From: Phaeobacter sp. J2-8
Lineage (GTDB): Bacteria > Pseudomonadota > Alphaproteobacteria > Rhodobacterales > Rhodobacteraceae
DNA: 64,000 nt
Assembly: GCF_022867865.1 (NCBI RefSeq)
Contig: NZ_JALIEC010000009.1
Span: 62,001-126,000, forward strand
Reading direction: 5' to 3'
Part shown: positions 1 to 64,000 of the stretch, piece after piece
Layout of the letters: each line of letters starts with the position of its first letter
How positions within the stretch are numbered: position 1 is the stretch's first letter
Translations under genes and position numbers: made by a program
Notes under the pieces: generated by a model
The model's database searches: none
Told to the model about the DNA's origin: nothing
The model's input: only the letters and a program-made list of their open reading frames with translations

Positions 1-425
1 CTGGTCTGACGTTGGACGATGTGCTGGCGGCGACCGAATTTGTTGTGCCCTCGATCGAGATCATTGACGCGAGGGTGACCGAGCCCCGGCGCATCTTTGA
101 CACCGTTGCCGACAATGGCGCGGCGGCCGGATTGGTTTTGGGAACCAAACGGTTCCGCCCGGACGAGATTGACTGGCGCTGGGCCGGCGCGTTGTTCCGC
201 CGCAATGGCGAGATCGAAGAAACCGGTATTGCCGCCGGTGTCATGGATCACCCGGCCAATGCGGTTGCATGGCTGGGCAACAAGTTGGCGACTTACGACG
301 GCGGGCTGGACGCCGGGCACATGGTGCTTTCGGGCTCCTTTACCCGTCCGGTCTGGGCCGATCCCGGCGACCGGCTTGAGGCGGATTTTGGTCCGCTTGG
401 CACCGTTTCTCTTTCCTTTTCTTGA
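1..425 (+). CDS. FAH-family 2-oxo acid hydratase, C-terminal part (5' end outside window)
   Basis: The open frame enters from the left edge and ends at a TGA at 423-425, leaving about 140 residues. They match the C-terminal half of the fumarylacetoacetate hydrolase fold of the MhpD/HpaH type: an early VPSIEIID segment, a glycine/alanine stretch ending GLVLGTKRF, then MDHPANAVAWLGNKLA and HMVLSGSFT, which line the metal site in this family. Such enzymes hydrate 2-oxo-4-enoates or decarboxylate oxalocrotonate; related FAH proteins dehydrate 2-keto-3-deoxy-pentonates. The aldehyde dehydrogenase begins 17 bases downstream, so the two probably form one operon for a meta-cleavage or sugar-acid pathway ending in a semialdehyde. 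The exact substrate cannot be told from this fragment. Confidence 0.8.
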   Translation, partial: GLTLDDVLAATEFVVPSIEIIDARVTEPRRIFDTVADNGAAAGLVLGTKRFRPDEIDWRWAGALFRRNGEIEETGIAAGVMDHPANAVAWLGNKLATYDGGLDAGHMVLSGSFTRPVWADPGDRLEADFGPLGTVSLSFS

Positions 426-442
426 CCTTTCAGGAGCATATA

Positions 443-1893
443 ATGTCCGCACAACAACCCAAATATCTTATTGGTGACACTTGGGGCACGGCCTCGGATT
501 TGCCGCCGATGGCCGTGGTCAACCCCGCGACCGAAGAAACCCTTTATGATGTGCCGTGCTGCAGCCCCGATCACGTGGCGCAGGCGCTGGCCTATGCCGA
601 GGCCCGCTTTGCCGAATGGTCGGCATTGCCCGGTTGGAAGCGTGCGCAATATCTGCGACGCATTGCCGAAGAGATTGTCAAACGCCGCGAAGATTTCGGC
701 CGTGCCATCGCCACCGAAATGGGGCGGGTGCATTCCATGGCCGTCGGCGAAGCCGATTCCGCAGCCGAGCAATTTGTCTGGATGGCAGGCGAGGCAGAGC
801 GTATTTTCGGCCAGACCATCACCTCGCGGTTTGGCGGGCATCTCAGCATCACGCCGGAGCCTGTGGGAATCGTCGCCGCGTTCAGCCCGTGGAACTTCCC
901 GCTTGGCCTGCCCGCGCGCAAGCTGGCACCGGCGCTTGCGGCCGGGTGCGTGGTCATCCTGCGCCCGTCGGAACAGACGCCGTTGGTCGGCACCATTCTT
1001 GGCGAATGTTGTCAGGCGGCGGGGCTGCCCACGGGGTGGTTCAGATCCTGCAAGGTGATCCACAGGGGGTTTCGCCTGCATTGATGGACTCGGATGCTGT
1101 GCGCAAAATCTCGTTTACCGGCTCGACGCGTGTCGGGCGGTTGTTGATGGCGCAATCGGCGAAGACAGTGAAACGGGTGTCGATGGAATTGGGCGGCCAT
1201 GCGCCGCTGATCATTTGCCCCGATGCTGACGTGCCTGCGGCGGCGAAACTGGCGGCGAAATTCAAATTCATGAACACCGGCCAGATTTGCGGATCGCCCA
1301 GCCGGTTCTTTCTGCATGAGGCCGTGGCAAACGAATTCACCGATGTCTTCATGGCCGAGGCCGAAAAGGTGCAGATGGGCGATCCGATGTCCGCGGCAAC
1401 AACCATGGGTCCGATGGCCAGCCCGGCGCAGCTGGACAAACTGGAACGGCTGGTATCCGACGCGGTAGAGCGCGGCGCAACGCTGTTGCTTGGCGGCACG
1501 CGGGCGCGGGAACAGAACAAGGGCTTCTTCTTTGCGCCCACGGTTCTGGAAAACGTCACCGACGACGCCGAAATCATGTCAGAAGAACCCTTTGGCCCGG
1601 TCGCGTCGCTGACCACCTATTCCGATCTTGGGGATGCCATCACGCGGGCCAACAGCACGCAATACGGGCTTGCGGCCTATGCCTTTACCCGGTCCGAAGT
1701 GGTTGCGCGGCGGCTCTCGGCTGAGTTGCAGTCGGGCATGGTGGGGATCAACAATTTTCTGCTGTCGCATTACGAGGCGCCTTTCAGCGGCGTCAAACAC
1801 TCTGGTGTTGGCATCGAAGGCGGGCAGATGGTGATCAACGAATATCTGACGTTCAAAACGACGCACGCCGAATTCGAAGTGCCTGCCGCCTGA
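443..1893 (+). pseudogene. NAD(P)-dependent aldehyde dehydrogenase, frameshifted
   Basis: The ATG at 443 follows an AGGAG six bases upstream. The first frame gives about 200 residues of the ALDH N-terminal domain with the cofactor motif FSPWNFPL and a following LRPSEQTP segment. At the GGGG run 1033-1036 the frame breaks; adding one G restores GLPTG followed by VVQILQGDP, and the second frame continues to 1893 with FTGSTRVGR, the catalytic glutamate in MELGGHAP and the catalytic cysteine in NTGQICGSP. It resembles succinate-semialdehyde or alpha-ketoglutarate-semialdehyde dehydrogenases and would oxidise the semialdehyde made by the upstream pathway. All catalytic residues survive on either side of the break, so either a recent mutation or a homopolymer sequencing error is possible. 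Confidence 0.85.
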
Positions 1894-1919
1894 TCCGTTT
1901 CGGGTCTTTGGGGCAGGGG

Positions 1920-1951
1920 GGGATACCGCAGTGATGCGGTATCCCTTTTTT
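1920..1951 (+). terminator. Rho-independent terminator after the aldehyde dehydrogenase
   Basis: GGGATACCGCA (1920-1930) pairs perfectly with TGCGGTATCCC (1935-1945) around a GTGA loop, followed by six T residues. It lies between the convergent aldehyde dehydrogenase and GH127 genes and closes the first operon. Confidence 0.9.
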
Positions 1952-1953
1952 GT

Positions 1954-3897
1954 TTAATCCTTTAGCGGCAACCAGACCGCCATGGTGTTGTCGTCGCGGT
2001 TGTTCCACGCGAAGTAGGGGATCAATGTCGTGGTGACCGTGGCCTTTGGCGGTGTCGCCAGCGGGGCATAAAGCGCGTTGCCGGTCCAGGGCGCGCGCCG
2101 TGGCAGGTCCGCCTGCAACAGGGTGTTGCCCTTGAACAGCCCTTCGCCCGCAATGGGCGTCAGTTGGGTATGCGCGGTTAGCGCGACCTCGTCGATGCTG
2201 GTCCCGTCGGGCAGATCCGCCCCTTCAAGACAGTAGACCACCGGCCCCGCCATGATCGCCGCCTGACTGCGGGTTTCTTCGACCTCCGGGCGGGCGACCA
2301 TGATGCGCGGTGTGATGTCGAGCACCATTGTGATGACGTCGCCCTTGGACCAACGCCGGGTCAACGGCAGGTATCGCGGCCCCTGTCCGGGGGTGGCAAT
2401 CGTCTCGCCATTGATGGCCACGGCGGTGGACTGGCTCCACCCGGGAAGGCGCAAATGCACGGTGCATTCGTTTTCCGGCGCGGCATCCACCGTGATGCTG
2501 ACATCACCCGACCACGGGAAATCCGACACTTGCGACAGCGCGAGGTGCCCACCGGCGACTTCGGCTGCAAGTGTGTTGGTACCATAGAGATGCACCCAAA
2601 CCGCATCCGGGCCGGTGGAATAGGCCCAGCGATGCAGCCCGGCGATGGTGCGTGTGACCTGGGGTGGGCAACAATAACAGGTCCAGCGGGTCCAGCGACG
2701 TGGTGAATTGTTGTTGCCGATGAATTGCTTTTCACCATTGAACCGCAGCGGGTTGGAATAGGTGAAATGCGTGCCGGACAGCGACACACCGGACAGGCCG
2801 GTGTTATACATCACCTGTTCGATCACATCCCCATACCGCGCGTCACCGGTCAGTTGCAGCATCCGCCAGCTCCACATCGCGTTGGCGATATTGGCGCAGG
2901 TTTCATTATAGGCTGTGTCTGACGGCAGCTGATAGGGGCGACCATAGGATTCGGCGATCTGCTCGTATCTGGGGTGGCTGCGTTCCGATGTGCCTTTGTG
3001 CAACGCGCCAATTCCGCCGGTGATGTACATTTTGCGATAGGTCGAATCCTCCCAGATGCGGGTGATTGCCTGCATCAACGGCGCTTCGTCGGTTTCCATC
3101 ACCAGATCCGCAGCCCCGGCCCAAAGATAGGGGCCGGTCACGGCATGGCCCACGGCCTCTTGTTCCTCAAGAAGCGGCACACGCGCCTGGCTTTGATCGC
3201 CGTTGTTGCCGGGCATGTCGGGATGCGCGCCCCGGTTTTCCACAAAGATGCGCGCCAGTTCGAGATAGCGGGACGTGCCGGTTTCACGAAACAATTCCAC
3301 CAACCCCATGATCTGTGACGGGTTGAAACCAAACCGTGCCAAATCAGGGTCGCGGGTGATGAAACTGTCATAAAGATTGTCGGCGGCGTGAATGGCGATG
3401 TCCATCAAACTGTTTGCGCCGGTGACCTGGTGATGCAGGCAGGCCGTGGTGAAGAGATGGCCGAGGTTGTACATCTCGTGATGTTCGATGTCGGTCCAGC
3501 GGCCAAGATCGGTCAGGCTGATCTGTGTATTGAGATAACCGTCCTCCTCCTGTGCGGCGGCGATGATTTCGATGTAGCTGTCGAGCCGTTCGGTCAGCGC
3601 GGCGTCGGGGGAAACATCGGTCAGCAGCAGAATCCCGGATTCGAGCGCCTTGTAGCAATCGCCATCGCTCCAATATCGGCCGTGAAAGGTGCCGCCGCCG
3701 GCGGCCACGGCGCGGAAATTACCGAAATATGCTGCGTTTTCCGGGTCTTCCATGGCTTCCAGCACGCTGATGATCGACTCATGTCGGATCAGGTCCTGTT
3801 TTTCGGCCCAAAAGCCGCCGGTCCAGCGAACGTCTTTGTCGGCTGGTCGTTGCAATCGCGCGTGGGGGCTGATCGCTGTGACGGGTTTTCCATCCAT
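1954..3897 (-). CDS. GH127 (DUF1680) beta-L-arabinofuranosidase-like glycoside hydrolase
   Basis: This 647-residue protein has the full length and hallmark residues of family GH127. In HypBA1-type enzymes a zinc site is built from a Glu and three cysteines, one being the nucleophile; here these are seen as NETCAN (Glu and Cys near residues 332 and 334) and CYCCPP (cysteines near 407-410). The family removes terminal beta-L-arabinofuranose, and some relatives act on other furanosides. There is no signal peptide, so it should act on short oligosaccharides already imported. A TTG start at 3912 is possible, but the ATG at 3897 is preferred because GGAG lies about eight bases upstream. It diverges from the ABC operon at 4077, which suggests that transporter supplies its substrate. 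Confidence 0.88.
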   Translation of the reverse strand: MDGKPVTAISPHARLQRPADKDVRWTGGFWAEKQDLIRHESIISVLEAMEDPENAAYFGNFRAVAAGGGTFHGRYWSDGDCYKALESGILLLTDVSPDAALTERLDSYIEIIAAAQEEDGYLNTQISLTDLGRWTDIEHHEMYNLGHLFTTACLHHQVTGANSLMDIAIHAADNLYDSFITRDPDLARFGFNPSQIMGLVELFRETGTSRYLELARIFVENRGAHPDMPGNNGDQSQARVPLLEEQEAVGHAVTGPYLWAGAADLVMETDEAPLMQAITRIWEDSTYRKMYITGGIGALHKGTSERSHPRYEQIAESYGRPYQLPSDTAYNETCANIANAMWSWRMLQLTGDARYGDVIEQVMYNTGLSGVSLSGTHFTYSNPLRFNGEKQFIGNNNSPRRWTRWTCYCCPPQVTRTIAGLHRWAYSTGPDAVWVHLYGTNTLAAEVAGGHLALSQVSDFPWSGDVSITVDAAPENECTVHLRLPGWSQSTAVAINGETIATPGQGPRYLPLTRRWSKGDVITMVLDITPRIMVARPEVEETRSQAAIMAGPVVYCLEGADLPDGTSIDEVALTAHTQLTPIAGEGLFKGNTLLQADLPRRAPWTGNALYAPLATPPKATVTTTLIPYFAWNNRDDNTMAVWLPLKD

Positions 3898-3991
3898 ATC
3901 CTTGGTCTCCAATGATTTTTGGCCGTTTCGGCCGGTGGTTTGGGCTGCTGTGCAATCGGGCAGGTCCGTAGAAATTGCATCCCAATCAAGC

Positions 3992-4021
3992 TTGACGGAT
4001 GATGCATAAACATAATATGTT
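3992..4021 (+). promoter_or_regulatory. Putative promoter with overlapping palindromic operator
   Basis: TTGACG at 3992-3997 could be a -35 box for the ABC operon, with TAATAT about 15 bases downstream as a poor -10. AACATAATATGTT at 4009-4021 is a perfect 6-bp inverted repeat around one central base and overlaps the -10 area, a typical place for a repressor site. The GntR gene at 11889-12542 is a candidate binder, by position only. The rest of the gap 3898-4076 shows nothing else. Confidence 0.4.
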
Positions 4022-4076
4022 TGTTTTTATCGACAAAGCGCAATAGCAACGACAAAATTAAACGGAGGAGAACAAG

Positions 4077-5357
4077 ATGAAGAATTTGAAGCAGAGCGTG
4101 GCAACCTTTTGCCTCAGCCTGCCGCTGGCTCTGGGTGGGTTGACCATGACCGCCGCCCCTGTCGCGGCAGAAGGTGTGGTTCACCTGTTCCACCGCTCGG
4201 CCGCAGAACCGATGCGGGTGCCGCGGATGGCGATGTGGGGGGCATGTGCCGAACAGCTGAATATCGAGATCATCGAAAACTTCTCTCCGCCCAAGCAGTA
4301 CGAAGTGCAGCTGCCTGTGCAACTCTCCAGCTCGACCCCGCCAGACATCTATGCCTATTGGGCAGGCGGTCGGTCGCAGTTTCAGGCCGCCACCGGCAAG
4401 ATCCGTGCGATGAACGACATCTGGGAAGAGATCAAAGACAACTATCCAGCGGGCGTTCAGGCCACCAGCACAGAGCCTGACGGCAATGTCTACACCATCC
4501 CGACCACGTTCCAGCCCAATGTTTTCTGGTACAACAAGCGCGTCTTTGCCGAACATGATATCCAGCCGCCACAAACCTGGGACGAGTTCGTTGCGGTCGC
4601 GGCCAAGCTGAAAGAGGCCGGTGTCACGCCCTTCCTTCTGGGGTCGAAATCCGGCTGGGAGCCGCTTTTGTGGTTCGACTACATGGTGCTGCGGGTGGCA
4701 GGATCGGAATTCCGCAGCGGGCTGATGGCCGGCACCGAGAGCTATCTTGATCCCCGCGTGATCGAGGCGATGGAACTGTGGAAGGATCTGCTCGAGGCGG
4801 GTTATTTCAACGACCGCACCTCGTCGCTGGGTTGGCAGGAAATGGCCACCAAATTCGTCAACGGCGAAGGCGCGATGGAGCTGATGGGCACATGGACCGT
4901 CGGCAACTTCATCACCGCGGGTCTAGAGCCGGGCACCGATTTCGACGTCTTCGATTTCCCGCCAATCACCGAGGGCATCGAACTGGCCGTCGAAGGTGCG
5001 GTCGAAGGTTGGGCCGCCAGTGGCGCGGGTGAAAACACCGAAAACGCGCTGGCGATGCTGAAATGCGTATCCGAACGTGGCCCGCAAGAGCTGTTTGCCA
5101 AACAGGCCCAGCGGATGGCTGCGAACAAGGATGTCCCGGTCGATATCTACGAACCGGCCTCGTTTCAGCCGACGATCGAGAAGTTTCAGGACATGCTGAA
5201 TGCACCGTTCCACCAAAACCTGGAACTTGCGACACACCCCGGCGTGACCGAGGTGGCGAAGCGTGAATTGCCGCGGTTCCTTGCCTATCCGGATCAATAC
5301 ATGACCGTTTTGGAACTGCTGGAAGATCGCCGCACAGACGTGTTTGGCGGCAATTAA
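4077..5357 (+). CDS. Sugar ABC transporter substrate-binding protein (CUT1 type)
   Basis: This 426-residue protein has a Sec signal peptide (KNLKQS, a hydrophobic core, then APVAAEG with cleavage near residue 31) and the family-1 extracellular solute-binding fold. Segments such as PPDIYAYWAGG, YTIPTTFQPNVFWYNKRVF and FVNGEGAMELMGTWTVGNF are typical of CUT1 sugar-binding proteins. It would capture a mono- or oligosaccharide in the periplasm. GGAGG lies just upstream of the ATG. It is the first gene of a co-directional operon running to 11835 (two permeases, ATPase, EamA transporter, sulfatase, dehydratase), so the ligand may be a sulfated sugar. A large hairpin separates it from the permease. 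Confidence 0.93.
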   Translation: MKNLKQSVATFCLSLPLALGGLTMTAAPVAAEGVVHLFHRSAAEPMRVPRMAMWGACAEQLNIEIIENFSPPKQYEVQLPVQLSSSTPPDIYAYWAGGRSQFQAATGKIRAMNDIWEEIKDNYPAGVQATSTEPDGNVYTIPTTFQPNVFWYNKRVFAEHDIQPPQTWDEFVAVAAKLKEAGVTPFLLGSKSGWEPLLWFDYMVLRVAGSEFRSGLMAGTESYLDPRVIEAMELWKDLLEAGYFNDRTSSLGWQEMATKFVNGEGAMELMGTWTVGNFITAGLEPGTDFDVFDFPPITEGIELAVEGAVEGWAASGAGENTENALAMLKCVSERGPQELFAKQAQRMAANKDVPVDIYEPASFQPTIEKFQDMLNAPFHQNLELATHPGVTEVAKRELPRFLAYPDQYMTVLELLEDRRTDVFGGN

Positions 5358-5365
5358 GCAAAGAT

Positions 5366-5398
5366 TGGTCGGGCGGGGCACAGCCCCACGCCCGACCA
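5366..5398 (+). promoter_or_regulatory. GC-rich hairpin between binding-protein and permease genes
   Basis: TGGTCGGGCG at 5366-5375 pairs perfectly with CGCCCGACCA at 5389-5398, with a further GGGC/GCCC inner stem. No T run follows. It probably stabilises the upstream mRNA or causes partial termination, so that binding protein exceeds permease, as at malE-malF in enteric bacteria. Confidence 0.7.
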
Positions 5399-5420
5399 TA
5401 CGCAAGAGGAGGACACTGCC

Positions 5421-6296
5421 ATGAACGCCCGGCTTACGCCCTGGCTATTCCTGATGCCCGCGATTTTGATCTACGGCATCTTCGGCGCCTATCCGATTTT
5501 TCAGACCTTCGCCATCAGCCTGACGGATCAGGTTGGTGTTGCGGCACCGGGAAAATTCGTCGGGCTTCAGAATTATGCGGATCTGATCGGGGACGCATAT
5601 TTCCTTAATTCCCTGAAAAACACCGGCATCTGGGTGATCATGTTCCTGATCGTGCCCAATTCGCTGGCCATCACCATCGCGCTTCTGGTCAAACAGACGT
5701 TCTGGGGATCGAGCCTGATCAAGACCGTGTTTTTCCTGCCTTTGGCGCTGTCTTTTGCGATTGTGGGTGTGGTCTGGGGCTGGATCTATGAACCGGATGT
5801 CGGCCTGCTGGACCAATTGTTGATCAGCCTGGGACTGGAAGGTCTGATTGTGGAATGGTTGGGCCCTGATGCGGCGACCTATTCGGTGATCGCGGCGGCG
5901 GCCTGGCGGCAGACGGCGTTTGCCACGGTGGTGTTCCTCGCGGGTCTGTCGGCCATCCCGCAAGAGCTGATCGAAGCGGCCAAGGTCGATGGCGGCACGC
6001 GGCGCCAGATCTTCTTCCGCATCATGCTGCCGCTTTTGAAACCGGCCAGCACCATTGCGGTATCATCGGCGTTGATCCACGCGCTTCTGGCGACAGAGAT
6101 CGTGTTGACCATGACCGAAGGCGGCCCGTTCGGATCGTCCGAAGTGGTGGGATACCGGATGTATATGGAAACCTTCTGGAACTACAAATTCGGCTATGGC
6201 GCTGCGATTGGTGTGATTGTCACGCTGATGACAGCCATCATGGTGGTGCCCTATGTGCTCCGCATGGCCAAAGCCCAAGAACGAGATTGGAGCTGA
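5421..6296 (+). CDS. Sugar ABC transporter permease (MalF/UgpA type)
   Basis: The 291-residue membrane protein has about six hydrophobic segments, starting with TPWLFLMPAILIYGIFG, and the EAA loop EAAKVDGGTRRQIFFRIMLP near residues 185-205 that docks on the ATPase. It forms half of the membrane channel with the next gene. The ATG is preceded by GAGGAGG. Length and topology are normal for CUT1 inner-membrane subunits. It lies downstream of the binding protein and hairpin, within the operon that continues to 11835. Confidence 0.93.
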   Translation: MNARLTPWLFLMPAILIYGIFGAYPIFQTFAISLTDQVGVAAPGKFVGLQNYADLIGDAYFLNSLKNTGIWVIMFLIVPNSLAITIALLVKQTFWGSSLIKTVFFLPLALSFAIVGVVWGWIYEPDVGLLDQLLISLGLEGLIVEWLGPDAATYSVIAAAAWRQTAFATVVFLAGLSAIPQELIEAAKVDGGTRRQIFFRIMLPLLKPASTIAVSSALIHALLATEIVLTMTEGGPFGSSEVVGYRMYMETFWNYKFGYGAAIGVIVTLMTAIMVVPYVLRMAKAQERDWS

Positions 6297-6306
6297 GGGT
6301 CGGACC

Positions 6307-7206
6307 ATGACACATGTAACCACAGAAATGACCAATGGGTCGGATGCCGCCCAGGCGATTGACCGCGGATCTCTGCGCGAACGGTTCGAAGAGCCGGTCG
6401 TGCGGGGGAGCCAGATCCTCTTGCTGTTGCTCTTGGCGCTGGTGTTCTTCCTGCCGGTGATGGGCACGCTTCTGACCTCGGTGCGCACCATCCCCGACAT
6501 CACCCAGAACGGCGCCTGGGCACTGCCTTCGACCTATGAATGGGGCAACCTTGGCCGCGCCTTCATCGAGATGCTGCCCTATTTGCGGGCCTCGGTGATC
6601 ATCACATTGCCCTCGGTTGCGGGCACGTTGATGGTGGCGATGATGGCGGGATATGCGCTGAGCCGGATGCAGTTTCGCGGCCGGATCTGGATGTTCCTTG
6701 TGATCGTCTCGCTCAGCTTCGTACCGATCCATACCCAGCTGATCCCGGTGTTCCGGTTGATGTCGGATCTTGGCCTGCATGACACTTTCATCAGCCAGAT
6801 CATCGTGCACATCATGCGCCAGATCCCCTTTGCCGTGCTGATCATGACCAACTTCTTCAACACGGTGCCCGGTGAGTTGCGCGAAGCGGGTCGCATTGAC
6901 GGGGCCAGCGAATGGACGATCTTCCGGCGGATCTATGTGCCGGTGGCACGGCCTGCCTTGTCGGCGCTGATCGTGCTGGAATTCACCTGGATCTGGAACG
7001 ATCTGCTTTGGGGGCTGGTGCTGACCCAGGGCGCGGGCAAGAAACCCGTGACCGTCGGTATCCTGTCGTTCGAAGGCGAATACGAGATCGCCTGGAACAT
7101 GGTGGCCTCGGGGGCGGTTGTCGCCGCAATCCCGACGCTGGCTGTCTTCCTCGCCTTCCAGAAACACTTCATCCGCGGGATGACAATGGGATCGGTCAAG
7201 GGCTGA
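6307..7206 (+). CDS. Sugar ABC transporter permease (MalG/UgpE type)
   Basis: This is the second channel subunit, 299 residues from the ATG at 6307, placed 10 bases after the previous stop with GGAG and GAGG upstream. A longer open frame reaches upstream but would overlap the first permease, so 6307 is preferred. The N-terminal cytoplasmic stretch is followed by LLLLLLALVFFLPVMG and further membrane segments; the EAA-like loop is EAGRIDGASEWTIFRRIYVP. It pairs with the MalF-type subunit and the ATPase at 7234. Confidence 0.93.
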   Translation: MTHVTTEMTNGSDAAQAIDRGSLRERFEEPVVRGSQILLLLLLALVFFLPVMGTLLTSVRTIPDITQNGAWALPSTYEWGNLGRAFIEMLPYLRASVIITLPSVAGTLMVAMMAGYALSRMQFRGRIWMFLVIVSLSFVPIHTQLIPVFRLMSDLGLHDTFISQIIVHIMRQIPFAVLIMTNFFNTVPGELREAGRIDGASEWTIFRRIYVPVARPALSALIVLEFTWIWNDLLWGLVLTQGAGKKPVTVGILSFEGEYEIAWNMVASGAVVAAIPTLAVFLAFQKHFIRGMTMGSVKG

Positions 7207-7233
7207 GGCCCGGATCCGAATAGGAGATAAAAA

Positions 7234-8310
7234 ATGGCACATGTTACCATCAATCAGGTGATCAAGAACTATGGCGCGGTGCAGGCGATCAAGGGCATCG
7301 ACGTCGGTATCGAAGATGGCGAATTCGTCGCGCTGGTCGGCCCGTCGGGCTGTGGCAAGACCACGCTCTTGCGGATGATTGCCGGGCTGGAGGACATCAC
7401 CGGCGGCACCATCGAAATTGGCGGCAAGGTGGTGAACAACCTGCAACCCAAGGCACGCGATATCGCCATGGTGTTTCAGAACTACGCGCTTTATCCGCAT
7501 ATGAAAGTGGCCGACAACATGTCGTTTTCGATGCAGCTTGCCGGCGCTTCGAAAGACGAGATCAAGGAAAAGGTCGAGGATGCCGCGCGTATCCTGAACC
7601 TTGAACCCTACCTCGATCGCTATCCGCGCGAACTCTCTGGTGGGCAACGCCAGCGGGTCGCCATGGGCCGCGCCATCGTGCGCAATCCCAAGGTGTTCCT
7701 GTTCGACGAACCCCTGTCCAACCTTGATGCCAAGCTGCGCGTTTCCATGCGGGCCGAGATCAAATCGCTGCACCAGCGGCTGGGCACCACGGCGGTCTAT
7801 GTCACCCACGACCAGATCGAAGCCATGACCATGGCCGACAAGATCGTGGTGATGAGCGCGGGGCGGATCGAACAGGTCGGCACCCCGCTGGAACTGTACG
7901 ACGAACCGGCCAATCTGTTTGTTGCGGCCTTTATCGGCTCGCCTTCGATGAACCTGCTCGAGGCCGAGATCTGTGACGGCGGTCTGCGGTTCGGCGATGG
8001 CACCATCCTGGCCGCGACCGATACCGGCGAATACGGAACGGGCCGCTCTGTCATTGCCGGCATTCGCCCCGATACGTTCGAGCTGGCCGAACGGGGCTTG
8101 ACCGTGCAGGTCAATGTGACCGAGCCGACAGGCGCGGAAACCCAGGTGGTGGGCCAGATCGGCGACTCCCCCGTAACCTGTTTGATGCGCGAGCGGATCA
8201 GTGGCAGATATGGCGATGTGCTGCACGTCATGCCGCAGGGGCCGGTGCATTTGTTTGATCCCGACACCGGGCTGCGGTTGGGCACGGCCCGTACGGCCGC
8301 GATCAATTGA
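7234..8310 (+). CDS. Sugar ABC transporter ATP-binding protein (UgpC/MsmK type)
   Basis: This 358-residue ATPase has Walker A GPSGCGKTT near residue 36, Q-loop FQNYALYPH, signature LSGGQRQR, Walker [13 protein letters not shown] and H-loop YVTHDQIEAMT. The C-terminal 120 residues form the TOBE/MOP regulatory domain typical of the MalK branch. An AGGAGAT ribosome site precedes the ATG. It powers the transporter formed by the two preceding permeases and is the fourth gene of the operon. The next gene starts inside its stop codon region. Confidence 0.94.
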   Translation: MAHVTINQVIKNYGAVQAIKGIDVGIEDGEFVALVGPSGCGKTTLLRMIAGLEDITGGTIEIGGKVVNNLQPKARDIAMVFQNYALYPHMKVADNMSFSMQLAGASKDEIKEKVEDAARILNLEPYLDRYPRELSGGQRQRVAMGRAIVRNPKVFLFDEPLSNLDAKLRVSMRAEIKSLHQRLGTTAVYVTHDQIEAMTMADKIVVMSAGRIEQVGTPLELYDEPANLFVAAFIGSPSMNLLEAEICDGGLRFGDGTILAATDTGEYGTGRSVIAGIRPDTFELAERGLTVQVNVTEPTGAETQVVGQIGDSPVTCLMRERISGRYGDVLHVMPQGPVHLFDPDTGLRLGTARTAAIN

Positions 8311-9281
8311 CCAACGGTTGCCAGACATCCACGGGGGCGGCCTCGGTCGCCCCTGATTTGCCGCTGAATGCGCCAACGCCCCCCGCCGCGACGCGGTCGA
8401 TGATTGCGGGCATGGGGCTGGTGGCGCTGGCGGGGTGCATTCTGGCCAGCCAGGATGCCGCGATCAAGGAAATGACGGCGCGGCAATCCCCGATCCAGAT
8501 TTCCTTTGTGCGCTACTGCTGGCATGCGGTCTTTGTGGCGATCTTCCTTTGGGCGACCGGACGGCGGCGGATCTATCGCACGGCCCGTTTGCCGCTGCAT
8601 GTGGCGCGCGCGGTTTTGTTGCTGACGGCGTCGACCGCGATGTTTATCGCCATTGCCTTTGTCCCGCTGTCACAGGCCACGGTGATTCAGTTCCTGAGCC
8701 CCTTGGTGGTCACATTGCTGTCGGTGGTGTTCCTGGGTGAACGTATCGGATGGCGGCGGATCACCGCATTGGCGCTGGGCTTTGCCGGCGTGTTGGTGGT
8801 GATTGGTCCGCAACTGGGTGCAGAGGCTGGATTTTCCGCGATCTGGCTTTTGCCCTTACTGTCGGCCTTTGCGGCGGCGGGTTACGTGTTGATGACCCGG
8901 CGTTTGTCGGAACCGGCGGAAACCGTCCCGGCGATGGCGCTGATGCCGGTGATCTGTGTGCTGGTCCTGCTGCCCGTGCAGCCGTTTTTCTGGTCACCGA
9001 TTTCGGCGATGGATTTTGCGGTTCTGACGTTGCTTGGCTTCACCGGAACACTTGCCCATGTGGCCATCCAACTGGGGATGCAGGCCGCCCCGGCCTCGAT
9101 CCTGTCGCCGTTTCTCTACAGCCAGGTGATTTTCGCCAGCTTGCTCGGGATTGTGTTTTTTCGCGAACCGATGAGCATCGGGTTTGTCCTTGGCACATTT
9201 TTGATTGTCGGGGCCGGGCTTGCGATCTGGTGGATCGAACGCCCCCCCGCGACATCTTCAACCAGGAAAGTAGCGCAATGA
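8307..9281 (+). CDS. EamA/DMT-family membrane transporter
   Basis: The protein of up to 324 residues has about ten hydrophobic segments arranged as two EamA repeats, including the conserved SFVRYCWHAVFVAIF and ATVIQFLSPLVVTLLS regions. DMT proteins are mostly exporters or exchangers of small metabolites. The assigned start is a TTG at 8307 that overlaps the ATPase stop; an ATG at 8400 would give a shorter protein, so the start is uncertain. Its position between sugar ABC genes and a sulfatase, with a 4-base overlap to the latter, suggests it moves an intermediate or by-product of this pathway, but nothing in the sequence shows which. Confidence 0.85.
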   Translation: MTNGCQTSTGAASVAPDLPLNAPTPPAATRSMIAGMGLVALAGCILASQDAAIKEMTARQSPIQISFVRYCWHAVFVAIFLWATGRRRIYRTARLPLHVARAVLLLTASTAMFIAIAFVPLSQATVIQFLSPLVVTLLSVVFLGERIGWRRITALALGFAGVLVVIGPQLGAEAGFSAIWLLPLLSAFAAAGYVLMTRRLSEPAETVPAMALMPVICVLVLLPVQPFFWSPISAMDFAVLTLLGFTGTLAHVAIQLGMQAAPASILSPFLYSQVIFASLLGIVFFREPMSIGFVLGTFLIVGAGLAIWWIERPPATSSTRKVAQ

Positions 9282-10705
9282 CAGCCAGGAACATCATTCT
9301 GTTCATCACCGATCAATGGCGTTGGGACACGTTGAACCAGCCGGGGCATCCGTGCAAGCTGCCCAACCTCCAGGCGTTTCGCGCCGAGGCCACCAATCAC
9401 GTGAACGCCTTTACCTCGGTGCCGCTGTGCACGCCCGCGCGCGGCAGCCTGTTCACCGGCACATGGCCGCATCAAAACGGCACGATGGACAATGTGCAGG
9501 GCTCGTCGTTTTATCCACATGGCAAGCTGCACCCGAGCCACAAAACCTATATGGAGCGGTTGCAGGACGCCGGATATGCGGTGTCGTTCATCGGCAAATG
9601 GCATCTGGGCGCGGGCACATTGACCGAACGCGGCATCGACGCCCCGCTGAGCGATGGCGGCGCCGAGGCGCTGATCCCGGCCGATGATCTGGAGTTCGCC
9701 ACCCCGCGCAAGACACCGTTTTACGGCACGATCACCAAAGGCACGCATATGGACGAAAAGCGGGTCATGGCGGGGATCGAACGGCTGGAGTCGCTTGCGG
9801 CCGGCGACAAGCCATTTTGCCTGATCGTCTCGCTGCCGGGGCCGCATTTCCCGCATCACGTTCCGGCGGATTGGGTGGCGCTGTATGATGACCTGCCCGA
9901 AGATTACATGCCCGACAATTTCATCCCGCAGTTCACTGAGACCGGCAAACCCCAGGCCCAGGGCGCGCCTTACTGGCCCTGTCAGGACACCCGGGGGCTG
10001 GATCAGGCCGACTGGCGCCGCACCGCGCAGCATTATTTCGGCTTCTGTTCCTTCATCGACGATCTGTTTGGCCAGTTCCGCCGCAAGATGACCGATCTGG
10101 GGCTGGACGACAGCACCTCGCTGAGCTTCACCGCTGATCACGGCGAAATGCTGGGCGCGCATGGCTGGTTCGACAAGGGGCCGTTCTTCTACGAAGAGGT
10201 GATGCGCATCCCGATGCTGATCCGTGACGCGGGGCAGGCGGCGGCCAAGGTCGACGACGGTTTTGTCAATTTCCGCGATCTTTTCCCGACCATGGTGGCG
10301 AGCAGCGCGGGCGCCGGAATTCTGACCGAGGCAGAGACCGCACGCCGGTATGGCGCCACCCGGCAGGACCATGCGACCTATGGCTATGACGCCTATCAGG
10401 GCCGCCAGTTCAAGTTCCGCGGCATCCGCGAGGCGCGCTACAAATACGCCTGGAGCCCGCATGACATCGAAGAGCTGTACGACCTCGACACCGATCCGGG
10501 CGAACGGACCAACCGCGCCGACGACCCGACCCTGGCCGAGGAAAAAGCCCGGCTGAAAACCCGGCTGTTCGACTGGATGCGCGCCGAAAACGACGCCCTC
10601 GCCCATGGCGGTTACCAACTGCCCGTCGGCAGCTACATCGACGGCCGCCCCGCAAACGAACAACACGACCACCAACAACACCTAAACCCAGCGTTGAAAC
10701 AATGA
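9278..10705 (+). CDS. Sulfatase, Cys-type, cytoplasmic
   Basis: This 475-residue enzyme of the alkaline phosphatase superfamily starts with NIILFITDQWRWDT, whose Asp is a metal ligand. It carries the formylglycine motif C51-T-P-A-R followed by GSLFTG, and the second metal motif FTADHGEMLGAHG. After conversion of the Cys it should hydrolyse a sulfate ester. It has no signal peptide, so the substrate must be imported. The ATG overlaps the EamA stop (ATGA), and its own stop overlaps the next start, so translation is coupled through the operon. A phosphonate or phosphate monoester hydrolase of the same fold cannot be fully excluded. Confidence 0.93.
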   Translation: MTARNIILFITDQWRWDTLNQPGHPCKLPNLQAFRAEATNHVNAFTSVPLCTPARGSLFTGTWPHQNGTMDNVQGSSFYPHGKLHPSHKTYMERLQDAGYAVSFIGKWHLGAGTLTERGIDAPLSDGGAEALIPADDLEFATPRKTPFYGTITKGTHMDEKRVMAGIERLESLAAGDKPFCLIVSLPGPHFPHHVPADWVALYDDLPEDYMPDNFIPQFTETGKPQAQGAPYWPCQDTRGLDQADWRRTAQHYFGFCSFIDDLFGQFRRKMTDLGLDDSTSLSFTADHGEMLGAHGWFDKGPFFYEEVMRIPMLIRDAGQAAAKVDDGFVNFRDLFPTMVASSAGAGILTEAETARRYGATRQDHATYGYDAYQGRQFKFRGIREARYKYAWSPHDIEELYDLDTDPGERTNRADDPTLAEEKARLKTRLFDWMRAENDALAHGGYQLPVGSYIDGRPANEQHDHQQHLNPALKQ

Positions 10706-11835
10706 AAATCACTGAAATCAAAACTTATATGCAGCGGGTCGATGACCGTCCTCGCGTGCTTGTCGCCATCAAGACCGACGAAGGTATCACCGGCTGGGGC
10801 GAGACATATGCCCATGGTCCGGAACGTGCCGTTGCGCCGATCCTTGACTATTTTGCCACGCATCTTCTGGGCGAAGACCCGCGCCGGGTGACGTTTTTGC
10901 ATGAAAAACTGATGCATGTCGCACGTTTTCCGCCCGGCGCATTGGGGCTGGCGGCGTTTTCCGCGGTCGATCATGCGCTTTGGGATATTGCTGCCAAGGC
11001 GATTGGCGTGCCGGTTTACCAGATGTTGGGCGGCCATATGCGCGACAAGGTGCGGGTCTATTGCACCGCCATCGGCGCGCCGGACAATGGTGTCGAGGTT
11101 CTGTCGAATCTGCACGCGGAATTCGGCTTTACCGCCTTCAAACTTTCGCCGTATCGCAAACATCCGTTTGAGCATCGCTGGGGCGAGGTCTGCGCCGCGA
11201 CAGCTGATTATTTCCGCACCCTGCGCGAAGGCCTGCCTTCGCATTTCGAGATCGCCTTTGACGCCCATTCGGTGCTGATGGAGGGGATTGATGCGGTGCG
11301 TCTGGCGCGGGCGATCGAGCCTTATGATCCCTTCTTTCTGGAAGAGCCATTGCGCCCGGAACATATGCCGGCCTGGCGCGACATGAAGGCCAAGATGAAC
11401 ATCCCGCTGGCCACCGGCGAGGCGCTATATAATCGCCATCAATTCCTGGCGCTGCTTAATGCGGGCGGGGCGGATATCGTCCAGCCGGACATTGCCGTGG
11501 TCGGGGGGTTGACCGAAATGCGCCGCATTGCCGAGGTGGCGGATGCCCATTCCGTTCCGGTGGCGCCGCACAATCCGATGGGGCCGCTGGCCACCGCGCA
11601 TAACGTGCATTTTTCGGCCGCCTGCACCAATTTCAAGATCCTTGAGTACAAGGTGCACCGCGATGTGCCGTGGATCAAAGATCCCTATATTCCGGTTGAT
11701 GGCTATCTTGAGCTGCGCCCGGATCGCCCGGGTTGGGGTGTCGAGATCATCGAAGAGGCGTTGCAGACCGATGAATATACCCATTGGTCCCGGCCATTGA
11801 TGCGCAAACCGGACGGCGCAACCAGCTACGCCTGA
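10702..11835 (+). CDS. Enolase-superfamily dehydratase, galactonate-dehydratase-like
   Basis: This 377-residue protein has the enolase N-terminal capping domain and a barrel with the expected metal ligands D187, E214 (FFLEEPL) and E240 (ATGEAL). H189 in DAHS and H290 in APHNPMGP match the acid/base pair of D-galactonate dehydratase (GalD/DgoD), and D263 in QPDIAVVGG pairs with the latter. It would dehydrate an aldonate to a 2-keto-3-deoxy-aldonate. It is coupled to the sulfatase by a 4-base overlap and ends the operon. A kinase for the expected product, dgoK, lies 2.8 kb downstream. The exact sugar acid is not known. Confidence 0.88.
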   Translation: MKITEIKTYMQRVDDRPRVLVAIKTDEGITGWGETYAHGPERAVAPILDYFATHLLGEDPRRVTFLHEKLMHVARFPPGALGLAAFSAVDHALWDIAAKAIGVPVYQMLGGHMRDKVRVYCTAIGAPDNGVEVLSNLHAEFGFTAFKLSPYRKHPFEHRWGEVCAATADYFRTLREGLPSHFEIAFDAHSVLMEGIDAVRLARAIEPYDPFFLEEPLRPEHMPAWRDMKAKMNIPLATGEALYNRHQFLALLNAGGADIVQPDIAVVGGLTEMRRIAEVADAHSVPVAPHNPMGPLATAHNVHFSAACTNFKILEYKVHRDVPWIKDPYIPVDGYLELRPDRPGWGVEIIEEALQTDEYTHWSRPLMRKPDGATSYA

Positions 11836-11846
11836 CCCCGGTGCTG

Positions 11847-11869
11847 GCGCGGGGCAATGGCCCCCGCGC
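11847..11869 (+). terminator. Hairpin between convergent operons
   Basis: GCGCGGGG (11847-11854) pairs with CCCCGCGC (11862-11869). Only TT follows, so it is a weak intrinsic terminator at best, but its position just after the dehydratase stop and before the convergent GntR gene fits a termination role. Confidence 0.45.
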
Positions 11870-11888
11870 TTCACCCGCCTTAATGATT

Positions 11889-12542
11889 TTAGCCCTGCAT
11901 CGCCTTGACCGCCGCCACTGTCGTCAGCTCGATATGGCGGGCGGTCAGCGCGCAGGTCGCGTCGATATCGCGCGCGATTGCCACCTCATAGATTGCGGCA
12001 TGTTCGGCGGGGGTATCGCGCCCGCTGGGGCCGAAATTGCGCGACAGGTGGCGATAGCGTTCGTGATGGGCATAGATCTGGTCGCGCAGATCCAAAAGCC
12101 AGTCCGAGTTGGCCGCCGAAACCAGCGCATCGTGAAACGCCCGGTTGCGCGTTTCGATTTCCTGTAGGCTGGTGTTGCGGTCTTCGGCCAGCCGCAGACT
12201 ATGATAGGCGGCGACAAGCTGCGCCTCCCAAGCGTCGTTGCCCCGGCTCAGGCTGTCGCGGATCGCTTCGTTTTCCAGCAGGATACGCACCCGGCCCAGA
12301 TCCTCGACCTCTTCGGCGGTGGCGCTGCGCACATAAAAGCCGCGGTTGGAATGTTGCACGACCGACCGCTCGCCGATCAACCGCGACAGGGCCTCGCGCA
12401 GGGGCGCGGCCCCAAAGCCAAATTCGGCGCGCAGTTCCGCGATCTTGAGCTTGCGGTCCGGCGGAAGATCGCCGGTGACGATGGCCTGCCGCAGCGTGGC
12501 ATAGGCGCTTTCGGCATCGGTGATAAAAGCGGGCTTTTCCAT
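11889..12542 (-). CDS. GntR-family transcriptional regulator (FCD subfamily)
   Basis: The 217-residue protein has an N-terminal winged helix-turn-helix (AYATLRQAIVTGDLPP, then FGFGAAPLREALSRL) and a C-terminal all-helical FCD ligand domain with the metal-binding residues of that fold (ENEAIR, FHDALVSAA, EHAAIYEAI-like and TARHIEL segments). FCD regulators usually repress sugar-acid or organic-acid genes and release DNA on binding the acid. It is convergent with the operon 4077-11835 and probably controls it, by proximity only. Its own promoter lies in 12543-12600. Confidence 0.9.
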   Translation of the reverse strand: MEKPAFITDAESAYATLRQAIVTGDLPPDRKLKIAELRAEFGFGAAPLREALSRLIGERSVVQHSNRGFYVRSATAEEVEDLGRVRILLENEAIRDSLSRGNDAWEAQLVAAYHSLRLAEDRNTSLQEIETRNRAFHDALVSAANSDWLLDLRDQIYAHHERYRHLSRNFGPSGRDTPAEHAAIYEVAIARDIDATCALTARHIELTTVAAVKAMQG

Positions 12543-12828
12543 TGAGCGGCTGACAGGTCCATAGTTTAAAGGTGCCCTTATGTACGGGCAGGCGTGTTAC
12601 AAGCCAAGCCCAAGCGCGCGGGTCGAAGTTTGTCGTAATAAGCTATTATAATTTCTGACGTTTTGCAGCACTTCAATCCGCCGCTTGCAACTGCGTCACA
12701 TATTTGTCGACGCCGCGTATCGGACACTGCGCTGACCACCGCTTTCCTCAGCCATGACGCGATGGTGTGGCCCGTGCCGGTGCCCGTGCCTGGGGCGGCA
12801 CGGGCGCAGTCCTTTGGTCCGATCCGTG
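12543..12828. other. Intergenic region without a gene
   Basis: This gap separates the GntR start from the end of the next sulfatase. Open frames here lack coding signs. A perfect hairpin GCCCGTGCC / GGCACGGGC (12782-12790 and 12797-12805) could act as a factor-dependent stop or mRNA end for the sulfatase read on the minus strand, but no T run follows on that strand. Confidence 0.5.
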
Positions 12829-14282
12829 TTAGCGAAAGGCCGCCATCCGGTCCCGAGTGTTGAAGTTCGACGCAACCAGCCATTCCAGCATCACGTCTTT
12901 CAATCGGGCCTTTTGCGCGCTGTGATCGGGGTCGTCCCACAGATTGCGCATTTCATCCGGGTCGGATTCCAGATCGAACAATTGACCCTCTTCACAGCCC
13001 AGAAGATGAACCAGCTTCCAGCGTTTTTCCCGCACCATGGTGATGAAATCCGCCCCGGTCATCACCATGTCGCCGGCTTGTTCACAAAACACATGTTCGC
13101 GTGGCGTGTGATCGGTTTCGGTCAAGGCCGGCAGCAGGCTCTGCGCCTCCATATCCGCCGCCGGGGTGACCCCGGCAAGTTCCAGGATCGTCGGCCCAAG
13201 ATCGAACAATTGCACCAGATCATCGACCGTGCGATCGCCCCTAAACCGTTGCGGCGCCCAGACAATCAGCGGCACCCGCGTCACCACATCATACATCGAC
13301 CATTTCTGCGACAGCCCGTGATCGCCCAGACAATCACCGTGGTCCGAGGTAAAGATCACCACCGTGTCATCCATATAATCGTTGCGTTCCAGCGCCTGCA
13401 TGATGTCACCAACGGAATTGTCGATCATTTCGACATTGGCGTAATAATAGGCGCGCATGCGGCGTTCGTCTTCGGTGCTGCGATCCGGGTTCCAGAGGAT
13501 GGAATCGTGGTCGACCTGACCATCGTGAACGCGCTTTTCCTCAAGGTAAGAGGGTTGCCCGGCGCGGTCTTCGACCGAGTCGACCGGCAGAGGGATATTG
13601 TCCTTTGCCATGTATTTTTCGGCCAGCTCGGGCGTCGGATCATAGGGCGGGTGCGGTCCGGGAAAGCCGACCTGCATGAACAGCGGCGCGGATTTGGGTT
13701 TGGTATCCAGCCAGAATTTCGCGAAATTGCCGACAAACATGTCGGAATGCAGATCCTCTGGCAAATCCCATTCAAACGCGCCAAGCCGCTGGCCGTAATC
13801 GTCGCGTTTGCGGTAATGTTCGCGCTGTTGCTTGACCAGACCATGCGCGGCCAGTGCCTTGTCCCATTCATCCAGATAGTGACGCCCCTGAAGGTAGCGA
13901 TCCTTGTTCTCGACGTTGAAACGTTCGGTGAACCCGGCCTCGGCCAGAAATGGATTGGTGTGCATTTTGCCAACATTCACACAGGTATAGCCAAATCCCG
14001 CAGGCTGCTGACCCATGTTTTTGACCAATCTTGTTCATTCTCCATCACGCCGGTCACATGCGGATAATACCCGGTGAACAGGCTTGCCCGGCTGGGCACG
14101 CAGCTGGGGGCGGTGATGTGGCATTGGGAAAACGAAACGCCCTCTTTGGCAAGCCGATCAAGGTTCGGCGTGTCCATATGGGCGTGACCATGGGCGCGAA
14201 TGGTATCAAAGCGCTGTTGGTCGGTGATGATCAAAAGAATGTTCGGTTGTTTTGGTGCCGTCGAATTGGGTGCTTTGGTCAT
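12829..14282 (-). pseudogene. Sulfatase, Cys-type, cytoplasmic, frameshifted
   Basis: The gene starts at the ATG at 14282 and encodes PNILLIITDQQRFDT, then the formylglycine motif C61-V-P-S-R followed by ASLFTG. Near 13990-13992 one base is missing: the first frame gives TWVSSLRDL and the second resumes GYTCVNVGKMH. Adding one G (read on the minus strand) rejoins them into a protein of about 484 residues. The second part holds FTSDHGDCLGDHG and a normal C-terminus. There is no signal peptide. It diverges from dgoK across a region with two operator-like repeats, so it belongs with the galactonate-type module. Catalytic residues are all kept, so this is either a sequencing error or a very recent lesion. 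Confidence 0.87.
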
Positions 14283-14500
14283 GTGGCGGCCTGACGTTGG
14301 TATGAAAAGTTGCGCCCAAGGATAATTGGCAGGACCAAAATGTCAATGTTTCGTAACTGGTTTTTGTTGTGGTCTGGTGTTTTTCTGTATTGGCCCAACC
14401 AGCCAGCGAAGGGGCGATGACCAGTTAAGATGCTGAAACTGCGCGGTAAGTGGGTGGGTCATGGCTTGATCTGGCCGAGTTTGGCGATTTGCCCAATGAT

Positions 14501-14549
14501 TTGGATGGACCAATATTGGGAATTGGGCTAGATTTGGATCAACCAATAT
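14501..14549. promoter_or_regulatory. Two direct repeats, putative GntR operators (sulfatase/dgoK control region)
   Basis: TTGGATGGACCAATAT (14501-14516) and TTGGATCAACCAATAT (14534-14549) are near-identical, each preceded by GAT, and lie 33 bp apart, about three helical turns. Each contains the inverted repeat TTGG-N5-CCAA. Two further copies lie before the tctC gene (16243 and 16332). They sit in the 314-bp gap between the divergent sulfatase and dgoK genes; the rest of this gap has no gene. Confidence 0.6.
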
Positions 14550-14596
14550 GGATGGGGCCCCTTGACCGAAACCCCGCCGGGCATTGGAGGATTCTG

Positions 14597-15538
14597 ATGA
14601 CGCATTCTGACCTCGCGCCCTGGCCGCTTGCGGTTTTTGACTGGGGGACATCCAATCTTCGCGCCTATGCGGTGCAGGAAGATGGAACCATTTTGGGCCG
14701 GGTCGCCGGGCGCGGCGCCAAACAGACCGAGCGCGAGGAATTTTCCCGAGCCTATGATCGCACCTTGATGCGGTTGCGTCGGAAATATGGCTGTGAACAG
14801 GCGCTGCTTGTCGGCATGGTGGGCAGCAATCTGGGTTGGGTGGATGTCGACATGTGCACGGCCCCGCAAACGCGCGCCACGGTACAGGCGCGGCTTGTGC
14901 CGGTGGCCGGAACCGGGGCGCATATCGTGCCCGGCGTCAGTGCGAAATCCATCGGTGGCTTTCCCGACATGATGCGCGGCGAAGAGGTTCAGGTTTTTGG
15001 CGCCTTGGCACTGGCGGCCCGCGACGACGCGCTTTTGTGTTTGCCGGGCACCCATAGCAAATGGGTCACCTGCGAACAGGGGGCGATTTGCCGGATTTCC
15101 ACCGCGATGACCGGAGAGATCTTTGACCTTCTGTGCCATGCCAGTGTGCTGAAAGGGCATGTGACCAGCGAATTGGGCGGAACCGGCCTTGCGGGGTTTG
15201 ACGACGGGATCGAGGCGGCGAAATCCAATCTCGGTGTCTCTCTGTTGGCGTTTTCCACGCGACCGCGCGCCTTGCTTTCGGGGGCGGTCAATCCGGTTGA
15301 TGGGCGCGGCTATCTGTCGGGGGTGTTGATCGGATCAGAGATCCTGTCCATGCAGCAGGCCAGCGGCGCGCAGGACGTGCTGATCGTCGGAGAGCCAGAG
15401 CTGGCGCGATTTTACGCGCGGGCGGCGGGCGCGTTGAACATGACGGCCCGGGTGATTGACGGCGCGGCTGCCATTGCCGCCGGTGCGGCGGCGATCCATC
15501 GCGCGCGGCTTGCGGCGGTCTCCGGGGTCAATAGCTGA
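14597..15538 (+). CDS. dgoK: 2-dehydro-3-deoxygalactonokinase
   Basis: This 313-residue protein starts with the sugar-kinase phosphate motif VFDWGTSNLRAY and contains LVGMVGSNLGW, GGFPDMMRGEE, CLPGTHSKWV and GGTGLAGFDDG, all hallmarks of DgoK. It phosphorylates 2-keto-3-deoxy-galactonate at C6 with ATP in the cytoplasm. GGAGG lies seven bases before the ATG. Its substrate is the expected product of the galactonate-dehydratase-like enzyme at 10702. No KDPGal aldolase gene is in the window, so the last step must be encoded elsewhere. The 3' end overlaps the convergent GntR gene by 11 bases. Confidence 0.93.
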   Translation: MTHSDLAPWPLAVFDWGTSNLRAYAVQEDGTILGRVAGRGAKQTEREEFSRAYDRTLMRLRRKYGCEQALLVGMVGSNLGWVDVDMCTAPQTRATVQARLVPVAGTGAHIVPGVSAKSIGGFPDMMRGEEVQVFGALALAARDDALLCLPGTHSKWVTCEQGAICRISTAMTGEIFDLLCHASVLKGHVTSELGGTGLAGFDDGIEAAKSNLGVSLLAFSTRPRALLSGAVNPVDGRGYLSGVLIGSEILSMQQASGAQDVLIVGEPELARFYARAAGALNMTARVIDGAAAIAAGAAAIHRARLAAVSGVNS

Positions 15539-16206
15539 GAAAGCGGGAAATCATCCAGTCGATGTGCCGTTGCATTGCGGTACGTGCGGCCTGGGGGCGG
15601 CGGGCGACGATGGCGTCGGTGACTTCCTGATTGTTGGCCAGCACGGCCAGCCGGTTTTGGCGCGACCGGGTGCCAGCATACCAATTTTCCCAAAGCGGGC
15701 CGCTTTTTTGGTCCCACAGATATTCCAGCAGCTCCACGAACAGGCTGTTTTCCGACCCCTGCGCAATGCTGAGGTGAAACTGTTTGGTGGCTTCGTGAAA
15801 TTCCGGCGTGTCATTTGGCGGCACTTCGGCATTGGCGATATTGGCATCGACAATCGCGTCAATCGCCCGTTTCGATCCGTTCAGGGCCACCAGAAAACAG
15901 GCCTCGCCTTCGATCAGACGCCGCATCTGCAGGACTTCATGCGGGCCTGGTGTCGCTTCGATGGATTGCAGGACGCTGGCACTTTTACTAGCGGTAGGAA
16001 GGACATAGGCCCCCGAGCGGTCCTTGATCTTGATGACGTCCGCGGCCTCCAGCACCATCAGCGCTTCGCGAATTGTGGTTCGGCTGACTTCGAATTGCGC
16101 AGCAAGATCGCGTTCGGCCTGGCAGGCGGCTCATGGGTTTCAGCTCGCCTGACTGGATCATTTTTTCCAGGTCGCTGGCAATGCGTTGATAGACTTTCTG
16201 ACTCAT
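15528..16206 (-). pseudogene. GntR-family regulator (FCD subfamily), frameshifted
   Basis: The start at 16206 gives VYQRIASDLEKMIQSGELK, the first helix of a GntR domain. Around 16116-16122 one extra base shifts the frame; skipping it yields AERDLAAQFEVSRTTIREAL, the recognition helix, and then LEAADVIKIKDRSGAYVLP. The FCD domain follows with LRRLIEG-like, FHLSIAQGSENSLF and MQRHIDWM segments. The whole protein would have about 225 residues. It lies between dgoK and the tctCBA operon, each of which has copies of a TTGG-N5-CCAA motif upstream, so it is the likely regulator of both. If the frameshift is real the DNA-binding domain is lost. Confidence 0.85.
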
Positions 16207-16242
16207 TCAACTGCCCTACATCGGTTCAGGGGACGATACCGT

Positions 16243-16347
16243 TTGGCTGGACCAGTATCCAGCCGAGAATTTAGGTTAGACCAAAATCCGCCCCTATTTC
16301 GTTTTGGACTAGACAAAAACCATACCAATTGATATTGGTTGGTCCAA
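16243..16347. promoter_or_regulatory. Putative GntR operators upstream of tctC
   Basis: TTGGCTGGACCAGTAT (16243-16258) and, on the minus strand, TTGGACCAACCAATAT (16347 to 16332) match the two sites before dgoK; together they give TTGGMYSRACCARTAT. Two weaker variants lie between them (around 16274 and 16303). The cluster fills the gap between the divergent GntR and tctC genes. Confidence 0.6.
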
Positions 16348-16392
16348 TTACTGGTACACAAGCCAGGTGAATTATCATCAAGGGAGGACTTC

Positions 16393-17379
16393 ATGACATT
16401 CATTCAAGCCATGGTGCGCGGGATTGGCGCGGCATCCATTGCAGCAACGCTCGGGACGGCGACGCTTTTCGCCAGCGCGACCACCGCAGTGGCGGAATTT
16501 CCATCAAAGCCCATTCAGGTCTATGTCGGGTATCGCCCCGGTGGGCGCACCGACACGGTGGCGCGCAAGATCTCTACTCATATCAATGAAAACAACCTGT
16601 TGCCGCAGCCCTTGGTGATCGTGAACGTGCCCGGCGCGGCGTCGGCGAATGCCGCGCGCGAGGTTCTTGCAGCTGCGCCTGATGGCCATACCATCATGAT
16701 GTGGTCGCACAGCATTCTGGTGTCCAATGCGCTTGGGGTGAATGAAATCCACCCCAGTGACTTTACCTCGCTGGGCTTTACCGGCGGCGGCAGCCCGGTT
16801 TGGACGGTGCGCGATGATGCGCCCTATCAATCCCTGGAAGAGCTGATCGAGGCGCTGCGCGCCGAACCCAAAAGCCTGACCGAAGCGGTTGGCATCGGCA
16901 CCGTGCCGCATATCGTCGGCCTGATGCTGGCGGGTGAAGCCGGGTTTGAAACTCGTCTGATCGGTGCCCCGGGTGGGGCCGACCGTTTGGCGCGTCTGCT
17001 GGGCGGCAATGCCGATATCGCGCTGTTTTCGGGGTCTGAATACCTGAACTATCAACCCAACGGCATTCGCGCGCTGACCTATTTCGGGGCCAGCCGTCTG
17101 CCTGCGATTGGCGATGTGCCCACCGCCAAAGAGCTGGGATATGACGTGGTTTGGGCCAATCCGCTGTATTGGCTGGCGCCTGCCGGTCTGGATGCCGACG
17201 CCGAAGAAATGATCACCACCGCATTGCAAACCGCCGTTGAAAGCGATGAAATGCAGGCATGGTTCACCGAAAACACGCTTGAACCCTATTGGACGGATGG
17301 TGCTGCGGCGCTTGAAAGCTCGATCGAAGTGCTGGGTCAACTGGATGCTGTGGCAGAGAAGGCCGGGCTTAAGAACTAA
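16393..17379 (+). CDS. tctC: Tripartite tricarboxylate transporter binding protein (TctC/Bug family)
   Basis: The 328-residue protein has a Sec signal peptide ending near residue 34 (TTAVAEF) and then FPSKPIQVYVGYRPGG, the typical start of mature Bug proteins. NVPGAASANAAREVLAAAPDGHT and the LGYDVVWANP segment also fit. These proteins bind carboxylates such as citrate and aromatic or sugar acids in the periplasm. GGGAGGA precedes the ATG; an upstream in-frame start at 16339 would extend into the operator region and is rejected. It heads an operon with tctB, tctA and a sulfatase, which suggests a sulfated carboxylate ligand. Confidence 0.92.
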   Translation: MTFIQAMVRGIGAASIAATLGTATLFASATTAVAEFPSKPIQVYVGYRPGGRTDTVARKISTHINENNLLPQPLVIVNVPGAASANAAREVLAAAPDGHTIMMWSHSILVSNALGVNEIHPSDFTSLGFTGGGSPVWTVRDDAPYQSLEELIEALRAEPKSLTEAVGIGTVPHIVGLMLAGEAGFETRLIGAPGGADRLARLLGGNADIALFSGSEYLNYQPNGIRALTYFGASRLPAIGDVPTAKELGYDVVWANPLYWLAPAGLDADAEEMITTALQTAVESDEMQAWFTENTLEPYWTDGAAALESSIEVLGQLDAVAEKAGLKN

Positions 17380-17397
17380 GCCGGGTCATCCCGAAAT

Positions 17398-17426
17398 CTC
17401 GCCTGCGCGCCCACCGCGCGGGCGAG
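17398..17426 (+). promoter_or_regulatory. Hairpin between tctC and tctB
   Basis: CTCGCCTGCGCG (17398-17409) pairs with CGCGCGGGCGAG (17415-17426) with one G-T wobble and a 5-base loop. No T run follows. It matches the hairpins found after the other binding-protein genes here. Confidence 0.65.
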
Positions 17427-17446
17427 GCCAACTTACAGGTGAGAGC

Positions 17447-17941
17447 ATGGAAAAATCTGTTGCAAACCCCAAGGTCGAATTGGCGCTTGCGCTTGCGTTG
17501 ATCGGCTTTTCCGGGGTGATCTTTGTCGGCGCATCGGGCCTGCCGGAACCACGGTTTGAACCGTTGGGCTCGGCGGCGGTGCCCCGGATGCTGGCCGGTC
17601 TTATGGCCTTTCTCTCGGCGATCTGGGTGGTCCGTATCCTGTCGGCCCTGCGGGACATCCCCGCCGTGCCGCAGCAACCGGTGGCGCGCGATCCCGAAAC
17701 GCCCAAACCCCACCCCGGATTGGCGGTTGCGGTGTTGGCGTCGGTCTTTGCCTTTGTCGCGGTGATGGATTTCGGATTGGCCAGTTTCAAGGTCGCGGGG
17801 ATTGGCTTTGTCATCCTTTGCGGGTTTCTCATGACCCACCGCGATCTGCGCAAACTGCCCTGGATCATCGGCTATGCGGTCGTTCTGGTCCTGGCCTGCG
17901 ATTTCGCGTTCACGCGTCTTTTCTACATCAACCTGCCTTAA
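17447..17941 (+). CDS. tctB: Tripartite tricarboxylate transporter small membrane subunit
   Basis: The 164-residue protein has four hydrophobic segments (ALALALIGFSGVIFVG, MLAGLMAFLSAIWVV, VAVLASVFAFVAVM and GYAVVLVLACDFAF), the size and topology of TctB. TctB is the poorly conserved small subunit needed with TctA for transport across the inner membrane. GAG-rich sequence precedes the ATG. It lies 15 bases before tctA. Confidence 0.88.
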   Translation: MEKSVANPKVELALALALIGFSGVIFVGASGLPEPRFEPLGSAAVPRMLAGLMAFLSAIWVVRILSALRDIPAVPQQPVARDPETPKPHPGLAVAVLASVFAFVAVMDFGLASFKVAGIGFVILCGFLMTHRDLRKLPWIIGYAVVLVLACDFAFTRLFYINLP

Positions 17942-17956
17942 GCAGGAGGAACCCAA

Positions 17957-19450
17957 ATGCCGTTTTTTGATGCGCTTTTCTATCTGTTGACGCCCTTGCC
18001 GTTTGCGCTGGTCTTTCTGGGGGTCGCTTTGGGCATTGTTGTGGGCTCGATCCCTGGTCTGACCACAACCATGCTGATCACCCTGACCCTGCCGCTGACC
18101 TTCTTCATGGACAGCGTGAATGCGATCATGCTGCTGGTCGGCATGTATGTCGGCGGGGTGTCGGGCAGCCAGATTTCGGCCACGCTGTTGCGGATGCCGG
18201 GCACGCCTTCGTCGATCATGACCACCTTTGACGGCTATCCCATGACGCAACAGGGAAGGGCGGCCCGCGCCCTGGGCCTTGGCATCACTGCGTCTTTTGT
18301 TGGCGGCATGATTTCCTTTCTCGTGCTGGCGCTGCTGGCGCCGCCGTTTTCGCGGCTGGCAATCACCTTTGGCCCTTGGGAATATTTCACCATGGTGTTG
18401 ATGGCGCTGGTCATGTTGTCCAGCCTGAGCCAGGGATCGCTGCTCAAGGGGTTGATCGCCGCCTGTCTGGGCATGCTGATCCATATGCCGGGGATTGATC
18501 CGTCTTCGGGCACGCCGCGGCTGACCTTTGGCATTGACGCGTTTGAGGGCGGGTTGAGCCTGCTTCCGGTGCTGATCGGGGCCTTTGCCATCAGCCAGAT
18601 CATCAAGGATATCATCAACATTGACATGCGCCCGCCAATGGCCGATTTGGCCGAGGGCCGGATGTTGTTGTCCTTTGCGGATTGCAAACGTCACAGCGGA
18701 AATTTCCTGCGCTCCAGCCTGATCGGGACGTGGATCGGCATTTTGCCGGGGATCGGGTCGAACATTGCCTCGATGCTCAGCTATTCCGCCGCCCGCAGCG
18801 CGTCAAAAGAGCCGGAAAAGTTCGGCACGGGGCATGAGCCGGGGGTCGTTTCGGCGGAAACCGCGAACAATGCGGCGGTCGGTGGCGCGTTGATCCCATT
18901 GATCACGCTGGGCATTCCCGGATCAGTGGTGGATGCCATCCTGATCGGCGCGCTGATCATTCACAACCTGGAACCCGGCCCGCTTCTGTTCATCAACGCG
19001 CCCGAGGTGGCCTATGGCGTGATCGCCGCTTATCTGGTCGGCAATATCATCATGTTCGCCATCATGATGCTGGCCGTGCGCCACATCGCCAAGGTGCTTT
19101 ATGTGCCGCGTGCCTTCCTGCTGACCTCGATCCTCGTGTTCTGTGTCATCGGCATCTTTGCCGTCGGCAACAGCTTCTTTGATGTCTGGGTGATGCTGGG
19201 GCTGGGTCTGTTGGGCTTTGTGATGGAGCGGGCGAAAATGCCGCTTGGGCCCTTTGTCATCGGCTTTGTCCTGGCTCCGATCGCCGAGGAACATCTGCGC
19301 TCTGGTCTGATGTCCACCGGCGGCAGCCTTGAGCCGCTGTTCACCCGGCCCTTTGCCGCCAGCTTCCTGGCGATTTCCATCGCGTCCCTGTGCTGGCCGA
19401 TGGTCAGTGGTTGGATCAGAAACCGCAAGACTGTGCGGACGGCCAATTGA
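17957..19450 (+). CDS. tctA: Tripartite tricarboxylate transporter large membrane subunit
   Basis: The 497-residue protein has about 10-12 membrane segments and TctA landmarks: VVGSIPGLTTTMLITL near residue 30, VGGVSGSQISATLLRMPGTPSS, and the second half repeat LPGIGSNIASMLSYS and NNAAVGGALIPLITLGIPGS. It is the ion-coupled translocating subunit. AGGAGG precedes the ATG. Its stop overlaps the sulfatase start by one base (TGATG), so transport and desulfation are translationally linked. Confidence 0.94.
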   Translation: MPFFDALFYLLTPLPFALVFLGVALGIVVGSIPGLTTTMLITLTLPLTFFMDSVNAIMLLVGMYVGGVSGSQISATLLRMPGTPSSIMTTFDGYPMTQQGRAARALGLGITASFVGGMISFLVLALLAPPFSRLAITFGPWEYFTMVLMALVMLSSLSQGSLLKGLIAACLGMLIHMPGIDPSSGTPRLTFGIDAFEGGLSLLPVLIGAFAISQIIKDIINIDMRPPMADLAEGRMLLSFADCKRHSGNFLRSSLIGTWIGILPGIGSNIASMLSYSAARSASKEPEKFGTGHEPGVVSAETANNAAVGGALIPLITLGIPGSVVDAILIGALIIHNLEPGPLLFINAPEVAYGVIAAYLVGNIIMFAIMMLAVRHIAKVLYVPRAFLLTSILVFCVIGIFAVGNSFFDVWVMLGLGLLGFVMERAKMPLGPFVIGFVLAPIAEEHLRSGLMSTGGSLEPLFTRPFAASFLAISIASLCWPMVSGWIRNRKTVRTAN

Positions 19451-20943
19451 TGCCGGCGGAAAACCAAGAGGCGAAAACGCCAAATATCCTTTGGTTTTGC
19501 GCCGATCAGATGCGCTATGATACGGTTTCGGCATTGGGAAATGCCGAAATCCGCACGCCGAATATCGACCGCTTGATTGCGCGCGGCACGGCCTTTGAAA
19601 ACTGTTATGTGCAAAACCAGATTTGCACGCCCAGCCGGGCCAGCTTTCTCACCGGGCGGTATCCGGCGGCGCATAATGTCTATCGCAACGGCAATGCCTT
19701 TTTCCCGACGTCGGAAAAGCTGGTGACGCGGACCTTGGCGGATGCGCGCTATGATTGCGGGTTGATCGGCAAATTGCATCTTTCCACGGCGTCAAAGCTG
19801 GAACAGCGGGTCGATGATGGATACCGACTGTTTGAATGGTGCCAGAACCCCGGTTGGGAACGGGTGCCCGACAGCAACGCCTATTGGCGGTGGTTGCGTG
19901 ACAAGGGTGTCGATCCGCAGGAAATGTTCCCCGGCAAGCCGCAATATCTGTCCACCGGCACCCCGGCAGAGTTGCATCAAGCGGCCTGGATCGCGGAACG
20001 CACCATCAATTTCATTGACGAGGCCCGCGATGGTCCCTGGATGCTCAGCCTCAATCCGTTTGACCCGCATCCGCCGTTCAATCCGCCGCCCGAAGCACTG
20101 GCGCGGTTTGGCGGTGGCCGGGATCTGACGCCGCCCCTGTTTCGGCAAAGCGACATTGCCCATCAGGCGCGGTTTTTCGATGTGCGCACGCAAAAACGCC
20201 GTGCGGTGAACCCGGTCCTTTCGGCCGCCGAACGCGCGCAACATATCATCCCCGAAGGCGATGCGCGCGGTGCAAAACCGCCAGAGAATTTTGACGGTAT
20301 GGCCGTCAAGGCCGCCTATTACGCGATGATTGAAAATCTCGACACCCAGTTTGGTCGCATTCTCGATCATCTTGAGGCAACCGGCGAAATCGACAATACG
20401 ATCATCGTCTTCACCAGCGATCATGGCGAAATGCTGGGTGATCATGGTTTGCTATACAAAGGCTGCCGGTTCTTCGAAGGTCTGATCCGGGTGCCGTTGA
20501 TCATGGCGGGCCCCGGCATTCCCGCCGGCCAGCGGTCGCGGGCCATGGTGGAAAGCATCGACATCGCCCCGACCTTGCTGGATCTGATCGGTCAGGATGT
20601 GCCCGACGTCATGCAGGGGCAGAGCTTTGTCAAAACCGTCTTTGCGGGCGCATCGACGCATAAGGAAACCGTTGTCACCGATTTCAACGATTCCCTTGGC
20701 AGCAGCGAGGTCACCCATGACACCCGCGCGACGATGACCTGTGATGGGCGGTACAAGCTGGCGATCTATCATTCCCATCCCGGTCTGGGTGAGTTGTTTG
20801 ACCTGCAAGAGGACCCGGACGAATTCAACTGCCTGTGGCAGGATCCGGGCTATACGGCGTTGAAGGCCGATCTTGTCGCCCGGCATCTGGACCGCATGAT
20901 GGGAACCATCCCGGCGGGCCCGCATCGGGTGGCGGTTGCCTGA
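19450..20943 (+). CDS. Sulfatase, Cys-type, cytoplasmic, coupled to TctA
   Basis: This 497-residue enzyme begins NILWFCADQMRYDTV and carries the formylglycine motif C59-T-P-S-R followed by ASFLTGRYP. FTSDHGEMLGDHG provides the second set of metal ligands, and NPFDPHPPFNPP is a typical substrate-side loop. It lacks a signal peptide. The start overlaps the tctA stop, a strong sign that the transporter brings in the sulfate ester this enzyme cleaves. Since Tct systems import carboxylates, a sulfated sugar acid is a reasonable guess. It ends 22 bases before a convergent GntR gene. Confidence 0.93.
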   Translation: MPAENQEAKTPNILWFCADQMRYDTVSALGNAEIRTPNIDRLIARGTAFENCYVQNQICTPSRASFLTGRYPAAHNVYRNGNAFFPTSEKLVTRTLADARYDCGLIGKLHLSTASKLEQRVDDGYRLFEWCQNPGWERVPDSNAYWRWLRDKGVDPQEMFPGKPQYLSTGTPAELHQAAWIAERTINFIDEARDGPWMLSLNPFDPHPPFNPPPEALARFGGGRDLTPPLFRQSDIAHQARFFDVRTQKRRAVNPVLSAAERAQHIIPEGDARGAKPPENFDGMAVKAAYYAMIENLDTQFGRILDHLEATGEIDNTIIVFTSDHGEMLGDHGLLYKGCRFFEGLIRVPLIMAGPGIPAGQRSRAMVESIDIAPTLLDLIGQDVPDVMQGQSFVKTVFAGASTHKETVVTDFNDSLGSSEVTHDTRATMTCDGRYKLAIYHSHPGLGELFDLQEDPDEFNCLWQDPGYTALKADLVARHLDRMMGTIPAGPHRVAVA

Positions 20944-20964
20944 CGATCTGGCTTCGTCGTCGCT

Positions 20965-21669
20965 CTACCTGTCTTTGTTTCCGCGTTGTTTGATGCTGAG
21001 TTTGTCGACGAGGTGTTGTCCTGCGTCGGAGACGTGTTTGTAGAGGGTTTTTGCGGTTGCGTCGGCGTCTTGTTTTCGGATGCAGTCGATCAGGGCGCGG
21101 TGTTCGGCGAAGATGGCGTCGCGGCGGCCGATGGAGACGGGGACGCGGGTCGAGATTGCCCAGAGGATTTCGCGGTGTTGTTGCCAGAGCTTGAAGGCGA
21201 CGCGATTGTAGTGGTTCTGGTACATCGTCATGTGGAATTGTTTGTCGAGCCTGGCGTGGGCCTGTTTGTCGGCAAAGTTGAGGAATTCGATCTCGTCCTG
21301 GATCCGCACCAGCTGGTCGATGTCTTCCTGGCTGACGGTTTCGACGAAATAGCGCACCAGATAGGGTTCCAGCTGCTGGCCGACCTCGCTGACGTCGCGG
21401 ACGAAATCGGTGTCGATAGAGCGCACGCGCGCCCCCTGATTTGGCACGAAATACACCAGCCCCTCGCCGCGCAGCTGTTGCAATGCTTCGCGCACCGGGT
21501 TGGTCGACACGCCGAACCGCTTGGCCAGATCGCTGACTTTCAGCCGTTCGTTGTTGTCCAGCTCTCCGGCCAGGATTTCGTGGCGGATCTGGTGAAAGAT
21601 CGTGTTGCTGCCGGGATCATCGTCTTCGGTCACCACGCTGATCGTAAGGGGAAGGTTCGAAGCTGTCAT
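20965..21669 (-). CDS. GntR-family transcriptional regulator (FCD subfamily)
   Basis: From the ATG at 21669 the protein has about 234 residues. A winged helix domain (TIFHQIRHEILAGEL, then DLAKRFGVSTNPVREALQQLRGEG) is followed by an FCD domain (VGQQLEPYLVRYFVETV, RLDKQFHMTMYQNHYN, and HRALIDCIRKQDADA). An open frame extends upstream to 21762 but lacks a clear ribosome site; the start is therefore not certain. It diverges from the sulfatase-mutarotase-ABC operon and probably represses it until a sugar acid or related inducer binds. Confidence 0.88.
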   Translation of the reverse strand: MTASNLPLTISVVTEDDDPGSNTIFHQIRHEILAGELDNNERLKVSDLAKRFGVSTNPVREALQQLRGEGLVYFVPNQGARVRSIDTDFVRDVSEVGQQLEPYLVRYFVETVSQEDIDQLVRIQDEIEFLNFADKQAHARLDKQFHMTMYQNHYNRVAFKLWQQHREILWAISTRVPVSIGRRDAIFAEHRALIDCIRKQDADATAKTLYKHVSDAGQHLVDKLSIKQRGNKDR

Positions 21670-21752
21670 CCTGGGCCATGTCGTGTTGCGCGATATCGGG
21701 GGCAATCGCGGAGTTTTCGGGGGCGGTTCAGATCGTGTATCATAACCCGGTG

Positions 21753-21764
21753 ATTTGTACAAAT
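21753..21764. promoter_or_regulatory. Perfect palindrome, putative GntR operator
   Basis: ATTTGTACAAAT is a perfect 12-bp palindrome in the gap between the GntR gene and the divergent sulfatase. A TTGACA box at 21841-21846 lies further toward the sulfatase and may be its -35 element. A related TGTAC-containing inverted repeat occurs at 24307-24336 in the same module. Confidence 0.45.
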
Positions 21765-21915
21765 GCGCTGGTGCGGGTGGCGGATTGGGCCGCTTATGCC
21801 GTTTTGAAACATATTATGAATGCGCGCGACAAGGCAATCGTTGACAGAATAGGCAGATATCGTCACATACATACTACACACAGTATCATGTATTAAAGTT
21901 GATCTTTAGTGTGCA

Positions 21916-23472
21916 ATGCCGTTCGGAACGCAAAAGGGGCCGCCTGTGACACGCAAACCAAACATCATTCTGATTTCGACCGACCAGCAGCGCGGCGATT
22001 GTATCGGCCCCGAAGGGCGCGGGGTGAAGACGCCGGCGATTGACCGGATTGGCCAGTTGGGCACCCGGTTTTCGAAATGCATCACGCCGCATCCGATGTG
22101 CCAACCGGCGCGGGCCTCGATCCTGACGGGCAAGCTGCCCTATAGCACCGGCGTGCGCGACAATGGCCGGGATCTGGATTATGGCTTTGGAGAGCAGGGG
22201 CTGGCGGGGATGCTGGCCAGTGCCGGCTATGACACGCATTTCATCGGCAAGGCGCATCTGTCGAGCCAGCAAACCTTTGCCCCGACGGGGCGGCCGGAAT
22301 GTTATTCCAGCGCCAAGGATTATCCGGCGGATTGGAGCGGCAGCTATTTCGGCTTCGACAATGTGCAAATGATGCTGCGCCCGCATCACCACACCAAATG
22401 GTATGACGCGCCGGAAACGCTGCATTATGAAAACTGGCTGGATCAGGATGGTCAGGGGCGGGCGCGCTGGGATCTGGCCAAGGAACATCTGCCGCCCGAG
22501 ACGCGCAACTTTCAGGCCTGGCGCTCGGCGCTGGACGCGGAATATCATTCGACGCCGTGGATTGGCGACCGCGCCATTGAAATGCTGGAGGATCAGGGCG
22601 ACAAGCCGCTGTTTGCCTGGGTGTCCTTTCCCGATCCGCACCCGCCGTTTCTGGCGCCGAAACCCTGGTGTGACATGTATGATCCCGATGCGGTCGAGAT
22701 CACGAAATGCCCGGATCTTGACCTTGAAAACCGGCCCTGGTGGCATGGCGCCTTTATGGAGGGTCGCGAAAAGATCAAGCAGGGCGCGGAACATAATGCG
22801 GGCGGCACCGATTGGGGCAACCGCGGTGACATGTCCGAAGCGGCAATGCGCGAGATCACGGCGATCTATTTCGGCATGATCTCGGCGGTGGATGCCCAGG
22901 TCGGCCGGATTCTGGACACGCTGGAGGCCAGGGGCGAGCTGGACAATACCATCATTGTCTTCATCTCGGATCATGGTGAATGGATGGGCGATCACGGGCT
23001 CTTGCTGAAGGGGCCGATGCTCTATGACGGGCTGCTGCGGGTGCCCTGTCTGATCTGTGGTCCCGGCATCAAGGGCGATCAGGTGATTGATGCGCCGGTG
23101 TCGACGATCGACATCCGCCAGACATTGGCCGAGCTTTGCGGGCTGACGGTCGAAGAGGACAATGGCACCTCGTGGATCGGGCTGATCAATGGCGAGGACA
23201 GCCGGGAATTCGCGCTCAGCGAATTCGAGGTCGACGCCAAACGCAGCGCCGTGGATCTGGACCTGCGCACCGTGCGCAGCGCGCGCTATCGCATGTCGGT
23301 CGATCTGAACACCGACACGGGCGAGCTCTATGACATGCAGGAAGACCCGACCGAAATGGTCAACCTGTTCGACGACCCCGCCGCAGCCCCCATCCGCCGC
23401 AGCCACATGGACATGATCCACAGCCGCGCAAACACCATCATCCCCCGCGCAGAACGCGTCGGTTGGCACTAA
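21916..23472 (+). CDS. Sulfatase, Cys-type, cytoplasmic
   Basis: This enzyme of up to 518 residues has NIILISTDQQRGDC at its start, the formylglycine motif C62-Q-P-A-R followed by ASILTGKLP, and FISDHGEWMGDHG. Sulfatase C-terminal features such as GELYDMQEDPTEMVNLF are clear. The ATG at 21916 lacks a ribosome site; a GTG at 21946 has AAGGGG at a good distance and may be the real start, giving 508 residues. No signal peptide is present in either case. It heads an operon with a mutarotase, an ABC transporter and a dehydrogenase, as expected for an imported sulfated sugar. Confidence 0.92.
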   Translation: MPFGTQKGPPVTRKPNIILISTDQQRGDCIGPEGRGVKTPAIDRIGQLGTRFSKCITPHPMCQPARASILTGKLPYSTGVRDNGRDLDYGFGEQGLAGMLASAGYDTHFIGKAHLSSQQTFAPTGRPECYSSAKDYPADWSGSYFGFDNVQMMLRPHHHTKWYDAPETLHYENWLDQDGQGRARWDLAKEHLPPETRNFQAWRSALDAEYHSTPWIGDRAIEMLEDQGDKPLFAWVSFPDPHPPFLAPKPWCDMYDPDAVEITKCPDLDLENRPWWHGAFMEGREKIKQGAEHNAGGTDWGNRGDMSEAAMREITAIYFGMISAVDAQVGRILDTLEARGELDNTIIVFISDHGEWMGDHGLLLKGPMLYDGLLRVPCLICGPGIKGDQVIDAPVSTIDIRQTLAELCGLTVEEDNGTSWIGLINGEDSREFALSEFEVDAKRSAVDLDLRTVRSARYRMSVDLNTDTGELYDMQEDPTEMVNLFDDPAAAPIRRSHMDMIHSRANTIIPRAERVGWH

Positions 23473-23475
23473 CCA

Positions 23476-24288
23476 GTGAAAATCGCGACGAATATCATCG
23501 CGGTGCGCATCGACCCAGAGTTCGGGGCGCGGATTACTGAGCTGACTGATCTGAGAAGCGGGCGCAATTGGATTGTGCCCGCCGAAGACCCCAGACCGCC
23601 CGCCACCGAGAGTTATATCGACGGGCGGCCCAGCGGCTGGGATGAATGTTTCCCCACCGTGGCAAGCGCAGAGCATCCTGCCTGGGGCGGGGCCATTCGG
23701 GATCACGGTTTCCTGTGGGGCCGACCGTGGCGGTGCCAATATGCCCCTTGCGGGATTGTCGCCACATATGATGATCCGCGCTTTCAATTCCGACGGGCCG
23801 TTCGACTGGCCGGTGATCGGGTTTTTGTCCGCTATACGCTTCTGTCCCGTCATCACGCTCCGCTGCCCTGGCTTTGGAGCCAGCATTGCCTGCTGGACTG
23901 TCAGCCGGGCGAGCGGATCGAGGCGCGGGGCATTGGGCCCTGGAAAGATGGCGATGGCCAGATCGCCGAACTCGGTCCGGTGCAGGATCCATCGGCGGGC
24001 GTGGCGGGCAAGTATTTCGCCGCAGTTACCGGGCGGGCGGATGTGGCGCTGACCGGAACGGGCGGGACCATTCAGTTTTCATGGCAGAGCCGCTCTGCGT
24101 CTCATGTGGGTTTCTGGTTCAGCTATGGCGGTTGGCCGAAGAATCGACCTTTGTATCAACTGGGAATCGAGCCGACAAATGCGCCGCGCAATCTGGTCCC
24201 AAATGGCACCGAAATCGGTGATCCGATGGTGTTGCAGCCTGGTCAGGCGAAACATTGGCAGATCCAGATCAGGTTAACCGGCAGATAA
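23476..24288 (+). CDS. Aldose 1-epimerase (galactose mutarotase)-like protein
   Basis: This 270-residue protein starts at a GTG four bases after the sulfatase stop. It shows GWDECFPTV, the IRDHGFLWGRPW segment with a probable catalytic His, SQHCLLDCQPGER and GIEPTNAP, consistent with the galactose-mutarotase beta-sandwich fold. Such proteins interconvert anomers or recognise sugars. Next to a sulfatase it would act on the freed sugar before oxidation by the SDR at 27438. Assignment to a fold is solid; the reaction is inferred. Confidence 0.78.
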   Translation: MKIATNIIAVRIDPEFGARITELTDLRSGRNWIVPAEDPRPPATESYIDGRPSGWDECFPTVASAEHPAWGGAIRDHGFLWGRPWRCQYAPCGIVATYDDPRFQFRRAVRLAGDRVFVRYTLLSRHHAPLPWLWSQHCLLDCQPGERIEARGIGPWKDGDGQIAELGPVQDPSAGVAGKYFAAVTGRADVALTGTGGTIQFSWQSRSASHVGFWFSYGGWPKNRPLYQLGIEPTNAPRNLVPNGTEIGDPMVLQPGQAKHWQIQIRLTGR

Positions 24289-24306
24289 ATAACGTCTTTT
24301 CAATAA

Positions 24307-24336
24307 TCGTACATTATTTCGAAAAAATGTGTACGA
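24307..24336. promoter_or_regulatory. Inverted repeat upstream of the binding-protein gene
   Basis: TCGTACATT (24307-24315) is mirrored by AATGTGTACGA (24326-24336) with one extra base. It lies in the 91-bp gap before the binding-protein gene, followed by TTGATA and TATTAT elements, and may form an internal operator/promoter. It shares the TGTAC core with the palindrome at 21753. Confidence 0.4.
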
Positions 24337-24379
24337 ACAGGAAAAGAATTGATATTATGTTTGCAGGAGGACGTATCTC

Positions 24380-25611
24380 ATGAAGCAACTCAATATCTCA
24401 CACATCGGTTTGGCGCTGGCCGCCGCCGTATTGCCCGCGATGGGGTCTGCGGAAACCACGCTGGAAGTTATTTCCTGGAAGGGAAGCGAGGCCCAGCCTG
24501 CCGGCTGCCGCAGCTGATCGAAAAATTTGAATCCGAAAACCCCGACATCAAGATCGATCTGACCTTTGTCTCCCGCAAAGACATCGACAAGGTGATGCCG
24601 CCCCGTCTTCAGGGCGGGAACCCGCCCGACGTCTCCATGGTCGACAGCTCTCTGGTCCAGCTTTGGGGCGACGTCGGATTCCTGGCCGATTTGGGCACCG
24701 ACAGTGAATGGTATTCGAAGCTGAACCCCGGCTTGCGCGACATCATGACCAGCGGCGACGAAATGTATGTGCTGCCGCTTGAAGTGATTGGGATGGGCAA
24801 TTTCGTCAACCTCGACCTGCTGGCGCAGGTAGGGATCGAAAACGTGCCGCTGACAGTCGAAGACACCAAGGCCGCCTGCACCGCGCTGGCCGCCGCCGAC
24901 ATCAGCCCGATGATCTTTTCCGGCACCTTCCCGGCCATGCTTTGGGTTGGGGCCAACGGGATTGATCCCAACGGAACCGCGCCCGGCGAATACGGGTCCG
25001 GCGCTGTGACATTCGAAGGCGACCCGGCGTTCGAAGGCTCGCTGGATTCGGTGCGTGATCTGGTAGATTCGGATTGTTTCGACCCCAAACTTCAGGCCGG
25101 GCTTGATCCCTGGTCAACCGCGCTTGAGGAATTCAAGGCCGGTCGTGTCGCCATGTTGCCGCAAGGCGCCTGGAACATCGGCAGCTTTTCCAAGATCGAG
25201 GGGCTGAATTTTGCCTTTGCACCGATGCCGTCGCGGTTCGCCGAGGTGGGGTTGGCGCTTGATCTGGTTGGTCCCGGCTGGTCGATCCCGCGCGATGCGA
25301 AAAACAAGGAAGCTGCGCGCAAATGGGTTGATTTCTTTGCCCGTGACGATGTGATTTCCGTCTTTCTGGCCGAAGAAGGCGCATACAACCCCTTCACCGG
25401 TGGCACCGACGGATTGCCCGAACTTGCCGCGTTGTATGGCGCTGCGCGGGATGCCGACAGCATGATCCTCTGGCCGTTCTCGACGCTGGAATTTCCCAAG
25501 CAGTTGCAATTCACTTGGGAAGAAAGCCTGACCGGGTTCCTTTTGAACCTTGATGCACCCAACTCCAAGACGTTGGAACGTTGGGACGAGGCTGTCGAAG
25601 ACTCTCTCTGA
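24380..25611 (+). pseudogene. Sugar ABC transporter substrate-binding protein, frameshifted
   Basis: The ATG at 24380 follows GGAGG and encodes a Sec signal peptide (ISHIGLALAAAVLPAMGSAE) and then LEVISWKGSEAQPAG. Near 24504 one base is missing and this frame stops; restoring one C gives GLPQLIEKFESENPDIKIDL, the expected start of a family-1 sugar-binding protein. The rest runs intact to 25611 (PPDVSMVDSSLVQLWGDVGF and later FKAGRVAMLPQGAWNIGSF). Total would be about 411 residues. It lies before two permeases in an operon led by a sulfatase. The strongly conserved sequence on both sides makes a sequencing error as likely as a true lesion. Confidence 0.87.
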
Positions 25612-25624
25612 CAGCTCTCACGAG

Positions 25625-25663
25625 TGGCCCACCCGGCGTATCCTCCCGCGCTTGGGTGGGCCA
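25625..25663 (+). promoter_or_regulatory. Hairpin between binding-protein and permease genes
   Basis: TGGCCCACCC (25625-25634) pairs perfectly with GGGTGGGCCA (25654-25663) around a 19-base loop. No T run follows. It is one of six similar structures placed directly after binding-protein genes in this window. Confidence 0.65.
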
Positions 25664-25693
25664 TTGACCCCCTCATATCTATCGGAGAACGCC

Positions 25694-26563
25694 ATGCGAT
25701 CTCGTAAGTCCCTCTATCTGTTCACGATCCCGGCGCTGCTGGTGATTGCTGTCTTCTTTGTCTATCCCATTGGGCTGACCTTGCAGATGAGCTTTACCAA
25801 TTATTCCGGGATTGGCGTGGCCGAGACGGTTGGCTGGAAGAATTACGACCGGATTTTCAGCCGCAGTCGCTATCTGGATGAAATCAAGATCACGCTTTGG
25901 TTTACGGTGATCGTGGTTACGGCGCTGACCGTGACGGGCCTGTTCTTTGCGGCCATGCTGCACCGGTTGCCGTTGATCCGCAACTTCGCCCGGGCCGCGC
26001 TTTATACCCCGGCGATGATGTCCTTTGTTGTGGTCGGCTATATCTGGCAATTCATCTATTCGCCGCTCAATGGCGGCTTGAATGTGGCTTTGCGCCAAAT
26101 CGGGTTGGGGGCATTGGAACAGAACTGGCTGGGTGATCCGGCCATCGCGCTTTATGCTGTGGCCGCGACCCAGATCTGGATGTTCAGCGGGTTCACCTGT
26201 GCGATCTTTCTGGCCGGGTTCGCCGGTATTCCCGAAGAAATTAACGAGGCCGGCCGCCTTGAGGGCGCGTCATCCTGGCAGCGTTTCCGTTATCTCGAAC
26301 TGCCGCTATTGGGGCCAAGCTTTACCGTCAGCATCATCCTGACGACGATCGGCACGCTCAAGACGTTTGAGCTGCCTTATATCCTGACCAAGGGCGGACC
26401 GGACGGCGCGACCCGCACCCTGAGTATCGAGATCATCGACAACCTGTTTGGCCAATACAAATTCGGCTTCGCCAGCGCGCTTTCGATCATCATGTTGATT
26501 GTCGTTCTGGCCGTGGCCTTTGTTCAGAATAAGGTCCTGCGCGACCGGGAGAATGTGACATGA
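25694..26563 (+). CDS. Sugar ABC transporter permease (MalF/UgpA type)
   Basis: The 289-residue protein has about six membrane segments, beginning LYLFTIPALLVIAVFFVYPIG, and the EAA loop EAGRLEGASSWQRFRYLELP. GGAG lies eight bases before the ATG at 25694. It forms the channel with the next gene, which starts four bases before its stop. The partner binding protein is the frameshifted gene upstream and the ATPase is at 28208. Confidence 0.93.
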   Translation: MRSRKSLYLFTIPALLVIAVFFVYPIGLTLQMSFTNYSGIGVAETVGWKNYDRIFSRSRYLDEIKITLWFTVIVVTALTVTGLFFAAMLHRLPLIRNFARAALYTPAMMSFVVVGYIWQFIYSPLNGGLNVALRQIGLGALEQNWLGDPAIALYAVAATQIWMFSGFTCAIFLAGFAGIPEEINEAGRLEGASSWQRFRYLELPLLGPSFTVSIILTTIGTLKTFELPYILTKGGPDGATRTLSIEIIDNLFGQYKFGFASALSIIMLIVVLAVAFVQNKVLRDRENVT

Positions 26564-27441
26564 GCCTGAGCGACACAGCCACCCCGTTGCCGCGCGACCG
26601 CAAGGCCGCCAGGGATCTTTTGCAAAAGCAGGCGAAATCCGTGCTGGTGCATGGTGTGATCCTCTTCCTTGTGGCGCTGATGCTGCTGCCGCTGTTTTAC
26701 ATGCTGATGATGTCGTTCAAGACCGGCACCGAGATTGCCCAGGATCCTCTGGGGCTGCCCAACAGCCTGTATTGGGGCAATTACATGAATGCGCTGGCGT
26801 CCATGGGCTATGTCCGGTCGGTGGCGAATTCGCTGGGGATCACGATTTCGGTGATCATTGTCGTGGTATTGGTGGGGGCCATGGCCGCCTATCCGTTGGC
26901 GCGCATTCCCAACCGGGCCAGCCGGGTGATTGTGATGATCATGGCGCTGGGTCTGGCGACACCGAATTTCGTCACCATCACCCCGATCTATGTGATCTTC
27001 CGCGATCTTGGTCTGCTGGACAGCTATCTTGGCATTGTGCTGGCCTTTGCTGCGCTGAAACTGCCGTTGGCGGTGTTCTTCTACACCGGGTTCATTGCCG
27101 CCATCCCGATGGAGCTGGAAGAAGCCGCGCGGCTGGACAATTGCACCAACTGGCAGGTGTTCTGGCATGTGATCCGGCCGATGCTTGCGCCGGTGACCGC
27201 CACATTGTCGCTGTTTGTGATGCTGATGGTGTGGAACGATTTCACCTATCCCCTGCTGCTTTTGACCGACAAGGACAAGTTTACCGTGATGATCGCCGTT
27301 TACCGTTTCGTGGGGGCCACGGGCATTGATCCGACAATGCTGTTCCCGGCCGCTGTTCTGGGGTCGCTTCCCTTGCTGATCCTGTTTGCTGTCTTCCAGC
27401 GTCAGATCGTGTCGGGTGCAACCGCGGGGGCCGTGAAATGA
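26560..27441 (+). CDS. Sugar ABC transporter permease (MalG/UgpE type)
   Basis: This 293-residue membrane protein has the long cytoplasmic N-terminus and the LVHGVILFLVALMLLPLFYM first segment of MalG-type subunits, and the EAA loop EAARLDNCTNWQVFWHVIRP. It overlaps the previous permease by ATGA and is itself overlapped by the SDR gene, so the three are translationally coupled. Confidence 0.93.
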   Translation: MSLSDTATPLPRDRKAARDLLQKQAKSVLVHGVILFLVALMLLPLFYMLMMSFKTGTEIAQDPLGLPNSLYWGNYMNALASMGYVRSVANSLGITISVIIVVVLVGAMAAYPLARIPNRASRVIVMIMALGLATPNFVTITPIYVIFRDLGLLDSYLGIVLAFAALKLPLAVFFYTGFIAAIPMELEEAARLDNCTNWQVFWHVIRPMLAPVTATLSLFVMLMVWNDFTYPLLLLTDKDKFTVMIAVYRFVGATGIDPTMLFPAAVLGSLPLLILFAVFQRQIVSGATAGAVK

Positions 27442-28193
27442 ACACGTTGCAAGGCAAGACCATCATTGTCACCGGGGCCGGCGCCGGTATCGGGCTTGGC
27501 ATTCTGCGCCAGGCCGTGGCGGCGGGGGCGGATGTCACCGGGTTCGACATCACGCCGGATGCAAAGGCGCGGGTCGAGGCCGAGGGCGGAACATATGTTC
27601 AGGCCGATGTCACCGATCTTGATGCGTTCGAGGCCGCAATCCAGAATGTGCGCGACCGGGCCGGGCGGCTGGACGGTCTGGTCAATAATGCCGGGTTGAC
27701 GATCCGGGTGCCGTTTCTGGAAATGACCCGCGACCAGATGGAGGCGATGTGGACGATCAACCACCGCTCTGTCCTTGCGGGTTGTCAGACCGCCGGGCGG
27801 ATCATGGCGGCGGATGGCAATGGCGGGACGCTGGTCAATATCGGCTCGAACCATGCCCGTTGTACCAATCCCGGCCACGAGGCCTATGCCGGATCAAAGG
27901 GCGCGATCAGCGCCATGACCCGCGCAATGGCTTGGAGCCTGGGCAGCCACGGCATCCGCGTCAATGCGCTCTGCCCTGGTTTGACCCGGACCGAAATTGT
28001 GCTGGGCGCCGAAGAAGACCCCGAAATATCAGCCAAGTTCAAAAGCTGGCATGCCACGGGGGATGTGAACACAGTCGAGGATATCGGCAATCTGGCGGTG
28101 TTCCTGTTGTCCGATCTGTCGCGGTCCATGACCGGGGCCGAGGTGATTGCGGATCAAGGAATGTCGGCCCTTCTGGGCGTGCTGGATCTCTGA
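27438..28193 (+). CDS. Short-chain dehydrogenase/reductase
   Basis: This 251-residue classical SDR has the NAD(P) motif TGAGAGIG at residues 12-19, NNAG at 83-86 and the catalytic triad S137, Y150 and K154 (YAGSK). It overlaps the permease by four bases. In the context of sulfatase, mutarotase and transporter it most likely oxidises the free sugar to a lactone or acid, entering an oxidative pathway. Asp36-type acidic residue after the second strand (GFDIT) suggests preference for NAD over NADP. Confidence 0.9.
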
Positions 28194-28207
28194 AAGGGAG
28201 AATGAAT

Positions 28208-29284
28208 ATGTCTCAGGTACTGCTTCGGGATGTGGTGAAACGCTATGGCGCGACGCAGGTCGTCCATAATGTCGATCTGGAAATTGAACCGGGTGAATTC
28301 TGTGTCTTTGTGGGCCCGTCGGGCTGTGGGAAATCGACGCTTCTGCGGATGATTGCCGGGCTGGAGGAAACCACCGAAGGCCGCATGTTGATTGGGGACA
28401 ATGACGTGACCCATGCCGACCCTGCGGCGCGGGGCGTGGCGATGGTGTTCCAGACCTATGCGCTTTATCCGCATATGACGGTGCGCGAAAACATGGGGTT
28501 CGGGTTGAAAATCGCCAAGACCCCCAAGGCCGAAATCGACGATCGGGTGAGCAAGGCCAGCGAAATCCTGAAACTTCAGGATTACATGGACCGCAAGCCC
28601 AAGGCCCTGTCGGGGGGCCAGCGTCAGCGGGTTGCCATCGGCCGCGCGATTGTGCGCGAACCCGAGGTGTTCCTGTTCGATGAACCGCTGTCCAATCTGG
28701 ACGCCGAATTGCGGGTGCAAATGCGGTTGGAGATTGCCAATCTGCACAAGGCGCTGGGGGCGACGATGATCTATGTCACCCATGACCAGGTCGAAGCGAT
28801 GACCATGGCGGACAAGATTGTTGTGCTGCGCGATGGCCGGATTGAACAGCATGGCCGTCCGATGGATCTTTATGGCGATCCGGACAATATGTTTGTTGCG
28901 GGTTTCATCGGCTCGCCGCGGATGAATTTCCTGCCCGGCAAGGTTCAGTCGGTCGATGCGGGGGTCGCCAATGTAGTGATCCCGGCGTTTGAAAACGTGA
29001 CCCTGCCCATCCAGTTCGATGTGCCGCCCTTGTCCGGCAGCGATGTGGTTGTGGGGCTGCGCCCGGAACATTTCGCGGATGACGCGCCGGTGCGGATTCA
29101 GTTGGAACCAGAGGTCGTCGAAAATCTTGGCGGCGTGTCTTATGCCTATACCAAAGTGGCGGGCGTGGATTTGCCGATTGTGGTGGAAATGCGCGGCCAA
29201 CAGGGCGTTGGCACTGTGACCACCGGCATTGATCCAAAGGCCGCCTTGGTTTTTGACCCGAAAAACGGCCAGCGGTTGCGCTGA
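28208..29284 (+). CDS. Sugar ABC transporter ATP-binding protein (UgpC/MsmK type)
   Basis: The 358-residue ATPase shows Walker [11 protein letters not shown]-loop FQTYALYPH, signature LSGGQRQR, Walker [13 protein letters not shown] and [11 protein letters not shown], followed by a C-terminal TOBE/MOP domain. The ATG at 28208 is chosen because AGGGAG lies seven bases upstream; an ATG at 28202 sits too close. It ends the operon begun by the sulfatase and drives the two permeases upstream. Confidence 0.93.
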
Positions 29285-29321
29285 TCAAACGGCGGGCCAC
29301 CGCGCCCGCATCCTGGCAATT

Positions 29322-29357
29322 GCTGCGGCGAAAACAATTTCACGTTTTCGCCGCAGC
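29322..29357. terminator. Bidirectional hairpin terminator
   Basis: GCTGCGGCGAAAAC (29322-29335) pairs perfectly over 14 bp with GTTTTCGCCGCAGC (29344-29357) and TTT follows. It lies between the convergent ATPase and aldo/keto reductase genes and can serve both. Confidence 0.8.
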
Positions 29358-29389
29358 TTTCCATTTCAATGCTGCCAAGTGTGGGTGCC

Positions 29390-30370
29390 TTAGCGGGTTC
29401 TGCCTTTGCCCCACATGTCGATATTGCCGCCCAGATCGGTTTTGAGCCGGTCTGACGCCTCGGTCAGAGCGTTCAGAACATCGGCGCTGAGGTCGACATC
29501 CAGCAGTTTTTTCAAACCCTGGCTTTGGGCACCATTGCGTGTGCCGACAATGACACCGCCAACAGCCGTGCGGGATTTCAGCCAGCCAATGGCCAGTTCT
29601 TCCATCGACAGACCGGTTTCGCCAACAAGGCGCCACAAGGCATCCAGCAGCTCCTGACCGGCGTCTTCTGCGCCGTCTTCCTTGTGCGTTACCTCGGCCC
29701 ATTTGCGATGGTTGAACATGCGGGTGCGGGCGCGGTCGACCGGGAAATCCTGAAGCGATTTGTATTTGCCCGCCAGAAGCCCCTGCATCAGCGACGAATA
29801 GCACATGATCGGAACGCCGGCGGCCTCGCATTTGGGCTGCACGACAAATTCGATAGAGCGATAAAACAGGTGATAGGGCAGCTGGTTGACCGACACTTCG
29901 CCCAGCGAAAGCGCCTCGTCGATATCCTTGTCACCAAAGTTCGACACGCCGTACCAACGGATTTTGCCGTCTTCTTTCAACTTCTTCAGCGCGCCAATGC
30001 TGTCGGCCAGCGGCACATCGCGATTGGGCCAATGCAGCATGTAAAGATCAATGTAATCCGTGCCGAGGTTTTTCAAACTGCGGTCGCAGGCGGTGATAAT
30101 GTCATCGGGGGCCAGATTTTCCTTGGCAACCTTCGACGAAATCACCAGCTCTGCGCGTTTGTCGCCCAAAGCCTTGTGCAAAAGCTGTTCGGAATAGCCG
30201 GCGCCATAGGCTTCGGCGGTGTCGAAAAAGTTGATGCCCACATTATGCGCCTCTTGCAGCGCCTCGATGGAATCTTTTTCCTCTTGTGCGCCAAACGCCC
30301 CGGCGCCGCCCATGCAGCCATAGACGACCTTGCTTGTCACCAGATCGGTTTTGCCAAAAGTTGTGTTCAT
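29390..30370 (-). CDS. Aldo/keto reductase
   Basis: This 326-residue protein has the AKR barrel and its catalytic tetrad D50, Y55, K80 and H113 (FFDTAEAYGAG, ISSKV, LHWPN), plus the NADPH-binding segments near the C-terminus (GVIVGTRN). It would reduce or oxidise a sugar aldehyde or ketone with NADP(H). It is the last gene of a minus-strand set with a mannonate-dehydratase-like enzyme, a sugar isomerase and an ABC transporter, so a role in interconverting the imported sugar is likely. Confidence 0.9.
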   Translation of the reverse strand: MNTTFGKTDLVTSKVVYGCMGGAGAFGAQEEKDSIEALQEAHNVGINFFDTAEAYGAGYSEQLLHKALGDKRAELVISSKVAKENLAPDDIITACDRSLKNLGTDYIDLYMLHWPNRDVPLADSIGALKKLKEDGKIRWYGVSNFGDKDIDEALSLGEVSVNQLPYHLFYRSIEFVVQPKCEAAGVPIMCYSSLMQGLLAGKYKSLQDFPVDRARTRMFNHRKWAEVTHKEDGAEDAGQELLDALWRLVGETGLSMEELAIGWLKSRTAVGGVIVGTRNGAQSQGLKKLLDVDLSADVLNALTEASDRLKTDLGGNIDMWGKGRTR

Positions 30371-30417
30371 TCTCAGTTACCTTATAGTTTGATTTCAGTG
30401 GCTTGGCGCGGCTGGGC

Positions 30418-31653
30418 CTACCAGCTCCACAGGGTGCCATCCTCAAGCTGGCTGACCGGCAGATAGGAACGTTTGTAGGGATATTTCGCGGCGGCGTCTT
30501 CGTCGAAGTCAACGCCAAGTCCGGGGCTGTCGCCCACATGTATCATGCCGTTTTCCAATGTGAGATCATACGAGAATACCTCGTCCGAGGCATCGGTGCC
30601 AAAACCCACGAATTCCTGAATGCCAAAGTTGGGCGCCCAGAGGTCAAGGTGCGATTGCGCCGCGAAACAGATCGGCGACAGATCCGGCGCGCCATGCGGC
30701 GCAATGCGGACATGAAACAGCGCCGCGAAATCCGCGATCCGCCGCAGCCCGGTGATGCCCCCGGCATGGGTGGTCGCGGTGCGGATGTAATCAATCCATT
30801 GGTTCTGGATCATATCCTTGCAATCCCAGATCGTATTATAGATCTCGCCAATGGCCAGCGGGGTTGTGGTGTGATCGCGCAGCACCCGATAGCTGTCCTG
30901 ATTTTCGGCGGGCACCGCATCTTCGAGGAACAGAAGGTCATAGGGTTCCAGCATCTTGCCCAGCCGGGCCGCTTCGATTGGGGTCAGACGGCTGTGCACA
31001 TCATGCAGCAGCGCGACCTCGTCCCCGAAACGCGCCCGCGCATCGCGAAACAGCGCCTCGATCGAATTCATGTATTTGCGGGTCGACCAGGGTTGTTCCG
31101 GCGGCAGCGGGCGGCTGCTTTGCTGTTCGAAATAATCTTTCTTGTCGCCCAGCACACCATAGGTGCCTTCCAGCCCCGGCACGGCGGTTTGCAGACGCAC
31201 GGCGGTAAAGCCCTGATCAATCAGCGCCGCCGCCCGGTCGAGCGTGCCCTCGATGGTTTCGCCGGTGGCATGGGCATAGGTGGTCACGGCCTTGCGGCTT
31301 TTGCCCCCCAAAAGCTGATAGACCGGCAGGCCGGCGGCCTTGCCCTTGATATCCCAAAGCGCGACATCAACGGCGGCAACACAGGCCATGTTGATCGGGC
31401 CCTTGCGCCAGTAGACACCCTTGTAGAGATATTGCCAGATATCCTCGATATCATGGGCGTTACGACCAATCAGACAGGGCGCCACATGTTCCTGAAGATA
31501 GGTCGCCACCGCCATTTCGCGGCCATTCACAGTGGCATCGCCAAGCCCGTAGAGGCCACATTCGGTGACGATTTTCAGGGTCACGAAATTTCGGCCCGGG
31601 CAGCTGACGATGACCCGGACGTCCGTGATTGTAAGATCTTTTGCCGTGCTCAT
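30418..31653 (-). CDS. Mannonate-dehydratase-like protein (ManD/RspA group, enolase superfamily)
   Basis: The 411-residue protein matches the ManD subgroup: [17 protein letters not shown], the long insertion with tyrosine ([15 protein letters not shown]), HDVHSRLTP with the catalytic His and first metal Asp, [24 protein letters not shown] and [10 protein letters not shown], ending with the typical [19 protein letters not shown]-like tail. ManD enzymes dehydrate D-mannonate (or D-gluconate) to 2-keto-3-deoxygluconate. Residues needed for activity appear present. It lies 36 bases after a sugar isomerase gene in the same operon. Confidence 0.9.
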
Positions 31654-31689
31654 CGGTCTTCCTTTGTTTGGGGGGCGGGGGGCAATCTG

Positions 31690-32514
31690 TCAGGCATAGA
31701 TCTCTGCAATCAATGCTTTCAGATGCGCGATATCCTTTTTCACGAAAGGAATGACATCATCCCCCATCCTTTGGCCGTGAACCCCGGCCTGTTTGCTGTA
31801 TTCGGCGGGCATGCAGAATGTGCCCTCGACCCCGGTGCGGTGCAATTCACTGACCAGTTCGCGCCAGTTGTACCCGCCGTGGTCATGGGTGGTCCAATGG
31901 ACCTCGTATCTGGCCTCAAGCTCGGGCCCATTGGCGCGCAGGTGGCAGGCGCTTTTGAAATTCACCAGCCCGTTCATATGCGGGCGGGCGATGTCGACAG
32001 CCATTTTCACCGGTTCACCGTCGACCGCGCAATGGCCCATGTCAAGCACACCGCAGACCTGTTTTGGATCGTAATCCGCCAGCAGATGCGCCAGCCCCAG
32101 CGCGCTGCCGATGTTGGTGCCATAGTGGTTTTGCACGCCGATGGCGACATTGTTGCGCTCCAGCGCGGGCAGCACCGCATCAAAGCTGCGGCGATAGGCG
32201 TCGACCGACGCGCGATACCCCAGGGCCAGATCAATCGGCGCACATATGCGGATGATGCCCACCCCGGCGGCGCCACAGGCCTCGATCATGGTGTCATTGA
32301 AATCGCCGGCGATGCTGGGGGTTTTCAGCCCATGATCGGCCAGCAGCGCAACCGCCCTTGGCAGATCGGCCACGACATTGTCCGGCGTGACCTGATAGCC
32401 GGGGCGCACCGCCAGTTCGACGCCGTCAAAGCCCAGCCCGGCAAGTTTCGCGGCCATCTCTGGCAGCGGGTCGGTCCAGGGTTTGGTGAATATGGTAATC
32501 AACGGTTGTCCCAT
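31690..32514 (-). CDS. Sugar phosphate isomerase/epimerase-like TIM barrel protein
   Basis: This 274-residue protein belongs to the AP endonuclease-2/xylose-isomerase-like barrel family. Features include GFDGVELAVRPGY near residue 28, VGVQNHYGTNIG-like and GVLDMGHCAVDGE segments and WTTHDHGGYNWRE, which supply metal-binding His, Asp and Glu. Members isomerise or epimerise keto sugars or dehydrate inosose. It is placed between the ABC permeases and the ManD-like gene, so it may convert the imported sugar to the dehydratase substrate. The exact reaction is open. Confidence 0.82.
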   Translation of the reverse strand: MGQPLITIFTKPWTDPLPEMAAKLAGLGFDGVELAVRPGYQVTPDNVVADLPRAVALLADHGLKTPSIAGDFNDTMIEACGAAGVGIIRICAPIDLALGYRASVDAYRRSFDAVLPALERNNVAIGVQNHYGTNIGSALGLAHLLADYDPKQVCGVLDMGHCAVDGEPVKMAVDIARPHMNGLVNFKSACHLRANGPELEARYEVHWTTHDHGGYNWRELVSELHRTGVEGTFCMPAEYSKQAGVHGQRMGDDVIPFVKKDIAHLKALIAEIYA

Positions 32515-32559
32515 CGGGTCACACGTCCTTTTGTTGATCTGTAGAAAAGGGGAAGGGCG

Positions 32560-33447
32560 TTAGCCCTTCAACCCGGTGGTTGCGATCCCGTCGATCAGCT
32601 TGCGCTGAAAGATGAAGAAGACGATGAACATCGGCACCAGCGACAAGAGGGACATCGCCAGCATCGCGCCCCAGGTGCTTGCCCCGCGCGACGCTTGCAG
32701 CAGACGCAGGCCCTGCGGCACGGTGTAATTCTCGATCGAGGTCAGATAGATCAGCGGCGTCAGAAAATCCTCGTACGTCCACAGGAAGGTGAACACCGCT
32801 GTTGTGACCAAGGCCGGGGTCAGAAGCGGCAGGATGATCGCGAAATAGATGCGGATCGGCCCCGCGCCGTCAATCGCCGCGGCCTCGTCCAATTCACGCG
32901 GAATACCGCGAATGAACTGGATCATCAGAAAGACAAAGAAGGCCTCAACCGCGAGGAATTTCGGCGTCACGATCGGCAGGATCGTGTTCACCCAGCCCAG
33001 ATAGTTGAACAGGATGTATTGCGGGATCAGCGTCGCATGCACCGGCAACATGATGGTCATCATCATCAGCGCAAACAGCGGTGCCTTGAAGCGGAAATCA
33101 AGCCGGGCAAAGGCATAGGCGACGAAAGAACAGGACAACACATTGCCGATCACCGCGATGGTGGCGATGACAAAACTGTTGGTGAAAAACACCTTGAACG
33201 GTGCGGCCACCCCGGCCCAGCCGTTGGCATAGTTCTGCCAGACGAAATGCCGGGGGATGATGCTGGTGTCGGAAAAGATGATGTTTGACGGTTTCAGCGA
33301 GCTGACCGCAAGCCAGACCAGCGGATAGAGCATGATCAGTGCAAAGAAGATCAGGAAACCATGCATCATCAGCTTGGACCGCGCCTTGGATCGGGCGGTG
33401 GTCTGGTTCACGTCGGCGGTGGCGGGTTGGGTGTCTGTCAAAGTCAT
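32560..33447 (-). CDS. Sugar ABC transporter permease (MalG type)
   Basis: The 295-residue protein has a long cytoplasmic N-terminus, the segment LMMHGFLIFFALIMLYPLVW, further membrane helices and the EAA-like loop DEAAAIDGAGPIRIYFAIILP. It starts six bases after the stop of its partner permease. Together with the binding protein at 34488 and probably the ATPase at 39184 it makes a CUT1 importer. Confidence 0.92.
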   Translation of the reverse strand: MTLTDTQPATADVNQTTARSKARSKLMMHGFLIFFALIMLYPLVWLAVSSLKPSNIIFSDTSIIPRHFVWQNYANGWAGVAAPFKVFFTNSFVIATIAVIGNVLSCSFVAYAFARLDFRFKAPLFALMMMTIMLPVHATLIPQYILFNYLGWVNTILPIVTPKFLAVEAFFVFLMIQFIRGIPRELDEAAAIDGAGPIRIYFAIILPLLTPALVTTAVFTFLWTYEDFLTPLIYLTSIENYTVPQGLRLLQASRGASTWGAMLAMSLLSLVPMFIVFFIFQRKLIDGIATTGLKG

Positions 33448-33452
33448 ATGTC

Positions 33453-34358
33453 TTACCCCTCGTCCCCGTAGTGCACCCAGTATTTGGCGCTGAGGAAGGA
33501 AAACGTTGTTGCCAGGCCGATGATGGCGACCAGAACCCAGGCAATGGCCGAGGCATAGCCCATCTCAAAGTTCGTGAACGCCTGTTCATAGAGATAAAGC
33601 GTGTAAAACAGCGTCGAATCTGCCGGGCCGCCGGTGCCATCCGAAATGATGTAAGACGGCGTAAAGGCCTGAAACGCGCCGATGGTCTGCATCACGAAGT
33701 TGAAGAATATGATCGGCGTCAACAGCGGCACAGTGACATAGAAAAACTGTTGTACCGGGCGGGCGCCATCAATGGCGGCGGCGTCATACATATCCTGGGG
33801 GATCTGTTTCAGACCGGCCAGAAAGATCACCATCGGCGCCCCGAATTGCCATGCCGCCAGCAACACCAGCGTGCCAAGCGCATAGTCGGGATTGGTGATC
33901 CAGCTGGGGGCGTCATAGCCGAAATAGGTCCAGAGGAATTGGTTGATGATCCCGTCATAGGAAAAGATCTGACGCCACATCAGCGCAACCGCCACGCTGC
34001 CGCCCAGAAGCGACGGAAGGTAGAAGACAGAGCGATAAATCCCCAATCCCCGCAAACCGCGATTGAGGATCAGCGCGATGAACAAGGCAAATCCCAGCTT
34101 CAACGGCACCGAGAACACCACATAGGACAACGTCACCTTCAGCGACGCGACATATCGCGGATCATCGTTCAACAGCTTGGCGTAATTGTCCAATCCCGCC
34201 CAATTCGGCGCACTGAACAGATCGTAGTCGGTGAAGGACAGATACAGGGAGCCCAGCATCGGTCCCATCGTCAGAACAACAAAGCCAAGCAACCACGGCG
34301 ACAGGAACAGAAACGCGATGCCGTTTTGCTTTTTCGAAAGGTTTTTGGTCTTGCTCAT
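33453..34358 (-). CDS. Sugar ABC transporter permease (MalF type)
   Basis: The 301-residue protein begins with a basic N-terminus followed by FLFLSPWLLGFVVLTMGPML and about five more membrane segments; the EAA loop is DAAAIDGARPVQQFFYVTVP. It lies downstream of the binding-protein gene across a gap that holds a tandem repeat and a hairpin. No ATPase is present in this minus-strand operon. Confidence 0.92.
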   Translation of the reverse strand: MSKTKNLSKKQNGIAFLFLSPWLLGFVVLTMGPMLGSLYLSFTDYDLFSAPNWAGLDNYAKLLNDDPRYVASLKVTLSYVVFSVPLKLGFALFIALILNRGLRGLGIYRSVFYLPSLLGGSVAVALMWRQIFSYDGIINQFLWTYFGYDAPSWITNPDYALGTLVLLAAWQFGAPMVIFLAGLKQIPQDMYDAAAIDGARPVQQFFYVTVPLLTPIIFFNFVMQTIGAFQAFTPSYIISDGTGGPADSTLFYTLYLYEQAFTNFEMGYASAIAWVLVAIIGLATTFSFLSAKYWVHYGDEG

Positions 34359-34406
34359 GGGGCCTTACCTTTATTGAAGCCAACAAATGCCAACCGCACA
34401 TGCGGA

Positions 34407-34454
34407 ACAGGACACGCAGGACGGGACATGCAGGACAGGACATGCGGGACGGGG
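34407..34454. repeat. Three tandem copies of a 14-bp unit
   Basis: The units ACAGGACACGCAGG (34407-34420), ACGGGACATGCAGG (34421-34434) and ACAGGACATGCGGG (34435-34448) are followed by a partial ACGGGG. They lie in the 129-bp gap between the binding-protein and permease genes and merge into the hairpin described next. Confidence 0.85.
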
Positions 34455-34469
34455 CAAATCCCGTCCCGC
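34444..34469 (-). promoter_or_regulatory. Hairpin between binding-protein and permease genes
   Basis: GCGGGACGGG (34444-34453) pairs perfectly with CCCGTCCCGC (34460-34469) around six bases. It follows the binding-protein stop on the minus strand and has no T run. The same arrangement recurs in five other transporter operons of the window. Confidence 0.65.
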
Positions 34470-34487
34470 GCCATTCCGCAGCCGCCG

Positions 34488-35787
34488 TTACTTGAGCGCC
34501 TTGAGCTTGCCGTCGATTTCCGCAGTCAGCGAATTGCCAGCCTCAAGCGCGGTCATGTCACCAAAGGCCACGGCCTCGTTATGGCGACGGAAGATCCCGC
34601 CAAGCCCGCCCACACCCGGACGCCGTGACGGCGCCGGATCTTCGCGCAGCATCTTGAGGTAGGCGACCAGCTTCTTTTCCTCCGGCGTGCCGGAAGAGCC
34701 GAATTTTTCCAGCCCGGCGGTCGAGGCCGGGATCATGCCGCTGCCGGTGTAATACAGTTCGACACCTTCGGGATCGAAGTGCATGAAGCGGATGATGTCG
34801 ACGCAAAGCTCCTTGTCCACGGCGTTTTTCCAAATCCCGGTGGAATTGCCGGCGTAGTCATAGAGATGCTGTTTCATCTCGCCGCCCTCATACCCGTTGG
34901 GCAGCATCATCAGATCAAGCGGCCCATCCATCAGTGCGCCAATGCCGATAAAGCTGTCGGTGGTTTGTACCAACATCGCCGAACGGCCCCGAACAATCCC
35001 GAGCGAGGCTGAATTGTCGCCAGGCCTGGGCCTGGACATCTGCGGGCGGTGCGCCGCCAGCCTTGCGCATGTCTTCCCAATATTGGAACCACTTGGCCAT
35101 GTCTTCGCCGGTGAAGCCGATGGTATGTTCCGGGGTGAACAACGCGGCGCCGGCCGCCCGCAAGAAGATGTCGCAGGCAAGGTTGTTGCCGCCGCCGTCT
35201 TCGATGCCCCAGAAGCCGCGCCCATGCTCTTTGCCAAGCGCAACCGCCGTTTCATGCAGTTTTTCCCAGGTATAGAATTTGTCGGGAACGGCGACGCCAA
35301 CCTCTTCGAACTTGGCCGGGTTGAAGAAGATCGCCGTGGCGATCGCATCATTGGGCATGGCGTACATTTCGTCCGCATAGGTGCAGGAAAACACACTGCC
35401 GGCGGCCTGATATTCCGACACGTCAAGCGGATCGGGAATCCAGTCTGTCAGCGGGGTCAGGACGCCGCGGGCCGCGTATTCGGCCAAAAGATCGACGTTG
35501 ACGCTGAACATATCCGGGGCATTGCCGCCGGCCGCTTCGGTTGCGAGTTTGTCGGTAAAGGCGCGGTAGCTGGAAAATTCCGGTACGATTTCGACATTCG
35601 GGTTCTTCGCCATATAGGCCTTGAGAACCTTGAGTGTCGTGCCGAGTTGTTCCTCCAATTCAACGAAGCCACTGAAGCGAACGGTGGTTTTCCCCTGCGC
35701 CAAGGCGCCCCCCGCGACAACCGTCAATGCAAATCCGCCAAATGCGGCGGAGCCCTGTTTTAGAAATGCTCTGCGTGAATGCGTCAT
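34488..35787 (-). pseudogene. Sugar ABC transporter substrate-binding protein with Tat signal, frameshifted
   Basis: The start at 35787 encodes a twin-arginine signal, HSRRAFLKQGSAAFGGFA, with cleavage after GGALAQG; Tat export suggests folding in the cytoplasm. The mature part is a family-1 sugar-binding protein. Around 35021 one extra base shifts the frame: skipping it joins ADVQAQA to GDNSASLGIVRGRSAMLVQ. The second part runs normally to 34488. The whole would have about 432 residues. It is the first gene of the minus-strand operon of module E. Conservation on both sides argues for a recent lesion or sequencing error. Confidence 0.87.
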
Positions 35788-36215
35788 GGTTTTTCCTCCC
35801 TGAAGTGCGCGACCTGACTGCGGATCGCCAATACAACGGATCGCGATTCGTGACCCCCTGCACTGTGACGATAGTAAAACGATACACTAATGTCGACACA
35901 AAATTCCGGGCCGCGGTTTTTGCGGGCAGGGACGGCGCGAATTTTGGGTCACCCTGGGTGGAGGAGTGATTGTAATACATTATAATTGTTCAATATTCGT
36001 GAAGGCCATCAAGGAATATGGCCGATGTGGCTAGGTGGATTCGTGGCGAATCTTCGGGAGGTCGGCCCAAAAATTTTGCAGAAATGAAAAATTTCTCTGG
36101 AATACTTTGCTGGGAAGTGGGTAGTGTGTGTAACGTATTACTAACCAGACCCCAATGCGATTCCAGCCGCCCGTTCTGTGGCTGGCGCACCCGTGGGCCA
36201 TGTAGGGTAGAGACG
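35788..36215. promoter_or_regulatory. Divergent control region with LacI-operator-like sites
   Basis: This 428-bp gap holds the promoters of the binding-protein operon (minus) and the lacI-type gene (plus). GTAAAACGATAC (35874-35885) and GTAACGTATTAC (36130-36141) share the GTAA and TAC ends of LacI-family operators, with a CG inside. They lie close to the two gene starts. No gene is seen; an open frame reaching upstream of 36216 has no coding signs. Confidence 0.4.
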
Positions 36216-37289
36216 ATGGCAGGTATCAAGGATGTGGCGAAAAAGGCGGGGGTGTCCGTCAGTACCGTGTCGAACGTCATCAATGGCCGACATGCCAAAA
36301 TGGGGGCCCGTACCCTGCGCCGGGTGCAGGAGGCGATTGCCGAACTCAATTACACCCCCAGCGCCGTCGCCCGTCAGCTGAAATCGGGGCACATCAAGAC
36401 GCTTGGTCTTGTGGTGCCTTCGGTGGCCAACCCGTTTTGGGGCAATGTGTCCCAGCTGATTGAAAAAGCCGCCCTGAAACGGGGGTATCAGGTTCTGATC
36501 TGTAACGCGGAACGCGATCCAGAGCTTGAGGCGAATTACATGACCTCGCTTCAGGGGTCTTTGATCCGTGGAACGATTTTGGGGTCTTCGCCGGTTTCCT
36601 TTGACCATCTGCGCGAGCATTCCGAAAAAGGCATGCATATCGGCGCATTTGATCGCGCATCGCGCGGGGCAGAGGGGATTGTGTCCTGCTCTGTCAGTGT
36701 GGATCAGGATCTTGGCGCGCGACTGGCCACCCGGCATCTGATTGGTCTGGGGCACAAGAAGATTGCCTTTATCTCGGGGCCGATCGGCACGTCGAGCAGG
36801 ATCGCGCGACTTGAGGGTGTGCAGCGCGAGCTGTCCAAGGTTGGGCTTTCTATTGATGAGGATCTGATCTGGCTTGGTCCGCAAGCGGCGGGGTTTGGTG
36901 ACAGTCAGGCGGCCGAACTTGGCCGGACTGCGGCGCGTGAATTGCTGACACGGGACGATCCGCCAACCGCCATTTTCGCCGTGAACGACATGTATGCCAT
37001 CGGCGCATGTTCCGGCGCCCGGGAACTGGGCTATCGTGTGCCTGATGACCTGTCGGTGGTCGGTTTCGACGACATCATCATGGCAAAGGTGATGGAGCCA
37101 CCGCTGACGACAGTACGCCAACCGGTTGAACAGATGGCGGAATTGATGGTCGCGCGGCTTATCGAAACGCTGGAAGACGAAGACGGCCCAGCGGAACCGC
37201 ATGTCATTCTGCGGCCGGAATTGATCGTCCGCAGCTCCACCGCTGCGCGAAAAAATTCTGACAGCATCAATTCAGGGACAGAAAAATGA
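36216..37289 (+). CDS. LacI-family transcriptional regulator
   Basis: The ATG at 36216 gives the standard LacI start AGIKDVAKKAGVSVSTVSNV with helix-turn-helix and then the hinge helix TPSAVARQLKSG. The 357-residue protein continues with a periplasmic-binding-protein-like sensor domain (LGLVVPSVANPFWG, IAFISGPIGTSSR, VVGFDDIIMAKVMEPPLTTV). An in-frame upstream start at 36018 would add about 66 residues not found in the family and is rejected. It diverges from the sugar ABC operon and overlaps the next gene by ATGA, so it probably controls both directions in response to a sugar. Confidence 0.93.
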   Translation: MAGIKDVAKKAGVSVSTVSNVINGRHAKMGARTLRRVQEAIAELNYTPSAVARQLKSGHIKTLGLVVPSVANPFWGNVSQLIEKAALKRGYQVLICNAERDPELEANYMTSLQGSLIRGTILGSSPVSFDHLREHSEKGMHIGAFDRASRGAEGIVSCSVSVDQDLGARLATRHLIGLGHKKIAFISGPIGTSSRIARLEGVQRELSKVGLSIDEDLIWLGPQAAGFGDSQAAELGRTAARELLTRDDPPTAIFAVNDMYAIGACSGARELGYRVPDDLSVVGFDDIIMAKVMEPPLTTVRQPVEQMAELMVARLIETLEDEDGPAEPHVILRPELIVRSSTAARKNSDSINSGTEK

Positions 37290-38023
37290 CCACAGAAAAG
37301 AGCCTGTCAGGCCGCAAGATCCTTATCGCTGGCGCGACAAGCGGCATGGGGCGGGCCACGGCCCGGTCCGCCGCTGCCGCCGGGGCAGAGGTGCTGCTGC
37401 TGGGCCGGGACAAGACCCGGCTGGAGGCCGTCGTCGCCGAAGCCACGGATCTTGGGGCGCCGCGGGCGATTGGCCTTTTGGCCGATGCCGCGGACCCGGA
37501 CGATCTTGCCCGTGCGCTGGCCTCGGCCGAGGCGGACCTTGCCCGCGTGGATACATTGGTCAATTCGATTGGCGTCAACATCGTCAACCGGGCGTTTTTT
37601 GACCTCTCGGCCGAGAGTTGGGCATCGATGATCGACATCAACCTCAATGCCGCCTTCAACCTGGCCAAGGTGATTGTCCCGCTGTTTCGCCAACGGGGGG
37701 GCGGGCTGTTGATCAATGTGTCCTCGACGGCGGCGCGCAAGCCCGATCCATCTGGTGCGGCCTATCAGGCGACCAAGGCCGGTGTGATGGCGATGACCCA
37801 TGCGATCATGGAGGAAGAATGGCACAACGGCCTGCGCGCCACCGTGATCCTGCCGGGCATGACCGAAACGCCGCTGCTTGAAAAGCGGCCCACACCGCCG
37901 ACCGACGAAATGCGCGCCAAGGCGCTGCAACCCGAAGACATCGCCGAGGCCTGCATGTTCGTGATGACATTGCCGAAGCGGGCGCATGTTTCGGAATTGA
38001 TGATTCAACCGGCGATCCGCTGA
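37286..38023 (+). CDS. Short-chain dehydrogenase/reductase
   Basis: The 245-residue SDR has the cofactor motif GATSGMG at residues 16-22 and the catalytic S147, Y160 and K164 (YQATK). The usual NNAG is changed to NSIG at 93-96, as in some members. GRD after the second strand favours NADP. It overlaps lacI by four bases and precedes a hydroxyacid dehydrogenase. It likely oxidises or reduces a sugar or sugar acid in module E. Confidence 0.88.
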   Translation: MTTEKSLSGRKILIAGATSGMGRATARSAAAAGAEVLLLGRDKTRLEAVVAEATDLGAPRAIGLLADAADPDDLARALASAEADLARVDTLVNSIGVNIVNRAFFDLSAESWASMIDINLNAAFNLAKVIVPLFRQRGGGLLINVSSTAARKPDPSGAAYQATKAGVMAMTHAIMEEEWHNGLRATVILPGMTETPLLEKRPTPPTDEMRAKALQPEDIAEACMFVMTLPKRAHVSELMIQPAIR

Positions 38024-38028
38024 TCGCG

Positions 38029-39129
38029 ATGCAGAAAATAGGCCAAAGCAAGATGGAACATATGTCCAACAGTCCCAAAAGCCCGGCGTCGGACGAAGGT
38101 GCAACCGGCAATCCAGGCCCGAAGGTTGGCGTTCTTATCCCCGCGCATATGCGCGCCAAGATCTTTCCTGAAATTGTCGAAAAGGCGCTTTTGGATTTTG
38201 CCCAGCCGGTGATCATCAGTGATGACGTTTTGGCGTCGGGCGATGTGGGCGGCAAGCTGGCCGATGCGCTGACCGGTGTGACGGCGGTGATCACCGGCTG
38301 GAGAAGCCCGGAAATCCCGCAAGCGGCATTGGCCCCGCAGGGCAGCGTTGCTTTTGTGTCCCATGCGGCGGGATCGGTCAAACGGCTGGGCGTGCAAAGC
38401 GCGCTGGAGGCCGGCGATATTCGCGTCAGCCACGCCGCCCCGGTGATTGCCCAGGCGGTGGCCGAATTCACCGTGACACAAATTCTGGCCCATTTGCGGC
38501 GACACCGAGAGTTTGATGCCGGGCTGCGCACCGGAATGGAATGGCAGGCGATGCGCGACGCTTATCTGGGTCAGCTGCTGGCGGCGCAGGATGTCGGAAT
38601 TGTCGGGCTTGGCTATGTCGGGCGGCTGGTGCTGAACCTCTTGCGGCCCTTTGGATGTACCATCTGTGTTTACGATCCCTTTATCAGCGCGGAAGAGGCC
38701 GACAGGCTTGGGGTTGTGCTGGTCAGCCTTGAAGAGATGTTCGAACGCTGCTCCGTGGTCAGCTTGCATGCCGCCAATCTTCCGGCAACCGAGGGCATGA
38801 TCACACGCGCGCATCTGGATGCGTTCCGCCCCGGCGGGCTGTTGGTCAATTCCGCGCGGGCCGGGCTGATCGCGCCGGGGGCCTTGGTCGGGGCGCTGGA
38901 CCAGGGCCGGATCTTTGCGGCGGTGGATACGTTTGACACCGAACCGCTGCCCGAGGGGGACGCATTGCGCGGACGGGCCAATGTCTATCTGTCGCCCCAT
39001 TGCGCCGGTCACACCCACGACAGCTATATCATGCAGGGGCTTGCGGCGGTGGAGGATGTCCGCCGGTTCTTTGCTGGTGCGCCACTTAAACAAGAAATTC
39101 TTCGCGAAAAGGCGGCCGTCCTCGCGTGA
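38029..39129 (+). CDS. D-isomer-specific 2-hydroxyacid dehydrogenase
   Basis: This protein of up to 366 residues has the Rossmann motif GIVGLGYVGR and the catalytic residues of the D-2-hydroxyacid dehydrogenase family: Arg in VNSARAGL, Glu in FDTEPLPEGD and His in SPHCAGHT. It would interconvert a 2-keto acid and a D-2-hydroxy acid with NAD(P). Starts at 38029, 38053 and 38062 are all in frame; none has a strong ribosome site. It lies six bases after the SDR gene. Confidence 0.9.
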   Translation: MQKIGQSKMEHMSNSPKSPASDEGATGNPGPKVGVLIPAHMRAKIFPEIVEKALLDFAQPVIISDDVLASGDVGGKLADALTGVTAVITGWRSPEIPQAALAPQGSVAFVSHAAGSVKRLGVQSALEAGDIRVSHAAPVIAQAVAEFTVTQILAHLRRHREFDAGLRTGMEWQAMRDAYLGQLLAAQDVGIVGLGYVGRLVLNLLRPFGCTICVYDPFISAEEADRLGVVLVSLEEMFERCSVVSLHAANLPATEGMITRAHLDAFRPGGLLVNSARAGLIAPGALVGALDQGRIFAAVDTFDTEPLPEGDALRGRANVYLSPHCAGHTHDSYIMQGLAAVEDVRRFFAGAPLKQEILREKAAVLA

Positions 39130-39183
39130 GGTGGGCAATGACCTGACAGTTGCGAAATCAGACATAGGGAATAGGGGAATGTC

Positions 39184-40257
39184 ATGGCTTCAGTAGAAAT
39201 CTCCGGGCTTAAAAAGAGCTTTGGTGCGGTGGATGTGATCCACAGCATTGATCTAGAGATCGAAGATGGTGAATTCGTCGCGCTTGTCGGCCCGTCCGGC
39301 TGTGGCAAGTCCACGCTTCTGCGGATCATTTCCGGGCTTGAGCCTGCTTCTGGCGGTGAAATTCGGATTGACGGCAATGTGGTCAACCACCTCAACCCGC
39401 GCGAACGCAACATCGCGATGGTGTTCCAGAACTATGCGCTTTACCCGCATATGACGGTGGCGAAAAACATGGGGTTCAACCTGAAACTGTCGGGGATGAG
39501 CCGCACTGAAATCGACGAAAAGGTCGAGGGCGTCGCCAAACTGCTGGAGCTTGATAAGTTGCTGGACCGAAAACCCGGGCAGCTTTCGGGGGGTCAGCGC
39601 CAGCGGGTTGCCATGGGGCGCGCCATTGTGCGCGATCCGGCGGCGTTCCTGTTTGATGAGCCGCTGTCGAACCTTGATGCCAAATTACGCGTCCAGATGC
39701 GGTCCGAAATCAAGACGCTGCACCAGCGGGTCAAGACCACCTCGATCTATGTGACCCACGATCAAATCGAGGCCATGACACTGGCGGATCGGGTGGTCAT
39801 CCTGAATGGCGGCAATATTGAACAGGCCGGGCGGCCCATCGACCTTTATAACAAGCCCGACAATCTCTTTGTGGCGGCGTTCATCGGCACGCCGTCGATG
39901 AACCTGATCGAGGCCACGATTGTCAAAACGGACACCGGTCCGGCGGCGATGTTCGCCTGCGGTCAATCCATCCCGGTGCAAAGCGATCATCCGAAGATGG
40001 CCGAGCATGAAAAGGTGATCGTTGGCATGCGACCAGAGCATTTCACGACCGATGCCACCGGCGTGCAACTGACCGGCGCGACCTCGCTGGTCGAACCGAC
40101 GGGGGCACAGACCCATATCACCTTTGATCTGGCCGGGGCTTCGGCCACTGCGGTGCTGGATGGTGGGGTCGATCTGGCGGTTGGCCAGCCTTTGACGGTG
40201 TCCATTGACCCGGCCAAGGTGCATTTCTTTGACAAGGAAACCGGTCATCGCGTCTGA
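39184..40257 (+). CDS. Sugar ABC transporter ATP-binding protein (UgpC/MsmK type)
   Basis: The 357-residue ATPase has Walker [38 protein letters not shown] and YVTHDQIEAMT, then the TOBE/MOP domain. AGGGG precedes the ATG. It lies on the plus strand among dehydrogenases, while the only nearby sugar permeases without an ATPase are the minus-strand pair at 32560-34358. It therefore most likely energises that transporter, under the same LacI regulator. Confidence 0.92.
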   Translation: MASVEISGLKKSFGAVDVIHSIDLEIEDGEFVALVGPSGCGKSTLLRIISGLEPASGGEIRIDGNVVNHLNPRERNIAMVFQNYALYPHMTVAKNMGFNLKLSGMSRTEIDEKVEGVAKLLELDKLLDRKPGQLSGGQRQRVAMGRAIVRDPAAFLFDEPLSNLDAKLRVQMRSEIKTLHQRVKTTSIYVTHDQIEAMTLADRVVILNGGNIEQAGRPIDLYNKPDNLFVAAFIGTPSMNLIEATIVKTDTGPAAMFACGQSIPVQSDHPKMAEHEKVIVGMRPEHFTTDATGVQLTGATSLVEPTGAQTHITFDLAGASATAVLDGGVDLAVGQPLTVSIDPAKVHFFDKETGHRV

Positions 40258-40374
40258 CGCTGCCCCTTTTCGCCCCCCTTTTTACCTGTCCATAGCGTAG
40301 GGGCGGCCCCCAACATCGCGGCGCGACAGCGCGCCCACGGCGTCCCGTGCGCCAAACACATAGGAGAGTGAGCC

Positions 40375-41505
40375 ATGCTCAAAGTTCTGATTTCAGGAAC
40401 CGGATTTGCCGGTCAGGGCCATGCTGACGCCTTTCGCGGGGCCGGGGCCGAGGTTGTCGGCATCGTTGGCCGGACACCGCATGTTGTCACGGAAGTGGCG
40501 GAAAAGATGGGCATTCCCTATGCCGGGGTTGATTGGCAAGAGGCGCTTGCGACCTGTAAACCCGACATCGTGTCCATCGCCACGCCGGGCGGCGCCCATT
40601 ATGAACCGATCAAACAGGCCATTGCCGCAGGCTGTCATGTGTTTTGCGACAAACCGATGACCGATAGCGCAGATACGGCAATCGAGCTGAACGCATTGGC
40701 ACAGGCAAAAGGCGTGAAAACCGCCTATGCCGCCAGCTTTCGCTATGCGCCCAGCGTATTGCATGCCAAGCAATTGGTGGCCGAAGGCGCGATTGGCGAA
40801 CCCACAGAGATCGAGTGCATGTCGCATTTCAATCTGGAACGAAACATTCCCTTTGGCTGGTCGCATCGCAAAAAGGATGGCGGCGGGCGGTTGAACAACA
40901 ATTTCACCCATACGCTGTCGATTGCCTGTTCTGTTGTTGGCGAAAAGATCCTGTCGATCATCGGTGAAGTGCGCGACGACCTTGGCCGCGCGCCGATTGT
41001 CGAAGGTGTGCACAACTTTGCCACCAGGCGCGATTTCATCCCCAAGGATTTGAACGATCCCAACCTGAAATGGGGCGAAAGCGATGTGGAATGGTCCTAT
41101 ACCGTGCTGGCCCAGCTAGAGAGCCCGTTTGCCGAAAAGCCGGTGTCGGTTCTGTTCAAACACGGCGGGCTGGTGCCACGGTTTCACGAAGATCACATCG
41201 TGATTTATGGCACAAAAGGCGCGATCTATATCAAGGGCCACTACGGCAGCGGCCAGCTGTCTCATTATGGCGCGGACAAAAGCTGGCAGGAATTGCCCCT
41301 GCCAAAGCCGATTGCCGACGCCGTGCCGGATGTGGCGGGCGAGACCGAGCAATGCTGGCATTATCTGGCGCGGGAATTCGTGCGCGATATTTCCGGCGAA
41401 ACGGTGGAACCCTATCCCACCTTCCAGGAAGGCAGCCAATATCAGCAGATCATCGAATTGATCCGCAGAAATGACAATTGGACGCCTGTCACCGATTTGC
41501 GCTGA
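40375..41505 (+). CDS. Gfo/Idh/MocA-family oxidoreductase
   Basis: This 376-residue protein starts with a Rossmann fold (LISGTGFAGQGHADAF), contains the family EKP-like motif as FCDKPMTDS, and has the C-terminal alpha/beta domain with the HTLSIACSVVG active-site region. Members oxidise or epimerise sugars using a bound or free nicotinamide. GGAGAGTGAGCC precedes the ATG. It lies 117 bases after the ATPase; the gap shows no terminator and the gene probably belongs to the lacI operon. Confidence 0.9.
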   Translation: MLKVLISGTGFAGQGHADAFRGAGAEVVGIVGRTPHVVTEVAEKMGIPYAGVDWQEALATCKPDIVSIATPGGAHYEPIKQAIAAGCHVFCDKPMTDSADTAIELNALAQAKGVKTAYAASFRYAPSVLHAKQLVAEGAIGEPTEIECMSHFNLERNIPFGWSHRKKDGGGRLNNNFTHTLSIACSVVGEKILSIIGEVRDDLGRAPIVEGVHNFATRRDFIPKDLNDPNLKWGESDVEWSYTVLAQLESPFAEKPVSVLFKHGGLVPRFHEDHIVIYGTKGAIYIKGHYGSGQLSHYGADKSWQELPLPKPIADAVPDVAGETEQCWHYLAREFVRDISGETVEPYPTFQEGSQYQQIIELIRRNDNWTPVTDLR

Positions 41506-41546
41506 TCCCTGTTGCGGCGCCATTTGGCGGCCAGACCAATTGGCGA

Positions 41547-42926
41547 TCAGCTGTCCACAAGCGCATCGCCATGGGCCGCCTGCCATTGCCGCAACGCCCC
41601 GGCCATTGCGTGGCGGCGATCCTGCTGGGCTGGTGCAAAGGCCAGGTTGACCTGTTCAAAAGGGTCCGTATTCAGGTCAAAAAGCTGCTCGGTGGCGGAT
41701 CCCGGCGTGCATTCGATAGGATCAGGTGCCGGGTTGGCGGATGCGGGATAGTAGCGCACATATTTGTACCGGGCGTCGCGGATCATACGCTGGGACATCC
41801 TGTAAACCGCGCCAAATGTGTCGCGCTGGGGCGTGGGGGCCTGCGCCGCCAGCGACAGGTTGCCATGATCCTGCGGCGGGGTGATACCCGCAAGATCCAG
41901 CACCGTTGCCCGTGTGTCACCGTGCCAGACCAATGCGTCTGACTGCTGTCCGGCCTCTATGCCCGGACCGGCCAGGATCAGGGGGATGCCAAGACTGTGT
42001 TCGTAGAGGTTCTGCTTGCCCATCAACCCGTGACTGCCAATCCCCAACCCATGGTCCGAGGTGTAGACAACCACCGTGTTTTCCAGCAGCCCCTGTGCCT
42101 CGGCGGTGGCCAGGATGTCGCCAATGGCAGCATCAAGATGGGCAATCATGCCATAATATTCCGCCAGATGGCGGCGCACCGCTTCCGGGCTGCGGGGGTA
42201 ATCCTCAAGCAATTCGTCGCGCAGCGCGGCTTCGCCATTGTCGAAAGGGTGCAGCGGCAGATAATCGGCGGGCAGGGCGATATCATCCGGGTTTGGCATA
42301 AAGGCGGGCGGCGGCGTGCGCGGATCATGCGGCGCGGTAAAGGCCGTATAGAGCAGAAACGGCTCCTCTCCGTCCTGTGCGCGCAGGAAATCCTTGGCAG
42401 CTTCGCTGAACAGATCGGTCGAGAATCCGGGCATGTCGGACGTGGTGTCCGATGGAAAGACGCCTTGGGGATCAAATGGCGTTACCGGCACTTTGTCATG
42501 GTCGCACATGCCGCCAAAGAAGATCGCCGACCCCGAACTGAACGACCGCCCGAAAGAAGCGCGGTCGTTGTGCCATTTGCCAACACCATGGGTGCGATAC
42601 CCTTCGGCGCGCAGCAATTCGGGGAAGGTCGGCATGTCGGATGGAATTTCCAGAAACTGTGGCGGTGTCTCTGATGAGGATGCTTTGCGCGCCTCTTGCG
42701 CCAGTCGCAGGGCAAAGACATCGCGACCCGTCATCAAGGTGGCGCGGGATGGCATACAGACCGCACGATCGAACCCGCCCTGACAATGGGCATTGCGATA
42801 AAACGTCCCGCGTGCCGCAAGCGCATCAAGGTTTGGCGTCGTGACCGCATCACAACCACTCGCCCCAAGCGAGCGGGCGCGATGGTCGTCAGCGATCAGG
42901 AAAATGAAATTCGGCCGACGTGTCAT
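41547..42926 (-). CDS. Sulfatase, Cys-type, cytoplasmic
   Basis: This 459-residue enzyme starts NFIFLIADDHRARSLG with the metal-binding Asp pair, carries the formylglycine motif C57-M-P-S-R followed by ATLMTGRD, and has YTSDHGLGIGSHGLMGK. It lacks a signal peptide. It lies 98 bases downstream of the OppF-type gene on the same strand, so it is probably the last gene of the LysR-permease-ATPase operon, and would act on what that transporter imports. Confidence 0.92.
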   Translation of the reverse strand: MTRRPNFIFLIADDHRARSLGASGCDAVTTPNLDALAARGTFYRNAHCQGGFDRAVCMPSRATLMTGRDVFALRLAQEARKASSSETPPQFLEIPSDMPTFPELLRAEGYRTHGVGKWHNDRASFGRSFSSGSAIFFGGMCDHDKVPVTPFDPQGVFPSDTTSDMPGFSTDLFSEAAKDFLRAQDGEEPFLLYTAFTAPHDPRTPPPAFMPNPDDIALPADYLPLHPFDNGEAALRDELLEDYPRSPEAVRRHLAEYYGMIAHLDAAIGDILATAEAQGLLENTVVVYTSDHGLGIGSHGLMGKQNLYEHSLGIPLILAGPGIEAGQQSDALVWHGDTRATVLDLAGITPPQDHGNLSLAAQAPTPQRDTFGAVYRMSQRMIRDARYKYVRYYPASANPAPDPIECTPGSATEQLFDLNTDPFEQVNLAFAPAQQDRRHAMAGALRQWQAAHGDALVDS

Positions 42927-43024
42927 TTCGGAAAAGCTCCTGTTTGAATGCCGCGGACATGTGGCAATTGCGATGCCGGGCGCGGGCCCGGCGATCTCTA
43001 TTCGACATCCGTCATGCGGTCAGT

Positions 43025-44050
43025 TCACTGATCTTCTAGCTGCTCTGCATGGTGGCACAACACCATATGATCACCCTTCAGATTGCGCCATTCCGGAACT
43101 TCGCTGCGGCAGCGGTCGGTGGCCAGCGCACAGCGCGGGTGAAAATGACACCCCGTCGGCGGGTTCAGCGGGCTTGGGATCTCGGCCTGCTCGGCGTCGC
43201 TGGTGTCTGGTGTGATCCCGCCCTCATGCCGCAAGCGCGGCGCAGACGACAACAAGGTGCGGGTATAGGGATGGCGTGAGTGATCAAAGATCGTGTCGCT
43301 ATCCGCCAGTTCCACCATGCGCCCAAGATACATCACCCCAACCCGGTCAGAGATATGGCGAACAACCTGAAGGTCATGGGCCACGAACAGCACAGTCAGC
43401 CCAAGATCCCGTTGAATGTCTTTCAGAAGATTCACGATCTGAGCCTGAATCGACAGATCCAGCGCCGAAACCGGCTCGTCACAAACCAGGAATTTCGGGT
43501 TGAGCGCCAGGGCACGCGCGATGCCGATCCGCTGTCGTTGGCCACCCGAAAACTGATGCGGATAGCGGCTTGCATGTTCGGGCGCCAACCCGACAAGATC
43601 AAGCAGCTCTGCCACCCGCGCCCGCCGCTCTGTTGCGGTCATCTCGGTTGACGTGATCAAAGGTTCCGCAATCACCTGTTCGGCTGTCATGCGTGGGTTA
43701 AGCGACCCAAATGGATCCTGAAACACAATCTGCACCTGACGGCGAAACGCCCGCAGCTCCTGACCCTTGAGTTCCAGCAGCGGTTTGCCGTCGAATGTCA
43801 CATCGCCCGAGGTCGCATCCAGCAGACGGATAAGCAGGCGGCTGGTCGTGGTCTTGCCGCAGCCGCTTTCACCCACCAGACCAAGGGTTTCGCCCCGGTG
43901 GATGTCAAACGCCAGTTTGTCGACCGCCCGGACCACACGGGTTGGCGGGGTGAAAGGCAGCAAAGGTTTGTTTGCAAAATGCTTTGAAAGACTGCGAATG
44001 CGAAACATCGGCTCTGCGGTGATGGGTGTCTGATCTGTCATTTGCGTCAT
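43025..44050 (-). CDS. Oligopeptide-type ABC transporter ATP-binding protein (OppF/DppF)
   Basis: The start at 44050 overlaps the stop of the previous gene (ATGA); a longer frame upstream is rejected. The 341-residue protein has Walker [40 protein letters not shown] and [10 protein letters not shown], then the oligopeptide-family C-terminal region with clustered cysteines ([15 protein letters not shown]). It is one of two ATPase subunits of the transporter. Such transporters also carry oligosaccharides and opine-like compounds. Confidence 0.92.
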
Positions 44051-45027
44051 TCCGTCTTGAAATCGATATGGCGGTAGCAGGCAGATTCGTGCCCCGCCGC
44101 CAGCGCGTAACGCGGCGGCGGCACATGCCGGCACACCTCTTGCACATGGGCGCAGCGGGTTGAAAAACGACAGCCTTTTGGAAAGCGGTTCGGTGTCGGC
44201 ACCTGGCCTTCGATCGTGGGCAGTCGTTCCATTCGATCTTCGAGCCCATAGGCGCAGCGCATCAAGCCCTCGGTATAGGGATGGGCCGGGGTCGAAAACA
44301 CGGCCTCGGCTGTGCCGCATTCCGCCAGCCGCCCGGCATACATCACCTGAACCCGGCGCACGAAATTCGACACCAGCGCAAGATCGTGGCTGATGAACAT
44401 CACCGCGACGCCGGTTTCCTTTTGCAGGCGGGCCAAAAGCCGCATGATCTGCAACTGGATTGTCGCATCCAATGCCGTTGTCGGCTCGTCCGCGATGATA
44501 AGGCGCGGATTACAGCACAGTGCCATGGCAATCATCACCCGTTGGCGCATCCCGCCCGACATCTGATGGGGATAATCATCAAACCGGTCCGCAGGCGAGG
44601 GGATGCCAACCTGGCCGAACAATTCGATCACCCGGGCGCGGGCGGCCTTTGGCGACAGGCCCTCGTGACGGCGCAGCACCTCGACCAATTGGGCGCCGGT
44701 GGTGAAGACAGGGTTCAACGCGGTTGAAGGTTCCTGAAACACCATCGCCAGCTCTTTGCCGCGCAGGCGCTGCATGTCGCGCTGTGACAGCGATTGGATC
44801 TCTTTGCCGTCAAACAGGATCGTGCCGCTTGTGATTTTCAACGCCTTGGGCAACAGGCCCATGATCGCAAGGGCGATCATGCTTTTGCCGCTGCCGGATT
44901 CACCCACGATCCCAAAGGGTTCGTTTGGCTGGACGGAAAAGCTGACCCCATCCACGATATCAATTTTTGCGGCCGTTGATCCGATCGAGATCGTCAGGTC
45001 ACGGACTTCCAGAAGTGGTTTCGACAT
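44047..45027 (-). CDS. Oligopeptide-type ABC transporter ATP-binding protein (OppD/DppD)
   Basis: The 326-residue ATPase shows Walker A GIVGESGSGKSM, FQEPSTALNPVF, MSGGMRQRVMIAMAL and IADEPTTALD, with the C-terminal cysteine region GCRFSTRCAHVQEVC. Its start overlaps the permease stop by one base (TGATG) and its stop overlaps the next ATPase start. It pairs with the OppF-type subunit. Confidence 0.92.
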   Translation of the reverse strand: MSKPLLEVRDLTISIGSTAAKIDIVDGVSFSVQPNEPFGIVGESGSGKSMIALAIMGLLPKALKITSGTILFDGKEIQSLSQRDMQRLRGKELAMVFQEPSTALNPVFTTGAQLVEVLRRHEGLSPKAARARVIELFGQVGIPSPADRFDDYPHQMSGGMRQRVMIAMALCCNPRLIIADEPTTALDATIQLQIMRLLARLQKETGVAVMFISHDLALVSNFVRRVQVMYAGRLAECGTAEAVFSTPAHPYTEGLMRCAYGLEDRMERLPTIEGQVPTPNRFPKGCRFSTRCAHVQEVCRHVPPPRYALAAGHESACYRHIDFKTE

Positions 45028-45905
45028 CAGCTCAGGCCCTTCAATCGCGGATCAAGTTGGTCACGCAACCCATCACCGACCAGGTTCAATGACATGACAG
45101 TCAGGAAGATGGCGATGCCGGGAAACAGGGTGATCCAGGGTGCGGAATACAGATAGGTGCGCCCATCCGCGATGATGTTGCCCCAGGTTGGCGAGGGCGG
45201 CGGTGGCCCGACCCCGATAAAGCTGAGCGCAGCTTCGGCCAGAACGGCATCGGCAAAGACAAATGTCATCTGCACAATCACCGGCGCGAGCGCATTGGGG
45301 ATCAGGTGGTACAGAATGATCCTGAGATTGCTGGCCCCACTGGCGCGGGCCGCTTCGACAAATTGCTGCTGCGCCAATGTCAGAACAGAGGCCCGCACGA
45401 TCCGTGCCGTCCGGGGCGCATATGCGATCCCCAGCGCCAACACCACGTTCACAACCCCCGGTCCCAGGACCGCGGCCAGCGCAATGGCCAGCAACAGGGT
45501 CGGAAACGCCTCTCCGGCATCCATCACCCGCATGAAGATATTGTCCAGTTTCGGAAAGAAGCCCGCGATCGCGCCGATGATGATGCCCAGGACCATTGTG
45601 ATGATGACCACGAACAAACCGATCAACAGCGACACATGCGCCCCTTCAAGCACCCGCGTCATGACGTCCCGGCCGAAACTGTCCGTGCCCGCCAAATGGG
45701 TCAGGCTGGGCGCCTTGAACCGGTCCATAAGGGACGTATCCTCGGCGCCATATGGCATGATGAACGGGCCGATCAGTGCCGCCAGCACAATGAAGGTCAG
45801 AACTGAGCCGCCAATGATCAGGATTTTATTGGCCGAGGCCAGTTTGCGAAGCCACGAGGTCCGTGCAGCCGTGATTGCGGGGCGGGATGTGGTCAGATCA
45901 GTCAT
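45027..45905 (-). CDS. Oligopeptide-type ABC transporter permease (DppC/OppC)
   Basis: From the ATG at 45905 the protein has 292 residues, overlapping the upstream permease by eight bases; a longer frame would run deep into that gene. It has the N-terminal anchor ILIIGGSVLTFIVLAALIG, the PHLAGTDSFGRDVMTRV-like segment of DppC and the EAA loop EAARASGASNLRIILYHLIP. It forms the channel with the DppB-type gene. Confidence 0.92.
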   Translation of the reverse strand: MTDLTTSRPAITAARTSWLRKLASANKILIIGGSVLTFIVLAALIGPFIMPYGAEDTSLMDRFKAPSLTHLAGTDSFGRDVMTRVLEGAHVSLLIGLFVVIITMVLGIIIGAIAGFFPKLDNIFMRVMDAGEAFPTLLLAIALAAVLGPGVVNVVLALGIAYAPRTARIVRASVLTLAQQQFVEAARASGASNLRIILYHLIPNALAPVIVQMTFVFADAVLAEAALSFIGVGPPPPSPTWGNIIADGRTYLYSAPWITLFPGIAIFLTVMSLNLVGDGLRDQLDPRLKGLS

Positions 45906-46842
45906 AGCGCACCCTTGGGTCCAGCCAGGAATACAGAATATCCACCAGCAAATTGATAAAAACGAACGAGAATGCGATGACGACAAGCCCGCCCTGAAGC
46001 ACGGGGTAATCACGCCGCGTGATCGCGTGCAGCATCAGCCGTCCCAATCCGTTCAGCGAAAAGATTGCCTCGATCACGATGGCGCCCGCCATGGTCAGCG
46101 AAAAGGTGATGCCAATCACCGTAAGGATCGGAATCATCGCGTTTTTCAGCGCGTGCTTGCCGATCACCTCGCTGCGATACATGCCTTTGGCGTGGGCGGT
46201 GCGGACATAATCCTGGCCCAGCTGTTCCAGCATCACCGACCGCGTAAACCGCGAGATCAGGCCCATCGTGGCGGTGCCAAGCGTGATGGCGGGCAGGGTC
46301 ATGGCGTGCAGCCATCCGAAAAAGGAGTCTGAAAGCGGGACATAGCCACCGGGCGGGAACCAGCCCAGACCGACCGAGAACACCAGAATGGCGATCAGCC
46401 CGAACCAGAAATTCGGGACCGATACCCCAATCAGCGAAATGGACATCACCAGCCCATCCACCCAGGTCCGGTGAAAAACTGCGGCCAGCGTGCCGATCAG
46501 GATGCCAAAGAAAGAGGCAAAAACGATCGACAGAAACGCCAGCGACAGCGTGACGGGAAGCCGTTCGATGATCGCCTCGGACACCGGGCGTTTGAGGATA
46601 TAGGAATAGCCCAGATCCCCATGCGCAAGCCCGGTGACCCATTCGCCCAGCCGGATCGGCCAGGGCGCGTTCAGCCCCAGTTGTTCGCGGACAAATTCCA
46701 CCTCTTCAACAGAGGCGTCCTGTCCGGCGATAACCGAAGCGCCATCGCCGGGCACCAACATGATGATCAGGAATGCGATCACGCTGACAACAAGCAGCAC
46801 CGGTATGGCACTTAGTATTCGTTTGATGATGTATCTTATCAT
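45898..46842 (-). CDS. Oligopeptide-type ABC transporter permease (DppB/OppB)
   Basis: The 314-residue protein begins MIRYIIKRILSAIPVLLVV, as DppB proteins do, has PGDGASVIAGQDAS in the first periplasmic loop, GDLGYSYILKRPV and the EAA loop around YVRTAHAKGMYRSEVIG. It overlaps the LysR gene by four bases, so regulator and transporter are one transcript. Confidence 0.93.
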   Translation of the reverse strand: MIRYIIKRILSAIPVLLVVSVIAFLIIMLVPGDGASVIAGQDASVEEVEFVREQLGLNAPWPIRLGEWVTGLAHGDLGYSYILKRPVSEAIIERLPVTLSLAFLSIVFASFFGILIGTLAAVFHRTWVDGLVMSISLIGVSVPNFWFGLIAILVFSVGLGWFPPGGYVPLSDSFFGWLHAMTLPAITLGTATMGLISRFTRSVMLEQLGQDYVRTAHAKGMYRSEVIGKHALKNAMIPILTVIGITFSLTMAGAIVIEAIFSLNGLGRLMLHAITRRDYPVLQGGLVVIAFSFVFINLLVDILYSWLDPRVRYD

Positions 46843-47792
46843 TGGCTTTCCTCGGCCCTGGCAGTCTGTGATGCGGACTGCGGGCCCATTGGATTGTTCT
46901 CGGATGCAATTGTGCGGACGGTGTCCATCAGGAATTGCAACCCGGGTGCGATTGCCCGTTCCTTGCGCCAGATCATGCCGGTTCCGCGCGGCTTCCCAAG
47001 AGTTTGCTCAGACAGAACGACGATTTCCCCGTTGCGCACGGCGGGCGAATCCCCTGGCTCGAAGGCCAGCAGATTTGAATTTTTGACCATTTCGACCATC
47101 AGATATTTCTGATGTGTTTCCAGTGCGATGTTGGGTCGTGGCAAGCCCAGTTGCGCGGCGGTCTTGATCAGCCAGGCATAGGGCAGGTCGGTGTTGATCG
47201 CCTCGCCGATGATCCAGCTGTATTCAAGCATCTGTTCGATGGTGGGGCGGCTGTCCTGCATCGACAGCGGGTGATCCCGGCGTGCCACGATGCGCAAACG
47301 GTCGCGGATCAATTCTTCTGCGATCAGATCCTCGCTCAGCGGGATTGTCATCGACACAAAGGCCAGATCGACCTGCCCGGCAACAAGCTGATCGACAAGC
47401 TCCGGCACGCTGCCGGTGACAACACTGAACGACAGGTTGGGGCGCGCCGCGTGAACGGTGTGCAGAATCCGTGGCATCAGATCGTGAATCCAGGTCTGCC
47501 CGGCGCCGATCCGGAAATGGCCGCTTTCGCCTTTGCGCATCGACAGCGCGGTGGCCAGAAGATCATTGGTTTCGCGTTCGATGACCTGGGCGAATTCCAG
47601 GAAAAGCCGCCCAAAAGGCGTCAGCGACGTGCCCTGCGGACCGCGATCAAACAGGGCGACGCCAAATTCGTCTTCGATACGTTGCACAATCTTGCTGAGG
47701 GCAGGCTGGCCAATTCCGATCCGTTCGGAGGCCAGCGAAATACGGCCGGTTTCGGCAATTTCGCGCACCATCCTGGCGTGTCGCGTTTCCAT
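46839..47792 (-). CDS. LysR-family transcriptional regulator
   Basis: From the ATG at 47792 the protein has 317 residues: an N-terminal helix-turn-helix (FMETRHARMVREIAETGRIS with ALSKIVQRIEDEFGVALFDR) and a two-lobed effector domain. An in-frame start at 47822 lacks a ribosome site, while GGGAGGG lies before 47792. It is divergent from the family-5 binding protein at 47978 and leads the permease operon, the classic layout for a LysR regulator that controls both directions. Confidence 0.92.
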   Translation of the reverse strand: METRHARMVREIAETGRISLASERIGIGQPALSKIVQRIEDEFGVALFDRGPQGTSLTPFGRLFLEFAQVIERETNDLLATALSMRKGESGHFRIGAGQTWIHDLMPRILHTVHAARPNLSFSVVTGSVPELVDQLVAGQVDLAFVSMTIPLSEDLIAEELIRDRLRIVARRDHPLSMQDSRPTIEQMLEYSWIIGEAINTDLPYAWLIKTAAQLGLPRPNIALETHQKYLMVEMVKNSNLLAFEPGDSPAVRNGEIVVLSEQTLGKPRGTGMIWRKERAIAPGLQFLMDTVRTIASENNPMGPQSASQTARAEESQ

Positions 47793-47843
47793 GAACAAAG
47801 GCCCTCCCTGCCTGATCTGCACACCAACCCTAGGCAGGCGCTA

Positions 47844-47892
47844 CATTCCGATCAATGGCTATTTCGCAAACTCATCATTCCAATATGGAATG
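47844..47892. promoter_or_regulatory. Putative LysR binding region
   Basis: CATTCCAATATGGAATG (47876-47892) is a perfect inverted repeat with 7-bp arms and contains the LysR-type ATTCC-N5-GGAAT. A half-related element CATTCCGATCAATGG starts at 47844, 32 bp away, as expected for recognition and activation sites. They lie between the divergent LysR and binding-protein genes; the rest of the gap 47793-47977 shows no gene. Confidence 0.55.
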
Positions 47893-47977
47893 TCATAGCC
47901 TCGACCTTGTCGTTGCGCGATGGGCAAACAAAGTGTTGGTTTGAGGTAGAAAAACCGCAGGACCTTGGGAGGAAACC

Positions 47978-49540
47978 ATGCATTACCATCAACGATTCGG
48001 ACTTGCTTTGGCGATTGGCGCGGGGCTGTCGATGACAGCGCCCTTGTCGGCCTCAGCGCAGACACCGGTGGACGGCGGCGAATTGATTATCGCCAGCGCC
48101 GGCAGCCTCGGCGAGCTTGACCCGCACGCGTCGACCAGCGGCGAAACCCGCGATATTGCGTCTCATATCTTTGAAAGTGTCATCACGATTGACGAGACCG
48201 GCAATATCATTCCGCAGCTGGCCGAAAGCTTTGAAGCGGCGCAGGACGCCATGAGCTATACCTTCCATATCCGCGATGGCGTGCCGTTCCATTCGGGTGA
48301 TATTCTGGACGTCGATGATGTGATCGCATCCTGGCAGCGCATGAAGGATTACGGCATCGACCGTGGCATCATGGGTCTGGTCGAGTCGTTCGAACGGGTT
48401 GATGACGACACCGTCACGGTTCACATGGAACGCGCCTATCCGACCTTTCTTGAAAACCTCAGCTCGCCTCGGGTGATCGTTGGCATCATGCCGCAAGAGA
48501 TCGCCGAATTGCCAAAGGACGCGTTCGAACCCATTGGCACCGGCCCGTTCAAATTCGTCGAATGGGTGCCCGACAGCCATATCACGCTGGATAAATTTGC
48601 CGATTACGTGCCTAGCCCCGACTTTGACGGGCCGTCAGGCTTTGGTGGGCATCGCACCGCCTATGTCGACCGCGTGACCTTTCGCAATGTCCCCGAACAG
48701 GGATCGCGTCTGGCAGGGATTTTGACCGGCGACTATCACATTGCCAACCAGATCGCGCAGACCGATGTGCCCCGGATCGACGCCAGCGGCGAAGCCAAGG
48801 CCATGGCGATGTTGCCCTGGATGATGCTGCATCAGACGTTCAATGTGTCCAGCGCACCGGGCGAAGACATCAATTTCCGTCGTGCGGTCCAGATCGGGCT
48901 CGACCTGGAAACGCTGCTCGATTTTGCCACTGGCGGCAATTATCAGCTTGGCCACGGCTGGCAATACGAAGGGTTCCCCTATTATTCCGAGGTCGGCAAA
49001 GACACGTATAATGTCGGCGACAAAGAGCGCGCCGCAGAGCTTCTGGCCGCGAGCAGCTATGACGGTGAAACGGTTCGTATCCTTGTCCCCAGTGACCAGC
49101 AGGTTACCCGTGACTATGCAATCGCGCTGGCCGATCAGCTTGGTAAAATGGGGATCAAATCCCAGATCATGGGCGTCGATACCGCGACCTGGACGGCCTT
49201 GCTTGGCCAAAAGGACAAATGGGAAATCGTGGTTGGCGGATTTGGACTTGCCCCCTCGATCGGTCCCTTCGGGATGCTGCGCCACTTCTCCGGTGAAAAC
49301 AACCTGCAGGGCTATATGGACCCCGCGCTGGAAGATGCCGCAGACCGCACCCGCACCGGGCTGAGCTTTGAAGACCGCAAACAGGGGTTCGAAGACTATC
49401 AGGCAGGTGTGTTGAACAACGCCTATGCGATCCGGGTTGGTGCAACCGGCGTCTATAACGCCGTCCGCAACGAGGCCCATGGCTATCGGCCCTACCGCGT
49501 GCTGCGGGCCTGGGACGTCTGGATCGATCCCAAAGGCTGA
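47978..49540 (+). CDS. Family-5 extracellular solute-binding protein (oligopeptide-type ABC)
   Basis: The 520-residue protein has a Sec signal peptide (FGLALAIGAGLSMTAPLSASAQ) and the SBP family-5 landmarks GSLGELDPHASTSGETRDI, FESVITIDETGNIIPQLAESFE, YTFHIRDGVPFHSGD and GTGPFKFVEWVPD. GGGAGGAAACC precedes the ATG. It captures the ligand for the Opp-type permeases encoded divergently. Downstream genes are three sulfatase-fold proteins, which suggests a sulfated glycoside or other sulfate ester rather than peptides. Confidence 0.93.
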   Translation: MHYHQRFGLALAIGAGLSMTAPLSASAQTPVDGGELIIASAGSLGELDPHASTSGETRDIASHIFESVITIDETGNIIPQLAESFEAAQDAMSYTFHIRDGVPFHSGDILDVDDVIASWQRMKDYGIDRGIMGLVESFERVDDDTVTVHMERAYPTFLENLSSPRVIVGIMPQEIAELPKDAFEPIGTGPFKFVEWVPDSHITLDKFADYVPSPDFDGPSGFGGHRTAYVDRVTFRNVPEQGSRLAGILTGDYHIANQIAQTDVPRIDASGEAKAMAMLPWMMLHQTFNVSSAPGEDINFRRAVQIGLDLETLLDFATGGNYQLGHGWQYEGFPYYSEVGKDTYNVGDKERAAELLAASSYDGETVRILVPSDQQVTRDYAIALADQLGKMGIKSQIMGVDTATWTALLGQKDKWEIVVGGFGLAPSIGPFGMLRHFSGENNLQGYMDPALEDAADRTRTGLSFEDRKQGFEDYQAGVLNNAYAIRVGATGVYNAVRNEAHGYRPYRVLRAWDVWIDPKG

Positions 49541-49559
49541 TCCCCCTACACAATCAACG

Positions 49560-49588
49560 CTAAGTGCCGACACAAGGTCGGCACTTAG
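49560..49588 (+). promoter_or_regulatory. Perfect hairpin after the binding-protein gene
   Basis: CTAAGTGCCGAC (49560-49571) pairs perfectly over 12 bp with GTCGGCACTTAG (49577-49588). No T run follows, so partial read-through into the sulfatase-like genes is likely. It may limit their expression relative to the binding protein. Confidence 0.7.
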
Positions 49589-49611
49589 GACATCTTACCG
49601 AGAGCGGAGCT

Positions 49612-50832
49612 ATGCCTGTGACATCCACGACCCAAACTCAAGACATGGTGCTGATCGTCGGCGATCATCATCGCGCCGATTTTCTGGGCAGCGCCGGGAA
49701 CGTGCTGGTCCACACACCCAATCTTGATGCGCTGGCGGCGTCTGGGGCCTCTTTTGAGCGGGCGGTGACCGTTTATCCGGCGGCGGCACCGGCGATGACA
49801 GCGCTGTTGTCGGGCGCTTACCCGGATGCGTCTGCTTCTGCATCTGACACAGCCACGCTGGCCAACAGCCCGCTTGGCACATCGTTGAAGACGGCGGGAT
49901 ACACACTCTTCCAGATCGACCCGACCGACAGCCTTGCGGCGACCACATCCGCGGCGGCCGATCTTTTGGCGCAACCCGGAACCGGCCCACGGGCGGTCCT
50001 GATCCAGCTGCCGCCGATCTGGTCGTTTGAGGACATCGAGCAGACCTGTTTCACCCCGTACCGTGGGAACGGCGTGCCCATGGCCAGCTACTTTGCCGCC
50101 GTGACGGCCTATGATGATGCCATCGGCAAGATGCTGACTGCGCTTGATAAAAGCGGCCGGCGCGACAGTACGGTTGTGGTCTACACATCGTTGAGCGGCG
50201 AACAGTACAAATACCGCGATTTCGTGAACCACGCGAATACCTGCCACGACGATTTAATTCGCGTGCCCCTTCTGATTTCTGCCCCCGGAATGATTGCTGC
50301 GGGCAAAACAAGTGACGCGCTTGTCGGATCGCATGACATTTCGCCCACGCTGGCCGCCCTGGCGGGCACCACGATTTCCGGCGCGCAGGGGCGTGATCTC
50401 TTGCCGCTGTTGATGGACGACACCGCCGCATCCGATTGGCGCAAGCTTATCTATCTGCACAACACGTTTCTGCGCCATATCGACGTCATGTTCGAAGACG
50501 GAATGGCCGATTTTGCAATTTTCCCTGACTGGGAACAGCGCGCAATCTGGGATGGGCGGCACAAGCTGATCCTGAGCGCCGATGGCGGCGAATGCCGGTT
50601 GTACGACCTGCTGATCGACCCCGAAGAAGAGTTCAATCTCTTTGGTCTGCCCAACCCATCCCCGCAGGGTCTGACGGATCAATTCGCCAGCCGCCGTGAC
50701 CAGATCGAAGTCATGGCCGCAACGTTGCGCGACACCGCCACTGAATTGGGTGATGCGCTTGGGGTCAGGCTTGCGGATTTGGTCATCGCGCAACCGGCCT
50801 ACGGAACCCGACCGCAGGGCGACCGCATCTAG
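49612..50832 (+). CDS. Sulfatase-fold protein without catalytic residues (pseudoenzyme)
   Basis: This intact 406-residue frame aligns with the sulfatase downstream: VLIVGDHHRADFLG, HTPNLDALAASGASF, RVPLLISAPGM and RLYDLLIDPEEEFNLF are all sulfatase landmarks. The formylglycine motif is gone: where its neighbour has C-T-P-A-R it has A58-A-P-A-M62, losing both the Cys and the Arg. The metal motif SDHGE is also changed, to SLSGE. It therefore cannot work as a sulfatase by the known mechanism. The open frame, normal codon use and place inside an operon suggest a kept function, perhaps as a ligand-binding, regulatory or partner subunit; slow decay of a duplicate is the alternative. No signal peptide. 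Confidence 0.85.
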   Translation: MPVTSTTQTQDMVLIVGDHHRADFLGSAGNVLVHTPNLDALAASGASFERAVTVYPAAAPAMTALLSGAYPDASASASDTATLANSPLGTSLKTAGYTLFQIDPTDSLAATTSAAADLLAQPGTGPRAVLIQLPPIWSFEDIEQTCFTPYRGNGVPMASYFAAVTAYDDAIGKMLTALDKSGRRDSTVVVYTSLSGEQYKYRDFVNHANTCHDDLIRVPLLISAPGMIAAGKTSDALVGSHDISPTLAALAGTTISGAQGRDLLPLLMDDTAASDWRKLIYLHNTFLRHIDVMFEDGMADFAIFPDWEQRAIWDGRHKLILSADGGECRLYDLLIDPEEEFNLFGLPNPSPQGLTDQFASRRDQIEVMAATLRDTATELGDALGVRLADLVIAQPAYGTRPQGDRI

Positions 50833-50878
50833 GCCCACGCGCCGGCCAACACACCAAAAATTTGAATTGGAGACTGAC

Positions 50879-52141
50879 ATGGGCAAGCGACCTAACATTA
50901 TCCTTTTGTTCAGCGATCAGCAACGCGCAGACACTCTGCCCTGCTACGGAAATACCTTCGTCGAAGCCCCCTATCTGGATACCATGGCCAAATCCGGCAC
51001 GGTGTTCAGCGATTGCCGCACCGTTTTCCCGGTTTGCACACCTGCGCGGACGTCGATGTGGACAGGGCTCTATCCCCATGCCCATACCGTGATCCGCAAT
51101 GCCTATGGCATCGACGATCTGTTGTCGGATCGTGGCCTGCTGGATCAAAGCGTGTTCACCCTGCTGCAAAACGGCGGCTATGAATGTGCCTATTACGGCA
51201 AATGGCATCTTGGGGTGCGCAATCCCGGCCCGTTTGACGTGTTCGAGGCCTTTAACTCCTGGGGCGGTCACTGGGTCGACAGCAAACAGAACGTGCAAGG
51301 CGGGACATGGGTGCCGGATCGCGACACCGATGCGATGATTGACTGGTTCCGTACCCGTGATCGCAGCAAACCCTTTGCCAGTGTCATTTCCTGGTATCCG
51401 CCGCATGATCCGTTTTCCTCGCCGCTTGATACGATGGACAAATACCGCCGGATGAAGGTGCCGTTCCCGGGCTATTATGGGTCTGTCACGGCGTTGGATC
51501 GCTGCGTTGGCCGGATCTTTGCTGCGTTGGAAGAAAGCGGCGAAGCGGACAACACCATTGTCATCTATTATTCCGACCATGGAGAGCATTTCCACCTGCG
51601 CGATGGCACCACCAGCAAATTCATGTGTACCGAGGAAAGCGTGCATGTGCCGTTCCTGATTTCGGGGCCGGGCGTGCCAGAGGGCCAGGTCTGTGATGCC
51701 TTTATCGGCATGCAGGATCTTATGCCGACAATGCTCGACTATGCCGAAATAGAGGCCCCGGCGCATCTGCATGGGCGCAGCATCCGGGGATTGCTGGAGG
51801 GCACCACAACCGATTGGCGCGACAGCTATTATATCGAGAATGAGACATTCGATATTCTGTCTTCCAGCAAGGGCGGGTTGAAACCCCGGTTGGAGGAACG
51901 CGGATTGTGCAGCCGCACGCACAAGCTGATCCTGAGTGAGAGGGCAGAAAACCCGCGTCTGTTCGATCTGCGCAGCGATCCCGAGGAAAGGGTCAATCTC
52001 TTGGTTCCGGGTGCCCGCCCACCCCAGGAATTCGACGGTTTGCTGGACCAGATCCAGGCCCAGGCCGAAGAATTGGATGACGCCAAGGGGATCGAGATCA
52101 TCGCCGCCAACAAGGCTGTGCTGGTGCCGGAATTCGCCTGA
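50879..52141 (+). CDS. Sulfatase, Cys-type, cytoplasmic
   Basis: The 420-residue enzyme starts NIILLFSDQQRADTLPCYG, has the formylglycine motif C53-T-P-A-R followed by TSMWTGLYP, and YYSDHGEHFHLRDG for the remaining metal ligands. GGAGACTGAC precedes the ATG. It is shorter than the other sulfatases here but has the normal core. Shared segments (for example the HLRDG and KYRD regions and the C-terminal layout) suggest it is a tandem paralogue of the catalytically dead neighbour upstream. Confidence 0.92.
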   Translation: MGKRPNIILLFSDQQRADTLPCYGNTFVEAPYLDTMAKSGTVFSDCRTVFPVCTPARTSMWTGLYPHAHTVIRNAYGIDDLLSDRGLLDQSVFTLLQNGGYECAYYGKWHLGVRNPGPFDVFEAFNSWGGHWVDSKQNVQGGTWVPDRDTDAMIDWFRTRDRSKPFASVISWYPPHDPFSSPLDTMDKYRRMKVPFPGYYGSVTALDRCVGRIFAALEESGEADNTIVIYYSDHGEHFHLRDGTTSKFMCTEESVHVPFLISGPGVPEGQVCDAFIGMQDLMPTMLDYAEIEAPAHLHGRSIRGLLEGTTTDWRDSYYIENETFDILSSSKGGLKPRLEERGLCSRTHKLILSERAENPRLFDLRSDPEERVNLLVPGARPPQEFDGLLDQIQAQAEELDDAKGIEIIAANKAVLVPEFA

Positions 52142-52167
52142 TCCCCCACTGACCCGGAGAGACGCCA

Positions 52168-53595
52168 ATGCAGCCTGCAAATACCATTGTCATCATGGCG
52201 GATGAATTCCGGCGCGATGCCATGGGGTGTGCCGGACATCCGATTGTTCAAACGCCCCATCTTGATGCATTGGCGGCGCGGGGCACGCGGTTTACCGCCG
52301 CCTATACGCCCAGCCCGATCTGTGTGCCCGCCCGCGCGGCTTTTGCCACCGGGCGGCAGGTGCATGAGATCGGCACATGGTGCAACGCGCATCCCTATTC
52401 CGGCAATATCGAAAGCTGGCACCACAGAGTGCGCGCCGCAGGCCACCACGTGCGATCCATCGGCAAATTGCATTTTCGCGGCGGGCCGGAGGATGACCCC
52501 GGCTTTTCCGCGTCCGATATTCCGATGAATGTGGTGGGCGGCGTTGGCGATGCGCTTGGGCTTGTAAGGGATGAGATCATTCCGCGCGGCGCAACGGACA
52601 AGCTGGCCGCGATGGCGGGCCCGGGCGAGTCCGATTATACCGCCTATGATCGCGATATCCTGACACATTGTCGGCAATGGCTGGACCAAGAGGCCCAGAA
52701 GCAGGACCGCCCCTGGGTGCTGTTCGTGTCGTTTGTCTGTCCGCATTATCCGCTGACGGCGCCGCAGGAGTTCTATGATCTTTATGATCGGCCGGACCTT
52801 CCGATGCCCAAACTCTATGCTGAACAGGACCGGCCCCACCATCCGTTCCTGTCCGATTTCGCGGGTTGCGTCGATTATGATGCGCATTTCAAATCCGAGG
52901 CCGACGTCCGTCGCGCCATCGCCGGATACTATGGGCTGTGCAGCTTTATCGATTTACAGGTCGGCGCGATTGTCGAGGCGGTCGAAAACGCCGGTCTGAC
53001 CGAAACCACCCGCGTCGCATTCACCAGCGACCACGGAGAGAGCCTTGGCGCGCGGGGGATGTGGGGCAAGAGCAATATGTACGAAGAAAGCGCCGGCATC
53101 CCGTTGATCGTTGCCGGCCCTTCGGTGCCCGAAGCCACGGTCGAGGACGCGCCAAGATCCCTGATTGATCTTTCCCGCTTTGTGCTGACCTCTGCCGGGT
53201 TACCCGGCGACGGGTTCGGCACAATGGATCTTTTCTCGGATGAACAGGAACCTGTGATCTCTGAATACCACGCAACCGGGTCGTTAAGCGGGGCCTGGAT
53301 GGTGCGGCACAAGAACTGGAAATATGTCCATTACGCACTTTATGCGCCGCAGCTGTTCGACCTTGGGGCTGATCCAGAAGAATTGACAGACCTTGCGTCT
53401 GACCCCGCCTATGCCGAGGTTTTGAATATCTGTCGCGGGCTTCTGGAGGCGCGGCTTGACCCGCAGGCCGTGCATGACCGGGCCCTTGCAGATCAAGGCA
53501 AGCGGCTGGCAGAGCTTGGCGGGCGGGATGCCGTCGTCAAACGCGGTGATTTCGGCTTTTCGCCGCCGCCGGGGGTCGATCCGGCCTTTAGCTAG
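52168..53595 (+). CDS. Sulfatase, Cys-type, cytoplasmic
   Basis: This 475-residue enzyme begins NTIVIMADEFRRDAMGCAGHP, has the formylglycine motif C52-V-P-A-R followed by AAFATGRQVH, FTSDHGESLGARGMWGK and FDLGADPEELTDLA. CGGAGAGACGCC precedes the ATG, 26 bases after the previous sulfatase. DEFRRDAMGCAGHP resembles the start of choline-sulfatase-like and related alphaproteobacterial sulfatases, but no betaine genes are nearby. It ends the plus-strand operon of module F. Confidence 0.92.
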   Translation: MQPANTIVIMADEFRRDAMGCAGHPIVQTPHLDALAARGTRFTAAYTPSPICVPARAAFATGRQVHEIGTWCNAHPYSGNIESWHHRVRAAGHHVRSIGKLHFRGGPEDDPGFSASDIPMNVVGGVGDALGLVRDEIIPRGATDKLAAMAGPGESDYTAYDRDILTHCRQWLDQEAQKQDRPWVLFVSFVCPHYPLTAPQEFYDLYDRPDLPMPKLYAEQDRPHHPFLSDFAGCVDYDAHFKSEADVRRAIAGYYGLCSFIDLQVGAIVEAVENAGLTETTRVAFTSDHGESLGARGMWGKSNMYEESAGIPLIVAGPSVPEATVEDAPRSLIDLSRFVLTSAGLPGDGFGTMDLFSDEQEPVISEYHATGSLSGAWMVRHKNWKYVHYALYAPQLFDLGADPEELTDLASDPAYAEVLNICRGLLEARLDPQAVHDRALADQGKRLAELGGRDAVVKRGDFGFSPPPGVDPAFS

Positions 53596-53652
53596 GGCGA
53601 TGGGCCGGGGGTCTGGCCCGTCCATTGCTTTGGCATTTGGACCGCTCGGCCG

Positions 53653-55287
53653 TCACGTCGCACCCGCATCATGGCGGTGCCCTTGCAGCAGTTTCCGGGT
53701 GTAGTCGGTTGTTGGCGCGTTGAGCAAAGCATCGCGCTGGCCAATTTCCTGAAGGCGGCCCATCTGCAAAACCGCCACCCGATGCGAGACTTTGCCGATC
53801 ACCGCCAAATCATGGGAAATGAACAGGCAGGTCAGGCCGCGTTCCTTTTGAATACGCAACAACAGATCCAGCACCCGCGCCTGAATGGTGACATCCAGCG
53901 CCGAGGTCACCTCGTCACAGATCAACAGCTCTGGTTCCGCCGCCAAGGCCCGGCACATGGCAATGCGTTGTTGCTGGCCACCCGAAAGCTGCCGGGCGCT
54001 CCGGTTCAAAATGTCCGGCTCAAGCTCGACTTCCTTCAGCAATGCAATTGAATCTGCACGCGCCTCTGCCGCGCTGCGCCCAAAGTAAAGCTGCCGGGGG
54101 CGGGCCAGGATTTCATTGACCTTCTGCGCAGGATTGAGCGAGGACAGCGGATCCTGAAACACCATCTGCACACGTCGGCGCATATCCTTGGACCGGTTGG
54201 CCGCCTTGCCTGCCAGCGGCTGTCCGTCAAATGTAATTCGACCGGAATGCCCGGAAACGATCCCCGCGACCAACCCGGCAAGGGTGGATTTCCCCGACCC
54301 GCTTTCGCCGACAATGCCCAGGGTTTCACCGGCGTTGATGTCCAGGGTGATGTCCTGCAATGCGGGGGGGCCGTCCGGGCCGCGCCGGAACAGACCGCCG
54401 GGGCGATGATAGGAAAAACTGACCGAGGTCGTCGCAAATCCGGCAGAGGCCAGCGCGGTGTGGGCAGGCCTTGACCCCGGCTTTGGCCCCTGCGGTTCGA
54501 TGCGTGGAATTGCGCGGATCAATTCCTGTGTATAGGCGGTGGCAGGGCGGGAATACACGCGGCTCAGCAGGCCTTGTTCCAGTATCTTGCCGTCTTTCAT
54601 CACCGCAATCTTGCGGCACATCGCCCTGATCACGTTCAGATCGTGGCTGACATAGACGAGCGTCGCATTCAGCTCTTTCTGAAGCTCGGCAACAAGTTGC
54701 AGCACCTCTGCCTCGACCGTTTTGTCCAGCGCGGTTGTCGGTTCGTCCAGAACAATCAATTCGGGGCGGCCGATCAAGGCGGCGGCAATGACAACGCGCT
54801 GGCGCTGGCCGCCGGAAATCTCATGCGGATACCGCGCCAGCAGTTTGTCCGGCTCTGGCAGGCCGGTGCGATCCATCAGCCATAGGATGCGTTTTTTGGC
54901 GGCGCTGTCGCGCAGGTCCGTGTGCAGGCGCACCAGCTCTGCCAGCTGGCGCCCAATCGGCATATGTGGCGTCAAAGAGGACAGCGGATTTTGCGGCACC
55001 ATCGCGGCCCGCCCGCCGCGAAACGCCCGCAACCCCGCAGGGTCAAGCCGCAGCACATCCGTATCACCCAGCCGCACCGTTCCCTTTGCAAACCGCGCGC
55101 CGGGGCGGGCATAGCCCAACAGCGACCGCGCCAGGGTGGATTTCCCCGACCCGCTTTCGCCAACAATGCCAAGCGTTTCACCGCGCAGAACCTGCAAACC
55201 GGCATCACGTACCGCGTGAACCTCGGTCCCGAGATCCGTGCTATAGGTCACGTCGAGGCCGGAAATGTGGATATGGGGCGTCATCAT
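53653..55287 (-). CDS. Oligopeptide-type ABC transporter ATPase, DppD-DppF fusion
   Basis: The 544-residue protein holds two complete ABC domains in one chain. The first has [32 protein letters not shown] and VLDEPTTALDKT; the second has GIVGESGSGKSTLAGL, LSGGQQQRIAMCRAL and ICDEVTSALDVT. Fused ATPases of this kind are known in GsiA and YejF. The start at 55287 overlaps the permease stop (ATGA); a longer frame upstream is out of place. It powers the permeases at 55284-57150. Confidence 0.92.
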   Translation of the reverse strand: MMTPHIHISGLDVTYSTDLGTEVHAVRDAGLQVLRGETLGIVGESGSGKSTLARSLLGYARPGARFAKGTVRLGDTDVLRLDPAGLRAFRGGRAAMVPQNPLSSLTPHMPIGRQLAELVRLHTDLRDSAAKKRILWLMDRTGLPEPDKLLARYPHEISGGQRQRVVIAAALIGRPELIVLDEPTTALDKTVEAEVLQLVAELQKELNATLVYVSHDLNVIRAMCRKIAVMKDGKILEQGLLSRVYSRPATAYTQELIRAIPRIEPQGPKPGSRPAHTALASAGFATTSVSFSYHRPGGLFRRGPDGPPALQDITLDINAGETLGIVGESGSGKSTLAGLVAGIVSGHSGRITFDGQPLAGKAANRSKDMRRRVQMVFQDPLSSLNPAQKVNEILARPRQLYFGRSAAEARADSIALLKEVELEPDILNRSARQLSGGQQQRIAMCRALAAEPELLICDEVTSALDVTIQARVLDLLLRIQKERGLTCLFISHDLAVIGKVSHRVAVLQMGRLQEIGQRDALLNAPTTDYTRKLLQGHRHDAGAT

Positions 55288-56183
55288 GGGTTTGTGTCCG
55301 TTTCGCTGACACCGTATGCGCGGGCAAGCCCGTCCACGGCGAAGTTGATACCGATCACCAGCGACGACAGCCCGATGGCCGGCGCGATAAGGAACCAGGG
55401 ATCGGTAAAGATCACGGTCATCGCCTCTTGCACCATCAGGCCCCAATCGGGTGTGGGTTGGCTGATCCCGAGGCCAAGAAAGGACAGCGCCGAAATCTTC
55501 AGCACCGCAGAGGAACATCGGATCGCCAGCTCGACCGCCAGCAATCCGGTCAGATTGGGGGCCAATTCCCGGAACAGAATGCGCGGCAGGCTTTCACCGC
55601 GCAATTCGGCGGCCCGTATGAAATCCTGCGCCGCCAGACCAACGGTGCGGGCGCGGATCACCCGCACGACGCCGGGCGTATAGACAATGGCCACAACAAT
55701 CGAAAGCGACCAGATTTCCTTGCCAAAGGTCAGGACCAGCACCGCGATCAGCAACAGTTCCGGCACCGCCATGACCGCATCGGTCAGACGCATGACCAGA
55801 TCATCCAGCCACCCGCCGCGATACCCGGCAAAAAGCCCCAGCACCGCGCCGGTGACGACGGCGGCGAAGACGCCCAGCAAGGACACCAAAAGCGCGATCC
55901 GCCCGCCCGACATCAGCCGCGAAAGATAGTCACGCCCGATCTGATCCGTGCCCAGCCAATGGGCACCCGATGGCGGCGTCAACCCGGTCGTCAGAATGGC
56001 GGACACGGAATAGGGCGCGATCACCGGCGCAAAAAGCGCAAGAAGCAGGTGAAACGACACCAGCACCAGACCGATCACCGTCATCGGCGATCGCAGCGCC
56101 CGGCGCAGCGGCAGCGGCAGGCGGCGCGCCTTGGCCGGCGGTGCGGCGGGGGGGCGAAATTGGGCGAAAGTGTCACTTGTCAT
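55284..56183 (-). CDS. Oligopeptide-type ABC transporter permease (DppC/OppC)
   Basis: The 299-residue membrane protein has an N-terminal anchor (MTVIGLVLVSFHLLLALFAP), the DppC segment HWLGTDQIGRDYLSRL and the EAA loop around RAAELRGESLPRILFRELAP. It overlaps the DppB-type gene by 11 bases and the ATPase by four. It forms the second channel subunit of the module G transporter. Confidence 0.92.
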   Translation of the reverse strand: MTSDTFAQFRPPAAPPAKARRLPLPLRRALRSPMTVIGLVLVSFHLLLALFAPVIAPYSVSAILTTGLTPPSGAHWLGTDQIGRDYLSRLMSGGRIALLVSLLGVFAAVVTGAVLGLFAGYRGGWLDDLVMRLTDAVMAVPELLLIAVLVLTFGKEIWSLSIVVAIVYTPGVVRVIRARTVGLAAQDFIRAAELRGESLPRILFRELAPNLTGLLAVELAIRCSSAVLKISALSFLGLGISQPTPDWGLMVQEAMTVIFTDPWFLIAPAIGLSSLVIGINFAVDGLARAYGVSETDTNP

Positions 56184-57150
56184 GTGTCATTCTCCGGGCG
56201 CGAGGGTCAAGCGCAAGCACCGCAATATCGGCCAGCAGGTTGCCGGCAATGACCGCAAAGGCCGCCAGAAAGGTGATGGCCTGAACGGTCGGGACTTCGC
56301 GTTGGGAAATGGCGCGGATCAGTTCAAGCCCGATGCCGGGAAACTTGAAGACCGCTTCGATCACGACCACGCCCGACACGATCCCGGCCACGAATTGTGC
56401 GGTGCCGTTCAGCATGGGAACCAGCGCCACCGGCAGCGCATGGACCAGAACCAAGCGCCATTCCGGCACGCCGGACAGGCGGGCACGCTCGATAAATTCG
56501 CTTCGCAGGGTTTCCTGCATCCCGGCGCGCAGCAACCGGAATTGATATGCCACGCCGGACACGATCAGCGCCATCACCGGCAAGACCGAGACCGACAGGA
56601 TTTGCCAGGCCGGGGCGGTTTCCGGGATCAACAAAATTGCAGGCGCCAGGCCAAGCTGAAGCGCAAATACGATGATGAATATATTGGCAACAACGAAATC
56701 GGGCATCGAGTAGGAAAACAATGTGACGCCGGAAATGATGCCGTCGCGCCGTCCTCCGGGTTTCAACGCCGCCACGGCCCCCAATGCGATGGCAACCAGC
56801 GGGGTGACAATCACGGCAATCGACGCCATGAGCAGCGAATTGATGATCGGATGCCAGATATAGCCGATCACGGGTTCGCGGGTCAGGATCGTCGTGCCGA
56901 AATCAAAAGTCACCAGATTGACAAACATTTCCCCGAACCGGACCAGCGGCGGGCGATCCAGCCCAAGCTCTGCGCGCATTCGGTCGAAATCTTCGTCGGT
57001 ATAATAGATGCGTTCATCCTGGGGGATTGTGGCCTCCAGCGCATCACCGGGCAGGACTTCGGTTCCAATGAACACGATGCCCGCAACCAAAAGCAAAATG
57101 ACGCCGGACAGTGCCAAACGGCGCAAGACCATCGAAAAAATCGGGTTCAT
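56173..57150 (-). CDS. Oligopeptide-type ABC transporter permease (DppB/OppB)
   Basis: The 325-residue protein has the DppB layout: first helix ALSGVILLLVAGIVFIGTEV, PGDALEATIPQDE in the first loop, TFDFGTTILTREPVIGYI and an EAA-like loop RSEFIERARLSGVPEWRLV. It is separated from its binding-protein gene by 60 bases that contain a hairpin. Confidence 0.92.
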   Translation of the reverse strand: MNPIFSMVLRRLALSGVILLLVAGIVFIGTEVLPGDALEATIPQDERIYYTDEDFDRMRAELGLDRPPLVRFGEMFVNLVTFDFGTTILTREPVIGYIWHPIINSLLMASIAVIVTPLVAIALGAVAALKPGGRRDGIISGVTLFSYSMPDFVVANIFIIVFALQLGLAPAILLIPETAPAWQILSVSVLPVMALIVSGVAYQFRLLRAGMQETLRSEFIERARLSGVPEWRLVLVHALPVALVPMLNGTAQFVAGIVSGVVVIEAVFKFPGIGLELIRAISQREVPTVQAITFLAAFAVIAGNLLADIAVLALDPRARRMTHDK

Positions 57151-57170
57151 CAGCCAAACTCACCTTTTGG

Positions 57171-57204
57171 TGCCCCCGCCACGGATCAAACCGCGGCGGG
57201 GGCA
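57171..57204 (-). promoter_or_regulatory. Hairpin between binding-protein and permease genes
   Basis: TGCCCCCGCC (57171-57180) pairs perfectly with GGCGGGGGCA (57195-57204). No T run follows on the minus strand. It is the sixth such structure directly after a binding-protein gene in this window. Confidence 0.65.
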
Positions 57205-57210
57205 ATGTCG

Positions 57211-58807
57211 TTAAGAAGATTTGCTGTCGATCCAGATGTATTCAAAGCGGCTGGACCAGTTCTGGCTGTGGCTGCGCGCGTTCATCACATTGGGGGCATG
57301 GGCCACCATGTTGCGGCGACCACCCAGCATGATGCCCGGCACTTCTTCCTGAAGGATCCGCTGGGCGTCCTGGTACATCTTCAACCGTTCCTGTTCATCC
57401 TGAACACCAACCGCTGTATTGACCAGACGGGAATATTCGTCGGCCCCCGGGCCGGTCCAATCGGTGTTTTCCTCGCGGGTGTAATCCGCGCGGCTGAGGT
57501 TGATGAACGGGTTGCGCGGGCCGACGAGATTGCGGTGCGGACGGCCATAAGGCGCGTTCACGGCGTCGACATAGGGGCTGAAACCGTCACAGGGGCGTTC
57601 TTCGAAAACGATCTCGATGCCGACTTCGGCCAGGCTTTCCGCCACGATGGGATAGATCCGCGGCTCTTCCGGGAAGTTCGGGCAAAAGGCGATGGCGGGC
57701 AATTTCACGCCGTCGCTGTAACCGGCCTCTGCCAGCAGCGCGCGGGCCTGTGCCACATCGCGTTCGACCGGGCGGGCCACAAATTCTGCGTTGACCCCGG
57801 ACATGTGAGAAGTCATTGCCGGTCCAGCCGCTGGCATCGCCATAGACGATTTCGTTGATCTTGGTGCGGTCAATCGCCAGCGACATCGCTTTGCGGACGT
57901 TTTGATCGTTCCATGGGAAATCAAGGTTTTTCGGCAGGTTGAGATAGAACTGGTCACCGGCTGCGGAGCGGTGAATTTGCGCGCCGGCATCTTCGAACTG
58001 TTCGATCTGGCCGGGGTCGATGTTCCAGACTGCATTCAACTGGCCCGCACGAAAGCCATTGATTGCCGCATTGGCATGGGTGATCACGCCCTGCAATTCG
58101 TCCAGAAACGGACCTTGCTCGCCCCAGTAGTTTTCGTTGCGCACGGCGCGGAACTGGCGGGCATTGTCGATTTCAACCAGTTTGAACGGCCCGGTGCCGA
58201 TCCCGTCATACCCAATCTGATCGACGTCGGCATTGGCCTTCATGATGACGGCGCGATATTCGGCCAGCGCATAAGGGAATTCGGCGTTGGGTTGCACAAG
58301 ATGGAACCGTACGGCGTATTTGCCCAGCTTTTCGGTCTTGGCCACATTGGCGCGCAGCAATCCAACACCACCGCCCATATGCAGGTTCATCGAGGCAACA
58401 ACGTCATCTGCCGTCATCTCGGTGCCATCATGGAACATGACACCTTCGCGCAGGGTCGCGTCCCAGGTATCCATCTTGTCATTGGCCACCAGCGACGCGG
58501 CAAGTTCCAGCTGGACGTTGAAAACTTCGTCGACCCAGGTCAGCGCGTTCCAGACCGAACGGGTCAGCAGATCAAGCCAGTAATAGGGATGCGTGCCGCG
58601 GTTGGACTGGCCAAGCGCCCAGTTGGGATAGGTCTGGCCATAGACAAGCTTGCCACCGGTTTGCGGCGTTTGATTTGCCAGAATTTTGCTGATGGCGTCA
58701 GGCGTGTCAGCAAAAGCCTTGGATGGATCGAGCAAGTGCGACAGGCCAATGACCGTGGCCCCGGCAGAAACCTGGGCAAGAAAGCGGCGGCGGGATACCG
58801 AATGCAT
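57211..58807 (-). pseudogene. Family-5 solute-binding protein with Tat signal, frameshifted
   Basis: The ATG at 58807 has GGAG seven bases upstream and encodes a twin-arginine signal, SVSRRRFLAQVSAGA, with a likely cleavage near SKAFAD. SBP family-5 features follow (RTHPYYWLDLLTRSVW-like, LREGVMFHDGTEMTADDVV, GIGTGPFKLVEID). Around 57809-57812 one extra base breaks the frame; skipping it gives GWTGND then SHMSGVNAEF, and the rest is intact to IWIDSKSS at 57211. The whole has about 531 residues. It is the first gene of the minus-strand operon and diverges from the UTRA regulator. Confidence 0.87.
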
Positions 58808-58910
58808 TTTGAAACTCCATGTTCGAATGCGGGAATACTGCCGCCTGAGTGCAGCCCGCTTATGAAGCTTCGGTAACAACGAAACTGTTGCGCCACCGCT
58901 TTCACAAAAG

Positions 58911-58942
58911 CTTCGCGCACAGTCCGCTACTGTGTGGCGAAG
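58911..58942. promoter_or_regulatory. Large inverted repeat, putative UTRA-GntR operator
   Basis: CTTCGCGCACAGT (58911-58923) is mirrored by ACTGTGTGGCGAAG (58929-58942) with one mismatch/insertion. It lies between the divergent binding-protein and GntR genes. A related half-site, ACTGTGCGGGAAG, occurs at 59728-59740 before the PHP gene. Confidence 0.55.
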
Positions 58943-58981
58943 TGATTTCAGGCGCGCAAATCAACCTGACAGAGGCATCAA

Positions 58982-59683
58982 ATGCAGGCCGATGTAGACT
59001 GGAAAGAGCTGGCCGCAACATTACGCGACGCCATTACATCCGGCGATCTGGCGCCGGGGGCGGCCCTGCCGTCACTTTCTGATCTGGCGGTGAAACACGG
59101 TGTCACCCGCCATACGGCGCGCAAGGCGATCAGCCATCTTCGCGACACGGGCCATGTTCTCAGCTGGCAGGGCCGTGGCAGTTTCGTGGCCGAGACATCC
59201 GTGTCTTATTACATCGGCTCTCGTACCCGGTTCAGAATCAACCTGAACCGCGCGGGCCGCGACAGCGGGACACAATTGCTTGATACTGGCCGCGTGCGCG
59301 CGCCCGACTTTGTGGTCAAAGGATTGCGGCTGCGCAGCGGGGCGACGGCCCTGCGGGCGACGCTGCTCAGGGAAATCGAAGACCGGCCTGCGATGTTTGC
59401 CCGCCATTATTACGACCCGGCGCGGTTCGAGGGCATTCTGGATCTGCTGTTGGCGGGCCATGGCGTGACCGAGGCGCTGGCGGCCTATGGGATCAAGGAT
59501 TTCACCCGCAGCGAAACAATCATTTCGACCCGGTTGCCCCGCCCCACCGAGGCGATCGAACTGGACATCGCAGCGACCCAGCCGGTTTTGGTCACGCGCG
59601 GCATCAATGTCGACAAGCAAGGCCATGAAATAGAAGTGTCCGAGGCCGTCAGCCGCGGCGACAAGGTATTGTTGGTGGTGTGA
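58982..59683 (+). CDS. GntR-family regulator with UTRA domain (HutC/PhnF type)
   Basis: The 233-residue protein has a winged helix domain (WKELAATLRDAITSGDLAPG, then LAVKHGVTRHTARKAISHL and WQGRGSFVAE) and a UTRA sensor domain starting YYIGSRTRFRINLNRAG, which resembles PhnF. UTRA proteins sense sugars, amino acids or phosphorus compounds. It is divergent from the Opp-type transporter and 150 bases before the PHP gene; related palindromic sites lie before both. It probably controls the two operons. Confidence 0.92.
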   Translation: MQADVDWKELAATLRDAITSGDLAPGAALPSLSDLAVKHGVTRHTARKAISHLRDTGHVLSWQGRGSFVAETSVSYYIGSRTRFRINLNRAGRDSGTQLLDTGRVRAPDFVVKGLRLRSGATALRATLLREIEDRPAMFARHYYDPARFEGILDLLLAGHGVTEALAAYGIKDFTRSETIISTRLPRPTEAIELDIAATQPVLVTRGINVDKQGHEIEVSEAVSRGDKVLLVV

Positions 59684-59724
59684 CGCTGTGCGGTTCCCCC
59701 AATCGCGCCCAGCTCACACAATCG

Positions 59725-59740
59725 CGCACTGTGCGGGAAG
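59725..59740. promoter_or_regulatory. Palindrome before the PHP gene
   Basis: CGCACTGTGCG (59725-59735) is a perfect palindrome around one T, and ACTGTGCGGGAAG overlaps it, matching half of the repeat at 58911-58942. A TTGACA follows at 59746-59751 as a possible -35 box, without a convincing -10. Confidence 0.45.
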
Positions 59741-59833
59741 TTTTTTTGACAATCCCGCTTTTGCGCCCGGCTGTCATATCCCTGCCATTGCTCATGACCT
59801 AAGCGAAATCCGTCACAGAGCAGGAGCAGGTTT

Positions 59834-60724
59834 ATGCTGGACAGTTTTCAGGCCGCCGGTCGATTTTTCAAAGGCAACATTCACGGGCATTCCAATCGGT
59901 CCGACGGTGCGTTGGACCCAGAGGAAGTCTGCCGCAGATACCGCGCTGCGGGGTATGATTTCATTGCGTTGACCGATCACTTCCTGCCTGCCTTTGATTT
60001 TCCGATCACCGAAACAGAGGCCTTTCGCACGTCTGATTTCACCACGATTCTGGGGGCAGAAATTCATGCCCCTGTCACCCGGGCAGGCGAAATCTGGCAT
60101 ATTCTGGCGGTTGGCCTGCCTGCGGATTTTGAACAAACCGCGCCCGACGAAACCGGGCCAGAGCTTGCCCGCCGTGCGGCCAAGGCCGGGGCCTTTGTCG
60201 CTATCGCCCATCCGCAATGGTATCAACTGACGGTGCAGGACGGGCTTGATCTTGATGTGGCGCATGCAATCGAGATGTATAACCATACAAGCCTTGTGAA
60301 TGCGGACCGGGGCGACGGAACAGAGCTATGCGATGCATTGCTGTCCGCCGGAAAACGACTGGGCTGCATTGCGGTCGACGACAGCCATTGGAAGGTCGAT
60401 GATGCCTTTGGCGGTTGGGTGATGGTGAAATCCGAAGAAAACACACCAGATGCGTTGCTGGCCGCTTTGAAGGCCGGGCATTACTATGCCAGCCAAGGGC
60501 CAGAGATCCTGGATGTCACCCGCGAAGGTGATGAAATCATTGTACAATGTTCGGGTGCCAAATCGGTCATGCTGTTGGGGCAGGCAGCGCGCAGCGCCGC
60601 CGTACATGGCACGGATTTGACCCAGACGCGGCTGCCATTGGAAAGGTTCAAAGACAGCTGGTCCCGGCTTGTCGTGGTCGATCATGCCGGGCGGCGGGCC
60701 TGGTCCAACCCTCTTTGGCTCTAG
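59834..60724 (+). CDS. PHP-domain metallohydrolase (CehA/McbA-like)
   Basis: The 296-residue protein has the PHP metal motifs: NIHGHSNRSDG near residue 15, IALTDHFLP, GAEIHAPV, VAIAHPQWYQL and the C-terminal CIAVDDSHW. PHP proteins use a metal cluster to cleave phosphoesters; CehA/McbA-type members also hydrolyse carbamate or other esters. GGAGCAGG precedes the ATG. It follows a PhnF-like regulator and stands near an Opp-type transporter, so a phosphodiester or similar ester may be the imported substrate. No signal peptide. Confidence 0.85.
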   Translation: MLDSFQAAGRFFKGNIHGHSNRSDGALDPEEVCRRYRAAGYDFIALTDHFLPAFDFPITETEAFRTSDFTTILGAEIHAPVTRAGEIWHILAVGLPADFEQTAPDETGPELARRAAKAGAFVAIAHPQWYQLTVQDGLDLDVAHAIEMYNHTSLVNADRGDGTELCDALLSAGKRLGCIAVDDSHWKVDDAFGGWVMVKSEENTPDALLAALKAGHYYASQGPEILDVTREGDEIIVQCSGAKSVMLLGQAARSAAVHGTDLTQTRLPLERFKDSWSRLVVVDHAGRRAWSNPLWL

Positions 60725-60833
60725 GCTGAGGGGGGCGGGCCGTCCACTGATGGCGTGCGGCCCTGCCTTTGCCTGAGGGTCCGGCATCGGCCCGCGGTCT
60801 GCATCGCAATCCATGCCTGTTTGGAATTCTTTC

Positions 60834-61030
60834 GGACAACAGGGTGCCTCGCCTTGGGGGCATCCGGTTGTCAAAACGCCCAATCTGGATGCTCTGGCGC
60901 GCGGGGCACGGTGTTTTCCAACGCCTATTGCACCAGCCCGATCTGCATGCCGTCGCGCGCGGCTTTTGCCACCGGGCAATATCCGCATCAGACCGGCTAT
61001 TATTGCAATGCGACGCCCCGGAAATATTGC
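60834..61030 (+). pseudogene. Sulfatase remnant (5' fragment, frameshifted)
   Basis: Two frames together reproduce the N-terminal part of a sulfatase: HPVVKTPNLDALARG (60871 on) and then, after a missing G near 60910, GTVFSNAYCTSPI followed by the formylglycine motif C-M-P-S-R and AAFATGQYPHQTGYY. The start codon, the metal-binding Asp motif and everything after about residue 95 are missing. It most resembles the sulfatase at 52168. The rest of the gap 60725-61163 has no recognisable gene. Confidence 0.8.
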
Positions 61031-61163
61031 CTGCGTCAAAGACCGTCAGAAAGAGTTTCAGCGCCTTTATGTCCATGTATTCCGCCCCGGAATGTTTTTT
61101 GCCATCATCCGCCTGAATAGGAATGGCAGTGGTGTCCAGAAACCGGGGGCAGGGGCCAAGGCG

Positions 61164-62153
61164 CTAGGTCGTGCCGCGCTGCAGGATTTCAAATGCCACC
61201 TGGCGCGACTGTCCGCCGCCTTCGGTTTGCAGGCGTTGAACAATCTCTTCGGCCGCGAGCTTGCCGATTTCATATCGCGGAACCCGCACGGTACTGAGCG
61301 GCGGATTGACCCGCGCCGAAATATCAGAGTCGTGCAGCCCCATAAGCGCCAGATCATCGGGATAGCGCAGCCCAAGTGTCGCACCATGCAGATGCGCGCC
61401 GACCGCTAGCGTATCGCCATTGAAAAAGATTGCATCCGGGCGGCGATCCGATTGCCACAATTGAACCAGCGCCTCGGCCCCGCCCGCCAGCGTTGGCGCG
61501 ACCCAAAGGGTGCGCGCGGCGGCGCCCAACCCCGCGGTCTCCATCGCGTTGACATAGCCGTTCTGACGTTCCTGCGCCCTGCCGCGCGCCTCTGGCGACA
61601 CAAAGGCAATATCGCGATAGCCGCGAGAAATCAGGTATTTGGTGGCCTGAAAGCTTAGATCGCTGTTGGAAAATCCGACATAAAGATCCAGCGGCTCCTC
61701 TGGCACATCCCAGATTTCGACCACGGCAATGCCGGTATTCTTCAACAGCTTGCGTGCGGCGGGGCTGTGGGCCTTGCCGGTCAGCACCAGCGCGTCGATC
61801 TGACGGCCGACAAAGGCGCGCATCAGCTCTTCTTCGCGGCCGGTATCGTAATGCGAAATGCCCATCAGCATTTCCAACCCGCTTTGCGACAACCTGTCTG
61901 ACAGACCCTGCACCGTGGCGGAAAAGATCGAATCTTCCAGCGTCGGCACGATCAAACCCACAACCCCCGACCGCGAGGTGACAAGACTGCGCGCAATCGC
62001 ATTCACCACATAGCCGACATCGGCGGCGGCGGTCAGAACCTTTTCGCGGGTCTTGTCGCGCACACGGTGCGGTTCGTTCAGGGCACGCCAGGCGGTGATG
62101 AACGAAACCCCAGCGGCATCAGCAACTTCCTGAAGGCGGCGTTTTGGGGCCAT
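61164..62153 (-). CDS. LacI-family transcriptional regulator
   Basis: This 329-residue protein begins RRLQEVADAAGVSFITAWRAL, the LacI helix-turn-helix (closest to the GntR-gluconate branch), has the hinge AIARSLVTSRS and the sensor domain VVGLIVPTLEDSIFS to LMGLHDSDISARVNPPLSTV. It diverges from the enolase-superfamily gene; three copies of a TGNNAAACGATNANCA motif in the gap are its probable operators. Confidence 0.92.
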   Translation of the reverse strand: MAPKRRLQEVADAAGVSFITAWRALNEPHRVRDKTREKVLTAAADVGYVVNAIARSLVTSRSGVVGLIVPTLEDSIFSATVQGLSDRLSQSGLEMLMGISHYDTGREEELMRAFVGRQIDALVLTGKAHSPAARKLLKNTGIAVVEIWDVPEEPLDLYVGFSNSDLSFQATKYLISRGYRDIAFVSPEARGRAQERQNGYVNAMETAGLGAAARTLWVAPTLAGGAEALVQLWQSDRRPDAIFFNGDTLAVGAHLHGATLGLRYPDDLALMGLHDSDISARVNPPLSTVRVPRYEIGKLAAEEIVQRLQTEGGGQSRQVAFEILQRGTT

Positions 62154-62331
62154 GTGCGTTCATCTTTCAAAAGACCCCGGCACCATACCGGCGGGGGTGG
62201 AGGAGTGCGATATCGCCAGTCAGAGCACAGTATATGCACACCTGACCGGCCCATCAAAACCCGACACATACAGCGATGTGCCTGAATTTCCGGGTCTTAG
62301 ATCAGGATGCAAGTTGGTCTTCAATCCCTAC

Positions 62332-62411
62332 TTGACAACTCGTTTGATAAACGATTATCAACGCAGCGTCAACGTTTTGCCAAACGATTATCATTTGCCA
62401 AACGATCACCA
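62332..62411 (+). promoter_or_regulatory. Promoter with three LacI-type operator repeats
   Basis: TTGACA at 62332-62337 is a good -35 box. TGATAAACGATTATCA (62345-62360) overlaps the expected -10 and has inverted arms TGATAA/TTATCA. TGCCAAACGATTATCA (62378-62393) and TGCCAAACGATCACCA (62396-62411) repeat it. All three keep AAACGAT. The rest of the gap 62154-62450 shows nothing else. Confidence 0.65.
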
Positions 62412-62450
62412 AAAGAGGCCGGCAAATCGGCGCGCGAAAGGGAATGCATT

Positions 62451-63583
62451 TTGGAAATCCACCAGATAGCCAAGGCCACGGTTGAAAATATCGTGGTCAG
62501 CAACAAGACGATTTGGCGCCATGTTGTGCTGGAAACCGACAGCGGCCTGACCGGCATTGGCGAGGCCAGTCTTGATGGCGCGTCGGCGGGTTTTGATGAT
62601 GCGCTGCTTGGGGCGGCGCGGGCCCTGTGCGGCCGGCGGGTGGATGACGCGATCTTGACGCCGCTGGCGGTTCTGCTGGATCACGGTCTGGAACAACGCA
62701 CCATTCATTCCGCATTGGATCAGGCGGTCTGTGATCTGTCGGCGAAAATCGCCGGGGTGACGGTTTCGGCATTTCTGGGCCATGTGGCGCGGGGGCGATC
62801 CCGCTTTATGCCAATATCAACCGCACCAGCGTCGACCGTCACCCTGACGCCATTGCAAAAAATGCCGCCCTTGCCGCCAAAGAGGGGTTTGTCGGGATCA
62901 AGCTGGCGGCCTTTGACGGGCTTTCCCCCGAACTCTGCGGCACACCCGCCGGAGAGGATCTGATTGCCGCCGGTCTGGCCCGGCTGCGCGCGATGGCGGC
63001 GGCGGCCCCGGGGGCCGAAATCATGGTGGATTGTCACTGGCGTTTTCAGACCGCGACGGCGCTGGATCTGATCCCCACATTGGCCGAAATCGGAGTGACC
63101 TGGTTTGAATGCCCACTGCCCGAAACCGCCGACCAAATTGAAAACCTGCGCAGCCTGCGTGCGGCGGCAAATGCCCAAGGGATGCGGCTGTGCGGGCTGG
63201 AAACCCATGGCGACTGGGATGATGTCGCGCCCTTTGTGACCGCCGGGGCCTATGACGTGATCATGCCCGATGTGAAACATGCCGGCGGCCTGCGCACAAT
63301 TGCCGAGATCGCCCGCCGCGCAGCCGCCCATGATGTGGCTGTGTCGCTGCATAATCCGTCGGGGCCAGTGGCCCACGCCGCCAGCCTGCAAACCGCGGCG
63401 GCCATTGGCGGGGCAGAGCGATTGGAACATCAATGGCACGAAAGTGACATGTTCTTTTCCATCACCAACCCCGCCCCGGTGATCCGAAACGGCCAAGCCA
63501 TTGCAAATGACCTTCCCGGTCTGGGCACGGCCCTGAAAACGGCGGTGAAGAAAGAAACACTTGTCGCGGATAGCTGCCAATGA
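62451..63583 (+). pseudogene. Enolase-superfamily enzyme (mandelate racemase/muconate lactonizing type), frameshifted
   Basis: The best start is a TTG at 62451 with AAAGGGA upstream. The first frame gives the capping domain (HVVLETDSGLTGIGEASLDG) up to FLGHVARG. In the GGGGG run 62791-62795 one base is missing; adding G gives AIPLYANINRT and the barrel follows with MVDCHWRF, WFECPLPE, GLETHGDWD, MPDVKHAGG and LHNPSGPVAH, which hold the metal ligands and the catalytic Asp-His pair. About 377 residues in all. It likely dehydrates or epimerises a sugar acid. Its stop overlaps the tctA start, so a carboxylate imported by that system is the probable substrate. Confidence 0.86.
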
Positions 63584-64000
63584 CACTTGATGCGTTTTAT
63601 CAGGGGCTGATGCTGGTCCTGCAATGGCCGGTTTTTGGATACCTCTTGCTGGGGGTTGGTCTGGGGATCTGGCTTGGCGCGGTGCCGGGGTTGGGCGGGC
63701 CGCTGGGCATCGTGTTGATCCTGCCATTCACCTACAACATGGAAATGATGTCGGCCTTTGCCATTCTGCTGGGCATTTTTGCGGTCACATCGACGTCGGA
63801 CACCATTGCATCGGTCATGTTGGGCATTCCCGGCACGGCGGCGTCCCAGGCGACGGTGCTAGATGGTCATCCGCTGGCAAAACAGGGCCAGGCGGCCCGT
63901 GCGCTTGGCGCGGCTTTTACCGTGTCGGCCTTTGGCGGTGTCTTTGGCGCGCTGATGCTGGCGGTATCACTGCCGATTGCCTTGCCCATCATCATGCGGT
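63580..64000 (+). CDS. tctA: Tripartite tricarboxylate transporter large membrane subunit, N-terminal part (runs off the end)
   Basis: About 140 residues are seen from the ATG at 63580, which overlaps the previous stop (ATGA). LGVGLGIWLGAVPGLGGPLG near residue 25 and the VMLGIPGTAASQATVLDGHPLAKQG segment match the first TctA repeat. It is the second Tct system of the window. Here TctA is coupled to an enolase-superfamily enzyme, whereas at 17957 it is coupled to a sulfatase. The 3' end lies beyond the window. Confidence 0.9.
   Translation, partial: MTLDAFYQGLMLVLQWPVFGYLLLGVGLGIWLGAVPGLGGPLGIVLILPFTYNMEMMSAFAILLGIFAVTSTSDTIASVMLGIPGTAASQATVLDGHPLAKQGQAARALGAAFTVSAFGGVFGALMLAVSLPIALPIIMR

Follow-up and report, generated by a model that had tools for sequence, protein, structure and literature searches.

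In the common picture of algal sugar use, sulfate is removed outside the cell before uptake. The carrageenan locus of Zobellia galactanivorans (ZGAL_3145-3159) combines dauA-D, GH127 and S1 sulfatase genes with a DMT symporter (PMC5698469). The Pseudoalteromonas enzyme PsS1_NC (PDB 6pt4) is an exo-2S-iota-carrageenan sulfatase whose crystal has the 2-sulfated anhydrogalactose terminus of iota-carrageenan bound at the active site; activity of the pure protein was never demonstrated (PMC6923384). The trypanosome AdoMetDC prozyme is a paralogue without catalytic activity that pairs with an active enzyme (PMC6221367). The available part of the SulfAtlas paper mentions nine possibly inactive sequences and notes inactivity only as odd sequences. 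Among titles and the beginnings of abstracts, with most subscription journals outside this scope, no account of cytosolic or importer-coupled desulfation and no conserved dead sulfatase pair was found. Literature on Marinovum and sulfatase returned only unrelated matches.

We analysed 64,000 nucleotides of the Phaeobacter sp. J2-8 genome (the window). With a probability of about 0.7, the region can be read as a set of import-then-desulfate catabolic cassettes, in which signal-less sulfatases matured by a formylglycine-generating enzyme (FGE) would feed sugar-acid breakdown and one dead sulfatase, S6, would be kept as a non-catalytic partner.

A profile search matched PF00884 to all nine sulfatase-fold loci (S1-S9) of a preliminary description, the remnant S9 at 28.5 bits. 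That description counted seven genes with C-x-P-x-R. Six of these are intact and in frame (S1, S3, S4, S5, S7 and S8); the open reading frame at 12829 lacks the motif and CVPSR lies in a separate frame, which makes S2 a split gene in this assembly. All six intact sulfatases and the larger piece of S2 retain K-x-H. The 36 PF00884 matches in the genome were merged into 28 loci, with the remnant and one match below the cut-off set aside. Three other genomes of the genus gave 3, 9 and 34 matches, and sulfatase abundance thus varies. As described earlier, none of the nine loci carries a signal peptide according to a heuristic (not SignalP) that recognised a clear hydrophobic start in 5 of 6 binding proteins used as positive controls. 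Of 30 places examined genome-wide, 25 have a start region; all 25 start 1-30 residues before the sulfatase domain, and the same heuristic found no signal peptide in any of them. No FGE and no SusC/SusD pair was found among the window proteins scanned, the former in agreement with the preliminary description, and the genome search for a maturation enzyme gave two FGE matches over the cut-off, on contigs C3 (811-1641) and C11 (215379-216200). The assembly splits the frames of S2, one aldehyde dehydrogenase (ALDH) and one MR_MLE gene and leaves two binding-protein frames incomplete; homopolymer errors were considered as a cause, and the runs at the five frame breaks inspected are at most five bases long.

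S1 and S4 lie among CUT1 importers and candidate sugar-acid enzymes:

422..1893, + strand: aldehyde dehydrogenase, candidate sugar-aldehyde dehydrogenase, split into frames 422-1084 and 556-1893 (PF00171 halves 7-186 and 182-460 of 461)
1954..3912, - strand: GH127-type glycosidase, no evident signal peptide (PF07944, 297 bits; best PDB match 5mqo, 477 bits)
4077..8310, + strand: CUT1 sugar ABC importer 1, with binding protein, two permeases and MalK-type ATPase (PF01547, PF00528 twice, PF00005)
8307..9281, + strand: EamA/DMT transporter directly before S1 (PF00892)
9278..10705, + strand: S1, signal-less sulfatase, CTPAR; best PDB relative PsS1_NC, the exo-2S-iota-carrageenan sulfatase
10702..11835, + strand: MR_MLE enolase-superfamily enzyme, galactonate-dehydratase-like (PF13378; NF010624 270 bits, below the cut-off of 311; PDB 4jn7, 478 bits)
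11889..12542, - strand: GntR/FCD regulator
20965..21762, - strand: GntR/FCD regulator, duplicated along with S4
21916..23472, + strand: S4, signal-less sulfatase, CQPAR; 99.8% identical segment on contig C14
24349..29284, + strand: CUT1 importer 2 with SDR (27438-28193) and MalK-type ATPase; orthologues beside S1 and S4 in genomes G222 and G228
30418..31653, - strand: D-mannonate dehydratase ManD (NF043051 677 bits, cut-off 550)
32560..35787, - strand: CUT1 importer 3, whose binding-protein frame covers only part of its profile

In the PDB search S1 matched PsS1_NC at 220 bits, with the next protein at 122 bits. The two have in common the motif Y-[AG]-Y-[DE]-x-Y-x-G-x-x-F-x-x-R-x-I-R, which among 30 frames of the genome is confined to S1 and to the copy of S1 on C14; that copy is 99.5% identical in DNA and is split. 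G222 carries the motif with one residue different, and it was not found in G228. S1 is only a distant relative of PsS1_NC and a candidate exo-DA2S carrageenan sulfatase. S4 was rejected as a second carrageenan sulfatase by homology, since its match to 6pt4 (163 bits) is not specific (4uph, 152 bits). The GH127 gene was likewise rejected as proof of carrageenan use: 5mqo is, we presume, BT1003, described as an aceric-acid hydrolase, and the gene is compatible with such use but no evidence for it. The 20 kb surrounding S1 in both G222 and G228 gave no GH127 match. A GH16 search yielded one short protein and identified no carrageenase.

In G222, S4, S1, ALDH, MR_MLE, DgoK and DgoA genes follow each other on one strand with a divergent CUT1 importer; no NCBIfam family was assigned to this DgoK relative. 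The G228 locus holds S1, S4, a CUT1 importer, ALDH, MR_MLE, a DgoK match and an FGE gene. The ALDH, MR_MLE, DgoK and DgoA kinds that are grouped with sulfatases in G222 are present but scattered in our genome, where the KDPGal aldolase lies on another contig.

Two further groups contain S2 and S3, and S5:

12829..14282, - strand: S2, sulfatase split over two frames (CVPSR in 13977-14282, the rest in 12829-14028)
14450..15538, + strand: 2-keto-3-deoxy-galactonokinase DgoK (PF05035, 244 bits; no NCBIfam family)
16339..19450, + strand: tripartite tricarboxylate transporter TctC-TctB-TctA (PF03401, PF07331, PF01970)
19450..20943, + strand: S3, signal-less sulfatase, CTPSR, overlapping the final base of TctA
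39184..41505, + strand: MalK-type ATPase and Gfo/Idh/MocA oxidoreductase
41547..42926, - strand: S5, signal-less sulfatase, CMPSR

Genome G363 repeats DgoK, TctCBA and S3 at 73-96% identity, and two further genomes pair an S3 relative with relatives of S2 and TctA. In a fourth (G244), CUT1-type genes lie close to the S3 relative and no Tct gene was matched. The frame 15456-16274 was discarded as an aldolase between DgoK and Tct; it has no Pfam match, and in both genomes it seems to run antisense to a different gene. The conserved grouping of S5 is with CUT1 and Gfo/Idh genes, and its relative on Martelella plasmid pMM170 is preceded by the same MalK-type ATPase and Gfo/Idh/MocA gene kinds.

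The statement that each sulfatase stands beside a different transporter proved overstated: a single Opp operon precedes S6-S8, and in two relatives the same CUT1 cassette contains both S1 and S4. A first proximity control (an importer within 5 kb for 22 of 28 sulfatase loci and for 24 of 340 positions) was dropped because its sampling was lopsided, 17 of 20 stretches coming from C1, C10 and C11 and both importer-bearing stretches from C12. We therefore used 2000 whole-replicon rotations of the four sulfatase replicons that hold 26 of the 28 loci, which was far less favourable. Importers lay within 1 kb of 7 loci (6.4 expected; value reached in 952 of 2000 rotations), within 2 kb of 12 (8.6 expected; 343 of 2000) and within 5 kb of 21 (12.6 expected; 6 of 2000). 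Closeness alone, near chance at 1-2 kb and in excess at 5 kb, is modest to weak evidence because the replicons are importer-rich. The main support comes from conserved gene order and groups, which argue strongly for importer-sulfatase coupling.

An unlikely alternative, though the likeliest of the rivals, is sulfate scavenging: the enzymes would release sulfate from a range of small esters, such as choline sulfate and aryl sulfates, and would adjoin sugar importers only through the density of importers on these replicons, where about half of random positions fall within 5 kb of one. The best S8 relatives are choline sulfatases, and the nearest solved relatives of S3 include 4upi (SpAS1 of Silicibacter pomeroyi), 4uph and 4upl, which we take to be promiscuous enzymes. 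The S1+S4, S3, S5 and S7 groups are however conserved in other genera together with sugar-acid enzymes, which speaks against scavenging.

It is very improbable that the window enzymes are instead superfamily members that hydrolyse phosphonate or phosphate esters; the preliminary description had considered a placement with phosphonate monoester hydrolases. S3 does match 4uph at 162 bits and the phosphonate monoester hydrolase RlPMH (2vqr) at 141 bits. However, both have G-Y-T at the K-x-H site (Y-T-D in 4uph, Y-T-T in 2vqr), whereas S3 has K-L-H and the sulfatases 4upi and 4upl have K-T-H; the conservation of K-x-H noted above argues the same way.

The remaining sulfatases lie between two Opp-type importers:

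43025..49540: Opp1 cassette, with OppF, OppD, OppC and OppB (- strand), LysR regulator (46839-47822, - strand) and OppA1 (47978-49540, + strand)
49612..50832, + strand: S6, conserved, catalytically dead sulfatase
50879..52141, + strand: S7, intact sulfatase, CTPAR, 46 bp after S6
52168..53595, + strand: S8, intact, choline-sulfatase-like sulfatase, CVPAR (TIGR03417 271 bits, below the equivalog cut-off of 433; PDB 6fny, 202 bits)
53653..58879, - strand: Opp2 importer, whose binding-protein frame covers only part of its profile
60858..61018, + strand: S9, remnant of an S8-like sulfatase start (121 bp at 81% DNA identity to 52234-52354), borne out as the remnant first reported at 60834

In a span of 17-20 kb, each of the seven S7 loci outside the window combines OppA1-type importer genes with an MR_MLE gene and one or more additional sulfatases; in the window the MR_MLE gene nearest S7 is about 10 kb off and split. 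A second close relative of OppA1 is absent from the four sulfatase replicons of our genome (next match 87 bits).

The gene at 49612 had rightly been called dead. The S6 motif site reads AAPAM in the window and AGPAG or PGPSR in other copies; D-H-G and K-x-H are lost in all, and the first Asp is retained in the window copy only. S6 is dead in 4 of 4 copies found, each directly upstream of a live S7, and no copy was found in the stretches fetched around five other S7 loci. S6 is under purifying selection, since its copies differ at 16 synonymous versus 4 non-synonymous sites (P about 8e-7 if neutral). This count, together with an open reading frame kept intact in four records and always between OppA and S7, makes a decaying pseudogene persisting by chance the least credible reading, despite the loss of almost all catalytic positions and an evolution between species faster than that of S7. 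S6 may be a prozyme-like, non-catalytic partner subunit of S7. We propose tentatively, by analogy with the AdoMetDC prozyme, that it could be the first of the "pro-sulfatases": dead S1 paralogues that would be obligatory partners of a live cytosolic sulfatase (here S7) in an importer-coupled operon, contributing structure, substrate recognition or regulation.

The earlier proposal that sulfated sugars or sugar acids are taken up intact and desulfated internally is thus supported by evidence from sequence: missing signal peptides, FGE genes, K-x-H and conserved sulfatase-importer groups. The lack of export signals and the grouping with importers suggest that the bacterium probably eats sulfated algal sugars imported intact. 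Small sulfated sugars or sugar acids would enter the cytosol through binding proteins and CUT1, Tct or Opp-type importers, and the S1-family sulfatases, whose maturation would fall to the FGE genes on other contigs, would strip the sulfate there. Desulfation would feed 2-keto-3-deoxy-sugar-acid pathways: after oxidation of the sugar, enolase-superfamily enzymes would dehydrate it, DgoK would phosphorylate the product and KDPGal aldolase would split it; the genes for these steps are present and the fluxes predicted. For all cassettes we infer the substrates. The S1+S4 cassette, which resembles anhydrogalactose catabolism, would most likely handle sulfated anhydrogalactose or galactose from red-algal galactans. 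The likely substrate would be a sulfated acid imported through Tct for the S2+S3 cassette, and for the S6-S7-S8/Opp1 cassette either an oligosaccharide or an acid-sugar conjugate, in sulfated form.

If this reading is correct, 28 sulfatase loci with no detected export signal and recurring importer cassettes, found also in other Alphaproteobacteria and one betaproteobacterial MAG, put desulfation inside the cell, which suggests that such bacteria compete for small sulfated sugars that other organisms release. The ligands of many CUT1, Opp and Tct binding proteins, so far unassigned, become directly testable, and the conserved dead S6 offers a clean test case for pseudoenzymes in the sulfatase family.

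Compared with the known systems, the window and genome share with the Zobellia locus the same enzyme kinds: S1 sulfatases, GH127, aldehyde dehydrogenase, enolase-superfamily-type dehydratase/cycloisomerase, KDGal kinase, KDPGal aldolase and a DMT transporter. Unlike that locus, the window sulfatases lack signal peptides, the importers are ABC and Tct systems with binding proteins, and the genes are spread over several cassettes with the aldolase on another contig. PsS1_NC, the best solved relative of S1 and the one with the common motif, is predicted to carry a signal peptide, which the cloned construct (residues 34-507) leaves out, whereas S1 begins directly at the domain. SpAS1 from Silicibacter (Ruegeria) pomeroyi and 4upl, presumably SpAS2, are Roseobacter-group S1 sulfatases with the same K-x-H and among the nearest solved relatives of S3, at only about 155-162 bits. 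The prozyme serves as a model for the putative S6-S7 pairing; the enzyme itself is unrelated to sulfatases. BetC (6fny), a cytosolic S1 choline sulfatase, is the nearest solved relative of S8, but S8 falls well below the equivalog cut-off and stands in an Opp and sugar-acid context.

The nine sulfatase-fold loci claimed for the window were all recovered as real by a PF00884 search. They are distributed over four cassettes and one remnant:

9278 (S1) and 21916 (S4): cassette A, sulfatases with a CUT1 importer
12829 (S2) and 19450 (S3): cassette B, sulfatases with DgoK-Tct genes
41547 (S5): cassette C, sulfatase with CUT1 and Gfo/Idh genes
49612 (S6), 50879 (S7) and 52168 (S8): cassette D, sulfatases with Opp1
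43025-49540: Opp1, comprising OppF/D/C/B, a LysR regulator and OppA1
about 60.83-61.03 kb (S9): sulfatase remnant

The preliminary description had assigned the C-x-P-x-R motif to seven genes. This holds for S1, S3, S4, S5, S7 and S8, which are intact, but not for the 12829 reading frame, since S2 is split and its motif lies on the smaller piece. The gene called dead, S6, has indeed lost its nucleophile cysteine, and S9 was rightly called a remnant. Two further window genes are split over two frames like S2 (12829-14282), an ALDH gene (422-1893) and an MR_MLE, or enolase-superfamily, gene (62307-63583), and the binding-protein frames at 34915-35787 and 57587-58879 matched only part of their profiles. 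These five split or incomplete genes within 64 kb may reflect decay or assembly error; long homopolymers did not lie at the break sites. Across the 4.80 Mb genome (17 contigs, the window being C17:62001-126000), a profile search of the contigs gave 36 PF00884 matches, reduced to 28 loci by merging split matches (including both ends of contig C3) and setting aside one remnant and one sub-cut-off match. One sulfatase-fold gene (L006, C10:233051-234280) carries the unusual motif C-M-C-N-R in place of C-x-P-x-R.

The sulfatases had also been described as lacking signal peptides, and a heuristic other than SignalP, scoring ten-residue stretches on the Kyte-Doolittle hydrophobicity scale, agreed. 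Thirty genome places were examined, 25 including the domain start and 5 representing C-terminal pieces; no signal peptide was found in the 25 start regions, and the starts of S2 and S6 were read directly. The nearest start codon fell 1-30 residues ahead of the domain in 25/25 and 1-10 residues ahead in 24. Among longer versions of the sulfatases (up to six nearest starts per gene) no hydrophobic stretch exceeded 0.82, except for one S1 extension that scores 2.34 and runs through the overlapping EamA gene. Six binding proteins served as positive controls: five scored 1.8-2.0 and the sixth, with an uncertain start, 0.17; five enzymes scored 0.5-1.4.

A genome search for sulfatase-modifying factors recovered two genes for the maturing enzyme FGE (PF03781). 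Matches to PF03781 were present in 25 of the 41 genomes of the relatives sample; G008 in that sample has 9 PF00884 matches and no PF03781 match, so sulfatases also occur without one. The K-x-H motif is kept in S1, S3, S4, S5, S7, S8 and S2, where RlPMH has Y-x-T. Two sulfatase-fold proteins of contig C12 (L021, L022) have C-M-P-A-R and lack K-x-H, and for this reason possibly belong to another ester class. One sulfatase of C14 has R replacing the K.

Sulfated sugars or sugar acids, in the reading examined here, are imported intact and desulfated in the cytosol. Distances to importers were tested for 26 loci on four complete sulfatase replicons, probing with 17 binding proteins and permeases of the window. 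An importer lay within 1 kb of 7 loci against 6.4 expected by rotation (952 of 2000 rotations reach 7), within 2 kb of 12 against 8.6 (343/2000 reach 12) and within 5 kb of 21 against 12.6 (6/2000 reach 21). Importer adjacency is therefore a weak argument at short range.

Conserved gene groups were sought in a subset of 394 genomes from a larger group, with the best three or four candidates scored per genome; on that basis homologues of S7 (E <= 1e-60), S3 (E <= 1e-110) and S1 (E <= 1e-80) occurred in 5, 5 and 3 genomes, respectively, own genome included. Further S7 homologues were found in Pseudoruegeria sp. SK021, a Rhodoferax MAG and G003. Each of the seven outside S7 loci contains, over 17-20 kb, Opp1-type OppA, OppB, OppC and OppD/F together with an MR_MLE gene and one or more further sulfatases; on plasmid pMaD5 of Marinovum algicola DG 898 this set is joined by a gene for a DHDPS/NAL-type aldolase. 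In the window S7 is adjoined by the Opp1 genes, S6 and S8, and the MR_MLE gene closest to it is split and lies about 10 kb off. Elsewhere on the four own replicons, nothing scored above 87 bits against OppA1. For cassette B, G363 keeps the window order of DgoK (73%), TctC (89%), TctB (84%), TctA (96%) and S3 (80%); G221 and G326 have relatives of TctA (32-33%), S3 (42-43%) and S2 (48-49%), and G244 has CUT1-type genes near S3 with no Tct match. The best plasmid relative of S5 (52%), on Martelella pMM170, comes after CUT1, MalK, Gfo/Idh/MocA and ThuA genes and is itself followed by two further sulfatases. On a Roseibium plasmid an S4 relative (65%) is flanked by an Opp-type importer and TctCBA. 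Two Rhodobacterales plasmids carry more distant S4 relatives (41-44%) beside Tct genes; an FGE gene adjoins the relative in one and is about 6.5 kb off in the other.

S6 lies 71 bp past OppA1 and 46 bp ahead of S7, and its orthologues occupy this position in Pseudoruegeria SK021 (64%), G003 (44-46%) and pMaD5 (44%); the last two are near-identical, and the lineages are therefore three. It was not found in the stretches examined at five other S7 loci. Every copy has lost the nucleophile cysteine, K-x-H loop, P-P-H, D-H-G and later lysine; the window copy alone keeps the first metal-binding Asp, and the motif Arg survives just in the G003 and pMaD5 copies. Invariant S6 positions common to S7 number 64, and an AlphaFold model from a five-sequence alignment (pLDDT 74) has its matches among sulfatases, with 5g2v at the top. 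Between pMaD5 and G003, S6 shows 16 synonymous and 4 non-synonymous differences (omega 0.09; P about 8e-7 under neutrality without transition bias), S7 13 and 3 (omega 0.07), OppA 16 and 1, OppB 7 and 1, and LysR 9 and 0. Between species, where dS is near saturation, omega is 0.14-0.42 for S6 versus 0.12-0.23 for S7. Judged by its lost catalytic residues and purifying-type ratio, S6 is a selected yet non-catalytic protein, for which a putative partnership with S7 would be the simplest role.

The sulfatase genes appear to have been copied among importer loci of their own genome. Window 9240-10744 (S1) has a C14 copy 99.5% identical and split over two frames (L045), and 20955-23511 (GntR and S4) one 99.8% identical; the two copies are about 10 kb apart, close to importer genes other than the window's. 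The ends of C3 (L046, L047) join into one 539-codon sulfatase frame, and because this frame runs across both ends C3 is probably a closed plasmid (106,394 bp); it holds one FGE gene along with sulfatases. G003, of the same genus by grouping, and pMaD5 have 20,086 aligned columns in common at 98.4% identity, so that the window species probably sits in Marinovum or close to it. Contig C17 opens (L071, 1-20000) with a cobalamin biosynthesis cluster resembling those on Paracoccus and Gemmobacter plasmids.

For cassette D the substrate can be said to be no narrower than an oligosaccharide or acid-sugar conjugate. Tct and DgoK suggest a sulfated acid for cassette B. We put at about even odds that cassette A acts on red-algal galactan units. 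Own genome gave a single match in a carrageenase search confined to GH16, and a scavenger lifestyle would be no more than a guess. The best solved relative of S1 is PsS1_NC (220 bits versus 122 for the next protein), in the crystal complex of which the active site holds the 2-sulfate of a terminal anhydrogalactose (PMC6923384). The two outside genomes with S1 in that 394-genome search, G222 and G228, have S1 and S4 with an orthologous CUT1 importer (62-87%), SDR, MalK, GntR, aldehyde dehydrogenase, MR_MLE and a DgoK match (34-35%); in G228 an FGE gene lies within the cassette. On one strand G222 reads S4-S1-ALDH-MR_MLE-DgoK-DgoA, with a lactonase-type gene also present; its DgoA matches NF006600 above cut-off (277 bits), and its DgoK relative was assigned no NCBIfam family. 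Beside S1 and S4, G222 encodes the enzyme kinds that make up the D-anhydrogalactose route dauA-D of Zobellia (PMC5698469), and the Zobellia locus holds a DMT transporter, as does the window ahead of S1.
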